This document shows positions 1 to 64,000 of a stretch of 64,000 nt of DNA, in pieces. Under the pieces are notes generated by a model, which saw nothing but the letters and a program-made list of their open reading frames with translations, did not search any database and was not told the DNA's origin. Each line of letters opens with the position of its first letter. Position 1 is the first letter of the stretch. Both the position numbers and the translations under genes were made by a program. Origin of the DNA: Xestospongia bergquistia (taxonomy: Eukaryota; Porifera; Demospongiae; Haplosclerida; Petrosiidae); assembly GCA_963965975.1 (NCBI GenBank), contig OZ014415.1, positions 6,887,001-6,951,000 on the forward strand. The letters run 5' to 3'.

Positions 1-132
1 CTGATATATAGGGCAATTGTGGTTCTTATGTTTTGTATTTGCGCATGCTCAGTTAGCCAGCGACATTGATGTTTTATACACATAATAAAGAAATTGTTCT
101 AGTCAAGGAGAGACAAAGCAGTAGTGTAACAG

Positions 133-400
133 TGTGCTACTTTTAATAGTCAGTGCAACAATCAATATGACAGAGAACAAAGAAGTACAATGTTTAATCT
201 GTATAATCCTATTAAATACTCTCAATACTGCTTCAGGGAAATACAAAGTACCAGTTGGGACCAAGTTTGAGCTAGATTCATCTGCTAAAGGTACAGATTT
301 ATACATATTGCATTGCAGTTTGTAGCTGCATGTTAATCTTTGTTTAGTTATTGTTATGAATCTAATCTGTTACTTCAAATGTATAATCTTATTAAATACT
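133..400 (+). pseudogene. Orphan first exons of a family B gene
   Basis: An ATG at 166 opens an exon ending at a GT donor near 293 and containing the family hallmark VPVGTKFEL. It is followed by a truncated second exon (about 351-382) encoding NLICYFKC, after which similarity stops and the 3' flank of the neighbouring minus-strand gene begins. The stretch is nearly identical to the first exons of the pseudogene at 3727-5665, but here the ATG is intact. No further exons follow, so this is a 5' fragment left by a duplication breakpoint. Confidence 0.6.
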
Positions 401-414
401 CTCGATGCTGCTAG

Positions 415-790
415 TTAGTACAGTTTGTGTACTTTAACAAATGACTATACTCAATGAGGTGTGTCTAAAGTATTCATTCCATAGTAACAACGTAACAGCC
501 TTCATATTCAGGATTGTAGTTATTACTTTATAATACAATTATAATTGTTAACATGACAAATATGAATAATGTGATAGAATTGTTAGTGAATTAAGATCAC
601 AGCACTCTCTATTGTGTTATATTACTAATGCAATCACATATCAGTCTGTCAACAAGTTAGTGTATTGAGAAATAACAGCAGACTCTTTTCTAACATGCCT
701 TATTATAAATAGAACTATAGATATGATGATACATACTGTGAGGAAAGTACTGAACAAAAGAATAATAACCTAATAGTGTTATTTAAATAA
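415..790. repeat. Conserved 3' flank block of DED-TM genes
   Basis: A non-coding stretch with the signature TTTGTGTACTTT, then ACAAATGACTA and GTGTCTAAAGT. The same block recurs at about 9595-9960, 14925-15150, 18470-18870 and 21885-22105, always just downstream of a DED-TM gene or its remains. It is useful as a marker of duplicated units. Confidence 0.65.
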
Positions 791-794
791 ATAG

Positions 795-3183
795 CTAGTC
801 ATCAGTTAACAAGTCAGTATATTGAGAAATAACAAGTGACTCCTTTCTTACATGCCAGATTATATATACAACTAGTGCTAAGATAATACATACTGTAATA
901 AAACCAGTGGCAGTACTAAATGACAGACAAGTGACACTACCAACATTCCAGTTGGCAAGAATGACATCCACTGTAATATTTTTTTGATTATTGCTATTAG
1001 ATTGAGCAAGTAGACAGATATAGTCCTGTGCAAAGCTTAAACTTGAATTTGCAATTGCTATAGTACAGGAGGGTATGTCAACATTCAGGAGACATTTTTC
1101 TGGAGTCAGATCAGAGACTTGAAATTCTTCTAATTGTCCAGTTATTGTTATATTAACATATAAACCTTTTGTTAACCCTACAGCAAAGTAGTAGAAGGTA
1201 TTTGGATGGAGATGAAAGTTTACAATATGGGTTTGAAGTGTGGAATTAACTGAATTAAGAGTACAATCTGGACTAGAAATAGGACCATTGTAATAATCAA
1301 AAGGATGTTGTAGATAGCGATGATATTTCTGATAGTCATTAAACATATGTAGTTCAAGAGGACAAATAGTAAAATTAACATCAGCTCTGAAACTGAATGT
1401 ATAAGTAAGTGTACTATTACCAGCTGAATAGATTGGGGCATCAACTAAATAGTTCATATGTTTGCGATAAGTAACACCATTTGGATTATATCTCTCCTTT
1501 CGTCCTTTCAATTGTTTTGGTGTAAAGTGAAGGTTATTCACATTTGTCTTATAAAAGGTAACTGTCACAGGATCATTACCATATCCTTCTGTGTTACTGA
1601 TAATGACCTTTTTTATCCAAAAAGAATTATAACAGTTAGGTTCAATAATTACCGATGTATTACTTCCTATGTTGTGAACTGAATGTAAAGAAATATCTTT
1701 CAAACCAATGTAAAAGATTCCAAAAGTACTAATAGAAATGATTGTTAGAATCAGTGGTAAGACTACTAATAGTACAGAACAAATGGTACATTTCACTGTA
1801 CAGAAATAACCTACAATATGACGGAGCATTATGCATCAAAATTCTGACAATTCACAGACTTACATCTTTGACGTTTTGCCATAACTTCTAGAATCAATCT
1901 GTCAATTCTAGCACCATCAATATCAACAACATCATCTTCGTAATCAGCACCTATTTCATAAACAAATAGTAAATATGAACTGAGATCACAGAATTACATT
2001 TGACTAATAATACATATAAGACATGTGTGGTTGTACTATACTGAATAGATATAATGAAGACATTATGTGGCTGTATGAACAGGACATAACTAATTTCATC
2101 ACAATGTAGTACCATCGTTAAAGAGATTGGTTAACATTGTTTTGTGTTGCCTATGTTGCATACTTACAATGTATTAACAACATTATATGATTGCTTAACA
2201 AATGACTTTTTAAAAATAGTGTGTGTGGTATGGAGAGCTATACTATTATAATATGATAGTGACATGCAGGCCTATTAAATATGCAACATCAATTAAAATT
2301 TTTCACCTAACTAATGAGATGATAAATAGAATTTCCATAGCTCTGACAATTAACTACATGCCAGACAAATTTTAACCAACATTTATATAATGAAACAGTA
2401 TAATATTTATTACTTTTTAATGTGTTATCATGTATTACGTGTAAAGTGAACAATCATTAGTTAATTAAAACGATCAGTCTAGTTTAGTGGAATAGTGCAG
2501 CAATATATAAACTCACCTAATTCTGGTAACTGTAATTCACTCCAATCTGGTATTGTGAGACTTTGGCGAGTGCAAAATTCTCGAAGATATTCAACTTGTA
2601 AAGAACAACCAGCTGCTTCAAGCGAAGCAAACATATAAATCAGATGATTTGGAATGAGAACATTCTTATCTTGTAACAGTTCTAAAAGATGTGAGCGTGA
2701 CAAGATTCGAGATGTATGATACTCAGGAAGAAATGTGAGTCGAGCTAGTTCTTTAAATTTTTGATAACTTTTTTCTGAGATATCTCCCATTATAAATGAC
2801 AAAGTCAAAGTTAAGTCCATAACCAGATTTTTCTCCAAATCAATCTTTATGTTAACAAATGGTAGCAAACCTTTTAAAAGTGGTTTAGGAAATCCAACAA
2901 GAGTAAGCATCTGATAGATCAGTGAGGGCGCATGTTGAGGTATCTTGTGTTCTATTAATTGATAGAGGTCAATAAATGAGTCAACATTCTCTAATTGTTG
3001 TCTTGGTATATCCAGGAGGAAACAAGCCAGTTTGAGAGAGTGTAATTGATGTTCACTAAGACCAGGTTCAATGTTGACAAGCTGAATTCTTAATGCTCTT
3101 TTTATGTCAGGATTTGATTGTGGAGATTTTATCTGATGCAACTGATTATGTTTGATCCATCTAGTAGAAGTCTGAGACGCCAT
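795..3183 (-). CDS. Tandem-DED two-pass membrane protein (DED-TM copy 1)
   Basis: Three exons: 3183-2517, 1950-1864 and 1810-795. Phases match and give 589 aa. Residues 1-222 carry two DED-like six-helix folds; helix-2 signatures are FIDLYQLIEHK in the first and HLLELLQDK in the second. A 29-residue acidic linker follows, then a Cys-rich juxtamembrane stretch (CTVKCTICS), a hydrophobic helix (about 263-285), a roughly 260-residue ectodomain with many N-x-S/T sites and conserved Cys, a second helix (about 545-568) and a tail ending YTDLLTDD. There is no signal peptide, so the DEDs should be cytosolic, with both termini inside. DEDs are homotypic adaptors of caspase-8/FADD-type signalling in animals; a receptor role is inferred. 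The start ATG is the first in the exon and precedes the conserved core. Confidence 0.8.
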
Positions 3184-3662
3184 TTCTTCAAGTCTTGCAA
3201 GGAAGGAAGTAGCCCGGGGGTTAATTACTATAGCCTAATATTAATTGATTTTTAAAATTAAAAAAAAGAACAGGAAGAATACTAAATTATAGATTTAAAA
3301 TTAACAAAAAGTACGCTCACTGTACAATCATATAAATTATGAACAACAATATGATGGATTTATTTCTACGATACTTTGTGACACTTTTACAAAGCTATAA
3401 ATCTTGCTTACTTTAAACAACCAATTATTTAAGTATTTTACATGAGAATCTAGTAGATAAGATAGATACCACAATGTAAAGTATGCCTCTTCATAGAGTA
3501 TAAAGTGGACCATGATTACTATAAAGTAATCATGACCCACTAATTATATAAATTAATATATCTTGTACATCTAAATCTAATGAACTGATGTATAGGACAG
3601 TTGTGGTTCTTATGTTTATGTATTTGCGCATGTTCAGTTGGCCACTGGGCCATGTTGATGTT

Positions 3663-3726
3663 TTATACACATAAATTGACATAATATAAGACAATTGTTC
3701 TAGAGACAAAGCGGCAGTGTAACAGT
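3663..3726. other. Divergent intergenic region between DED-TM copy 1 and a family B pseudogene
   Basis: The DED-TM start (3183, minus) and the first exon of the plus-strand pseudogene (about 3727) are about 540 bp apart, head-to-head. The proximal part (3590-3760) is almost identical to bases 1-170, so the promoter side was duplicated with the gene. No TATA box can be assigned with confidence. Confidence 0.4.
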
Positions 3727-5665
3727 GTGCTACTTTTAATAGTCAGTGCAACAATCAATACGGCAGAGAACAAAGAAGTGCAATGCTTAATCTGTATAAA
3801 TTCATTAAATACTGTCAATACTGCTTCAGGGAAATACAAAGTACCAGTTGGGACCAAGTTTGAGCTAGTTTCATCTGCTAAAGGTACAGATTTATACATA
3901 TTGCATTGCAGTTTGTAGCTGCATGCTAATCTTTGTTTAGTTATTGTTGTGAATCTAATCTGTTACTTCAAATGTGATGTTGAATCTGAACAATCTTCTC
4001 TTTTGATCGCTTTAAAAAAGGTAAATTCATATAAAGTACAGTTTATACTATAGTTCTTGAAGCCAGAGTTTTGCTCACAGAAAAAATGTAATGCATATAA
4101 CAATTATTACATAGGTTGTACAGCAATCAAGGTATGTTTTTTACCATATAAGGCACAGAATATATAGACATAGACTTTAAGCCTGATCACAAACTTTGCC
4201 ACATTTAAAAACAGTCTGATTGCTTTGAAATGGGGTGGCCATGTTCAAACTAAGCCTGACCAATGAGAAAAAGGTGATAATACAAAGTGTTAAACAATTA
4301 ATAGTCTCAGTCCCAGACCTACACACAAATCCAGACTTTGGCTTATAGGTCTGAGGCCAAGACTACTGCTAAACTGCCAAATTCTCACAAGTACTCAACA
4401 ATATGTATAAACTATTATATAGACTACATACGACTGATCAACTAAGGCAAAAAGTAATTGCAATGATTTATTGGAGGTTGTAATTCTATAGGCTTTCAAG
4501 GATGAACATGTTGAAGTAATTGTGTAGCAAGCTGATGTTTCAGATAACTTACCATATGGTAAAAAAACCTGTTGATATCAATATCAGTATTGTTGGTGAG
4601 AGTCAAGTAACATATCAAGATGTCTATGATGCTGTAAGTAAACATCTTGGTTCAAGCTACATGTGAGTATTGATAATAAAAAATGATCGTTTGTTAGAGT
4701 GTACGTTAATGTTTAAAAATTAAATATGTTTTTTTGACTTTTCTTCATTAACCTACGCAAAAGTCATATTAAAGATTTTATCATAGACGTTACAAATTTG
4801 GTTTTTTTAAATGGTCTTAAGGTTCCAAATGGTACTGTATTCCGAGCCTATAAACAAGGTCTATAATGGATAGAAACATTACCTACATATATTTTTAATA
4901 AAGGCAATGCCATGACCTTCATAACACAACAAGAAGCCACTTTTAATCCCGTATCTGATACCGGTGCCTGTGTCTACAGTCTAACTAAAGATGTAGATTT
5001 GACAGGTATGGCTTATGATAATTGTTAATATTACTAAAACCTCTTGTGCTAACCATGCAATTTGCCTGCATATATGATCAATCATCTTTATGAAACATTA
5101 AAATTACTCAAGACATGAGTTTTGATGCATTTTTCTAAATTTGTAAATACATAAAATTCTTTCTTCATACAATAGCATTTCCTGCTTAATATCTGCTTAA
5201 ATTCATTAGACTACATGTGTCTATGTTAAATATATTTATTTGACATTGATACATTTTGGATGCAGATAACATCAATAGACAAATTCAGCAGGTATGTGGA
5301 AGATGTCATGTTTATATTTATTATTGAAAGTATTTTTACAGTATCTACAAGAGTATCAGCCATTTAATTGTTATGTCAGTGTGTTTACATTAAAGTATGA
5401 AAAATGGCATCATAGTTATCCACTTAGTCCTACTCTACCTCTTTCTGTTGGGCTCAGTATCCTAATTCGTAATATTCCTAAAAACAATCAGGACATTGCT
5501 ATGTATTTACAAGAATACCTAGAAAATGATTATATGTAAGTTTCCTATGATTTATATAAAGGTTGTGTGTGTTAGTTCTAGTGTATATCAGTAATAAACA
5601 TTTCTTCAATATTATTGATCTCTATAAAAACTTATATATATCTTCCCTTTAGTGTTGAATTTTAA
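3727..5665 (+). pseudogene. Family B pseudogene
   Basis: Recognisable exons: about 3727-3892 (VPVGTKFEL), 3941-4020 (NLICYFKC), about 4496-4663, 4764-4858 (VPNGTVFRAYKQ), 4904-5005, 5266-5291, 5342-5524 (ending YLENDY) and 5653-5665 (stop). Lesions: the start ATG of the paralogue at 166 is ACG here; the third exon has an in-frame TAG, and a run of seven A shifts the frame before KPVDINISIVG; the sixth exon has lost its first two thirds, although the remaining 26 nt still splice in frame. The other exons keep phase, so decay is recent or some lesions are sequence errors. The function of the family is unknown. Confidence 0.65.
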
Positions 5666-5930
5666 TGATGATGTCAATTTATATTATAATAAATTGATAT
5701 TATTATTGTTGGGTTGTTATATATTATAATAAAGAAAAATAGCCTTTAAAGGGAGGGTATCATGAAAAATCACTATTTTTTTGTTTACTTTTTTTCTGGC
5801 TACCATTAGCTAGAAAAAAATAGTTGTTTCCAGCTATTTTTCCAGGATGTAAAAGCACTTTTTGTTGAGGTTGAGATCGGGTGGGGCCGTTATGTGATGT
5901 CATCAAATAAGAGAAATAAAGCGTTGCAAT

Positions 5931-6689
5931 GGAAGAAAGCGACAACTCGATCAGTTCTTCTGGCACCAATGATGCTGACAGCTATGCAGCTAGTGACATA
6001 AGACTGTCTTGCTCCTTTCCAGTTTTGAGGGAGAAAATCCAGATCCTATAGAGAGCAGTCATGAAGATACAGGCTCAGAAATCATAGAACCATACAGTTT
6101 TGCAAGTGGTGAATACTTTCATCCCACTCTCCAGTGGAATATGAAAGTAAATTCTCCAGGCTTGACAATACAGACTGGTAAGTCTTTCAAATAATAGAAG
6201 TATAGTCCTATTTATAGTACTGTTCTGCCTTTTTGTAGGTGTCAATGTGGACAATGTGAAGTGATGGCAACAGGTCGTGAATGTGTGTGTTGCTGTGAAA
6301 TAGACATTGTAAAAGACAAGATGAAAGAGAGTAGCAATGAGATACACTGTATCACAGACCATGAAGGGTTTCAATCTGTGTGCTTAAATGTATGGATGCT
6401 ACAGACAGCCTATTTTAGTTACAGGAGTCGTTATGGGGACACTGGAGAAAAATCTGTTCATGAGTAAGTTTGCCCACACATAATATTATTATACATCGCT
6501 TCACGTTGCATTCTTATTTCCTGCAGACGTTACCGCTATATTGCATACTGCCAGTTAACCAGTTGGTGCTGGGGATGGCTCGGGAAAAGAGTAAGAGTAA
6601 TTTTACCAAGTTGTGCAGTAAAGAAGATTAGGAACACTTTTCCATCTGATTTTAGTAACTACACAGGTTTCAAATATCCACATTTGTGA
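5931..6689 (+). pseudogene. P2X7 intracellular-domain-like protein inside the transposon
   Basis: Exons: about 5931-6177, 6239-6463 and 6527-6689. The last two encode a zinc-binding pattern CQCGQCEV, then ECVCCCEI, CITDHEGFQSVCLN, a Y-R-Y-IAYCQ stretch, a W-C-W-G motif and VILPSCAVKKIR. This matches the C-terminal cytosolic domain of P2X7 receptors, which also occurs in many invertebrate free-standing proteins. The reading frame changes near 6000-6020, and the 6177/6239 junction is out of phase with the downstream domain. The copy is therefore broken or the first exon is modelled wrongly. Confidence 0.6.
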
Positions 6690-6720
6690 AGTTTGTTTGT
6701 TATGCATACAATAGTTATTA

Positions 6721-7349
6721 TTATGACAATCTAAATCTACTCTTATGACTTGAAATGGCAGTGTCCTTGTCTGGCCTTGTGTATTGACTACTTAATGGTG
6801 CTAACTCCTCATCATGTACACTTGCATCCCCTCTACTGAGTTCAAATGTCTTTCTAAATACATTGTTAACATATCCTGCAGTGGAATTATAGTGAACAAT
6901 TAACACCTTTAGGCTGTTGACAAGGAACAAAGACTATTGGTATTTAGTTAGCATGTCTTACCATATGTTTGGTCTACAGTCACTTTGCGAACAATGTACC
7001 CCCCTTTCTTGTATTTTGGAAACACAATGTCAAACTGTTCCTTGCCCTGTTTGGTTACTGCCTGATCACGATTAGAGTTTTCATTAAAGTGTAGTGATGC
7101 CAACTCCAACCTGCAAAATTGTATAATGGGAGGCATTAACAATTATTCTTACAAAAATAACTTGGTAGTAAGCAAAAGAAACCTTAATTCACAAAGTAAT
7201 ACACACCTGCAATGCATCCCTGGATAAGAAAAGGCATTTGACTTTGGTGCGAAGTGGATAACCACACTGTGGTAGGCCTCTAAAGATGATGTCTGGTATT
7301 CTGGAGACAGACGTGTCAAATCCTTGCATAGAGAGGTGTTTGTCAGCAA
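6721..7349 (-). pseudogene. Transposon-encoded protein, C-terminal part
   Basis: Three minus-strand exons: about 7349-7208, 7110-6962 and 6875-6721. They encode a continuous segment with TSSLEAYHSVVIHFAPK, then LASLHFNENSNRDQA and FPKYKKGGYIVRK. This pattern is typical of transposon-derived proteins that accompany P2X7-C-like domains in invertebrate genomes (recalled, not searched). No N-terminal catalytic part or start is visible, so it is a remnant. Confidence 0.5.
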
Positions 7350-7571
7350 AGCATGTTCACACCTTGCTGTGTAAAAGGTCTATACTTGTATAGACTATAG
7401 ATGCGCATGAGAAATCTCTCCTTTTGATGACATCACATAACGCCCCCACCCAATTTCAACCTCAACAGGAAACGTTTGTAGCTTATTGAAAAATAGTTGC
7501 TGAACAGCTGCAGGCATAGTTGTGTGAAAGCTATTATCTTCGGTCTTCTGTTGACTGAGAATATAACTAAT

Positions 7572-9277
7572 ATGGGCAACAAGACTCCACGACCTGTTGG
7601 ACCATCTGGAATTGAAGGTGTTTCTGATAGTGTTGATGTTGAACTTAAAGGAAGGTTGGTTTGTGCTGAGGTAGTACTTAGTTATGATCAAAATAATGAT
7701 AACTATATTGTGCCATTTGGAACAAAGTTCGTTCTAAAAACTGGTAAATGTAACATGTAGTACACAATGATGTTATTACCTCTGTTTATAGAGAATGATT
7801 GGGAACCTACTGCTAGCACAAAACTCATCACTGTCTATATGACCTGTTCCTTTACTGATGATATGAACAAAGTGGATTCAGACAAGATACGTCATGTTCT
7901 AGAAGAGGTAAATTGTAATTTATTATTAGTTACTGATAACTTGATATTCCACAGAAATTTCAATCGGAAGGACAACTTCATATAAATGTTTATGTAATTG
8001 GTACTACTGAGAATGAAGCAGGAAAGCCATTGAGTTCACTCAACATGATTAGACTTGATATTAATGTACATGGAATAAACATAACACATGAAGAAATACT
8101 TCAAGCTATAGCCACTTACCTTGGACCAGAATACAAGTGAATTGCTATAATAAGTATATGCTATAACATCATGTAATATACCAGACTAGATATGATAGAA
8201 CCAACCCACGATCATAATTGCATAAAAGGCATTTTGATAAGTAAAGAGGTAACTCTTACCTCAAATGGAATTGATTATGTAGTCCCTGAAGGAACTGGTT
8301 TCATTCTATATCTGTCCGATAGTGAGTTCATATTGTATAATTTTTATGTATATATCGTACTATCTCTATAGATGATGATAGTCAGGAGAAACGTTGTCAA
8401 GTTTATGTTACAACAGAAGATGTTAAATTGAGTTATACAAATGTAGAAGATGTCCATATCTTTACAGCTAATGTTTCTCCCTTTATATTACAAAGAGGTA
8501 ATGGTTTAATTTAGTAAATATTTCAACTGGCATGCATACTTTATGTACAAACCTAATATCAGACTTATATAATTTATATAGTAACCACTTTGAGTAATTC
8601 TATACTGAGAGCACTACAACAGTAAATGTCTTCTCATTATAATGTGATAATTTAAAGTAAAAAGCATTAACTAACTTCATGTACATTTGTCTCTTCTAGA
8701 TGTGTTAGATATATATTTATATACATAGTAAACTTTTCTATTCAAGAAAATGCTATAAGTTTGCTGTACTACAGCTTCTGTAGGGTTACCTCAATCTTTA
8801 ATGTTTTATTTAAATATTGTTGTCAAACTAATAATAAGGAGAGTGTATATTCTAATTTTATAGAAACGAATGTCAATCCAATGATGATAGTGTATTTGAT
8901 ATGCTATTTTAGAGTAATAGATACCTCACTTTTCAACACTAATACCATTGCTACCTTTCTAGAACAGGTATATCATGAGATTAATAAATATATATCGTGA
9001 CATGTTTTTCCACATACTATAGACTTATCAGTCAAGGTCTCCACAACCAATTGCTTGTCATGTGTTTGAGGTAGAAATTATTCCTCAAACTGTATCACCT
9101 TCTGACTCAAATCTGATTGGATTTAATTGTCAAATATTGGGATTACCAATAACTATTGAAAATGTTTACGTGACCATGATTGAATATTTTGGTCCTAATT
9201 ATATGTAAGTAGTACATGTCCTTTCAATATCAAATAATTATAATGACCTTTTTTATAGAGTTATGCCACCACATTAA
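7572..9277 (+). CDS. Family B two-module protein (copy C)
   Basis: Eight exons: 7572-7743, 7792-7907, 7955-8136, 8185-8321, 8372-8497, 8864-8967, 9023-9204 and 9259-9277. They sum to 1038 nt (345 aa), with every junction in phase. Start MGNKTPRP. Module 1 (exons 1-3): VPFGTKFVL, then ITVYMTCSFTDD, then a unit ending ATYLGPEYK. Module 2 (exons 4-7): VPEGTGFILYL, a spacer exon, VYLICYFRV, and a unit ending EYFGPNY. The last exon adds VMPPH. There is no signal peptide or membrane helix, so it is probably cytosolic. I do not recognise the fold; it looks beta-rich with a helix at the end of each short exon. A start at an upstream non-ATG codon is unlikely, because paralogues share MGNKT/MDNKT. Confidence 0.8.
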
Positions 9278-10019
9278 AGATTAAAGTGATATATATTGTC
9301 GTGTGTCTAGCTGACTCAATTTATTAGTACCTAGTATGTATAGTAGATTATTTCTATATTTCTAACAAAGTTAATGTTAAATTAATTTAATATTATATGA
9401 GTAATTTAGAAAGTATTCTTGTTTTTTGCCAGACTATCAGAGTAATAATAAAATTATTAACTTATCATTGTTCTCTTATTTTACATATAATATAAGTTTA
9501 CTGAGAGGTAGTAAGCACCACAAAGTTTCATTATTGTATTATAACGTTGACAGTAGTGTAATGTCTCATATAAAGTAATACTGTTTCAATTGCTATGGCT
9601 ACTACAGTTTGTGTACTTTAGCAAATGACTACTTAATAAGGTGTGTCTAAAGTGTTCATTCTATAGTAACTGTCTTCACACTCAGCTTTGTAGTTTAAAA
9701 CTAAAAATGCAATGAAATTGTTAAAATAATAACATAATAAATATGAAAAATGCAATAGAATTGTCATTGCCACATTTACACTATGTTTTTGTACTACTGA
9801 CCATATTACGTGAGCAATAAGTCAGCAGTAACTTAATTTAATCTTATCTGTATTGTTATAGTTGTGTAAACAGTGTGGGTGCAGCAATACCAAAAGTACA
9901 AAAGCGTAGTGGAAATGTGGTCATTATTTCTATCCCTATATAAGCAGCATAATACTTGTGATAGACAGTAGACAATTCATATATTGAAGTTAAACGTGAT
10001 TTAAATGATTCATTATTAA
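9278..10019 (-). pseudogene. Remnant of a deleted DED-TM gene
   Basis: From about 9595 the sequence matches the 3' flank of DED-TM genes. Near 9780 it jumps directly into sequence matching the intron upstream of the DED exon (compare 16690-16860), so the membrane and linker exons are missing. The deleted form is shared with 18.47-18.87 kb. Bases 9278-9590 are AT-rich and show nothing else. Confidence 0.55.
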
Positions 10020-10310
10020 CCCTCGGCGCGCATGCGCAGCGAGGGTTATAGTAGTTGTCTATCTGTCTGTCTGTTACCGCTTCAACTCCCTTCTCGAACG
10101 GCTATTCGGCATGAAAACGATATTACTTACCAAGCGGACTGTGAGGATCAGTTTAACCGGACGGTTTTCTCTGAAAATGCGGTGTTGCGGAGATCGAGCG
10201 GTGCTGCCTTAGTGTCCTATACATCGACGTGGCCATTTTTCTACACAGCAAAAGTGGCGCGCATGCGTAATTATATTCAGAGCGAGGGTATTTCCCAAAG
10301 TGGCACTTAG
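10020..10310. repeat. GC-rich inserted repeat
   Basis: This block stands out from its AT-rich surroundings. It opens with an imperfect palindrome, CCCTCGGCGCGC...GCGAGGG (10020-10045). The motif GCGCGCATGCG recurs near 10258 and GCGAGGGT near 10282, so the ends carry related sequence. An open frame at 10032-10310 (92 aa) crosses it but has no recognisable domain and probably reflects low stop density. It is probably a non-autonomous element. Confidence 0.5.
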
Positions 10311-10482
10311 CCTAACATAAAAAAGGTGTAGGTGGAAATTAAAATAGGATGAGTGTGCTCTGCCAAAGGTATCAATATCTTCTCTTTGAGAAACATGTAG
10401 GGCATAATTTGATCTCTGCTGATTCCAGACTTTACTTTTGCACTGAGGGTTTGCACTTTAGTGCTTTTCATTGATATTTATA

Positions 10483-10570
10483 AATAGTTCACCTAATTCT
10501 GTAACTGTAAGATATTTAATTTGGAGAGGACAACCAGCTGGTTGAAACCATGCAAGCATATAAATCAATT
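10483..10570 (-). pseudogene. DED exon fragment
   Basis: The reverse strand matches the last part of the DED exon of the DED-TM genes: the cytosine-rich donor region TTCACCTAATTCTG, then the segment for an ACMVSTS-like copy of the conserved M-F-x-W-x-E-A-x-G-C-P-L-Q stretch. The middle is deleted. It continues the remnant at about 9.6-10.0 kb. Confidence 0.5.
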
Positions 10571-10904
10571 ATAGAATTTTATTTATAAAAATTCTTTAGT
10601 GATTTACGAATCTTTTACATTTTATATTAATTAATATGGGCTGATTCTGCTGGGCTTTACATATTTGTCAGGAAGTCTGGATTTCTCAAAAATTATTAAT
10701 TAATGATCAAATGACAATGTTGACAGACCTTATAAGTAGAAAAATCAGGGTGCTGTTGTTACAATGGAATCTCGTTGCAACAATGTCAAGCGTCCACAGC
10801 TTATCAATAATTACAATATTTGAATGTCCTTAGTCTTTTTAATTCCTTATACCTTTCAACAATAAAAGCATTGTCTTGTTTTCAAGGAAAGTTAGTTTGT
10901 TATA

Positions 10905-12065
10905 CATCTTGGTTCAGGCTACACGTGAGTATTAATAATAAAAAATGATCATTTGTTAGATGTGTACATTAATGTTTAAAAATTAAAAATGTTTTTTTGA
11001 CTTTTCTTTGTTAGCCTATTCAAAAGTCATATTAAAGATTTTATCATAGACGTTACAAGTTTGGGTTTTTTAAATGGTCTTAAGGTTCCAAATGGTACTG
11101 TATTCCGAACCTATAAACAAGGTCTGTAATGGATAGAAACATTACCTACATATATTTTTTAATAAAGGCAGTACCATGACCTTCATAACGCAACAAGAAG
11201 CCACTTTTAATCCCATATCTGATACTGGTGCCTGTGTCTACAGTCTAACTAAAGATGTAGATTTGACAGGTATGACTTATGATATAATTGTTAATATTAC
11301 TAAGCCTCTTGTGCTAACCATGCAGTTTTTTTGCCTGCATATATATATATATATATATATGATCAATCATCTTTATGTAACATTAAAATTACTCAAGACA
11401 TGAGTGTTCATGCATTTTTCTAAATTTGTAAATACATAAATTCTTTCTTCATACAATAGCATTTCCTGCATGCTTAATATCTGCTTAAATTCATTAGACT
11501 ACATGTGTCTATGTTAAATATATTGATTTGACATTGATATATTTTGGTATCTTGTCTGTTCACAGATGTATACAACCAAGTCCATTGCTTTACGACTAAC
11601 TTGTTGTTTTGAAATTACTGATCACAATCATTGTAAACTTAATGCAGATAACATCAATAGACAAATTCAGCAGGTATGTGGAAGATGTCATCTTTATATT
11701 TCTTTTTGAAAGCATTTTACAGCATCTACAAGAGTATCAGCCGTTTAATTGTTATGTCAGTGTGTATACATTAAAGTATGAAAAATGGCATCATAGTTAT
11801 CCACCTAGTCCTACTCTACCTCTTTCTGTTGGGCTCAGTATCCTAATTCGTAATTTTCCTAAAAACAATCATGACATTGCTATGTATTTACAAGAATACC
11901 TAGAAAATGATTATATGTAAGTTTCCTATGATTTATATAAAGGTTGTGTGTGTTGTTTCTAGTGTATATCAGTAATAAACATTTCTTCAATATTATTGAC
12001 CTTTATAATAATTTATATATCTTCCTTTTAGTGTTGCATTTTAATGATGATGTCAATTTGGAACT
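10905..12065 (+). pseudogene. 5'-truncated family B pseudogene
   Basis: A near copy of the 3' half of the pseudogene at 3727-5665. It starts abruptly in the end of the third exon and continues with exons at about 11046-11122, about 11170-11271, 11566-11675 (TKSIALRLTCCFEITD, intact here but deleted in the other copy), about 11725-11917 (ending YLENDY) and a short last exon near 12032-12045 before TAA. The 11566 exon is out of phase with the exon before it. No start codon or first two exons are present. Confidence 0.6.
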
Positions 12066-12395
12066 TATAGTTTATATTATAATAAATTGATATTATTATT
12101 GTTTTGTTATTTTGGGTTGTTATATATTATACTAAAGAAAAATAGCCTGTAAAGGAAGCAGCAGCTACAACCAGCTCTACTGCTAAGATCTCAAAAATGG
12201 GTGTACATACTTGTCATGCACGATTGTGTTACAATGTTGATTATCACAATTACTTCCATAGCAGTAATCTACTGGGAATAGAAACACCTCATGTTATTTA
12301 CTGTGTAGTGATTAAATAGCTACCTGAACAGCTGCAGGCATAGTTGTGTGGAAGCTATTATCTTCGGTCTTCTGTTGACTGAGAATATAACTAAT
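12066..12395. other. Intergenic, no gene seen
   Basis: This is the empty-site counterpart of the transposon insertion at 5.75-7.5 kb: it shares AAAGAAAAATAGCC at about 12135 and CTGAACAGCTGCAGGCATAG at about 12326 with that locus. The stretch between (about 12155-12320) is unique here and shows no coding signal. Confidence 0.5.
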
Positions 12396-14171
12396 ATGGG
12401 CAACAAGACTCCACGACCTGTTGGACCATCTGGAATTGAAGGTGTTTCTGATAGTGTTGATGTTGAACTTAAAGGAAGGTTGGTTTGTGTTGAGGTAGCT
12501 CTTAGTTGTGATCAGAATGTTGTGAAGTGTACTGTGCCAATTGGAACAAAGTTTATACTGAACACTGGTAAGTGTCACATGTATTACACAATGATGTTAT
12601 TACCTCTGTTTGTAGAGAATAATGATTGGGAATCTACTGCTAGCACAAAACTCATCACTGTCTATATGACCTGTTCCTTTACTGATGATACGAACAAAGT
12701 GGATTCAGACAAGATACGTCATGTTCTAGAAGAGGTAAATTGTAATTTATTATTAGTTACTGATAACTTGATATTGCACAGAAGTTTCAATCGGAAGGAC
12801 AACTTCATATAAATGTTTATGTAATTGATACTACTGAGAATGAAGCAGGAAAGCCATTGAGTTCACCCAAGATGATTACACTTGATATTAATGTACATGG
12901 AATAAATGTAACACATGAAGAAATATATCAAACTATAACCACTTACCTTGGACCAGAATACAAGTAAGTTGTCTTAATTAGTGTATACTATATAACATTA
13001 TGTATCCTACCAGTCTGAGACTAAATATGATAGAACCAACCCATGATTCTAATTGCACAAATTTAAAGGGCATTTTGATAACTAGTCAGGAGGTAACTCT
13101 TACTTCAAATGGATTTGATTATGTAGTCCCTGAAGGAACTGGTTTCATTTTGTATCTGTCTGATGGTGAGTTCTAACATTGAATTGTTAAAACGTGATAT
13201 GGCATTAGCAATTGTTATATACATTTTTTACTATTTCTATAGATGATGAAAGACAAGAGAAACATTGTCGAGTTTTTGCTACAAAAGAAGATGTTTACTT
13301 GAGTCATGCATATGTAGAGGATGTCCATATATTTACAGTAACTTATTCACCCTTTATTTTACTAGCAGGTAATATTTGTGCTTATTAAATATTTCAACTG
13401 GCCTTAGTGCTTTATATGCAAACCAAATATGTAGATTAATATAATTTATACAACAACCACTTTGAGTACTCAGTTGCTTCTATACTGAGAGTGTTACAAC
13501 AGTTCTAATCCTTCGAATGACTCTTAAGAGTGATATTTGAAAGTAAACAACATTAACTGACTTTTATCATAAATGTATTAATATATATTCAATGAATTTG
13601 TTTCTTCAAGATGTGCTAGTTGGTAATCTTTTCTATTCAACAAAATTAATTGGTATAAGTTTTGTGACACTGTAGGCTTATCTTTAGATCTAATATTTTA
13701 TTTAAGTGTAACATTAAGATTATAATAGTGGACAATATTTATTTTGTTTTTACAGAATTAAGACCTGGTCCATTCTTGACAGTGTATTTGATATGTTATT
13801 TTACAGTAACAGATATCTCACTTTTCAACATTAAGAAAATTGCTACCTTTCTAAAGCAGGTATATCATCAGATAAGAAACTATATATATTATTACACATT
13901 TTTCCACATACCATAGACTTATCAGTCAAGGTCTCGACAACCAATTGATTTTCATGTGTATGAGGTCGAATCTGTTACTCAAAAAGTCTCACCTTCTGAC
14001 TCAAAACTGATTGGACTCAATTGTCAAATAGTAGGATTACCACAAATACATGTCAATAGTGTTTATCGTAACATGAGGTATTATTTTGGTGATGATTATG
14101 TGTAAGTATGTGTCCTTTCAATATCAATTCATTATATTGACCTTTTTTATAGAGTTATGCCACCACATTGA
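12396..14171 (+). CDS. Family B two-module protein (copy D)
   Basis: Eight exons: 12396-12567, 12616-12734, 12782-12963, 13020-13165, 13243-13368, 13756-13859, 13917-14101 and 14153-14171. They total 1053 nt (350 aa), all in phase. Start MGNKTPRP is shared with the copy at 7572. Module 1 has VPIGTKFIL, ITVYMTCSFTDD and YLGPEYK; module 2 has VPEGTGFILYL, VYLICYFTV and YYFGDDYV, then VMPPH. No signal peptide or helix. Introns are short except the one before exon 6 (387 bp), which is also long in its paralogues. It converges with DED-TM copy 2 downstream. Function unknown. Confidence 0.8.
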
Positions 14172-15150
14172 AGATTAAAGTGATGTATTTTGTTATGCGT
14201 GTTTAACTGACTCATTTTGTTAGTACCTAGTATGCATAGTAGATTGTTTCTTTATTTCTAAAAAATACTGTTAATTTTCTTTTTATATAAAAATTGACGA
14301 GTTGATTTAACCACTATATTGTTATACAGGTTATACAGATTGTATGTACATAGCAAGTTATTTGATTCAATTGAGTAAATATTGTGTACAGTTTTCATTA
14401 CTAATGTAATAAATGTACTAAGATAATTGTTAGAACTATGATGAAGAGTTGATGGACCAGAACTGTTACTATGAAATTGATTATTCATGTGGATAATTGT
14501 TAGAACTATGATAATGAGTTGATGGACCAGAACTTTTACTATGATTTCATATATACACGTAAAAATATTTTATAGGGATGTGTGCAACCACAATGTACGT
14601 GAATTAGTTGAACAACTGGTTTATCTTAGCTGTGAAATTAATTCAAGAAAACTTTAATACATTAGAAATTTTTTTTAAGTTTGTCTTTTTTGGGCAAAAC
14701 TACTTGAGTAACAACCAATAATTAACTTAAAAATGTATGAAATTTTTGATTTATATTTAAGTAGTTTGGTTAAGTTATCCAAACAATGCTTATTTAACTT
14801 AACATACAGTACATGATAAGTTACTGAGAGATAGTAAGCAACACAAAGTTTCATTATAGTAATATTCTATAGACAATAGTGTAATGTCTCATATAAAGTA
14901 ATACTGTTTCAATTGGTATAGTTACTACAGAATTGTAGTTTGTGTACTTAATTAAACAAATGACTACTTGATGAGTTGTGTCTAAAGTATTCATTCCAAA
15001 GCCTTCACTCTTAGGATTGTAGTTATAAGTAAAAAATTCAATTATAATTGTTAAAATAATAACATGATGAACTAATGATGCAATAGAATTGTTACTGAAT
15101 TAATAATCATAGCACTGTCTAATGTGTTATATTAATGACATAATCATATA
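14172..15150. other. Intergenic between convergent genes
   Basis: No gene is visible. A local direct duplication of about 60 bp lies at 14425-14545 (GATAATTGTTAGAACTATGAT repeated). The end of the stretch is the DED-TM 3' flank repeat. An equivalent stretch, with the same duplication pattern reduced to one copy, follows gene E at about 21660. Confidence 0.5.
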
Positions 15151-17508
15151 TCAGTCTGTCAACAAGTCGGTGTATCGAGAAATAACAGCAGACTCTTTTC
15201 TAACATGCCTTATTATAAATAGAACTATAGATATGATGACACATGCTGTGAAGAAAGTAGTTATGGTACTGAGCAAAAGACAAGTGACACTACCAATGTT
15301 CCACTTGGCTGGAGTTACATCTACTGTAATATTTCCTCGATTTTCACTGCTAGATCTTGCCAGAAGACAGATGTAGTCTTGTGCATCACTTATGGTAGAA
15401 TCAGCAACAGGGACATTACACAAAGTGATGTTAGAAGTCAGAACACATTTCTCAGAAGTCAGATCAGAGATATTATACTCTTCAAACTTTCCTGTGATTG
15501 TTACATTGACGTAAAGATGTCTTGTTAACCCTGCAGCAAAGTAGTAGAAGGTATTTGGATAGAGATGGTAGACTACAGTGTGTTCTTGAAGTGTGGTATT
15601 CACTGAACTGATAGTACAATCTTTACTACTAGTAGGACTGTTCTGTCTCTCTGTAGAGTATAAGTAATGATTATAATTTTCGTAATTATTAAAAATGTGT
15701 AGCTCAAGAGGACAAACAGTAAAATTAACATCAGCTCTAAAACTGAAGGCATAAGTAATTGTACTATTACCAGCTGAATAGATTGGTGCATCACCATACA
15801 GAATGTTGAAAGATGTACGTAGATTTATATAAAGTGAATTATACTTGAGGGTTACTTGTTTTGGTTGTTTCGTTAAGTAGTCAAGAGCACCTTTACTTGT
15901 TTTATAAAGAGTTATTTTTACTGGATCAGTTTCATATCCTTTAACATTACTTATAGTAACGTCTTTAATCCAAAGTGTGTTATAACAATTGGGATCTATA
16001 ATCACTGATGTATTACCTCCAATATCATGGACTGAATGTAAAGAAGTGTGTTGTGAACTATTGTAAAAAACAACAAAACCACTAATAGATAGGAATGTTA
16101 AAAGTAGTGGTAGGACTACTAACAACACAGAACATACGGTGCATTTTACTGAACAGAAAAGACCTACAAAATGAATATGTAGATAATAAGTTACACTATA
16201 TTCATTCTTATTAACTCACATCTTTTTTTTGAAATTATTTCTAAGATAAACTTGTCAATTTTAGCACTGTCTATTTCAACAGTATCAGATTCAAAGTCAT
16301 CATCTATTCATATAAGAAACACACCAATATTAGATAAATATAGGTTTTGTGTAAAAATATCAGTTGTTTTAACAACCAGCTTGTAGCCCATATATGTGGG
16401 GAGATACCTATGGAATTTAGACTTATGATGTAAATTACTCATTGTACAATTTGTTGGTATATGGTATACATATAATATTACAAGGAAATGAATTAACATG
16501 AATTATGGTTCTTTATTCATATATAGTAATCTATCAAAGTACATATTAGTTAATTAAAGTTAGATATAAATTTTTATAGTGGTATGCAATCCAAGTATGT
16601 CATTATAAAGGTAAATATCATTTTGATTGTGTCAGTTCTGCATGCAAAATGACACTTAACTTGGATATATTATTTGAACAACAAGTCAGCAGTGATGTCA
16701 ACAATTAATTTTAATCTTATCTGTATTGTTAACTGTGTAAACAGTGTGGGTGTAGTAATGCCAAAAGTAAAAAGCAATGTGGTCATACATTTCTATCCCC
16801 AAGTAAGCAACTGATAGACAGTGGACAATCCATATATGGAAGTTAAACATCTTTTAAATAATTAATTTAGTACTATTTATAAATAAACTCACCTAATTCT
16901 GGTAGTTGTAATTCACTCCAATCTGGTGCTGTGAGACTTTGACGAACACAAAATTCTCGAAGATATTCAACTTGTAGAGGACAACCAGCTGCTTCAAGCC
17001 ATCCAAACATATAAATCAGATGATTTGGAGTAAGAAAATTCCTATCCTGTAACAGTTCTAAAAGATGTGAACGTGACAGAATTCGAGATGAATGATACTC
17101 AGGAAGAAATGTGAGTCGAGCTAATTCCTTAAATTTTCGATATTTCTTTTCTGAGATTTCTCCCAATATAAACGATAGAGTCAGAGTTAAGTCCATCAAC
17201 TGATCTTGTTCCAAATCAATCTTCATGTTAACAAATGGTTGCAAACCTTTTAAAAGTGGTTTAGGAAACCCAACAAGAATAAGCATCTGATAGATCAATG
17301 AGGGTGCATGTTGAGGTATCTTGTGTTCTATCAATTGATAGAGGTCAATAAATGTGTCAGCATTCTCTAGTTGTTGTCTTGGTATATCCAGGAGGAAGCA
17401 AGCAAGTTTGAGAGAGTGTAATTGATGTTCACTGAGACCAGGTTCAATATTGACAAGCTTAACTCTTAATGCTCTCTTGAAGTGAAGAATTGATTGTGTA
17501 GATGTCAT
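15151..17508 (-). CDS. Tandem-DED two-pass membrane protein (DED-TM copy 2)
   Basis: Exons 17508-16893 (DED, 205 aa), 16303-16220 (linker, DDFESDTVEID) and 16163-15151 (membrane exon); 570 aa in phase. Start MTSTQS was chosen because copies 3 to 5 have DED exons of exactly the same length from their ATG. The frame remains open upstream to an ATG at 17607, and that extension (CYRSGYETGFYCSV) is conserved in copy 3, so a longer N terminus cannot be excluded. DED1 about 13-92, DED2 about 108-195. Ectodomain hallmarks: APIYSAGNSTITYAFSFRAD, CPLELHIFNNY, FYYFAAGLT, ICLLARSS. Tail SRYTDLLTD has a Y-x-x-L sorting-type motif. Confidence 0.8.
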
Positions 17509-18300
17509 TACTGAACAGTAGAAGCCAGTCTCGTATCCAGACCTGTAACAATTGGGAATAACAGATCTGGTGAATCGAGTTGCTGTATCTAATGAATAAC
17601 AAAACATGAGCTATGAATATAATTAAGTATGGAGGCAGGAAATAATTTAAGACTGCACATGTTCTCCCACTGATTTGCAACTATAAATAATCCATGAAGC
17701 AAGTTTTTGACAATTTTATATTCAATGGAGGAGGAATATAACTTTATATACATGAATTAGCCACTGTGTTAGAATTTAGCCTAGTCTTCAATGGTGTCAT
17801 GGATTTGGAACACTAAGTTAGGAAGAATATATGACATCACTATTTGTAATCAACTAACTAACTGCCAACTAACATTTCTAAAACACAAATGCATACCGTA
17901 CTTGTGATCAGTATTTATGGGTCGGGTAACAGTTTAATATCCAGCAAATATGGGCATGATTAGGCATTACCATTTTAATCACTTGTTAAAGAGTTTGTAA
18001 AAAATACATATAATACGAACAAATCTATCAAGTACTTGTGTTATGTATATATGTATATATATAGATATATATGTATGTATAATTATATATATATATATAA
18101 TATATATAGCATAAACCACAAGCAGTTGTTAGCTATGACTATTATGTAGCTAATTAAGTATTAATCCACTATTTTGTGGTTTATGGTACCTACCTACCTA
18201 CTATTATCTACCTAAACCACTGAACAGCTTGGACTATTATGTGATTAACACTGAAGTTTATAGCATATGACTTCTATATAACTAACAGTTAGTCTGGAAT
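17509..18300. repeat. Upstream region with simple repeats
   Basis: Apart from a possible 5' extension of the DED-TM gene to 17607, no gene is visible. AT microsatellites lie at 18045-18110, next to ATAGCATAAACCACAAG, which pairs with TTTGTGGTTTATGG near 18173-18186. This is the same hairpin type as at 25576-25653 and is probably a degraded foldback element. Confidence 0.45.
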
Positions 18301-19130
18301 CTTGAGGATACTTCTGTAGGCTTAATTCAAGATTTAATGTTTTATTTAAGTATTGTAATCAAAATAATAATAAGGACAGTGAATATTATATTTTTATAAG
18401 AATGAATACCATGCTCATTCTATAATAATATATTACTAGCAGTAGTGTAATTGCTCATATAAAGTGATGCTGTTTAATTGCTACAGTTCGTGTACTTTAA
18501 CAAATGATTATTTAATTAAGTGTGTCTAAAGTGCTTATTCCATAGTAACAGTCTTTGCACTCAGGATTTTAGTTATAAGTTAAAAATGCAATTTAATTGT
18601 TAAAATAACATGATAAATATGAATAATGCAATAGAATTTATTATTGAAAATAGACCACATTTACACTATGCTTTTGTACTACTGACCATATTACGTGAGC
18701 AATAAGTTATCAGTAACTTAATTTAATCTTATCTGTATTGTTATAGTTGTCTAAACAGTGTGGGTGCAGCAATACCAAAAGTAGTGGAAATGTGGTCATT
18801 ATTTCCATCCCTGTGTAAGCAGCATAATACTTGAACTGATAGACAATGGACAATCCATATATGGAAGTTAAACATATTTGAAATTTGTCAGGAGGTATGG
18901 ATTTCTAAAAATTATAAATTATTTAACTAATGATAAAGTGACAATGTTGGCAGACTTTACTATGATAGAAAAATCAGGGTGACGCTGTTACAATGGAATC
19001 TTTTTGCAACAATATCAGGTATCCATAGTATATCAATAATTATATTGTTTGAATATCGCTAGTCTTTTTATTTCCTTATACCTTTCAACAATAAAATAAT
19101 TGTTTTGGTTCAAGGATAGTCGGTTTGTTA
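18300..19130. pseudogene. Remnants of family B intron and DED-TM gene
   Basis: Bases 18310-18400 match the intron just before exon 6 of the family B gene at 7572. From 18440 to 18870 follows a DED-TM 3' flank joined directly to DED-TM intron sequence, with the same internal deletion as at 9.6-10.0 kb. Bases 18885-19130 match 10665-10900. No coding exon survives. Confidence 0.5.
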
Positions 19131-19239
19131 TAGTCTGTCCCCTAGATGCCCATTAGCTAATGTGGAGTTAGCCTTGTACCCAGGCATTCACTTGAGTATG
19201 AGGTTAATGTGGAGTGAGCATCTCTGGATGAGACTATAA
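19131..19239. repeat. Old MITE-like inverted repeat
   Basis: Imperfect inverted ends: TATAGTCTGTCCCCTAGATG at the left and CATCTCTGGATGAGACTATA at the right. It is related to the better preserved foldback element at 19290-19355. Confidence 0.45.
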
Positions 19240-19289
19240 AAGCACTTAGTAGTCAGTAAATTTGGTGAACAACTACTTGAACAGCTGTT

Positions 19290-19355
19290 GTAGTTTCGTC
19301 CCCGGCCCAGACGCCCACTAGTAAAAGCAGAGTGGGCGTCTGGGGATGAGACTAC
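19290..19355. repeat. Short foldback MITE
   Basis: The left arm GTAGTTTCGTCCCC...CAGACGCCCACT pairs with the right arm AGTGGGCGTCTGGGGATGAG plus ACTAC. The loop is very small and there is no coding capacity. The arms are more GC-rich than the surroundings. Confidence 0.6.
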
Positions 19356-19723
19356 AAACCTGCTGAGTTGGTAAATTGGATAAACAGCTACCTAAATAGC
19401 TTTGTTGGACACTTGTATCAAAACCACTAGAGGATCTAGGGGGGTGCCTGACTGCCTGAGGTGCACAGGAACCCCTTTTTATTCTATAATAACATTCATG
19501 GTCAATCATTCAAGTCTCACCCTGTGGTATATAATTATATTTTATTATATTTATTACTAATTCTTGCAACCACACCAACAATTAAAATGGTGTGCTATGA
19601 ATAATAAATTAATGAATTTTATTAGATTTAAATTTAGGTCTGTCCACCCCCTTTTTTCTACACTCTGGATCCACTGGTGCACCGTGATCAAAACCAGTCT
19701 TCTATTGACATAGTATAACTAAT

Positions 19724-21429
19724 ATGGATAACAAGACTCCCCAAACTGTTAGACCATCTAAAATTGAAGCTGTTTCTGATAGTGTTGATGTTAATCTTAA
19801 AGAAAGGTTGCTTAACGTTGAGATAGCACTTAGTTATTGCGATCAGCATACTATAAAGTGTACTGTGCCTTTTGGAACAAAATTTGTATTGAACACTGGT
19901 ACGTGTAACATGTAGTACACAATGATATTATTATCACTGTTATAGAGAATGATTTGGAACCTACTGCTAGTATAAAACTCATCACTGTTTGTATGACCTG
20001 TTCCTTTACTGATGGTACAACCAAACTAGATTCAGACAACATACGTCATGTTCTAGAAGAGGTAAATTGTAATTTATTATTAGTTACTGAGAACTTTATA
20101 TTGCACAGAAGTTTCAATCAGAAGGACAACTTCATATAAATGTTTATGTAATTGAAACTACTGAGAATGAAGCAGGAAAGACATTGAGTTCACCAAAGAT
20201 GATTACACTTGATATTAATGTACATGGAATAAATGTAACACATGAAGAGATACATCAAACTATAGCTACTTACCTTGGACCAGAATACAAGTGAATTCTC
20301 TTAATAAGTATACAATGTAACATTATGTATCCTATCAGACTAGATATGATAGATTCTAAGCATGAAGATAATTGCCTAATGGGTGTTTTGATAAGTCAGG
20401 AGGTAACTCTCACTTCAAAGGAAACTGATTATGTAGTTCCTATTAATTGCCTTGGTGAGTTCATATGGCGTAAAGTTTTTACATAAATTTTGTACTATCT
20501 CTATAGATGACAAGAGTCAAGAGAAGCGCTGTCAACTTTTTGTTACAAAAGACAATGTTAAATTGACTCATACATATGTAGAGGATGTCTATACCTTTAT
20601 AGTTAATATTTCACCTTTTTTATCACAAAGAGGTAATGCTTTGTAATTATTGACTTTACCTTATATGTAGATTAATATAATTTATGCAAAAACTATTTTA
20701 AATTACTCAATTACCTCTATACAGAGAGTACTAAAGCACTTCTAATCCTTCTCATTTCTTTTAAAAGTGATAATTGAAAATAGACAGCATTAACTGACTT
20801 CTGTCATAAACGTATTAATACCAATGAATTTGTTTCTCCAAGATATACTATATATATATACATGATAATCTTTTCTATTCTGAAAATTAAATGCTATAAA
20901 TTTTGTGATACTACTGTTTATGTAGGATTAACTCTAGATCTTATGTTCATTTGAGTATTACACTAAAAATAATAATATAAAACAATGTGTTTGTTTATTT
21001 GTTTTTATAGACACGAGAGACAATCCCTCCTTGACAGTGCTTTTGAATTGCTATTTTAGAAAACCAGACACCTCACTTTTCGACAATGATAAGATTGCTG
21101 ACACTCTACAGGAAGTACATCATCAGAGAAAAGACTATATATTGTTACATGTTTTTTCGCATACCTTAGGCTTTTCAGACAAAAAAGCGACTACCAATTA
21201 ATTGTTCTGTTATTGAGTCGTTTTTTCCTGATACTATCTCACCTTCTGGCTTAAAATTAATTTCATTTGATTATCAAACATCAGTACAAAGAATAACTGT
21301 CAAAGAAGTTTGCCAGAACTTAGAAGAATATTTTGGTTCTAGTTATACGTAAGCACATTTCTTTTTAATATCAATTCATTATAATGACCTTTTTATAGAG
21401 TTATGCCACCACGTGGAAGATTAGAGTAA
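19724..21429 (+). CDS. Family B two-module protein (copy E)
   Basis: Exons 19724-19898, 19946-20061, 20109-20290, 20339-20454, 20507-20632, 21011-21114, 21170-21348 and 21399-21429; 1029 nt, 342 aa, in phase. Start MDNKTPQTV. Module 1: VPFGTKFVL, ITVCMTCSFTDG, YLGPEYK. In module 2 the fourth exon is 21 nt shorter than in its closest paralogue and reads VVPINCL, so the usual EGTGFILYLSD loop is lost while the frame is kept. The last exon reads through to VMPPRGRLE instead of VMPPH. Head-to-head with DED-TM copy 2 (2.2 kb apart) and convergent with copy 3. Confidence 0.78.
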
Positions 21430-22105
21430 TATATTTTGTCATGTGTATTTAGCTGACCCTTTTTGTTAGTATCTAGTGAGTGTATTAAATTGTTTTCTTA
21501 TTTCTAAAAAATACTGTTACTTTAAAGTAATTCAATATAAAAATCGACTAGTTGACATAACCACTATATATTATACAGGTTGTATGTACATAGCAAATTA
21601 TTTGATGCAATAAAGTAAACATGTACAGTTTTTATTACTAAAGTAGTAGATGTACTATGGAATTGATTATTCATGTAGATAACTGTTAGAACTATGATAA
21701 TGAGATGATGGGCTAGAACTGTTACTTTGAAATTCATATATACACAAAAATACTTTATATTGATGTGTGCAACCACGATGTACATGAATTAGTTGAACAA
21801 CTGATTTATTTTCTTATTAATTTAAGAAAATTTTAATAGATTGGAAATCATTTCTAAATGTAAAGTAATACTGTGTCAATTGCTATAATTACTACAGTTT
21901 GTGTACACTTAACAAATGACTACTCGATGAAGTGTGTCTAAAGTATTCATTCCATAGTAACACCATTACACTCAGGATTGTAGTTATAAGTTAAAAATAC
22001 ATTTATTATTGAAATAATAACAAGATAAATAGGAAATGCAAAAGAATTGTTATTGAAAGGAAAAATCACAGCACTCTAATGTGTTATATTAATGACAATC
22101 ATATA
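21430..22105. other. Intergenic between convergent genes
   Basis: No gene is visible. It is homologous to 14172-15150, and the final 220 bp are the DED-TM 3' flank repeat. Confidence 0.5.
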
Positions 22106-24627
22106 TCAGTCTGTCAACAAGTCAGTGTATCGAGAAATAACAGCAGACTCTTTTCTATCATGTCTTATTATAAATAGAACTATAGATATGATGATACATG
22201 CTGTGAAGAAAGTAGTTATGGTACTGAACAAAAGACAAGTGACACTACCAATGTTCCACTTGGCTGGAGTTACATCTACTGTAATACTTCCTTTATTGTT
22301 ATTGCTTGATCTTGCCAGAAGACAGATGTAGTCTTGTACATCACTTATGGTAGAATCAGCAACAGGAACAGTACACGAAGTGACATTAGAAGACAGAACA
22401 CATTTCTCTGAAGTTAGATCAGAAATATCATACTCTTCCAACTTTCCTGTGATTGTTACATTGACGTAAAGATGTCTTGTTAACCCTATAGCAAAGTAGT
22501 AGAAGGTATTTGGATAGAGATGGTAGACTACAATGTGTTCTTGAAGTGTGGTATTCACTGAACTGATAGTACAATCTTTACTACTAGTAGGACTGTTCTG
22601 TCTCTCTGTAGAGTATAAGTAATGATTATAATTTTCGTAATTATCAAAAATGTGTAGCTCAAGAGGACAAACAGTAAAATTAACATCAGCTCTGAAACTG
22701 AATGTATAAGTAAGTGTACTATTACCAGCTGAATAGATTGGTGCATTGCCATTTAGAATGTTGAAAGATATACGTAGATTTATATAAATTGGATTATACT
22801 TGAAGGTTACTTGTTTTGGTTGTTTTGTTATGTAGTCAAGAGCACCTTTACTCGTTTTATAAAGAGTTATTTTTGCTGGATTATTTTCATATCCTTTAAC
22901 ATTACAGAGGGTAACTTCTTTAATCCAAAGTGTGTTATAACAATTGGGATCTATAATCACTGATGTATTACTTCCAATGTTATGGACTGAATGTAAAGAA
23001 GTGCGTTGTGAACTATTGTAAAAAACAACAAAACCACTAATAGAGAGGAATGTTAAAAGTAGTGGTAGGACCACTAATAGTATAGAACATATGGTGCATT
23101 TTACTGTACAGAAAAGACCTACAAAATGAATGATTGTGTAGATAATAAGTTACATTATATTCATTCTTATTTACTCACATCTTTTTTTTGAGATTATTTC
23201 TAAGATAAACTTGTCAATTTTAGCACTGTTTATTTCAATAGTATCAGATTCAAAGTCATCATCTATTCATATAAGAAATCATATCAAAATTAGATGGATG
23301 AATATAGTTTTTGTGTACAAATAGCAGTTGTTTTAACAACCAGCTTGTAGCCCATATATGTGGGGGGATACCTATGGAATTTAGACTTATGATGTAAATT
23401 ACTCATTGTACGATTTGTTGGTATATGGTATACATATACTATTACAAAGAAACAAATTAATATGAATTATTATGGTTCTATATTCATATATAGTAATCTA
23501 TCAATGTCAGCTAGTACATATTAATTAATTAAAGTTACATATAAATTTTTATAGTGGTATGCAATCCAAGTATGTTATTATAGATTAGTTTGATTGTGTC
23601 AGTCCTGCATGCAAAATGACACTTAATTAAATTTTGGACATATTATTTGAACAGGTCAGCAGTGATGTCAACATTTAGTTTTAATCTTATCTGTATTGTT
23701 AATTAAGTAAACAGTGTGGGTGTAGTAATGCCAAAAGTAAAAAGCATATTGGAAATGTGGTCATACATTTCTATCCCTAAGTTAGCAACATAATAATTGA
23801 ACTGATAGACATTGAACAATCCATATATATATATATATATGGAAGTTAAAAATCTTTTTAAAAAATTAATATACTACTATTTACAAGAAAACAATATTTA
23901 TTACTTGTCAATGTCTTATCCCAGCTGTATTATGTGTAAAGTAAATTGCCATTGGTTAATTAAATCAATCAATCTAGTTTAGTAGAATAGTGTAGCAATA
24001 TGTAAACTCACCTAATTCTGGTAACTGTAATTCAGTCCAATCTGGTACTGTGAGACTTTGACGAACACAAAATTCTTGAAGATATTCAACTTGTAGAGGA
24101 CAACCAGCTGCTTCAAGCCATCCAAACATATAAACCAGTTGATTTGGAATGAGAACATTCCTATCTTGTAACAGTTCTAAAAGATGTGAGCGTGACAAGA
24201 TTTTAGATGTATGATACTCGGGAAGAAATGTGAGTCGAGCTAGTTCTTTAAATTTTCGATATTTCTTTTCTGAGATTTCCCCCAATATAAATGACAGAGT
24301 CAGAGTTAAGTCCATCAACTGGTTTTGTTCCAAATCAATCTCCATGTTAACAAATGGTTGCAAACTTTGTAAAAGTGGTTTAGGAAACCCAACAAGAATA
24401 AGCATCTGATAGATCAATGAGGGTGCATGTTGAGGTATCTTGTGTTCTATCAATTGATAGAGGTCAATAAATGTGTCAGCATTCTCTAGTTGTTGTCTTG
24501 GTATATCCAGGAGGAAGCAAGCTAGTTTGAGAGAGTGTAATTGATGTTCACTGAGACCAGGTTCAATGTTGACAAGCTGAATTCTTAATGCTCTCTTGAA
24601 CTGAAGAATTGATTGTGTAGATGTCAT
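22106..24627 (-). CDS. Tandem-DED two-pass membrane protein (DED-TM copy 3)
   Basis: Exons 24627-24012, 23262-23179 and 23118-22106. Each has the same length as in copy 2, giving 570 aa. Start MTSTQSILQFKRALRIQ; the frame stays open upstream to 24777. The two DEDs carry FIDLYQLIEHK and HLLELLQDR. Ectodomain: APIYSAGNSTLTYTFSFRAD, CPLELHIFDNYENY, FYYFAIGLT; several N-x-S/T sites. The tail SRYTDLLTD is identical to copy 2. Copies 2 and 3 are the closest pair in the array. A role as a membrane-tethered death-effector receptor is inferred from architecture only. Confidence 0.8.
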
Positions 24628-24779
24628 TACTGAACAGTAGAAGCTAGTCTCGTATCCAGACCTAGAACAATAGAGAATAACAGATCTAGTGAATCGAGTT
24701 GACTTTCTGTGAATGACAAAACATGAGCTATGAATATAATTAAGTATGGAGGCAGCAAATAACTTAAGACTGCACATGT

Positions 24780-24897
24780 TATTGAATAATTAGAACACGT
24801 CATGGCTTATGATGTAATTAATAATTAATATAATTGAATAATTAGAACACATGGCTAATTAATAATTAATATAATTGAATAATTAGAACACGTCATA
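24780..24897. repeat. Short tandem duplication
   Basis: Three copies of ATTGAATAATTAGAACAC, separated by AT-rich spacers, lie directly upstream of DED-TM copy 3. Non-coding. Confidence 0.6.
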
Positions 24898-25575
24898 CAA
24901 GTTGCCTTGCAAATTCCACTATTGATTTACAACTAGTTTTTGACAATTTTATATTCAATGGAGAAGGAATATAACTTTATAAAATTATGAATTAATATAT
25001 AATGAATTTATTTATAAAATGAATTAGTCAGTGTGTTAGAATTTAGTATAGTTTTCAATGGTGTCAGGGACTCTTTTAACACTATGTTAGGAAGAATATA
25101 CAATATTTGTAATCAACTGCCCACTAACAATTTCTAAAATACAAATGTATACTGTACTTGTGATCAATATTTAGGGGGTGGGCAACAGTTTAATACCAAG
25201 CAAATTAAATATAGGCACACTTAGTCACTACCAATTTTATTTAACAACTTGATTCAACGGTTTGTAAAAATGCATGTAATACCAACAAATTTATCAAGTA
25301 CTTTTATTATGAGTAAGGGACTCATATTTTACTCAAACTATTTGAATTTGGAATAACATGCCACTTTTCTGTATGATCTTCACATGGGAATGATAGTAAG
25401 TGGCAATATCCAAAAAATATATATAACTCACAGACTCAGCACAAAAGTGGTCAGGATCAATATTTGGGTCAATGTGGGTTTACCATATCAACTGCATTGC
25501 AATTCCTACAGGCTAGGTGTAAAAACAGCAGGAGAGTCCTAACTCAGCAGTTATATATATTCTAGCTCAGCTGTT

Positions 25576-25653
25576 TTGTGGTTTGTGCTATACACACACG
25601 CATACACACACACATATATATATAATAATATATACATATAGCACAAACCACAA
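25576..25653. repeat. Hairpin element around a CA/TA microsatellite
   Basis: Perfect 16-bp arms, TTGTGGTTTGTGCTAT (25576-25591) and ATAGCACAAACCACAA (25638-25653), flank ACACAC and TATATA repeats. Probably a small foldback element. Confidence 0.6.
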
Positions 25654-25889
25654 GAGGGTTAGCTAGGACTATCATGCATGTGGTTAACGCTATAAACCTA
25701 ATTGTATTATGGCTTCTAATATCACTAACAGTTAAGACAGATCTATCTGAAATAACAAGGAAACTTTATCTAAAAAACATCTTAAATAAAGTTATAGTAG
25801 ATTCATAATATAATAATAGAGTTAAAAGTTTTGTAAAGTCAAATGGCAATTTTTATTTCTATGATATCTGTCACTTTCACTATATTAGC

Positions 25890-27995
25890 CTCCTATGGAC
25901 TATATTATTTAAAACTAGATTTGATATCCTCGCACCGTATGTGGGAGGGAGCATATCTTACCCTCACCCTTGCCATGGCTGTAAGGCCAGATGGTTATTT
26001 ACTACTCTCCCTAAATATCCTGACCAATTAATGTGTCTGACCAACTTTCAGACACATTTGTAAGAGAATGTAATTACATTAAGTGAAGATATACTGACAT
26101 ATTAAATTGAAATATCCTTTGTTGACACAGTTATTAATGTAAAAGAAAGAGTTGCATTACTGTTCTGATAGAAAGAAACCTAAAAAGTCATTCAAATTGA
26201 GGCCAAAATAATGGAGAAGTCATTGAACATACACAAGGAAATAGTAGTATTCAATCATTATGTGGTAACTAATATAATAAAATATATGACATGTATTACT
26301 AATGATTTGTAAACATTTCTTCAAAGTGATTTCCCTATGATGTAGTTAATATTATTAGTCTAAACAGAAACCAATTAAAAGAAGTATCAGAAAATGATTT
26401 TTAAAACAATAAAGATAACAATAATAACAAAACAATACATGTACACATATCATGTTTCTGATCATGAGATAAAATATACTTAACAAATACAAGGTTGAGG
26501 TGAGCAACCATATTTAGCAGGTATAGTGCACATAAGTTACCGAATTTCCATCTCTTTCTCATTCTTCAGTCTTTCTCTCCAAAATCAAATATTTTATCAA
26601 TCTGTTATATTGGACTTATCATTTATTATTATTTTTACATATACTTCTACATCTGATTTTTGTAACATATATTATGTGTATTATAAAGAACTATTATAGT
26701 TTCTAAAGAAGTTAACACTTTAAACCAACTAAAAGAAGTATCAGAAAATGTTTTTTAAAACAATAAAGATAACAATAATAACAAAACAATACAGGTGTAA
26801 TATACACATAACATAACAGGCCCATTAGTTACCTAATTGTCTTTCTCTCTTTCTCATTCTTCAGTCTTTCTCTCTAACTTTTTATCAACCTGTTATATTG
26901 GACTTATCATTTTTTATTATTTTTACATATATTTCTACCTCTGATTTTTGTAACATATAATATACGTATTATAAAAAACTATTATAGTTTTTAAAGAAGT
27001 TAACACTTTAAATTTAATTTATTATATGTATAATTATGCATAATAATCTATGTATTTTGACATATTATATTATACTTAATAATCACTATTTCAATGCAGA
27101 TGAGTTCATAAGTGTTTTGAGGTGTGTCATTTATAGTCTCCTATTGACTATATTAATTAATATATAATTAGATTTGACGTCCTCGCACTGTATGTGGGAG
27201 AGAGCATACCCCACCCTGCACCCTTGCTGTGGCTGTAAGACCACATGGTTAGCTACTACTCTCCCCAAATAACCTGACCAATTAAAATAGAGGTCTGGCC
27301 AACTTTCAGACACATTTTGAGAATGTAATTACATGAAGTGAAGATATACTGACATATTAAATTGAAATATCCTTTGTTGACACAGTTATTAATGTAAAAG
27401 AAAGAGTTGCATTACTGTTCTAATGGAAAGAAAACTAAAAAGTCATTCAAATTGAGGCCAAAGTAATGAAGAAGTCATTGAACATACACAAGGAAATAGT
27501 AAAATTCAATCATTATGTGGTAACTAATATAATAAAATAAATGACATGTCTTACTAATGATTTGTAAACATTTCTTTAAAGTGATTTCCCTATGATGTAG
27601 TTAATATTATTAGTCTAGACAGAAACCAATTAAAAGAAGTATCAGAAAATGTTTTTTAAAACAATAAAGATAACAATAATAACAAAACAATACACGTGTA
27701 GTATACACATAAAATCCCATGTCTCTGATCTTGAGATAAAATATACTTAACAAATACGAGATTGAAGTATAGCAGGTATAGTGCCCATAAGTTACCTAAT
27801 TCTCTTTTAATTCTCTTTCTCTCTTTCTCATTATTCAGTCTTTCTCTCTAACTTCAAATATTTATCTACCTGTTATATTGGACTTATCATTTATTATTAT
27901 TTTTACATATATTTCTACCTCTGATTTTTGTAACATATAATATACATACTATAAAAAACTATTATAGTTTTTAAAGAAGTTAACACTTTAAATTT
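25890..27995. repeat. Long direct duplications, non-coding
   Basis: A segment of about 830 bp at 25890-26715 recurs at about 27136-27995. A partial third copy (about 26725-27015) lies between them. Shared markers are CCTCGCAC followed by GTATGTGGGAG, CAACTTTCAGACACATTT, and AGAAGTATCAGAAAATG. Copies differ by scattered substitutions and small indels. No coding frame is conserved between them. Bases 24900-25570 and 27996-28307 also show no gene. Confidence 0.6.
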
Positions 27996-28307
27996 AAGTT
28001 GTAGGGATGGCCACATATTAAGGAGCATTGAGTGACACTAATATTATTGACAACTCGTTAAGTTTGTAACCAATCAATGTAAAATCTACAAATCTACCAT
28101 CAACTCTAAGTTTAATAAAGTCTAATAATTGAAACATATGTCATTAAAAAAGTCCAGATAACACATGTCTTTAAAATTCTACATTGTTTATGGGAATTCA
28201 TAGCAATAACAACTATAGTAATTAATGCATTGTCCATATATGGACATAGTTATACTTTATTTAAACACTTGAAGTGGTAGGGCTGTTTTAACTAAAATCT
28301 AAAAGTC

Positions 28308-29237
28308 ATGAATGAGAGCATTCATTCTAATGTTTTTGAAGGAGTGTTGTTGAGTGGTAAGGTAACAGTCTGCTCTCCTACGTCTAAAGACCTTATAGTG
28401 CCTCGTGGAACAAAGTTTATATTAAAAAGTGAGTATATGTGTATACATGTATAGTCCACAATAAATTTGTGTTTGTAGAGAGCACTGAGGAGATTGATGC
28501 TGGTATAAAATCCTTGACTGTTTATATGACATGTTCCTTTACACCTGAGGCTGATAGTTCAACAAAATTAGATTCAGACAAGATAAGTGATGAATTGAAA
28601 AAGGTACATATTGATTGCATTTGATTTCTAGTACTACTGATTGCTGTTATAATTATATAGAAATTTCAATCTGAAGGACCATTTGATTCACATGTTTATG
28701 TGATGGATGGCACAGGGCAAGCAGCTGCAACACAAACTACAGATAAGAGGATTACGCTAGATGTCAATATACAAGGAATGAGTATTACACATGAACAAGT
28801 ACATGAGGCTATTGTGAATTTTCTTGGACCAGAATACAAGTGAATTATATTTTAATGCAATTCTCTATTATACCTTAATACCACAGATTAGAAATACTAC
28901 GTCTAAAACAAACTCATGAGATCATATTAAGAAGTCAAGTGGTATTACTAACTCAAGTTTGTGAAGAACATTATACACTTCCCAAAGGAGCTGTTTTCTT
29001 TGTACATCTGCTTGATAGTGAGACAGTCATAATAACTTTAAATGTGTGGACTTTATGATCTATCTATCTAAATATATATACTCATGTAGGTGCTGAGAGC
29101 CAAGAGAATTACACTAAAGTTGCTTATAAAACTATTGATAATGTGAACTTTATTCATTATATCAAGAAACGTGGCAAGATTTTCCATTTTTTTGAAGCTT
29201 CTGATTCACAATTCATTCTTGAAAGTAAAATGATTTT

Positions 29238-29308
<71 letters not shown>

Positions 29309-29938
29309 TAAATTAATTTGTATATTTGATATATATTATATGCAAGAATGGATTAATCATATAACATAATTAATAATTATCTTAGACTAAATGTTAGTAA
29401 TGTAGCAACAAATACCTCATTAAATTTTTACTTAGTGATTCTTAATTTTAAAAGAACTGGATAATATGCAAGAGAAATAGAATTTTAAGTTCATAATTAT
29501 GTTTAAAAGGTAACACAATACATGTCTTTCTCTTTTTTGTTACAGAGACATCACCGTCAATGACAGTTTATTTGACTACTCTTTTTTCTATAACAGATCA
29601 TAGCCTTTTTGATACAACCGAAATAGTTAAATTTTTAAAAATGGTGATAATATTTGACATGCATGAAGATGGCATATGTATATGTTATTTTCCTTTAGGT
29701 GTACCAATCGTATGGAGAATTTGGAGCTTATGCTTACATAATCATGACTCCTCAAACTGTCTTGCCTAATGGCTCAAAACTAATTAAATTCAGTTCTGAA
29801 ATAATTGACTTACCTATCTCAAGTGCAAGCGTTTGTTCAAATTTGAGTCAATACTTTGGTGATGATTATGTGTAAGTGTCCATAACTAATTTTTTAATAT
29901 TGTAATATTCTCCATGTAGTATTATGTTTCCAAATTAA
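28308..29938 (+). CDS. Family B two-module protein (copy F, divergent)
   Basis: Eight exons: 28308-28428, 28479-28603, 28661-28839, 28887-29017, 29090-29224, 29546-29643, 29699-29871 and 29920-29938; 981 nt, 326 aa, in phase. It is the most divergent two-module member: the first exon lacks the MGNKT leader and starts MNESIHSNV. Hallmarks: VPRGTKFIL, LTVYMTCSFTPE, FLGPEYK in module 1; LPKGAVFFVHL, VYLTTLFSI, YFGDDYV in module 2; the last exon reads IMFPN. The intron between exons 5 and 6 holds a long TA microsatellite (29242-29303). Convergent with DED-TM copy 4. Function unknown. Confidence 0.75.
29242..29303. repeat. TA microsatellite
   Basis: About 30 TA units within an intron of the family B gene at 28308-29938. 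Confidence 0.9.
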
Positions 29939-30502
29939 AGGGACAATCAACGATACATATTGAATTATCAACTGTTGCATCATTAGTTGTTTCTTTTTTT
30001 CAGTAGCAATACAGTTCAAAGTCTTTTGTGCTTTATATAGAATTATATTAAAATATATGCGTACATTATTCTTTAAAACAAATATATTGTACTATCAACT
30101 TGGATTATATAAAATATAATATTCTGAAGACAGCTGGTTAGTTTTCTATAGTATAATTTATATGTTTTTCCTTCATTAACCATGGTGAGGAACTTGTTAG
30201 ATAACATAATGTATTAATTTGCTGTGGTCATATAGTGAGAATCATAACTGCCTATATACCACAAAATACATTATGGTGACTTGACTGTTTTCTTGATCGA
30301 ATACCAACACGTTAATCAATTAAATGATTTACTGTGAACTGATAGATTGTTCATCTCTTTATATAAAGGTATTAACTGATATAATGAAATTTGACAAAAA
30401 CACTAACTTCAAGTCATTCTAGCTTTCATATTTTAGATTAATAAATAAATTTAAAAGCTGTTTACTGAAAAAAATAAAAATGACAACTACTAACAAAACA
30501 TA

Positions 30503-32495
30503 CTAGTCATCATTTAACAAGTCACTGTATCGTGTAGCAACTGCAGACTCTTTTTTAATATGACAGACCACATAGAAGATTATAGCAATGATGATAGATA
30601 CTGTAATAAGACCAGTTGCAATACTAAATGAGAGACTACTAACACTGCCAATGTTCCAGATAGCAGGTGTTACATCCACAGTGACATTTCCTATATGTTT
30701 ATCATCAGAGTGGGCAAGAAGACAGATGTAGTCTAGTGTATAGCTTACACTTGAATGAGCTATTGGAATAGTGCAGGAGCTGATATCAACTGCAGAACTT
30801 AAAAGACATTTCTCTGGAGTCAGATTTGAGACTTGAAATTCCTTTAATTGTCCTGAAATTGTTATATTAACATATATACCTTTTGTTAACCCTACAGCAA
30901 AGTAGTAGAAGGTATTTGGATGGAGATGGAAGTTTATAATATGGGTTTGAAGTGTAGAATTCACTGAATTGAAGGTACAATTTTAACTAGTGATAGGACT
31001 ATTGATATTCGAATATTGATTAATAAAGTGATTAAATTCCTGATAGTTATTAAACATATGTAGTTCAAGAGGACAAATAGTAAAATTAACATCAGCTCTG
31101 GCACTGAAGGTATAAGTAATTGTACTATTACCAGCTGAATAGATAGGTACATTGCCTAAGAAATAGTTCATAGGTGAATGATAATTTACAGCATTTGGGT
31201 TGTAATTAAACATTCTTTTTCTTAGTCGTTTTGTTGTATAATGAAGAGTATCCTTCCTTGTTTTATGAAAGGTCACTGTCATTGGCTCATTTTGAATTCC
31301 ATATTCTTTAGCATTACTAATGATAACATTTTTAATCCAAAAGGGGTTGTAACAGTTGGGTTCTATAATCACTGATGTATTACCTCCAATATTGTGAATT
31401 GAGGTTAAAGAAATGTGTTGTAGACCATTATAAAAAACGACAAAACCACTAATAGAGAGGATTGTTATAACCAGTGGTATAACTACCAATAGTATAGAAC
31501 ATACTGTACATTTTACTGTACAGAAAAGACCTACAAAATGGTGGTATGAGCACAATATATATAAACTCTAATATTAATGTAATGTACTTACATTTTTGAT
31601 GTTTTCTCATGACTTCGAAGATAAATCTCTCAATTTTAGCACCATCGGTTTCAGCAATATCATCTTCAAAATTATCACCTAATTATAAAACAAACATCAA
31701 ACAGACCATATATGGAAGTTGAGAACTAATTCTTAACTTATAGGCATGGCATGTTACGTTTGAAAACAACAAGGAGTTTAATTATTTTGTTAGCAAACAA
31801 ATCTCTAAAAGGAAAATGCCTTTATATTAGTATGTAATTAGTAAATAACTTATTGATATATTTATACATATAAGCTCACCTAATTCTGGTAACAGTAATC
31901 CACTCCAATCAGGTATTGTAAGACTTTGGCGAGCACAAAATTCTCTAAGATATTCAACTTGTAGAGGACAATTAGCTTCTACAAGCCATGCAAACATATA
32001 AATCAGATGATTTGGAGTAAGAACATTCTTATCTTGTAACAGTTCTAAAAGATGTGAGCATGACAAGATTCGAGATGTATGATACTCAGGAAGAAATGTG
32101 AGTCGAGCTAGTTCCTTAAATTTTCGATATTTCATTTCTGAGATTTCTCCCAATATAAATGCTAGAGTCAAAGTTAAGTCTACTATTTGGTTTTCTTCCA
32201 AATGAATCTTCATGTTAACAAATGGTAGCAAACCTCTTAGAAGTGGTTTAGGAAATCCAACAAGAATAAGCATATGATAAATCAATGAGGGTGCATGTTG
32301 AGGCATCTTGTGTTCTATCAATTGATAGAGGTCAATAAATGTGTCAGCATTCTCTAGTTGTTGTCTTGGTATATCCAGGAGGAAGCAAGCCAGTTTGAGA
32401 GAGTGTAATTGGTGATCACTAAGACCAGGTTCAATGTTGACAAGCTGGATTCGTAATGCTCTTTTTATATCAGGATTTGACTGTGCAAATTCCAT
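30503..32495 (-). pseudogene. Tandem-DED two-pass membrane gene with one nonsense codon (DED-TM copy 4)
   Basis: Exons 32495-31880, 31678-31592 and 31530-30503 are in phase, and all splice sites look intact. Start MEFAQSNPDIK gives the standard 205-aa DED exon. DED1 and DED2, the linker, first helix, ectodomain (VPIYSAGNSTITYTFSARAD) and tail TRYSDLLNDD are all well preserved. A single TAA at 30983-30985 interrupts the ectodomain, where copy 1 has PD and copies 2 and 3 have KD before the C-T motif. The product would end in mid-ectodomain and lose the second helix and tail. The rest of the frame is undamaged, so this is a very recent null allele, a sequence error, or a functional truncated form. 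Confidence 0.75.
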
Positions 32496-33415
32496 CACTT
32501 TACATTGGTTCAAACATTAGAAGCTTGCATACAACGAAATCTTAAGGAAAAGGAAGTCAATAATATATTTATACACTGTGTATATTTTATTAATTTATGA
32601 TGTCATCCACCCACATAAATAGTTAACACCATTACTGAGGTGATAGATGAAAACAATGCCGCCTTGACAATAATGCTGATTATTAATACTATATGTCAAA
32701 AAGATAATTATAAAACGCTAACTACTACCATTACTCAGTCATTCCGTAAAAGTTGCACTTTTTAATCATTATGAAATCTATTTATTTAAACAGCTGATCA
32801 ATAGTAGATAAACTAACTGTGTTGTTGTTGAGACAACTTTACTATTGTAGCTTAATTGTAATAGACAGAATATTAAAATCATTGATATGGGCTATGAAAC
32901 TCAGCTCCACCCTTAATCAATGTTATGTTTGTATTTTGAAGTTTCATTCAGTGCTCGAGGTACTTTTTCTTCCTGGGAAGCATTCATCATTGTCATGTGA
33001 AGGTAAACTCAATGTTATCTGTTACATTCACTTATCAATGTTAAATTTAACAGTATTAGGTGAATATCAAACATGTATTTGACTACAGCAGACCAATACC
33101 TTATTATGGGTCCACTGTGGGTTAAAATATAATTGATATTTGAAAATACTAGTACTGAGTACTAGAGAAATTCGATCTCACTGTACCAACAAATTGATAT
33201 TCAGGTGTGACTGCATGTATAATAAACTTAAGTTTGTTTTAGATAACTGAAATTGTCGCATCAGTCCACTTTGTCCAAAAGGAAATTATAATTTTACTTT
33301 CAACACAAAGTTATTTTTTTGTCATTTATTGGAAACAGATAATACAAGTATAGACTTGTCTAATCATTAAAAAAGTCCTATTCCTGTAACTGAAGCAGAT
33401 GATGTTCTTCTATAT
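32496..33415. other. Intergenic, no gene seen
   Basis: An open frame at 32819-33082 (87 aa) has no recognisable domain, splice context or paralogue in the window and is not called. Confidence 0.4.
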
Positions 33416-34070
33416 TGATTCGATTAGTGATGTAGTCACTTATTTATATTGATTCACCTTGGTATGTAATCAGTCATGTTGATTCAGTTAATGATATATC
33501 AAATTCAATTGATGACACCATCAGTTGATGAACTACATCAACATGTTTACCTTTTTGGATCTTGTGCATTTTGTGGTTATTAACATTGCCACATCCTCTC
33601 TTGTGAAGTTGGTCAACTTCACAAGAGAGGATAATAACTACATAATGCACAAGATCTAAGAAAAGAAATAAAACTTTAATATAGTTAATCAACTGATTGT
33701 GTCATTAAACAAATTTGATAATATTATTAATGTAATCAATGTGCTGAGTAACTGTGTTACTAAATGAATCAATGACTCATTGTCATCAACTAAATATATG
33801 ACTGACTGTGTCACTAACTGAATCAATATAGCTGAGTGACCGTGTCACTAACTAAATCAATATGACAGATTGTAATCAACAAAGTCAATATATGACTGAC
33901 TGTGTCACTAACTGAATCAATATAGCTGAGTGACTGTGTCACTAACTAAATCAATATGACAGATTGTAGTCAACAAAATCAATATATGACTGACTGCGTC
34001 ATTATAACAGAATCAGTATATATAACTGAGTGACTGCGTCACTAACTGAATCAACACAAATTATGTTATC
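33415..34070. repeat. Foldback array 1
   Basis: A perfect 19-bp inverted repeat (33593-33611 / 33614-33632, core CTCTTGTGAAGTTG) with a 2-bp loop extends outward imperfectly to ATCTTGTGCAT / ATGCACAAGAT. Short units of type TGATTCAGTTAATGA lie on the left, and their complement TCACTAACTGAATCAATA is repeated at least five times on the right (33770-34055). The arrangement is a foldback element with satellite-like arms. A related copy is at 36160-36720. Confidence 0.65.
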
Positions 34071-34909
34071 CTTTTATCTGCACGAATAAGATCAGATAGA
34101 AAGGTCTAACAACAACCTTAATATCTACTTTTAGAAATTTTTGAGAAGTATTAGTTGATTGATAGTGGTATTTCAGACTCTGATTATCACAATTTAAATT
34201 TAAAATGTCATCATTATAAGTCTTATTTAAAATCACAATTTAAATTCAAAATGCTATCATAAGTCTTATCTAAATGATAAAGAGTCATATAATATTTAAT
34301 ACCTAAATAATAATAAAATACTTAATCTTTGTCTTGAGTTGACATATCAGACACCAGAGACACTAAAGTAACAGTAATAATACATATTACATTATCTGAG
34401 TTTACACAGTATTTAGCTATCAATTAGTGTTCTAGTTTCAATAAACACTTCTAATTATGATAACATGATTATTTATACAATATATCAAAGAAGCATGAAA
34501 AATATTAGGGTCAGGAAGGATATACAGTGTCTTTTTCTTTCATACTTTTATTTCTTTTTTTCTTATCCATATTTGACTATCATAAATGAGCAATGAATTT
34601 TATATTTGCTGGTAGATAAAAAAGTTATCTTATTTAATTTTGTCTAAATAATAAGATGTTCCCTCCTATTGACCTCTAAATTCACCTTCTTAATGTCATA
34701 CTATGAACTAACCAGAGTTAAATTCATGTAACATCATCAATTCTTAGCACTAATACACTGATTATATTCTATTTATTTTTTACACTGACTTCTACCAAAC
34801 CTTTGTTATATTATTTAGTGCTAAACTATGTCATGACAAATTTTATTTTATTGATAATGCATAGAAAGGAACACAATAGTTCATACTACACTATTATATA
34901 GTTACTCAC
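34071..34909. other. 3' flank of a family B gene, duplicated
   Basis: No convincing exon. The block (TTTCAATAAACACTT, then TATTGACCTCTAAATTCACC) recurs at about 39540-40300 and 42500-43100, each time downstream of a minus-strand family B gene. Because the last recognised exon of two of these genes ends at a donor in phase 2, a tiny final exon should lie here. A TTTAG-AGGTCAATAG candidate (about 34669) would give a 3-residue end, but its acceptor has a poor pyrimidine tract. Confidence 0.35.
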
Positions 34910-36044
34910 TTATAAGATGGACTCAATCTATTATATATGACAGTTATGATATATTTGATTGTATCTGGGGAGTTTAGTGAATTTGAAGATGGTTCAATAT
35001 CAATGCCCCAAATGTTAATCTTTTTTTTCGTAAGAACTACTTTGTTAACTTCACTCGAGAAGACATATGTACGTGTGGGAGATACATTGATACTGAAAGA
35101 AATGCCAGTTTTAGAAATTGGATTGTTTTGATGATAACGCTAAATAAATAAAAGATGATGCTGTTAAATTAAACATTATCTTGTATCTTACTTTATATAT
35201 ATCATCAACAATTTCAGTTAAATAATCATCAAGTTCATCTTGGGGGTTAAAGTCACAAGTCAGTTTTATATTGACAGTATATTCTTCTGCAACAAACAAA
35301 AAAGTGAATTAATAACAATACTCATGATGTATAGTGAATTGAATATCTTCAATACTAGGTACATTATTTAACTAGCTACATTGCTACTGTGTTACAAACA
35401 GAATTAATACAAGTAAAATAAAGTCAGTAATGATAGTATATGACTACACACACACACGCGCACACACACACATACACAAGTATATACCTTGAACAATAAA
35501 ATCATTAATAGCTACTAGAATTGTTTCATCATCATTTTCACAACATTTAATGAGGCGAGGCTCATCATAATGATAGTGAACACAAGTGACAAAATTTATA
35601 ACTTCTTTACTTCCAGCACTCCCTATATTAGAATACAGATATATCATATATACAGTTACCTATGATATATTACCATGATGTGTTCTTCTGAGAACAAATT
35701 CAGTTTTGTTTGGGATGACGTAGTAATATTCATGACCGTGTTTATCAGCTGTACTTGGATCTCTTTTAGGAGAAAGGTTTAGTGACATCCTACTGGACAA
35801 TCCTCCAACAAGGTTTTGTGGTTCATATAGAAGGCCATCTTCTGACAAAAGATGACATAAAGTAAATAAGATACATTATGTGCATTATACCAAGTAAACT
35901 GCTGCTAGGCTTATAGCATACAAGGTACTTACTTTTAACAATGAATTCTGTTCTTTGCGGAACGTAATAGTAACCTGGTTTATCATGAACTGGATGTAGT
36001 TCCACTGGGTTCTTGCTAATTAACTCACCTACAATAGTTGCCAT
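34910..36044 (-). CDS. Family B short-form protein (copy G)
   Basis: Exons 36044-35933, 35841-35674, 35622-35488, 35286-35192 and 35139-34910, in phase, about 246 aa plus a missing final exon. Start MATIVGELISK. Exon 1 has VPQRTEFIV; exon 2 has a second, related VIPNKTEFVL; exon 3 corresponds to the spacer exon of the long genes; exon 4 has VNIKLTCDFNP; exon 5 ends RLSPSYK. This is exon 1 plus module 2 of the long form; the second and third exons of module 1 are absent. The last donor (AA then GTGAGT) needs one more exon that I could not place securely. Head-to-head with DED-TM copy 5, 1.35 kb away. Confidence 0.7.
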
Positions 36045-36159
36045 GTGCTCAAGTCAACTTACTTCATTTAGGGTATTGTCTTCCCATTGATGTGCAACAC
36101 CAGACTACACCCTTTAATTGACACTGTAAAAGTATGTGTAAAAGTAGTACTTTACTATG

Positions 36160-36720
36160 TATTCAATATGGAATCAATACTGCATGTATATAAGTCTATG
36201 TACATGTAGTGTAAATTGGCTCTATATAAACTGCAAGCAACCACATGACATAAAATAGGAAGGGTCCAAATTCCAAGGATGATTACCATATCACATCTAC
36301 TCTTGTGAAGTTTGTCAACTTTACAAGGGAGGACATATAATAACAACATAATGTACAAGATCTAAAACAAAGAATAAAACTTTGATATAGTTTATTAACT
36401 GATTACGTTATCAATTGAATTTTATAATTATAATAACTGACAACTGAGTGACTACATTACTAGTTGAATCAATATAACTGATAATTTTAATCAATTGAAT
36501 CAACACCAACAGCAGTCATATTGATTCAGTCAATGACAATCAGTTGTAGCGATTCAGTTGATGATATAATCAACCATATTGATTCAATTGATGACATCAG
36601 TCATGTTAATTCAGTTAGCGACACAGTCACTCAGTTGTACATGATGTAGTGATTCATTTAGTGGCATAATCAGTTAATTAATTCAGCTGATGACAATCAC
36701 TTATAGTGTGATTTAGATGA
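36160..36720. repeat. Foldback array 2
   Basis: A second copy of the element at 33.4-34.1 kb. The hairpin TACTCTTGTGAAGTTTGTCA with CAACTTTACAAGGGAGGA lies at about 36298-36333. It is flanked by TTGATTCAGTTGATGACA-type units (36530-36700) and the complementary ACTGATTACGTTATCAATTG-type units on the other side. It is more diverged than copy 1. Confidence 0.6.
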
Positions 36721-37398
36721 TATCAATCCCATAACATTACCTGGTTAACATAATTATATTGTTATTAGATACATATATCTGGTGTACATATAGCACTGGT
36801 TTACTTCTTCTTGTCAGATTATTCTTGTTATTTGTTGTATCATTTAGCAACGATAAAGACAATGTCATAATTACTGTTATCACATCAGTTGCAGTTCTTT
36901 TAGTCCTTTCACTCAGTTTTTGGGGAGTTTACAAAAATCGTCTTATCAATTTTTATGAGTTGTTCTTTTTCCTTCAACAATTACTCCCACCTTCATATGA
37001 AATTACCTATCAAAAGTTCTTAATCAACACAATATAGATACTTATAACTTTGTCTTTATAAACTCTTGCAAACATCGCAGACTTATAAACGTGTAAACTG
37101 GTTAATACTAAAGACATCTATTTGTAATTGGATAGAAAATTGAGTGTAATACTTTAGTATGTATTCAATATGGAATCAATATTGTATGTGGTTGGTATAG
37201 TTTATATAGAAACAATTTATACTACATACATATATATAGATTTATACACGTGTAGTATAAAATGTCTATGTAAACTACAGTAACCACATGACACACACAA
37301 AAATATCCAAATTCCAAGAATAAATTAGCCATATTAGGTCAAACATGCGATTTTTTCTAAATAATGTCACTTGTATGATGTACTAAGAGTAAAACAAG
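36721..37398. other. Upstream region of DED-TM copy 5
   Basis: A frame at 36759-37037 (92 aa) encodes hydrophobic stretches but has no paralogue or splice support and is not called. A repeat of about 40 bp (TAGTATGTATTCAATATGGAATCAAT) occurs at both 36153 and 37154, so the segment between these two points, including foldback array 2, is flanked by direct repeats. Confidence 0.4.
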
Positions 37399-39340
37399 AT
37401 GGAAGCAAAATCAGAGAGTAATCAAAGTCAAGAAAGGGTATTACGAGCACAGATAGTTAAGATTGATCCAGGTGTTAGTAATCATCAGCTCCACTCTCTC
37501 AAACTGGCATGTCGTCTTCTGGATATACCACAAGAGAATGCTCACTCATTTATTGACCTCTATGAACTAATAGAACACAAGATGACTCAACGTGCACCCT
37601 CGTTTGTTTATCAGATGCTTCTTCGTGTTGGGTTTCCAAAACACAGTTTGCGAGAACTACATCGATTTGTAACTGTTGAAGTTCATATTGAAGAAAACAT
37701 AATTTTAGATCTGGTATTAACTGTAGCATACTTATTAGGAAAAATGGACATTAAATGTTATGAACAGTTCAAGGAGATAGCTAGAAAGACGTTTCTACCA
37801 GAATATCATCAAACTCGCATCTTATCTCCTTGTCATCTTTTGGAATTATTATTAGATAAAGGTATTATCTCATTAGACATCTTAAACTACTTGTTTGCTT
37901 GGTTTGAAGCAGTTGGTTGTGAGAAATATCATGATCATCTCAGACAGTATTGTACACGACATGGTATACCAGAGCCAGACTGGGGTCATTTGAGAATACC
38001 ATTTAATCTAACATGTGAGTAGATACATCATTTTGTAGGCAGTTTATATAGCTATTGTTTGTTAACTAATGTTGGCATTTTACATTCACTATAACCACTA
38101 ATCACTAACCACTAAAATAATTACTTTTATTTAAACATTTTTAGATTGTTTTGCTGATGCTACACGTTTGAACACGGAAATGGAGGAGACTGTCAGTTTT
38201 AAAGGTGATGATAATAGTTTTATGTTGGTATCAGTAGGGAATATTCAAAATGGAAATGCTTTCCCAATTAAAGGTGAGCACTCTATATAACTTTAGTAGC
38301 CTTTAACATGCACTTTATATTACATTTCAGAAACCATATTTTGTACTCGGAAATGTACTGCATACTCTACTCTGCTGGTATTGTTGCCATTGATATTGAC
38401 AGTTATTTTGTTTATTGTGTTTAGTGTTATCTTTCATTTAAATGCTGCCAAGAAACCTGACCAAGTTGTGATATCAAATTCATCTTCTTTAGGTCATGCT
38501 GGGGCTAATTCAACAGTTTTTATTAAGCCAAACTGCTATGACTCTTTATCAACTGAAAAGGTCATCATACATTCCAATAGGTTCACGAATGCTCTGATTT
38601 ACAAAGGTCATCGTGACACACTCCAATATATGATTTATTCATTTGTTAAAAACGACCGCCTTAAGAATTATCAATCATTTCAGGATGACAGGTTTCCATT
38701 AAACTATATTATAGGTGATGCCCCCGTCTATACTGCTGGAAATGGTAGTCTCACATACGTTATCAGTGCAATGGTTAATGGCAACTTCTCTTTCATTTTT
38801 AAATTCTGTCTCTTTGACAACTTCAATGATTTCAGGACAATGATAAAAAGAGGACATATTGCTAACACATTGCAATGTCATCAAATCAATAAAACAGTTA
38901 ATCAGCAAGTATTTGACTTTTTTTTAAATGACACTGGATTCTACTATGTTGCAGCTACAGTATCAATCGAGAATGTCCTAATAAATGTCAGTGTTCATGG
39001 AAGCTTGACAATAGTAGATAACGATGGACTAGAACAACAAAATTGTACTTTAAGTGAAGACAATTTTAATTGTACCGTATCTATCCTTGAGCTAGACTCT
39101 AATGAACTAACCTGTGTATTTATTGACTCAAATATTCTATCAGAGGTCAATGTCACTCTTGATGTAACTACAAGGGACAAAGTTCCTGTTGCATCAAAGA
39201 ATCTAGATGGTCTCATTTTAATGTCCTTTGCTATTATGACCTTTTGTTGCAGTGTTTGTTTGTTCACTAACGTCGTAATATATGCATTTTGGCGATACAG
39301 GAAATTTAAACGAGAATCTGATCAATACAATGTATTATAA
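37399..39340 (+). CDS. Tandem-DED two-pass membrane protein (DED-TM copy 5)
   Basis: Exons 37399-38014, 38145-38273 and 38331-39340; 1755 nt, 584 aa. The first exon is again 616 nt. DED1 (about 13-90) has FIDLYELIEHK, DED2 (about 105-195) has HLLELLLDKGI. The linker exon is longer than in the minus-strand copies (43 residues). A helix lies at about 258-280; the ectodomain has APVYTAGNGSLTYVISAMV and several N-x-S/T sites; the second helix is near the end, and the tail is ESDQYNVL, a Y-x-x-L motif at the very C terminus. It lies on the opposite strand from copies 1-4 and is clearly more diverged. Divergent with the family B gene at 34910-36044. Confidence 0.8.
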
Positions 39341-40302
39341 TATCACTGCATGTATGTATGTATTATTTTTAAATTTCATTTTTATTGAATATTCTTAATT
39401 TTAAACTGGATATCATGATTATTTTAAATACTCAATGTATTGTGATAGTGAAAATTACATGGATTAAATTGATTGTGTCTGTTTGAAGAAGATGAGATAG
39501 AAATGTCTAATAATAACCTTAATATCTAGTTTTAGAGTTTTTCAAGAAGTATTAATTCGTAATGGTATTTCAAACTGAATACATGTTATCACAATTTAAA
39601 TTAAAAATGCCATCAATATAGGTCTTATTTAAATGATAACAAATCACACAATATTTAATACTCAAAAAAGAAAAAAAGCGACTTAATGTTTATAGCGAAT
39701 TGACCTTTCAGGTAAGCAGACTCTATAATAACAAAATACAAATACACAGTTGATAACATTATCTGAGTTTACACAATATTTGGTTATCAACAGGTGTCTA
39801 GTTTCAATAAACACTTCTAATATTGTTAACATAAGTACTTAATAAATCTAAAAGGGATGGAAGGTATTGAGGGTCAGGAAGGATACACAACTTTTTTCAT
39901 ATTTTGATCTCTCTATTTCATAGCTATGTTCAAATTAGCATCAATGTACAATGAATTCATATTAAAATCTTTAATACTCTTTTAGTATTGCTTCTAAATC
40001 AAAATGTTAACTTATTTAATTTTGTCTAAGTAATTATTAACAAACTGTTCCATTCTATTGACCTCTAAATCCATCTTTAAAATTTCATACTATCAACTAA
40101 CAATAGATAATTCAAGTAATGTGATCAATTCTTAGCACTAAAAAACATACTTATATTTTATTTTACTATCTAGACTGAATTCTACTAAAACTTTGTTATA
40201 TTATGTAGCGCTAAACAATGTCATGACAAATCTTACTTTATCAATAATGCATAAATTGGAGCATAATAGTTCATACTATACTATTATAATATAATTACTC
40301 AC
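39341..40302. other. Intergenic, convergent 3' flanks
   Basis: No gene is visible. The sequence from about 39540 matches the flanks at 34.1-34.9 kb and 42.5-43.1 kb. An AATAAA within TTTCAATAAACACTT near 39805 could serve as poly(A) signal for the plus-strand DED-TM gene. Confidence 0.35.
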
Positions 40303-41463
40303 TTGTAAGGTGGACTCAATTTTTTAGCTATGACAGTATCAATATAGTTGATTGTTTCTGGAGAGTTTAGTGAGCTTTCTTGTGGTTCAATATCAATGTT
40401 GCCAACATTAACACTGTTTCCAGGAATTATTTTGTTATCAACACTCGAGAAGACAAATAGACGCGTGGGAGGTACATTGATACAGAAAGAAATGCCAGTT
40501 TTACACACTGGATGGTTTTGATGGTAACGCTATATAATAAAAGATACGATGATGTTAAATTATACTACATTAATGAAGATTAAACATTATTTTGTATCTT
40601 ACATCATATATGTCATCAACAACTTTAGTTAAATGATCGAGTATATCCTCTGGGTTAAAATCACAAGTCAAATCTATCTTCACAGTATCTTGTTCTGCAA
40701 GAAAAAATATACCAGTCACAATACTCATGTATTGATGTATAATGAATTGAATATTATTAATACTAGGGACACTATTTTACTACCTATATTGCTACTGTGT
40801 TACATAAAGAGTTTAATAAAACCAAAATAAAGTCAGATATATGTAATGACATGTATATGATTATATATACACACACACAAAAGTATATACCTTGAACAAG
40901 AAAATCATTAATGGCTACTAGAGTTATTTCTTCATCATTTTCATCACTTTTAATGAGACGAGGCTCATCATAATGGTCGTGAACACGAGTGAAAACATTT
41001 ATAACTTCATTCCTTGCAGCAATCCCTATATAAGAATATAGACATATCACGTATGTTGTTACCTTAGTGTCATGATACACTTACCATGACCTGATCCTCT
41101 GAAAACAAATTCAGTATTATTTGGAATCTCGTAATATTCATGAGGATGTCCATCAGTTATACTTGGATTTATTTCAGGAGAAAGTGTTAGTGACATCTTA
41201 CTGGACAATCCTCCCAGAAGGCTTTTTTGTTCATGTAGAAGACCATCTTCTGAAAAAAAGAGGGCGAGAAGTAGATAAGATGTATTATTATTAGGATTAG
41301 CTATTATACTGAGTAAACTGCTGCTAGGCTTATAGGATACAAGATACTTACTTTTAACAATAAATTCTGTTCCTTGTGGAACATAATAGTAACCTGGTTG
41401 TTCATGAACAGGATGTAGTTCCACTGGTTTCTTGCTAATTAACTTGCCTACAATAGTCGCCAT
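40303..41463 (-). CDS. Family B short-form protein (copy H)
   Basis: Exons 41463-41352, 41249-41085, 41025-40891, 40694-40603 and 40529-40303, in phase, about 243 aa plus an unplaced last exon (phase 2 at the final donor). Start MATIVGKLISK. Hallmarks: VPQGTEFIV, EIPNNTEFVF, VKIDLTCDFNP, and an end at KLSPPYK. Exon sizes match copy G to within one or two codons. No membrane helix or signal peptide. The head-to-head partner on the plus side has decayed (fragment at 42150-42345). Confidence 0.7.
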
Positions 41464-43859
41464 TCGTTCAAGAAACTTTTCAATAAGGGTTCCTATGATT
41501 TCATCAATGGCCCTCAAGGGTCAAACAATTCAATATTATTGCTTGGTTATGCGATTACTCAGGCATACTGAAATTATATATAAACTGTGATAAGTGATCT
41601 ATGTAATGGCTGTATATTTAGCCAAACCAAAGGTACTCTCCATGTCTTCATTATAAAATTTTAAAAGCATCTTAGACTTTAAAATAATTATTAAGATATT
41701 TGAACTTAAAAATAATTATTGTTTTATAAAACTACAAACACCTCCATTAGCTTCAATTGAAAGAAATGGTACTCATATATATCAACAACACTATTAAAAA
41801 AATTATATAAGCAATAATGTAATATCACTAGAAATTCATCTAAGTTTCAGGGACTATTTCAGAGGTGGATTTTATAAGATGAGGTAGATTTATATAAATA
41901 TCAACTCCTAATAATTGACAACAATCTGACAAAAGAGAAGATTCAAGTAGTTGTTGGACAATGAGATTTTTTCTTTGAGAAGAAATCATCTTCAATATCA
42001 AGATCATCTCTATTATAGGTCAGATGTGTGATGAAGAGGGCATATATAGTGTTATTTATTTATAATAATCTAAGTGACATTACTTTATGGCAGATCAAAG
42101 TAAAACTCAAATGAGCTTATCTAGATCCTTGTTTTTCTTGATTTCAATATTCTAGGTTAACGTCACTCTTGATGTTTCTACAATGGACAATTTCCTCTTA
42201 CATTAAGGAATCTAGACAGTCTCATATTAATGTCCTTTGCTATTATGACCTTTTCTATCAGTATTTGTCATTTAAATAGTGTTATTATATATACATTTTG
42301 GTGATATAACTAACGAGATTCTGATCGATACAATATATTATAATTGTTATTGCATGTACATATTTCAAATTTCATTTCTGTTGAATATTTTTAATTTTAA
42401 ACAGGATATCACAGTTATTTTAAACGTCTAATTTGTTGTGATAATGAAATTGAATTGATTTTGAAGAAGATAAGACAAAAGGTCAAAAATATTTACTTTA
42501 TGTGTTTTTGATAAGTAATAATTGGTAGTTGTATATCATAATTTATATTCAAAATGCCATTACAACAAGTCTTATTTAATACTAAAGAATCACAAAATAT
42601 TTAACACTCAGAAAAAGAAAAAATATAATCTTTGTAGTGAATTAGCATATCAGGTGTGGAGACCCTATAATAATAAAATACACATTACACAGATGATAAC
42701 ATTATCTGAGTTTACATAAAATTTCATTATCAACAAGTGTTCTAGTTTCAATAAACACTTAGAATTTTGATAAACATGACTATTTATATAATAAATCTAA
42801 GAGGGAAGGAAGGTATTTAGGGTCAGAAGGATATATACAAACTTTCTTTTATACTTTTATCTATTTCTTATCTATCCATGTTTAATTAGCATTGATGCAC
42901 AAGGAATTGTTTTATTCAAATCTTTTGTCCAAATAATTATTAACAAGATGTTGCATCCTATTGACTTCTAAGTTCACCTTTTAATTTCATACTATGCACT
43001 AACTAATATAATATAAATATTAGGTAAATTGAATAATAATTCATAACACTAATACAATAGTCATTTATTATCTAGACTAAACTCTATTAAACATTTGTTA
43101 TATGAATGTAGCAGGGCCTAAAATATCTCACAAAAACTAGCAGCTGAGTTTAATGGTTATCATGTGATAAACACTTCATCATAACTTCAATCAACTCATA
43201 ATAACTCAACACCAAAATTAGTACATGTCCAGATTGTTGCCTTAAGATGTAAAACTTATGCTTTAACTTTATTTTCATCTTGGAATTATGTGAATATTTA
43301 CTTGATTTTCCAGGAAAACTTGTCAGAGACAAATGCTTTTTAGGGATGTGCTTTTTAAGAAAACAATTAACCATTTTGAAAAAACTCAAAGTATGGCTTC
43401 AAAGAGGGGTTTCCTTTGTGAAGTGTCAATCACACATCTGTTCAACTAAAAAAATAACGTACTACTAACTCAAACTAAGTAATTACTAGCCACAAAGTAA
43501 GAACTACTAGTTTTTTGGTCACTACATATACTAGCCCAAATTTTAGCCCAGTTCTATACTATGTCATGACAAATCTTCTTACTGGAACTTAATTGTTCAT
43601 ACCACACTATTGCACTTACTATTACTTACTTATAAGGTGAACTCAATTGATTACCTATGACAGTTTTGATATGTTTTGATAAGTCATTTTAGCAATAATA
43701 TATTGAATGGCTTCAATCTAGACTGAGACCTATATTACTGTAATAATATACTATATTAATGTAATGATATACTATGTCACAACAATGTACATACTGTATC
43801 AGTAATCTATAGGTTGAAACCAAAACAATGAAACTATATTATTACATACTAATACTCAC
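41464..43859. other. Long intergenic stretch with one DED-TM fragment
   Basis: Except for the fragment at 42150-42345 and the family B 3' flank copy at about 42500-43100, nothing is recognised. Frames at 43150-43468 on both strands have no support. Confidence 0.4.
42150..42345 (+). pseudogene. 3' end fragment of a DED-TM gene
   Basis: It matches 39150-39340, the last ectodomain strand, second helix and tail of DED-TM copy 5 (compare GTCACTCTTGATGT and TTTGCTATTATGACCTTTT). Small deletions break the frame, including the loss of bases before the tail. All upstream exons are missing. It marks a lost DED-TM gene head-to-head with the family B gene at 40303-41463. Confidence 0.65.
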
Positions 43860-45433
43860 TTATAATTTTGACTTCAATTGTTTAGCTATGATTGTTTTGA
43901 TATTTTTTCTTGTACGTTGGGAATCAAGTGAACTTGCAGATGGCTTAATATCAATGCCATCAACCTTAACAATCCTTTCAGGAATTACTTGTTTAGTGTC
44001 TCTTGAGAAGACAAATAGACGTGTGGGAGATACTTTGATATTGAAGGAAATGCCAGTTTTACAAATTGGATTGTTATGATGATAACGCTATATAAATAAA
44101 AGATATGATACTGTTACCAAGTTAATGATTAAACATCACACTGTAAAAAATGTTATTTTAACAATCAGTTTGTGGCTTTAATGGATTACTATGGAATTAC
44201 TATTAGAGTGCATGTGAGTTACTCACTGTACAATTTGTTGGTTTGGTATACTATTACAAACAACAAATTATGAACGAGTAATTAATATCATGTTTGAACA
44301 CCATTAAGTTCCATCTGTGTAAGCTATAAACTAGTTGTCAAAGTTATGGTAGTAGTAATTTTCACAATACATTATTAGCTTACACTATATATATCATCAA
44401 CGATTTCAGTTAGATCATCTAGTACATTTTCAGGATTAAAGTCACAAGTCAGATTTATTTTGATAGTATCTTCTTCTGTAAAAACAAAACTGAATTAGCA
44501 ATAATACTCATGTATCAGTCACAATACTCATGTATTGATGTATAATGTATTGAATATTATTAATACTAGGGACACTAATTTACTAGCTACATTGCTACTT
44601 TGTTACAAACAGAGTTTTAATAAAAGCCAAATAAAGTCAGTTATACCGTATAGGTGGTATATTTCGCTGGGATTTAATTTCGCGAATTTTGCAATAATTT
44701 ATATTCCTTAGAAAAATGGGTGTGATCTATCTTAATTTGTGTAATTTTTTTTTCGCAAATATGAATTTCAGGTAAAATCGCAAAAATTTATACCGGCAAA
44801 ATATACCACCTATAATGTATGTAATGATATGTACATCACTATACATAAATACACACCAGTATATACCTTGAACAAGAAAATCATTAATGGTTACTAGGAT
44901 TGTTTCTTCATCATTTTCACAACGTTTAATAAGATGAGGTTCACAATAATGGTTGCGAACACGAGTGATAAAATCTATCTCTTCATTATTTCCAACACTC
45001 CCTATATATAAATACAGATATACATGCAAACAGTTTCAATGTAATTCATGATACACTTACCATGATGTTTTCTTCTGAGAACAAATTCGGTGCTATTTGG
45101 GATCATATAATATTCATGAACATGACCATCAACTAAACTTGTATCTCTTTTAGGAGAAAGTCTTAGTGACATCTTACTGGACAATCCTCCTACAAGGCTT
45201 TGTCGTTCATGTGGAAGACCATTTTCTGGAAAAAAGACGAGAAGTAGATAAGATGTATTATCTGGATTAGCTATTATGCCGAGTAAACTGCTGCTAGGCT
45301 TATAGGATACAAGATACTTACTTTTAACAATAAATTCTGTTCCTTGTGGAACGTAATAGTAACCTGGTTGATCATGAACAGGATGCAGTTCCACTGGTTT
45401 CTTGCTAATTAACTCGCCTACAATAGTCGCCAT
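43860..45433 (-). CDS. Family B short-form protein (copy I)
   Basis: Exons 45433-45322, 45225-45061, 45001-44867, 44475-44384 and 44087-43860; 732 nt, 243 aa, in phase, ending at TAA. Start MATIVGELISK. Hallmarks: VPQGTEFIV, MIPNSTEFVL, IKINLTCDFNP, then a fifth exon in which the usual SPxYK end is replaced by KSKL-stop. Compared with copies G and H there is one extra base in this tail, so the stop lies exactly where the others splice to a further exon. Head-to-head with the DED-less membrane gene at 46419 (about 1 kb apart). Function unknown. Confidence 0.7.
44650..44813. repeat. MITE in an intron
   Basis: Terminal inverted repeats ATAGGTGGTATATTTCGC and GCAAAATATACCACCTAT (one mismatch) bound about 163 bp, flanked by TA. 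The interior has TTCGCGAATTTTGC and its rough complement. It lies within the intron at 44476-44866 of the family B gene at 43860-45433. Confidence 0.7.
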
Positions 45434-45669
45434 ATCTGTGTTCAAGACAACTTCTCAGTTAGGGTTCCTATGATTTTAGTCAACCTTTGATTATAAAAAG
45501 TATGGCTTGCGGTCAAAGATTAACTAGTTAGTGTTGTAGTGATATTACTCAGTCATCTGTTGAAATCATAAATAATCTGTGATCAGTAATTTATTGTATG
45601 TAGTGGGTATATATATAACCAAGCCAAGGGTGCTGCTCCATGTGCTTCTTTATTATACTTGCATTTCTT

Positions 45670-45711
45670 AAATCAATTCTTGTTTCATAGACATAAAACA
45701 AGAATTGATTT
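45670..45711. repeat. Perfect 16-bp inverted repeat
   Basis: AAATCAATTCTTGTTT (45670-45685) and its complement (45696-45711) with a 10-bp loop, in the divergent intergenic region between the family B gene at 43860-45433 and the membrane gene at 46419. No terminator or element type can be assigned. Confidence 0.6.
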
Positions 45712-46418
45712 AATGATATAGAGAGAGCTGACGTTTTCACTTAGCTCCAGACTGATGTATGTAATTCATTGGAGCTCTCACTTTTAATTAATGTTCCATC
45801 TTGTAATGTAAATAAGTTGTTCTCCTGCTTACACTATCTTTTGTCTAAGGGGTGCTGTTTTTATAAAAATTAAACTGGATCTCCTATATAGTTATAGAAG
45901 CTTTTACTTCAACCAAATACTAAATACTGAGTGTACAGTCTCATTTTCAACAGAATAAATTTGTGCCTTAGCATAAGATATATTTGACATTGATGTGACT
46001 GTAGCTCTATTGTTATAAAAATATTTCCACTGTTATGAGTTTAACAGTAATGTTTGTACTGTTTGCATTTTTTATCATTGTAATTATCATATTTAAATAA
46101 TATTTGTCCAACAGCATAGAGGACGATAACATGATTATAAAGTTAATTAATGTATTTTTGTAATTGTGTATGGATTTTTCTATTTGATATTATAAATTTA
46201 CTAAATAACTTTAATAAACAATAATATATAATTATAATAACCGTCTTATAATTTTAATAAAATTTATATAACGCATGCCATAACTTCATGATGTCATAAC
46301 ATGTATTGTATATATCACCTGATCCAGTCTACATGTGCTATGTGATGACTCAAAGTGTAATCAGAATTATTACTTCCATTGCTTTGCCTTGAATGTATCA
46401 GTGACTTTTCAGTAACCA

Positions 46419-47771
46419 ATGACTCTACGACTACTAGAAAGCAGACATTCAAATTCACACAGTTCAACCTTTAATTCAAATCAGGTAGACCTAAGTAATG
46501 TATCTCAAGTGAGAAGTTACTCTATCAATTTTCAAGATGATGAGCCTGATGGTGTATCTCCAATTAGTAAGACTCTAGACTAATGATATAAATGAGTTAT
46601 AAATTATCTTTTAGAGGATGAAATTGATGGAGTAGAATATCAATCTATCTCAAGTGAAAGAGAACCTGATTTAACAGGCTAGTATATAAACACTGTTACT
46701 TAAGTTGTTTTTTCTGTTATAGGATCTGGACGTGAAACTAGATGTAATAGATTACCTTGCCATGGAAAACCTTGTGCCCTAGTAGCATTACTTTTAACAA
46801 TTCTGTTGATAGTATTCTTTGTGCTGGCAGTAGGCATTTCTCTTGCTTTACATATTCGCTTTTCTACAGTTAGTTTACAACATCTTTCTCATCATTTTAC
46901 TCAAATAATTGGAGCCAATTCAACAGTACTTGTTGGACAAAAATGTTTCAATTCACATTGGACTAAAGAGGTCACTATCAGTAAACAATTTAATGATCCT
47001 GACATTCAGTTCTATAGAACAAGCTATGTACAATATATGCCACTTCTGTTACCAAACAAAACTTTGTATGTATACCATAAAAATTACGGAGAAAGAAAAT
47101 CTGCCAACTACATGTGTTGCAATAATCCAATCTACACTGCTAAGAGTGGTAGTATTACTTACATAATTAGTACTAGTTCAGATAATCAGTTTTCTAATTG
47201 CCCTCTCCAACTGTTTATATTTGATAATTTTACAACTTACAATGAGTTCCTCATTGACCCCAATTCAATTAGTGATAATAGTGGTATATATAATAAATCC
47301 AAATGTGTGATAGGTACAAATCAAGTCCTTCAGTTTTCATTACAAGGCAACAAATTTTATTATGCTGCTATGAATATAGTTAATAATTTTGACAATCATG
47401 TTAGCTTTTCGGTAGACGCTTTTGGAAGCTTGACACAAATTAATACTAATGACCTTCAACCCTTTAATTGCAGTCTGCAAAATTTGGACACCACTCCATG
47501 TACAATACCAATACCTGAGTCCACTTATACATCTTCACAATTGACTTGTATCTTAGCTTATTCTAGTAGTGAAAAACAATTCAATATCACAATTGATGTA
47601 GCTCTAGCTCTAACATCTCGGAATATTAACAGTATTACTCTAGCTGCTCTGTTGCTGTTTGTTGTGTTAACAATTTTATCTGTTTTAGGTGTAATAGTCC
47701 AAGTGACTATGATGGTTTTACAAAAGAGAAGAAAACAAACAAATGATTATTGTGAAATTGAAAATGCATAA
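46419..47771 (+). CDS. DED-less member of the DED-TM membrane family (copy 6)
   Basis: Exons 46419-46566, 46615-46677 and 46723-47771; 1260 nt, 419 aa. The first exon encodes a 49-residue Ser-rich, disordered N terminus (MTLRLLESRH) in place of the DEDs. Linker and membrane exons keep the phases of the family. The linker exon must use a GC donor (ACAG then GCTAGT), because the nearby GT would create TAG at the junction. First helix about 85-110. Ectodomain has NSTVLVGQKCFNSHWTKEV, NPIYTAKSGSITYIIS and CPLQLFIFDNF, with many N-x-S/T. The second helix is near the C terminus, and the tail NDYCEIENA carries Y-x-x-I. It could be a decoy or co-receptor lacking the signalling domain; that is inference. 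Confidence 0.75.
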
Positions 47772-48229
47772 TATTTTTAACTAGTTACTATGTATGGCTA
47801 TAAATACTGCTATTGTATTGTTTTTAACATTTACTATTACAAATAATTAAATATCATTGAGTTAGAAGAACAGTTAATATTTGTCTATTCCTTGTAATAT
47901 ACCTTTTTGACACTTATTCTACATTATTTTATATTTACTATTTTATGGATTTTTGGCTATGCATTCTTTGGAAACTCAATGGAATCAATGCAATTGCATA
48001 TGTTGTTATACCATTATCAATATGCAGTAGACATAATGAGATCAAATATCAAATAGAACAACACCCATCATATACAAGATATGATAACACATACACACCC
48101 TTTGAAGTTTTGAGCTAGGATTCAAATTTTATACTTTACTTCAATACCTCCTCCTCTACTGTGACATATTTTCTTGGCTGATATCAGTAACTAAAGGATA
48201 TCATTCTATGCTGATCGTGATTGCAAGAT
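47772..48229. other. Intergenic, nothing recognised
   Basis: AT-rich sequence with no coding or repeat signal. Confidence 0.4.
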
Positions 48230-49114
48230 ATGGCAGTTAACTATTTTGTGTATGAATCATTTTATTTAGGGCCTATTTTTGTGATAATATCTCTTCCCCT
48301 ATGTCTCTGTTTTGTCATTGTTCCAGTGATGCTACTATTAGCTCACTTGTTTCCAGAAACCACATGTGGCAGGCATCTAAATGCAATTCTCAAGTATGTT
48401 AAACCTTGGTATATGCATAAGATGGTTCGTTATATGTTTGGGAATATTTTTAAGAAAGGAAGTGGTGATTGTGAGAGAAAACCTCAAACAATTGCTTTCA
48501 TTTATTATGTCCCCACTCTATATATCTATCTTCTTGCTTTTACTATATTGCAAGTTTTCTCGCTGTCATTTGCTGTGTTTTGGGAAAAATTTTGGTTTGA
48601 AGTATCTTTTAGTTGTGATACTGATATGGCTAATCTAGACTGTTATGATTTTACAGACAAGTGGTCAGTGATATCTCGTGCTTACATCAACTGCTTAGAA
48701 GAAGTGAATGTTTCTGATGTAAAGTGTTTTAGATTAGTCATTGATTGGAGTTCCTCTATTGGTGCAACAGGGGGTATTTTCGTGATGTCATCAATTCTAG
48801 TCACTGCTATACCTTGGTTCTTACTTGAAATTACCAAAGGAAACCAAGCAACAAGGAAACGTAAAAGAATTGTTCTTATTGTACAAACAATTTTCATTTT
48901 TCTTGCATTAATGTCTTTGGCATTGTATCCTATTTTATTGGACTACTATATCAAATATTATAGTACCACGCAAATACTTGAAGCAGCAGGACTTATGTTT
49001 ATTTTTAACACAGTGATGGCAACACCATGGCCAATGTTTAAGAAAGTACAACGTGACCATCTTATTAGGAACACTAGAAGTGATGTTGATGAGTCAGCTG
49101 ATGCTCTTTACTAG
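48230..49114 (+). CDS. Predicted five-helix membrane protein, unknown
   Basis: A single uninterrupted exon of 294 aa from ATG MAVNYFVYES. An earlier in-frame TTG at 48221 is not needed. Hydrophobic segments lie at about 13-40, 88-117, 178-198, 212-236 and 248-269. A basic, Cys-containing loop follows the first (LNAILKYVKPWYMHKMVRYM), and a Cys-rich loop of about 55 residues separates segments 2 and 3. The tail is charged (DHLIRNTRSDVDESADALY). No paralogue in the window and no family recognised. It might be the 3' exon of a larger gene, but no upstream exon or acceptor was evident. Confidence 0.6.
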   Translation: MAVNYFVYESFYLGPIFVIISLPLCLCFVIVPVMLLLAHLFPETTCGRHLNAILKYVKPWYMHKMVRYMFGNIFKKGSGDCERKPQTIAFIYYVPTLYIYLLAFTILQVFSLSFAVFWEKFWFEVSFSCDTDMANLDCYDFTDKWSVISRAYINCLEEVNVSDVKCFRLVIDWSSSIGATGGIFVMSSILVTAIPWFLLEITKGNQATRKRKRIVLIVQTIFIFLALMSLALYPILLDYYIKYYSTTQILEAAGLMFIFNTVMATPWPMFKKVQRDHLIRNTRSDVDESADALY

Positions 49115-49894
49115 GATATAGTTATTATGATTATATCAGACTCTATACACAAACTAATATTCTATTATTGTTATTTGCAATTTAACATCAACATAATAAT
49201 CTTATTTTTGTATTATTATTAGCATGACTTTCATTTCTTTGTAATTCAGTTTGCAGTGATTATTTTAATAATATTTTTGCTTGTTTTAAGCTTGTTTATT
49301 TACTAAGTGTTTATCATTTAAAATTTATTATTATCTGCTAGTTAGGGGCTTTGATGAATATATACAAATTAATTAAAAAATCAAAATTATTAATAACTAT
49401 TATCTGATTGTCTTCATTATTACCATAATGTATGGTTATAAATGTAGAACAGGCAGAATGATAAAAGATTGCTGCTCAAATGAGACATTATCTTAGTTGT
49501 CAATTCAATGTGTATACATATAACTTGATTGTGATATTTATGTATTATATATTGTTAAGGAACAATCTGTATTTCCATCAAGAACACTTTAATGTTAGTG
49601 GAGTTATTGTAAATACACTCTGATGTATTGAAATATTGATTAAGTTTGTCTGATTTTGTTGTATGCTTATGTTTGTAATTTAGTGCATTGTGTATCACAA
49701 AAGAGAAACATTTTAAAGGAGTACTATTTTTCATAGAATTAGAATTAATTAATATCACAAATAACAACAACATTATTATTGTTTAGTAAAAGACACTCTC
49801 ATAATAAAGGTATGTAATAACATTCATTGTTCCAATTGTCATTTAATGTGTAACGTAATTAGATATATCATTTCAAACATACTTTCTATGCAAC
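49115..49894. other. Intergenic, nothing recognised
   Basis: AT-rich sequence. A frame at 49555-49773 (-) has no support. Confidence 0.4.
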
Positions 49895-50653
49895 TTAGTA
49901 GCCAGAAGACTTACCACTAACATTAACAACACTGTCAAAAAAGAAACAAAATTAATTTTCAAATATTTTGAAGTATTGCTTACAAAAACATTTCCCAAAA
50001 TCCAGCTATAATTTTAAAGGTGTCCTTTATTGCCTTTTTAGGATCAGGGAGATCTGTAGAAATATCAACTTCAATGACATCTGTACGATTCGTTTGAGTG
50101 CAAGAGAAACCCCATGTGGGCTCGACAGTATTCTGTCTCAATACCAAGACCACTTCCAAATTAGGTTCGTCATTCATGAAATTCTATAGCAGGTACCAAA
50201 TATTTGAAGCATGTATACACACAATATACCGCTTTAATCTTTACAATAAGATCTTCAATATCTTCTGTAGAAAAAGGTGGTTTTAAACCAGTGAGGAAAC
50301 AATGTGGTATCTTAAAGAAACAAGTCACAATTATCGTAATCAGATAATCGTTTTTATCTAATTATAACAATCAAAAACAATATTAAAACTTCATTTGCGT
50401 ATTTACCTGGTTCTGGGAAAGGTGGCTCAGATTTTACACAAAAATTAGGATCAGTTGAGTACATCTCTTTGACTCTTTCAATTTGTTCAGAACTTCCAGT
50501 AATCTTAGTATCCCAAAAGCGTTCCAGATCTCCTGGTTTTAAAAAGAGTTCTTCTAATTTTTTAATCACGGCATCTTCCGTATGTACATCACCTTTATAC
50601 CATATATATCTGGTTTCTTGATCACTACATGTAGGCTGAGTAGTGTCTACCAT
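49895..50653 (-). CDS. Single-module relative of family B
   Basis: Exons 50653-50407, 50264-50230, 50183-49984 and 49916-49895; 504 nt, 167 aa, all phases consistent. Start MVDTTQPTCSD. The first exon encodes a charged helical region with no P-x-G-T-x-F motif. The second, only 35 nt, encodes EDIEDLIVKIKA, matching the helical end of the short Cys exons elsewhere. The third (NFMNDEPNLEVVLVLRQ to IIAGFWEMF) matches the module-closing exon in size, phase and pattern, including an I-E-V-D-I strand and a final helix. The last exon ends SGYstop. Similarity is distant, so family membership is inferred mainly from exon architecture. Confidence 0.6.
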
Positions 50654-51925
50654 TTTAGGGTAGGACTTGAAGTTAATCTAAAGATATAGGAGAATTTAAA
50701 ACTTTCTATTATGTGAGAGTCGGACGTGTCAATCAATTGCTATTTTGGTCATATGATAGATTGTATGATTATACTTAAGATTATGTCACATGTGGACGTT
50801 ATCGGTGTCCATCACTATAATAAATGTAATAGTTATTATTATTTGTTATGGTTGGTAATCGCAAGTTGATTTATATGGATAAGGTTTAGTGTACTAGTCT
50901 ATACATTTTATGTACATAAATACTACTGTTTACACAATATATATATATATACGCACATATATATTATATATGTAGTATAATATTTATATATATATATATA
51001 GTGTATAAACAACGGCATAATAGTTTACTTAAGTATAGTCATCTTTTTAATAGTATTTTCAGTTTCAATGTTCTATGATATCATTAGATATAATAAAATA
51101 TGTGTGTATATAGAACAGCTATAAACATGTCTAATTTCAAAATCTATAAATGAACTTAACTTGTAGTATACATATATCATGCTTTCAAAGTTCAAATGGA
51201 AATGACAGCCAGATAATAATAACTTTAATTTAACTTGTTTAACTTGTTTGTTTAACTTGTTTACCATGTTCCTATTTCTAATTGTATATGTAACATTTTT
51301 GAACAATAAGCAATATTTGTGAAAGTTTAAAAGCTACGTATCATTTCCAAATAGTTGCAGTGCTACAAACCTCTCACCCCCACATAAATTAATGGGTGGG
51401 TTTTGTCTGTTGAGGTTGCATCATTGCCTCTACAGGCTATTTTCTAATTATGTCTTTTACTTTGATTATAAAACCAATATGATCATTGCTACCATGACAA
51501 GGGACCAAATAATGACATCTATATCAACTTTACACAAACTGACATAGTGTTTTAATCAGATCAATTCTTTAAAAACGTTTATATAAAGTAATCCTCTAAT
51601 TGTAACTAAGAAAAGCACACCAAAAACAGGAAATGGAAATAAACTCATAACTAAGTGTAACAACAATAATATATAATAATATATATAACAATAATATATA
51701 ATATAATAATATATATAACAATAATATATAATAATATATATAACAATAATATTAACATACTATTTACATATAATAAAGTATGTAATGAGTCTTAAACATA
51801 TGAAAACAACTTTTAAATCATCAGCAAAACAATACTAATGTTCAGTGAATCAATGGAAAATTCATCATTGCAAAACAGAACAAAAAATGTCACATAATCG
51901 ATACATTCATAGTGCAGCTGTTAAA
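50654..51925. repeat. AT-rich intergenic with microsatellites
   Basis: TATA-rich tracts lie at about 50935-51002, and a repeated TAATATATAATAATATATATAACA unit at about 51665-51755. No gene is recognised. Confidence 0.5.
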
Positions 51926-51929
51926 TATT

Positions 51930-52665
51930 CATTTGTTTGAGTTCTTCTAGGATCTTGCTTAGAGTTGGATGATTGTGACGATTTTGTTTAAGACATTTCT
52001 GAGGTGGACATAGGATGCTATGGTATCTTACTCCCTTGTTTTTCTCTCTCTGTAACCAGTACATGATGTAGGATCATCTCCATTAGAGGTACAGAATATC
52101 TGTAGACATCCATTACTGGAGTTTGGCTCTTGGGATCATGAGATTTGGACTCTAGAGAAGGGTAGCCTGAGTTCCTTGGCATAAATGTTATTGTTCATTG
52201 TTGGAGGTTTGCTGCTCCATAATTAGCCACTTTAGCTTTAAGGCTATCACTAACTGATGATTCTAACAAGAAATATGGCTACTATTATCTAAATGGATAA
52301 TAGGTTCAGATTTTCACAAATCGAGGTATTTAAAAGTTGAAGCTATATCATGACTAATACCAAGTATTTGGGGTCATGCCAGGGAATTTTTTTGCAGCAA
52401 TTTGTAAAGACTTGTGCTCCATAAGGATGATAGATATGCCTACTCTAGTTGCCCAAATAAATTGTTAGAATGATGTACTCGAGAAGCAATGTCTATTTCT
52501 TTGTAGAGAAAATTTTGGTTATAGCCTGAGATGATGTTTCTGTGGAGAGACTTGGAAGCTGCTGTCGGACCTTGAAAGACAGCCACTTTAACATCACCAT
52601 TGCACCACACCCTAAAACAACTTGTATCATTGCAACTTTATTTTTACTCATAAACCAATGTTGTT
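51930..52665 (-). pseudogene. Decayed protein kinase domain
   Basis: The reverse strand matches the kinase exon of the gene at 58229-62078 along nearly its whole length, from the C-terminal helix (ATTTGTTTGAG followed by TCTTCTAGGAT) through the HRD region to the part before the glycine loop. It has many small indels and stops, and no open frame over 60 codons. It lies about 380 bp downstream of the truncated kelch gene at 53043-55986, in the position its own kinase domain would occupy. Confidence 0.75.
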
Positions 52666-53042
52666 GGTCCTGATATTATACAGTATTATATAAGATAAAG
52701 TCATAATGAGAGAGAAAGAAAGTCATAGTTGAGCACAAATATATCCATTCTAACTAATTTGTTTTGCCAAGGCATAACTCATACTGTTGGTAAATCAACC
52801 CATACAATACATTGTAATAATCATAGAGTTACTATAGGTATACATCTACTTTTATGATCACCGATTGACATAAATACACTTTACAAACAACATTTAAAAC
52901 AGTAGCAACCGAGATTACTAAATAGAATTAAAGTGTCATTTAAAATTAATGTCAATGCTATAGCACTGATATATAGTTATATAATGCATCAATGGGAGGA
53001 GACATCATTTAAAACAATGTCACAATATTAGCATAACATGTA

Positions 53043-55986
53043 TCAAAACAATGCCTCTTTTGTTTTATCTGGAGACTTCTGAGGCTGCTGTTGAGATTTT
53101 TCTTCTACCTTTTGTAAGTGTTGTATCTTTAGTTCCATGTCTTGTTGAAAGTATTCTGTTTGTTCCATATGTCGATAACATTGATATCGATATTTAGTCT
53201 CTTTTATCTTATCTATAAAGGACAAAGTTCTCGTCTTTTTTTGTACTTGTTCTACTGGATCTCTTCTTTCTTCTTTGAATCGTTTTAATGCTCTTTGATG
53301 ATAGTCACCAATTGAAGTCAAGTCATTAGAGTCAAGTACAAATTCTACTGACCACTGACCATCATCAAGGACTAATGAGAAAGAACATATGTCAATAAAT
53401 ACATATCCATCATATTAGAAAGCCAATACTCTAGTATTGTTTCTGCTTTTAACTGTTTTTTATTGTTTTTAATAAACAATTTTAATGTACTTTTATGGCA
53501 CCATTAGTCTAGCGAGATAGCCCCTCCTCCTAGAGGCTAGCTCGCTAGACTAGGTATCCATATACAGAAGTTGATTTAAGACTGTGCTACATGTATAAGA
53601 AGTCACCTGAATATCAAATATAGTGAAAAAAATTATCCAAAAAACACTATAAGCAAACAATGACATGTTACAGATGAATAAATGGATTAAAATCATATAC
53701 TCCTATTTTCATTATCCTTTGAACACATGGTGTATGTGTAATAACTTGCTTACCTAGTTCTATCAACATTGTTATATTGGGGTCTGTGACATTTGCATCT
53801 TCCCACTTTACTCTACCTCCTATGACGAACAACCAGACGCAGTGTGGTCCCATGATAACTGTTGACAGAGAGTGACCATATCTCTCAGTGACAGAGTCAG
53901 GTAGATTAATCTGTGTGCAATATGTAACATTACATCATCATTAAGGTAAGTTATGTCAACTACAATTATATCTATATCTTTGATGTATGATATTTTTATC
54001 ATGATATTTCTATCATTATTATAGCATGCCAATGGTCTGTAGATTTAAGCACATTTTAAGCTACATGATGTATTTACTGTTAATTATAAATTGTTGTTTT
54101 CAAATATCATAGTGTTAAATTTGTAACATGATATTATTTTGTAACTTCTTAATAATAATTGATAAACCACAAATAGTATAAGTAATCAGTGTATAATATA
54201 TTAGAAGGTTAAATAAAACAGATACTAACTGAATATATATTATACTTAATGAGAGACAGTCATGATATACTGTACCTTTGTCCATGACTTCTCATTGACA
54301 TCCAGAATCCAGCAGTCCTTTATTGTTTTGATATCATTATCCAGTCCTCCTATAACCACTAGTCTAGGTGATATGAAATCAGTGACAATACTGGAAGAAT
54401 GACTTTCCCTTTCCACAGGCCACTGTACTTCTAGGTCAGGTTTAGTGATAGTCTGCCAGTGCTAGATAGACAAATGAACTCAACTAATGGTTGTTACATT
54501 TATACATATAACAAGTTATTGTATATATAAATATCACTGTAATAATTGACTGGTTAATTTAACCAATATATAATTAAACAGGTTAGATGTAAAGTAAAAA
54601 TTGTACTGTCTTAATGTATTATAAGATTGACTAAACACTCAGTCTGATAGTACAATAGGAATGTTTACTCGATCTGTTCATCCATATAATGTGTCAGGGA
54701 TAAAAATATGATGACATTTACTTTACATGAAACTTATATAACCATATATTGGTTAAATTATTTTTTACAGCGATATATAGTTAGTGTAAAATATAACTTA
54801 CCACTGTACTGTTTATAACATCGACTATAAATAGAGAATTAGATGGTGACCCTTTAACTGCACCACCAAAGATGATTGCTCTTGTATTATTAATACTTTC
54901 CATAACAAAGCCTTCATTGGGTGGCATACACTGTCCAGTGATCTCAGGTATGATCCATTGACCTAAAAGAAGAACAGCACTTATTATTTTAGCTTTCATT
55001 TACTGCAGTTATGAATATTACTGAGAACATTAACAACACATCATATAATAATTACATGCAGTGTGACGCTGACTATAATAAATAGGTGATATCTGATAAT
55101 ATAATATGATAGATTAATGTTCTTACCTGTTGTCAGGTCATATATATTTTGTTCATTAGTGCGTACTCTGCCACTAGGTAATTGATGATACTGAGCATGT
55201 GATAGTTTTGTAGATGGTGGGGATCCAACACCTCCTATACATAGAAGACGATATACACCTCCATGCTCAGTTGATTTAATACCACCAAAAGCTCTCCTCA
55301 TAACTGTTATGCTGTCATCAGTAGGTTGTAGTTGGGTCCAGGTGAGGGTATAAGTATTCATCTCATTGACACTGTTATGGTAGCACTGATCATGTTGACA
55401 CCAACCACCAAAGTAATAAATTTTTGTGTCACTTATTGAAGTACATAGGTACCCTTTCACCCCTAGAGGGGGACTGCCGTTGGTTGGTCTAGAGTTCCAT
55501 AAGCCGGAGGTAATGTTGAATATCGCAATCTGTGATGTTAGTCTTCTCTTCTCATCATTATTGTGTACAAAAGGTACTTCATTTCCACCCCACAAGTACA
55601 GGTTATCTCCTATCACTTGAGTGCTATGTTCAATTCTTACATCAAGTTTGTATTGTCCTATAGAGATTGATATATACCATATCTTGAGATCAGATTACAG
55701 TATAAGGTAATATATCTACAGTATGTGATCATATCTACTACAAGACTTGTACAAAGGCTATACTAATTATATACTTGACATATACTTCACAAACCTAACC
55801 CTCATCTTCTACTATATATTACGATACATGTAGTCCATACATTATACTAGTCTCACTAGTTAGACACTCACTGCAGAGAAAGATGGTCTAGTTAGTGAGA
55901 CTACATAATATCTACAAGTGTAGATATTGTACTACTACTAATTAAGATAGTACATGATATCTAGTAACATTACCTGAAGTAGCCAT
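53043..55986 (-). CDS. Kelch-repeat protein, kinase domain lost
   Basis: Exons 55986-55974, 55657-55127, 54962-54802, 54461-54276, 53910-53754 and 53371-53043; 1377 nt, 458 aa, in phase. Kelch-like blades are marked by NLYLWGG (after S-T-Q-V-I-G-D), KIYYFGGW, IIFGGAVKG, LVVIGG and WLFVIGG. The final exon starts VLDDGQWSVEFVLDSNDLT and encodes a basic, Gln/Glu-rich helical region (about 385-455), ending KTKEALF. In the duplicate gene at 58229 the same exon continues into a kinase; here a stop intervenes and the kinase is a downstream pseudogene. The product would be a kelch scaffold without catalysis. Probably cytosolic, since no signal peptide is seen. Confidence 0.75.
53506..53551. repeat. 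Foldback element in an intron
   Basis: Arms AGTCTAGCGAGATAGCC (53506-53522) and GGCTAGCTCGCTAGACT (53535-53551) pair with one mismatch around a 12-bp loop. It lies within the last intron of the truncated kelch gene. Confidence 0.65.
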
Positions 55987-56510
55987 TTAAGTTTTTAGTA
56001 AACCACTAAAACCAGCCATCTTGCAATTTTAGTTAATTATGACACAACAAGTTTATGAGCCCCACCCAACGTGCAATATGGTGATTAGGACAGAAGACTA
56101 CTCTAATTGTCTTTGTAGCTGTGTGTATTTTAATACACATATGCTTCTGAATGTAGTCACGTGATTATTATAATTAGTTACATATGATTGTGTGTTACTA
56201 TGTTTAGGTTTTAGCAATGTTTAAGGTCTATGAGATATTGAACCAGGAAGTGACGTAATCCTGATGCTGGTTATATCCAGAGACTGCCTAATCTACCAAT
56301 CAAACAACAAGATAAATATCAATAATGTCATCTTAAAAGTTATGGTCTTATGACATCACAGGTTGTATCCCTAGGTGTATGCCTCATTTGGGTTGGTAGA
56401 GGGTGTTTGACATAAGGATAATCTTAATACAATCAATAATACCACAACACTGAGATAACACACAATGTACAACCAGCTGTCCTCTGTAATGTGTGGTATT
56501 GATTCCCAAA
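55740..56510 (-). pseudogene. Duplicated flank with DPYD last-exon scrap
   Basis: Bases 55740-55970 are almost identical to 61800-62020 (introns at the 5' end of the kelch genes). Bases 56340-56510 match the DPYD last exon and intron at 62240-62420: TACAACCAGCTGTCCTC corresponds to the C-T-G-C-T-L-C cluster region, but with frameshifts. This shows that the duplicated segment extended into the 3' end of DPYD. Confidence 0.65.
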
Positions 56511-57345
56511 ATAAGGTAATAATCATCTATAGAAGATATGAGATGATTCATTTTGTACTACAAGGATTATTACTGTATTACAGTAAGTATATACTGCTAG
56601 TGGTTACACATTGTACATTACACATTATACACTGCTAGTGCCTAATATTACTACCTACCTCTATTTGCCCTCTATATTCCTTATTACAACATGTGCATAT
56701 ATAGACTATGTCAGCTGTTATTTCCTCCTCAACATTCTCTCTTTGTCTCAGTAATAACTCTCTCACTCCTTCTAAATTCTTTTTTGGCTGCTTGACTATT
56801 TAGTTCTATATAGCTTATATGTATATGTGTTTGCAATTACTGGCTTCAAAAGTATGCTTTCAAGGTACTTCATTAATGTAAATTTAATAATTAGCATAAC
56901 TATCTAGCTGGTTAAGCAGATCACAGTATATGTATTATCAACTATCTTGATAGTATCCAAAATGTATCCTACAAATATCCTACAAGTTTCCTACTGATAA
57001 ATTTTTATAGAATATCCTGTAAATATCTTAAAATATCCTAATAGTAAGTATCCTTAGAGTATCCTAATAATAACCAAAATTTGTCCTGAAATTATTCTAA
57101 TTAGAAGTAATCTGACAGAAATTTAATATATCTTGATGGTCTCCTTATGGTATGTCATTTGTATGTAACAAAAGTAGTATCATATAATGTATAGATTATA
57201 GCATTATAGTGTATGTATATTATGTTATAAGGGATGGCAGTTTCATCATCCCCATTAATGAAGTAAAAGATAGTGATGTACAAGACGAAACCTTGTAAGT
57301 CTTAATAAATTTTCATTATCACATGACATTTATTACTGTATGTAA
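56511..57345. other. Intergenic, nothing recognised
   Basis: AT-rich, with short repeats of the type ATCCTACAAATATCC (56950-57070). No gene is seen. Confidence 0.4.
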
Positions 57346-57351
57346 TGACTT

Positions 57352-57478
57352 ACTTATCTAGCTTTACCAACATTGCCATAGAGGAATCTGTGACAGATAC
57401 TACATTGAACTTTACTGCATCTCTTACAATTATAAAGCACACACAGTGTCGTCCCATGATAGTGTTGATATAGAGTAA
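57352..57478 (-). pseudogene. Orphan kelch-gene exon
   Basis: The reverse strand encodes IMGRHCVCFIIVRDAVKFN then VTDSSMAMLVKL, homologous to the fifth exon of both kelch genes (compare IMGPYSVWLIVIGG and VTDPNITMLIEL). It has a donor-like end at the same place, but the upstream part (I-N-L-P-D-S-V-T-E-R) has been lost. No other exons surround it. It is a scrap of a third copy. Confidence 0.6.
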
Positions 57479-57607
57479 TCTGAAATGTAGATACATTATT
57501 TTTGTCAGTTGATTGATTAAACAATGAAGATATGTAGTAGAGATCTCAGACACAATATTCATATAATTTTACTATCTAATAATACCATCTTAACATATTT
57601 TCTATAG

Positions 57608-57850
57608 TTGTGACCTGATTAGCAAAAAGGGACCACTTCTGTCAAAACATTTGTGACCTGATTTATGAATAAACCACTGTTAAAACATCTCAAACATGTC
57701 AGTTTTGTATACATACAGTTGCTATATATGCATAACTATTTTATATGAATGCAAAACTGTTTTTTGATATGTTTTAACAGTGTTTTTTTTCGCAAAACAG
57801 GCCACAAATGTTTTGACAGAAGTGGTCCCTTTTTGTAAATCAGGTCACAA
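57608..57850. repeat. MITE with 48-bp terminal inverted repeats
   Basis: The left arm (57608-57655) and right arm (57803-57850) are near-perfect complements: TTGTGACCTGATT, then AAAAAGGGACCACTTCTGTC. There is no coding capacity. An inner segment also pairs (CACTGTTAAAACAT with ATGTTTTAACAGTG), so nearly the whole element can fold back. Target-site duplication not clear. Confidence 0.8.
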
Positions 57851-58228
57851 TTATATATTATGAGTTTCCCTTTTAAAAAAATACAAAAATAACATAACCA
57901 AATCAACACTTTAAATACTATAAAAGATAAAGTTCAAACTAATCCTCAAAATAAATTACAACTAACAAAAGCTCACTAACAACAATCTTAATAAGATAGC
58001 AGAAATAAATTCATAACCAAGTGTAACAACATTAACACATATATAATTAACACACTATACAAATATACAAAGTATATAAGCAAAATTAAAACTATCAAAT
58101 ACCACAACAAAATAATACTAATATACTATATGTAAAGTGGAAAAAGAAAAAAGAAAATTCCTGATTACAAAATATACCATATAATACTAATATAATGTCC
58201 ATTTGTTTTTGCATTTGTAGAATGCTTG
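57851..58228. other. Intergenic, nothing recognised
   Basis: AT-rich sequence downstream of the kinase gene. It resembles 51590-51930 in composition and in a few words (AACCAAGTGTAACAAC versus AACTAAGTGTAACAAC), consistent with the segmental duplication. Confidence 0.4.
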
Positions 58229-61200
58229 CTAAACTTTCATTTGTTTGAGCTCCTCTAGGATTTCAATCATAGTCAGACGATCACGATGATTTGGTTTAAG
58301 ACACCTTTGGATAAGAGAGGACATAGGCAGCCATTGTATACTACTAGCTTGTTGTTCTCTCTCTGAAACTGTCATAGCAGGTAGACGATGAAGGGTCATC
58401 TCCATCAAGAGTACAGAGTAGCTGTAGACATCCATTGCTGGAGTTTGGCTCTTGGGGTCACAAGACCGGGATTCTGGGGAAGCATAGGCTGGATTTCCTG
58501 GCATAAATGTCATTGCTCGTTGTTGAAGGTTAGCTGCTCCATAATCAGTTACTTTAGCTTTAAAGCTATCACCTACTGATGGTTCTAACAGGACATTAGG
58601 GCTACTAATATCTCGATGGACAATAGGGTCTGGTTTCCATAAATGGAGGTAGTTAAGAGCTGAAGCTACATCACAACTGATACCAAGTATTTGGGATTGT
58701 GTCAAAGCCTTCTTCTGGAGCTCATTATAAAGACTTGTGGCCATGATTTCCGTAAGAATAATGGGTGTACCTACTCTAGTAGCTCCAATAAATTGGACAA
58801 GATTAGGATGACGCACTCTAGAAGCAATGTCCATTTCTCTATAGAAGACATCTTGGTTATAGTCTGAGATGATGATTCCATGGAGAGACTTGGCAGCTAC
58901 TCTCAGGCCTCGGAAGATAGCCACTTTAACTTCTCCATACGCTCCACTCCCTAGAACTTCCTGCGTCATTCTCACTTCTTCCTTACTCACAACCCAATGA
59001 GGTTGATTACATTGTAATTGAGAATGAAGCTGTTGTAACTGTTGACGTTGGGCATTAACTGTTTCTTGAGACACTTGAAGTTGACTTTTAGTCTCTCGTA
59101 GCTCATCTTGAAGAGACAGGATTACTTGTTGAAAGTGCTGATCATTTTGTTTGACATTTTGTTTCTCTCCTTGTTTAAGCCATTCTCTCCTTTGTTGGTA
59201 GTTATAACTTGAGGTCAGATCATTAGAGTCTAGTACAAACCCTACTGACCATTGACCATCATTGAGGACTATATGAGAGAACACAACAGTACTAATGTCA
59301 GTATACAATGTAGTACTTACTATATACATATACACAGTGATATATATGCTAAAATGATAGTTTACATAGAGTTTGTCACTAACAATGTAAGAAAGTAAAA
59401 CAATGTAAATCTTAATGAGTTGTAATTATAACATTATACTACATGACATTTATTACTGCATATGTAATAACTTACTTACCTAGTTCAATTAACATTGTTA
59501 TATTGGGATCTGTGACAACTACTTCTTTGAACTTTATTTGACCTCCTATAACTATCAACCACACACTGTATGGTCCCATGATAAATGTTGATAGAGAGTG
59601 GACACATCTCTCAGTGACAGAGTCTGGTAGATTAATCTGTATTATATAGAGAGACATCATTTATATGTGAGTTGATTGGTTAAAGATTAAAGACATAATA
59701 TGTCTTTAATCTTGATCTCAGGCACAAATATTCATATATTTTTACTATCTATTAATATTAATATCTATTAACATTATTATGATAACACATGTTCTAGCAA
59801 TACAGTCATAGGTAAATTTGTAATTGATAAAATGTATTGATAAATGTTACTAGCTAATAACTTGATCTCATCAATTTAACAAATATCATGATAATAGAAG
59901 TATTACCTACACTACTTAATTATTTCTACTTGGAAAGAAGAAAAATTTAATCATATACTTACTATTCTACCATACAAATGTTATATACCAATTATAGTAA
60001 TAATGATAATATTAAATTACTATTTGTAATTTTCAACATTTTTAACTCTGAAACAATCTATTTAAATAAGATGTATAAAATATCATAAACTAAATTGAGT
60101 GACAAACTGACAATACATGATATACCTTTGTCCATGACTTCTCATTAATATCCAATATCCAACAGTCCTTTATTGTTTTGTTTGTCTTATCCAGTCCACC
60201 TATCATTACTAGTATAGGTGATATTGATCCAATGATAATGCTGGCAGCATGACCATATCTTTCCAGTGGCCACTGTACTACAGGGTCAGGTTTAGCTATA
60301 GTCTGCCAGTGCTAGATAGTAGTGTTGTAATTGTTTAACAATAACTAAAACTAAAGCTATTTTAGTATTGACCAAATCATTATTGTTAACAATAACAAAC
60401 TATAACTAAAATTAACCAGTCATTGATTTACAATTAATAACAAAAACTAAAATTGCACAAAAGTAGTTGTGAATTTTAGCCATTTCATTTCCAGATTTCA
60501 CACAATCAGATCAGTTAACCATTCAAATGTGTAAACAGTTAAACACAAACTAAAATAACAATCAATTAAGATAATTAACACAATGATCAAGCTGAATGGT
60601 CAAAAGATCTCCTTTGGTTTATTGATTTATAATAACAATAACTAAAAACCTATTACTATAACTAAAACTAAAATTCTTGGAGTTTTTGTGAACAATCAAT
60701 AACTAAAACAATAATTATTACAAATGCTTTATAATAACAATAACAATAACTAAAATACAAATCCATTACTTTTACAACATTACTAGATAGACAAATGAAC
60801 TCAACTAACACTCATTATATAACATGTTATCAGTCAGTGTATGAATGATAATATAACTTACCACTGTATGATTGATAATATCCAGTATATAGAGTGTATT
60901 AGATTTTATGCCTTCAACATTACCACCAAAAACAATTGCTCTTGTATTGTTTACTGCTTCCATAACAAAGCCATTATTAGGTGGCATACACTGTCCAATA
61001 ATCTCAGGTATGATCCATTGACCTAAAAGGAGAACAAATAAAGCACACTAATCTTTATAATGATAGGAAATGTATACTTCTAGTTTATAAGTACTGATAT
61101 TCACTATCATAACAGTACATGTTGTAACACTGACTGATATCTGATAATATAATATGATATATTAATGTTATTACCTGTTGTCAGGTCATATATATTTTGT

Positions 61201-62078
61201 TCATTAGTAGATACTTTGCCACTAGGTAATTGATGATATTGAACTTGTGGTAATTGTATAGAGGGTGGGGATCCACTACCTCCAATAATTAAAAGACAAC
61301 ATTTTCCTGCTTGTTCACTTGACATAATACCACCATAGCCTCTCTTCATCACTGCTATGCTGTCATTAGTAGATTGTAGTTGGGTCCAAGTGAGTGTAGA
61401 AATATCTAACTCATTGAGACTGTTATGGTAACAGCTGTCATGATAACACCAACCACCAAAATAATAAATCTTGGAATTTATTGAAGTACATAAGTATCCT
61501 TGCACCCCTAGAGGGGGATAGCCACTGGTTAGTCTAGAGTTCCATATACCGGAGGTAATGTTGAATATTGCAATTTGTGATGTTAGTCTTCTCTTTTCCT
61601 TATTATTGTGAACTGAAGGTACTTTATTCCCACCCCACAGGTACAGGAAATCTCCTATCACTTGAGTGCTGCTATGTTCTATTCTTTCACCAAGTTTGTA
61701 TTGTCCTATAGAGAATGATATGTATCATATTTTGAGATCAGGTTACAGTATAAGGTAATATACCTATAGCTGTATGTCATCACATCTACTACAAGATTTG
61801 TACAAAGGCTATACTAATTATATACTTGACATATACTTCACAAACCTAACCCTCATCTTCTACTATATATTATAATACACATAGTCCATACATTATACTA
61901 ATCTCACTAGTTAGACACTCACTGCAGAGAAAGATGGTCTAGTTAGCGAGACTACATAATACTTACAATTAAGTGTAGATTGTACTATTACTAATTAAGA
62001 TAGTACATGACATCTAGTAACATTACCTGAAGTAGCACTAGAAAAAGGATTTTTGAGAATTTGTTTGAGCCCAGACAT
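58229..62078 (-). CDS. Kelch-repeat / coiled-coil / protein kinase
   Basis: Exons 62078-62027, 61705-61175, 61022-60862, 60311-60126, 59636-59480 and 59268-58229; 2127 nt, 708 aa. Four of the exons have exactly the same length as in the truncated paralogue. Kelch-like blades occupy about 18-360 (FLYLWGG, KIYYFGGW, IVFGGNVEG, WLIVIGG). A Gln-rich coiled coil lies at about 400-450. The kinase spans about 460-705: glycine loop GSGAYGEV (469-476), VAAK lysine (489), HRDISSPNVLL catalytic loop, metal-binding DYG in place of DFG, activation-segment end SPE, then D-V-Y-S-Y-S. The loop HRDxxxxN with SSPN places it in the TKL/tyrosine-like group. All catalytic residues seem present. No membrane helix; probably a cytosolic signalling kinase with kelch-mediated targeting. 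Confidence 0.82.
60340..60785. repeat. AACTAAAA-type low-complexity tract in an intron
   Basis: Repeated AATAACTAAAACTAAA-like words fill most of the intron between the third and fourth exons of the kinase gene. This accounts for its greater length than in the paralogue's intron. Confidence 0.55.
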
Positions 62079-62245
62079 TGGAACAGTTTGTCACCATACA
62101 CATAAATAGTTTGATAGACCACACCTACATATTAGGTAGTTACATTTTACAAACAAGTCAGCAAATTATTATAACAAAACAAAAATATAACACAATCCTT
62201 CACAATATAATTAAATTAACAATAACTTTAAATCAGTTAATAGTC

Positions 62246-64000
62246 TTATGATATTACAGGTTGTACCCCTGGGGGTATGCCTCGTCTGGGCTTGTAGGGT
62301 TTTTGACGTAGAATCATCTTGATACAATCAATAATAGGGCAAACACTAACACATAATGTACAACCAGTACAGTCCTCAGTAACATGTGGTAAATGAGTCT
62401 TTGGATCAAATGTAATAGCCTATAGAACAAGAGAGAAACGGCTTCAATTTTATTTAGCACTCCCTCTCTTTGTCTGTCTCTCCCTCCCTTTCCCCCGCCT
62501 CCCTCTCTCTCACCTGATATCCAGAGTCGTTACACACCATATAACACTTCCCACAGTTAATACACATGTCCTCATCAATAATAACTACAGCTTGTTGGGT
62601 AGTATCTAGTTCACCCCATGCTCCAATCAATGGAAGATCTTGACCAACAATACATTGAGTTAAAAGGGAATGACTAGGTAAGCATCAGATCATATGGAGC
62701 GAACAAACTACTTCAATTAGATACCTGAACTGTAGGTATAGATTTTGTTGGTATATTAACAGGACGATGTACTTCAGGTTGATATTCCATTAATGGATTA
62801 ATTGTCTTCTTATATGTAGCAACTAACTCCTCTTTCTCTTGTAAGTATGGACCAAACTCAGGTAAACTCTATAGAGATCAAGAAACAGAAGATGAGAAGG
62901 AAGAGTTTATACAAAACAAGCACTATTAGTGTATTAAATGCAATCTGACCTTTCCAATAATTTCTTTAATTTTTGGAGTAATAACTTTTCCTTTTTGATG
63001 TTTAGCAGTTGGTGGACATTGTCCATCCCAATCCATGAGTTCATCTACGGCCTACCAGATACATGTGGATCAATGAATAAAGTAATATATGAATTGATGG
63101 ATTCTGTACATGAGTATATAACAGTATATGAATGAAAATAAATGAGTGCAGAGCTAAATGAATTCCATATTAATTGATGAAATGGACAAATTCAATTGTT
63201 TACTTGTAAATACAGTAATGTCTTTAAACCAGTGATGTAGTCATCAACTAATGTATACTCTTGATTATGTACAGCACTACATATCTATAGTAGAATATGA
63301 TATTTAGAGAGAGAGAGAGAGAGCTACCTAAACAACACCGGCTCCACAATAAAGGAACTAAAGTGCTGATTCTGCAGAACAAATACCTCCAGCAGCAAGA
63401 ATAGCAAAACCAGGAAGAGCTCTACCAATAGCTGACACATCCCTCAGAGCAATAGGTCGCCAGACACACCTCCATAAGTGGTCCTTTTTTCAATACCCAC
63501 AGCAGGCCATGAAATACCATTAGATTTGAGACCCATAAGACCAGATACAGTATTAATAGCAGCGACACCTGTAGCACCACCTAATGAGGAAAACCCTTAT
63601 AATTATAACAATTAATTAAAGTATTATCCTTAATTTTATATCTACAACCACGACGTATCCTTTAAACACACAACCTTCTTTAGCAGCTGTGGCAATAGCA
63701 ACAATCTCAGTGACATTGGGGGTCATCTTAGCAAAGAATGGGATCTTAACAGCTGCTCTCACCCAATGATATATCTGTCTCACTAATTCAGGATCCTGAC
63801 CACAGGCTAAACCCATTCCTCTCTCTCCCATACCATGGGGACACGATAAGTTTAATTCAAGAGCATCTGCACCGGCTTTCTAAAATTAAAAGTATGGGAA
63901 GGTAAGTGTGATTATAATAAAGAAGAAAGGCATTTAAGAAGACATGATAAGGTGTTACATACCTCACTGGCTTGACATAGTTCTGTCTTCTGAGAAGCCA
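62246..64000 (-). pseudogene. DPYD: Dihydropyrimidine dehydrogenase, 3' half, with lesions
   Basis: It runs off the window at 64000. Segments in order: 64000-63963, 63879-63675 ([18 protein letters not shown] and the LACGQ catalytic cysteine), 63580-63328 (FMN-binding barrel), 63284-63204, 63051-62950, 62868-62725, about 62665-62514 (CINCGKCYMVC, first 4Fe-4S) and 62419-62246 ([11 protein letters not shown], second 4Fe-4S; stop). The family catalyses the NADPH-dependent first step of uracil/thymine breakdown in the cytosol. Problems: the 63580-63328 exon loses about 10 bases after GGVSG, shifting the frame, and has TAG at two places where Gln is expected (near 63364 and at its last codon); no AG acceptor fits the exon near 62665. 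It is either a decaying copy or a stretch of poor sequence; the other exons are well preserved. Confidence 0.75.

What the first reader, a model, noticed from the sequence alone, without database searches (positions are those of the whole stretch)
100..47771. Repeated head-to-head pairs of a DED membrane protein gene and an unrecognised modular gene
At least five surviving or recognisable loci show the same divergent arrangement: a DED-TM gene on one strand and a family B gene starting 0.5-2.2 kb away on the other (3183/3727, 17508/19724, 36044/37399, 45433/46419, plus 41463 with a lost partner). Both families switch strands together near 33-34 kb, so the pair, not the single gene, seems to be the duplicating unit. 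Conserved divergent pairing suggests shared promoters and joint function. A receptor-effector or receptor-inhibitor system with death-effector signalling is my inference; I know of no described system of this form.
Basis: partly seen in the sequence, partly recalled or inferred. Interest (0 to 1): 0.85.

Follow-up and report, generated by a model that had tools for sequence, protein, structure and literature searches.

The report
Sponge death-domain membrane receptor gene array
An array of duplicated genes in what looks like a sponge genome encodes cell-surface proteins carrying a paired cell-death signalling domain, alternating with fast-changing small genes, and the head-to-head 'pairs' look like a by-product of that alternation rather than evidence of shared switches.

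Summary
The genes are real: six membrane-protein genes (D1-D6) and eight family B genes alternate on opposite strands and flip together at 33-34 kb. But B1 lacks the start codon its paralogs use, D4 has an in-frame stop and D6 has no DED. The pairing argument is weak. Of 28 neighbour intervals, 10 are head-to-head and 10 tail-to-tail, with similar median gaps (1.09 and 1.18 kb). No head-to-head interval is conserved end to end (one is about half conserved), whereas two tail-to-tail intervals are conserved over 79% and 93%. D is a two-pass membrane protein with a cytosolic tandem DED. Its glycosylation-rich ectodomain belongs to a family of about 36 C5 loci, fragments counted, remotely like APD1-4. 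Relatives lie beside Death, ZU5 and caspase exons. The DED exon is homogenised: four-fold divergence between clades is 0.08-0.15, against 0.30-0.34 in the ectodomain exon. Family B evolves fast; left and right B types are only tentatively related. Most likely: a lineage-specific receptor family with a uniform death-fold signalling exon and diverging ectodomains; B's role is unassigned.

The parts
795..3183 (-). D1: tandem-DED exon (within 2479-3183), acidic linker exon, TM-ectodomain-TM exon (795-1802)
   Evidence: ORFs; splice context; Pfam DED 3.2e-5
134..382 (+). 5' fragment of an o-type B gene
   Evidence: tblastn
644..769 (-). fragment of a D membrane exon
3727..5536 (+). B1 (o-type); ATG of paralogs reads ACG at 3760-3762
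7572..9202 (+). B2 (n-type), no head-to-head D
10509..10568 (-). DED fragment
   Evidence: E 0.004
11037..11917 (+). 3' half of an o-type B gene
12396..14102 (+). B3 (n-type); tail-to-tail with D2
15151..17508 (-). D2: tandem DED + linker + TM-ectodomain-TM
19724..21349 (+). B4 (n-type), two modules, small introns
22106..24627 (-). D3: tandem DED + linker + TM-ectodomain-TM
28478..29869 (+). B5 (n-type, divergent, incompletely modelled)
30503..32495 (-). D4: tandem DED open, in-frame stop in membrane exon; no head-to-head B
34924..36044 (-). B6 (m-type)
37399..39340 (+). D5: divergent tandem DED + linker + TM-ectodomain-TM
40317..41463 (-). B7 (m-type)
42104..42340 (+). remnant of a D membrane exon with 5 stops (lost partner of B7)
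43863..45433 (-). B8 (m-type), five exons
46419..47771 (+). D6: membrane gene of the same family WITHOUT a DED

Best explanation
The array is a lineage-specific expansion of a death-fold membrane receptor family. D proteins have a cytosolic N-terminal tandem DED, then TM1, a ~250-residue glycosylation-rich extracellular domain remotely related to the APD1-4 ectodomain, TM2 and a short tail. Shown by sequence: architecture, tandem DED, membership of a larger TM-ectodomain-TM family on the same chromosome, homogenisation of the DED exon while the ectodomain exon diverged. Inferred: the ectodomain senses a ligand or a neighbouring cell, clustering brings the DEDs together, and these recruit or restrain a DED/caspase apparatus (DEDs that pass the Pfam cut-off lie beside a caspase-like QACRG fragment on C11). 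Because the RxDL motif is absent, a membrane-tethered decoy or inhibitor, FLIP-like, is about as likely as an activator. B genes are a separate fast-evolving family of repeated modules, interleaved with D by local duplication. They may be functional partners, but the arrangement does not show it.
For: DED: Pfam 2.2e-6 at best; both halves match seven sponge DEDs that pass the Pfam cut-off (hhalign P 1.6e-8 and 1.0e-6). Topology: two hydrophobic regions flank the region holding 6-10 sequons in 9 of 9 genes checked. Ectodomain family: hhalign D (9 rows) versus T (13 rows) P 8.8e-26; T versus three PF16041-type genes P 2.4e-7; D versus these P 1e-5 (each a single comparison). Genome-wide: D copies were found only at C5 6.83-6.935 Mb, with one further DED without TM on C3 (counts are lower bounds). 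Death-fold neighbours: Death exon 254 bp upstream of a T exon (2.1e-9, above cut-off); ZU5 (9.6e-3) and Death (8.2e-4), both below cut-off, downstream of another; caspase (1.4e-20) nearby. Homogenisation: all 11 between-clade pairs have lower four-fold divergence in the DED exon, p 0.00015-0.023; identity between D1 and D2 falls to about 0.45 just outside the DED exon on both sides.
Against: No expression, ligand or interaction data. DED scores lie below Pfam's curated cut-off in all four exons scanned, and searches of solved structures found nothing meaningful. D6 lacks a DED and several copies are broken (D4, D57 and D71 carry stops), so part of the array may be decaying. No D pair shows dN/dS above 1, so positive selection on the ectodomain is not shown.
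Confidence: 0.6

Rival explanations
1. D and B form a true bipartite system transcribed from shared bidirectional promoters: D receptor plus B effector or inhibitor.
For: 10 of 11 tabulated D loci face a B head; D clades go with B types (D1-like with o, D2/D3 with n, D5/D6 with m); 5 of 10 head gaps are under 1 kb; a 130-bp element recurs upstream of o-type B genes, in three of the four o-type head-to-head intervals with a D gene, and one head interval (D57/o59) is about half conserved in order with another (D71/o72).
Against: Tail-to-tail contacts equally common and close; the best-conserved two-gene intervals are tail-to-tail (0.79 and 0.93 against 0.72 partly out of order); the 130-bp element also lies before B copies without a D at their head; 3 of 6 o-type copies have their own TATA-like stretch; 9 of 19 B loci lack a head-to-head D.
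Confidence: 0.15
2. The array is mostly neutral tandem-duplication debris with concerted evolution, little of it functional.
For: Remnants, stops in D4, D57 and D71, missing B1 ATG; B dN/dS 0.37-1.26; dispersed repeats in flanks.
Against: DED exon dN/dS 0.20-0.44 in all 21 pairs, membrane exon 0.23-0.87 in all 36 (pairs not independent); long open frames in D1, D2, D3, D5, D6.
Confidence: 0.2
3. D proteins are membrane-tethered DED decoys that hold a death or immune pathway off, like a surface-bound FLIP. This is a sub-case of the best explanation.
For: Tandem DED without effector domain; RxDL not conserved in D, whereas several C11 DEDs show GRxDL-like residues (read by eye; motif recalled).
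Against: No functional data; activating DEDs can also diverge.
Confidence: 0.3

Closest known systems
FLIP / caspase-8 tandem DED proteins and FADD (recalled)
   Same: Two N-terminal DEDs in tandem
   Different: Fused to a two-pass membrane domain; no caspase or Death domain in the exons seen; RxDL not conserved
Oyster (Crassostrea virginica) proteins with a cysteine-rich ectodomain, TM helix, DED and TRADD-N (PMC8195603, passages seen)
   Same: Expanded membrane proteins with an intracellular DED
   Different: Different ectodomain and topology as described there; no TRADD-N detected in D by Pfam
APD1-4 E3 ligases (Pfam PF16040/PF16041)
   Same: TM, ectodomain, TM layout (recalled for APD1-4; shown for the C12 genes' frames); remote profile similarity
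   Different: No RING finger in the three D exons scanned; below curated cut-off
Amphimedon TRADD-N / Death-fold expansions (PMC8195603, passages and section 8)
   Same: Sponge death-fold gene expansion with variable partner domains
   Different: PF13820 search of this genome found nothing, but its control also found nothing, so this is undecided

Membership tests
DED (PF01335) | score above Pfam gathering cut-off (35.9 bits) | tested here: not met
   20.1-28.2 bits in the four exons scanned
DED (PF01335) | homology to sequences that do pass | tested here: met
   hhalign DED1 P 1.6e-8, DED2 P 1.0e-6 against seven C11 DEDs
DED (PF01335) | RxDL charge-triad motif (recalled) | tested here: not met
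   FPKP-like and CPLQ-like residues at that place, read by eye
APD1-4 E3 ligase | PF16041 middle domain above cut-off | tested here: not met
   no hit at E<=1 in three D exons; 16.1 of 25 bits in one relative
APD1-4 E3 ligase | profile similarity to PF16041-positive genes of this genome | tested here: met
   T vs A P 2.4e-7, D vs A P 1e-5; single comparisons, suggestive
APD1-4 E3 ligase | C-terminal RING finger (recalled) | tested here: not met
   about 19-25 residues after TM2; no RING in the Pfam scan of three D exons
bidirectional-promoter gene pair | heads within about 1 kb | tested here: inconclusive
   5 of 10 gaps under 1 kb, range 469-3747
bidirectional-promoter gene pair | conserved shared intergenic sequence | tested here: not met
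   9 of 45 head-interval pairs show any similarity, none end to end; best is about half in order
bidirectional-promoter gene pair | co-expression | not testable with these tools
   no RNA data
two-pass membrane receptor | two TM segments flanking N-glycosylation sequons | tested here: met
   9 of 9 genes, by hydropathy only

The most novel reading that the evidence does not exclude
The APD-like membrane family and a small divergent partner gene form an old bipartite recognition module in which the partner type changes with the receptor clade: P genes beside DED-less T receptors (6 of 9 P loci cleanly head-to-head), o/n-type B beside left D genes, m-type B beside right D genes. The receptor swaps its signalling exon among DED, Death, ZU5-Death and none, while the DED exon is kept uniform by conversion.
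Probability: 0.13. Interest if true: 0.8.

Novelty: new variant of a known kind. Interest (0 to 1): 0.5.

Why it matters
If D works as proposed, a sponge-like animal couples a surface domain of a different type from TNF receptors directly to a tandem death effector domain, so death-fold receptor signalling may have been assembled more than once in animals. A uniform signalling exon with diverging ectodomains is what one expects of a recognition repertoire, and it makes a clear experimental target. The negative result matters too: head-to-head pairing in an alternating tandem array is not by itself evidence of shared regulation.

Tried and rejected
Pfam and solved-structure searches gave nothing meaningful for family B (Pfam on two joined proteins; solved structures on one). 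TRADD-N as an identity for the small P genes: suggested by PMC8195603, not detected by Pfam in the three P proteins scanned; the PF13820 genome search rang nowhere, controls included, so it decides nothing. P as a relative of B: hhalign P 0.12-0.13, not supported. Recent inverted duplication as the cause of the strand flip: every listed repeat of 600 bases or more in the 154-kb self-comparison was on the plus strand, so not supported. Positive selection on the D ectodomain: no pair above 1. A bidirectional promoter element: the 130-bp element has its main copies upstream of o-type B genes, two of which have no D at their head. Literature: no paper on this gene family turned up in the listings; these searches cover open PMC text only.
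Full report
WHAT IS THERE. The window is C5:6,887,001-6,951,000 of a 146-Mb, 21-contig genome. Translated searches place six D genes and eight B genes plus fragments. Left of about 33 kb D genes lie on the minus strand and B genes on the plus strand; to the right it is reversed.

WIDER ARRAY. The array extends left to about 6.83 Mb. The DED exon of D2 gives 12 matches genome-wide, 11 on C5 (two of them pieces of one gene) and one on C3. Three of these DED matches contain stops, in D57 and in the two pieces of D71. The C3 copy has no membrane exon in the 10 kb fetched. B n-type was found in the array plus one isolated copy at C5:3.586 Mb without a D match in its 10 kb. m-type B was found only as the three window copies. 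All genome counts are lower bounds by the tool's own statement.

IS HEAD-TO-HEAD SPECIAL? I tabulated 11 D loci and 18 B loci between 6.845 and 6.935 Mb. Two D-like loci further left were not included; one of them faces a B fragment at 6.3 kb, the other faces a membrane-family gene. Of 28 neighbour intervals 10 are head-to-head (469-3747 bp, median 1090), 10 tail-to-tail (413-2530 bp, median 1178) and 8 same-strand. Strict alternation makes both contacts inevitable. The next question is which junction travels with duplications. Comparing intervals pairwise, 9 of 45 head pairs and 10 of 45 tail pairs show any similarity. For tail intervals, B3/D2 versus B4/D3 is covered over 0.79, part of a block of about 5.2 kb. 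D5/B7 versus TM remnant/B8 is covered over 0.93, and o38/D44 versus f67/D71 over 0.54. For head intervals, the best is D57/o59 versus D71/o72 at 0.72, with about half in order and the rest repeated pieces; the next that joins two D-B gene pairs is D2/B4 versus D3/B5 at 0.25, including 158 bp at 91% next to the D start. Against my reading: the D57/o59 result is real partial conservation, D clade and B type do go together across the array, and a 130-bp element recurs upstream of o-type B genes (main copies in the D57/o59, D71/o72 and D1/B1 intervals, and before o60 and the fragment at window 134). Because the last two have no D at their head, I read the element as belonging to B. Four D1-like genes are 89-94% identical in DNA over the aligned gene body including introns, while most of their flanks on both sides do not align in register, so they seem to have spread largely as single genes.

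WHAT D IS. Exon 1 is a tandem DED: Pfam E 2.2e-6 to 7.9e-4 in four exons, all below cut-off, but both halves match seven C11 DEDs that pass it, at P 1.6e-8 and 1.0e-6. The two halves do not match each other (P 0.29). The membrane exon has two hydrophobic regions around 6-10 sequons in 9 of 9 genes. By profile it belongs with DED-less relatives at C5 6.809-6.823 and 7.485-7.675 Mb (P 8.8e-26); the union gives about 36 loci, fragments counted, all on C5. These relatives in turn resemble three genes on C12 that pass PF16041 APD1-4_M, one of them only with its neighbours in the frame. One relative scores PF16041 at E 0.013, below cut-off.

OTHER DEATH-FOLD EXONS. Relatives sit with other death-fold exons: a Death exon 254 bp upstream of a T exon (2.1e-9), ZU5 (9.6e-3) and Death (8.2e-4) downstream of another, a further Death exon (2.6e-4) and a caspase gene (1.4e-20) nearby. 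The ZU5 and the last two Death matches are below Pfam's cut-off. Splicing to the membrane exon is inferred from strand, spacing and two junctions viewed; no transcript was seen.

DED EXON HOMOGENISATION. At four-fold sites the DED exon differs by 0.07-0.15 in all 15 pairs of six left D genes, whatever their clade. The membrane exon differs by 0.02-0.09 within clades (4 pairs) and 0.30-0.34 between clades (11 pairs). Fisher p is 0.00015-0.023 for the 11; the pairs are not independent. D71 was dropped because its DED exon is broken, D5 because it is much more diverged, D6 because it lacks a DED; D57 and D4, which carry a stop, were kept with the stop codon ignored. Between D1 and D2, identity drops from 0.82-0.94 in the DED exon to about 0.45 in intron 1 and 0.46-0.52 upstream. 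Gene conversion or exon exchange fits; purifying selection on the protein does not explain low synonymous change.

WHAT B IS. Left n- and o-types are related (P 1.4e-5); the right m-type is only weakly similar (P 0.003-0.05), though a GTxF-motif exon, an LTCxF-like exon and a last exon come in the same order and intron phases look alike by eye. B evolves fast: dN/dS 0.37-1.26 over 19 pairs, 17 below 1; the two above involve a copy with stops. No family matched. A beta-alpha-beta-beta-alpha-beta pattern is my reading of the sequence, untested.

MECHANISM. Inferred: extracellular contact clusters D; the tandem DEDs nucleate or block a DED/caspase assembly. Candidate partners are the C11 DED genes, one beside a QACRG caspase-like fragment (motif recalled). 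B could be a regulator, but position does not show it.

LITERATURE. PMC8195603: abstract and passages and section 8; it reports TRADD-N expansions in the sponge Amphimedon and oyster membrane DED proteins. PMC12909245: three passages; its table lists 7 DED proteins in the sponge Dysidea avara. All other papers were seen only as search listings.

VERDICT. Real array, corrected anatomy, pairing claim weak, receptor reading plausible. Interest 0.5.

Noticed in passing
L009, L010, L019, L020, L025, L026 (C5 6.807-6.824 and 7.484-7.524 Mb): Small P genes lie beside DED-less relatives of D; of 9 P loci (one a fragment) 6 are cleanly head-to-head with a membrane gene, 1 across a membrane-gene fragment, 1 on the same strand, 1 with unfetched neighbour. 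Several are recent copies of each other.
   Followed up: partly
L028:4573-7806 (C5 7.67 Mb): A relative of D seems to continue into ZU5-like and Death-like exons, an UNC5-like tail (recalled) on a two-pass membrane protein.
   Followed up: partly
L025:8221-9000: Caspase-domain gene (E 1.4e-20) inside the membrane-family cluster.
   Followed up: no
L017:5338-5994 (C3): Tandem DED gene of the D type without a membrane exon in the fetched 10 kb.
   Followed up: partly
L003:1030-2511 and 3-371 (C11): Open frame holding four DED matches next to a QACRG caspase-like fragment.
   Followed up: no
C5 (154-kb stretch): window 3415-3541 and five other main sites to the left: A 130-bp element recurs upstream of o-type B genes.
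   Followed up: partly
window 53000-61724: Repeated kelch and protein-kinase genes in tandem (Pfam Pkinase 2.3e-31, Kelch 2.8e-14; repeats).
   Followed up: no
window 33734-34054: 94-bp minisatellite near the strand switch; possible old breakpoint.
   Followed up: no
L030 (C12 16-26 kb): Three PF16041-type membrane genes around a long ankyrin-repeat-like gene (ankyrin read by eye).
   Followed up: partly
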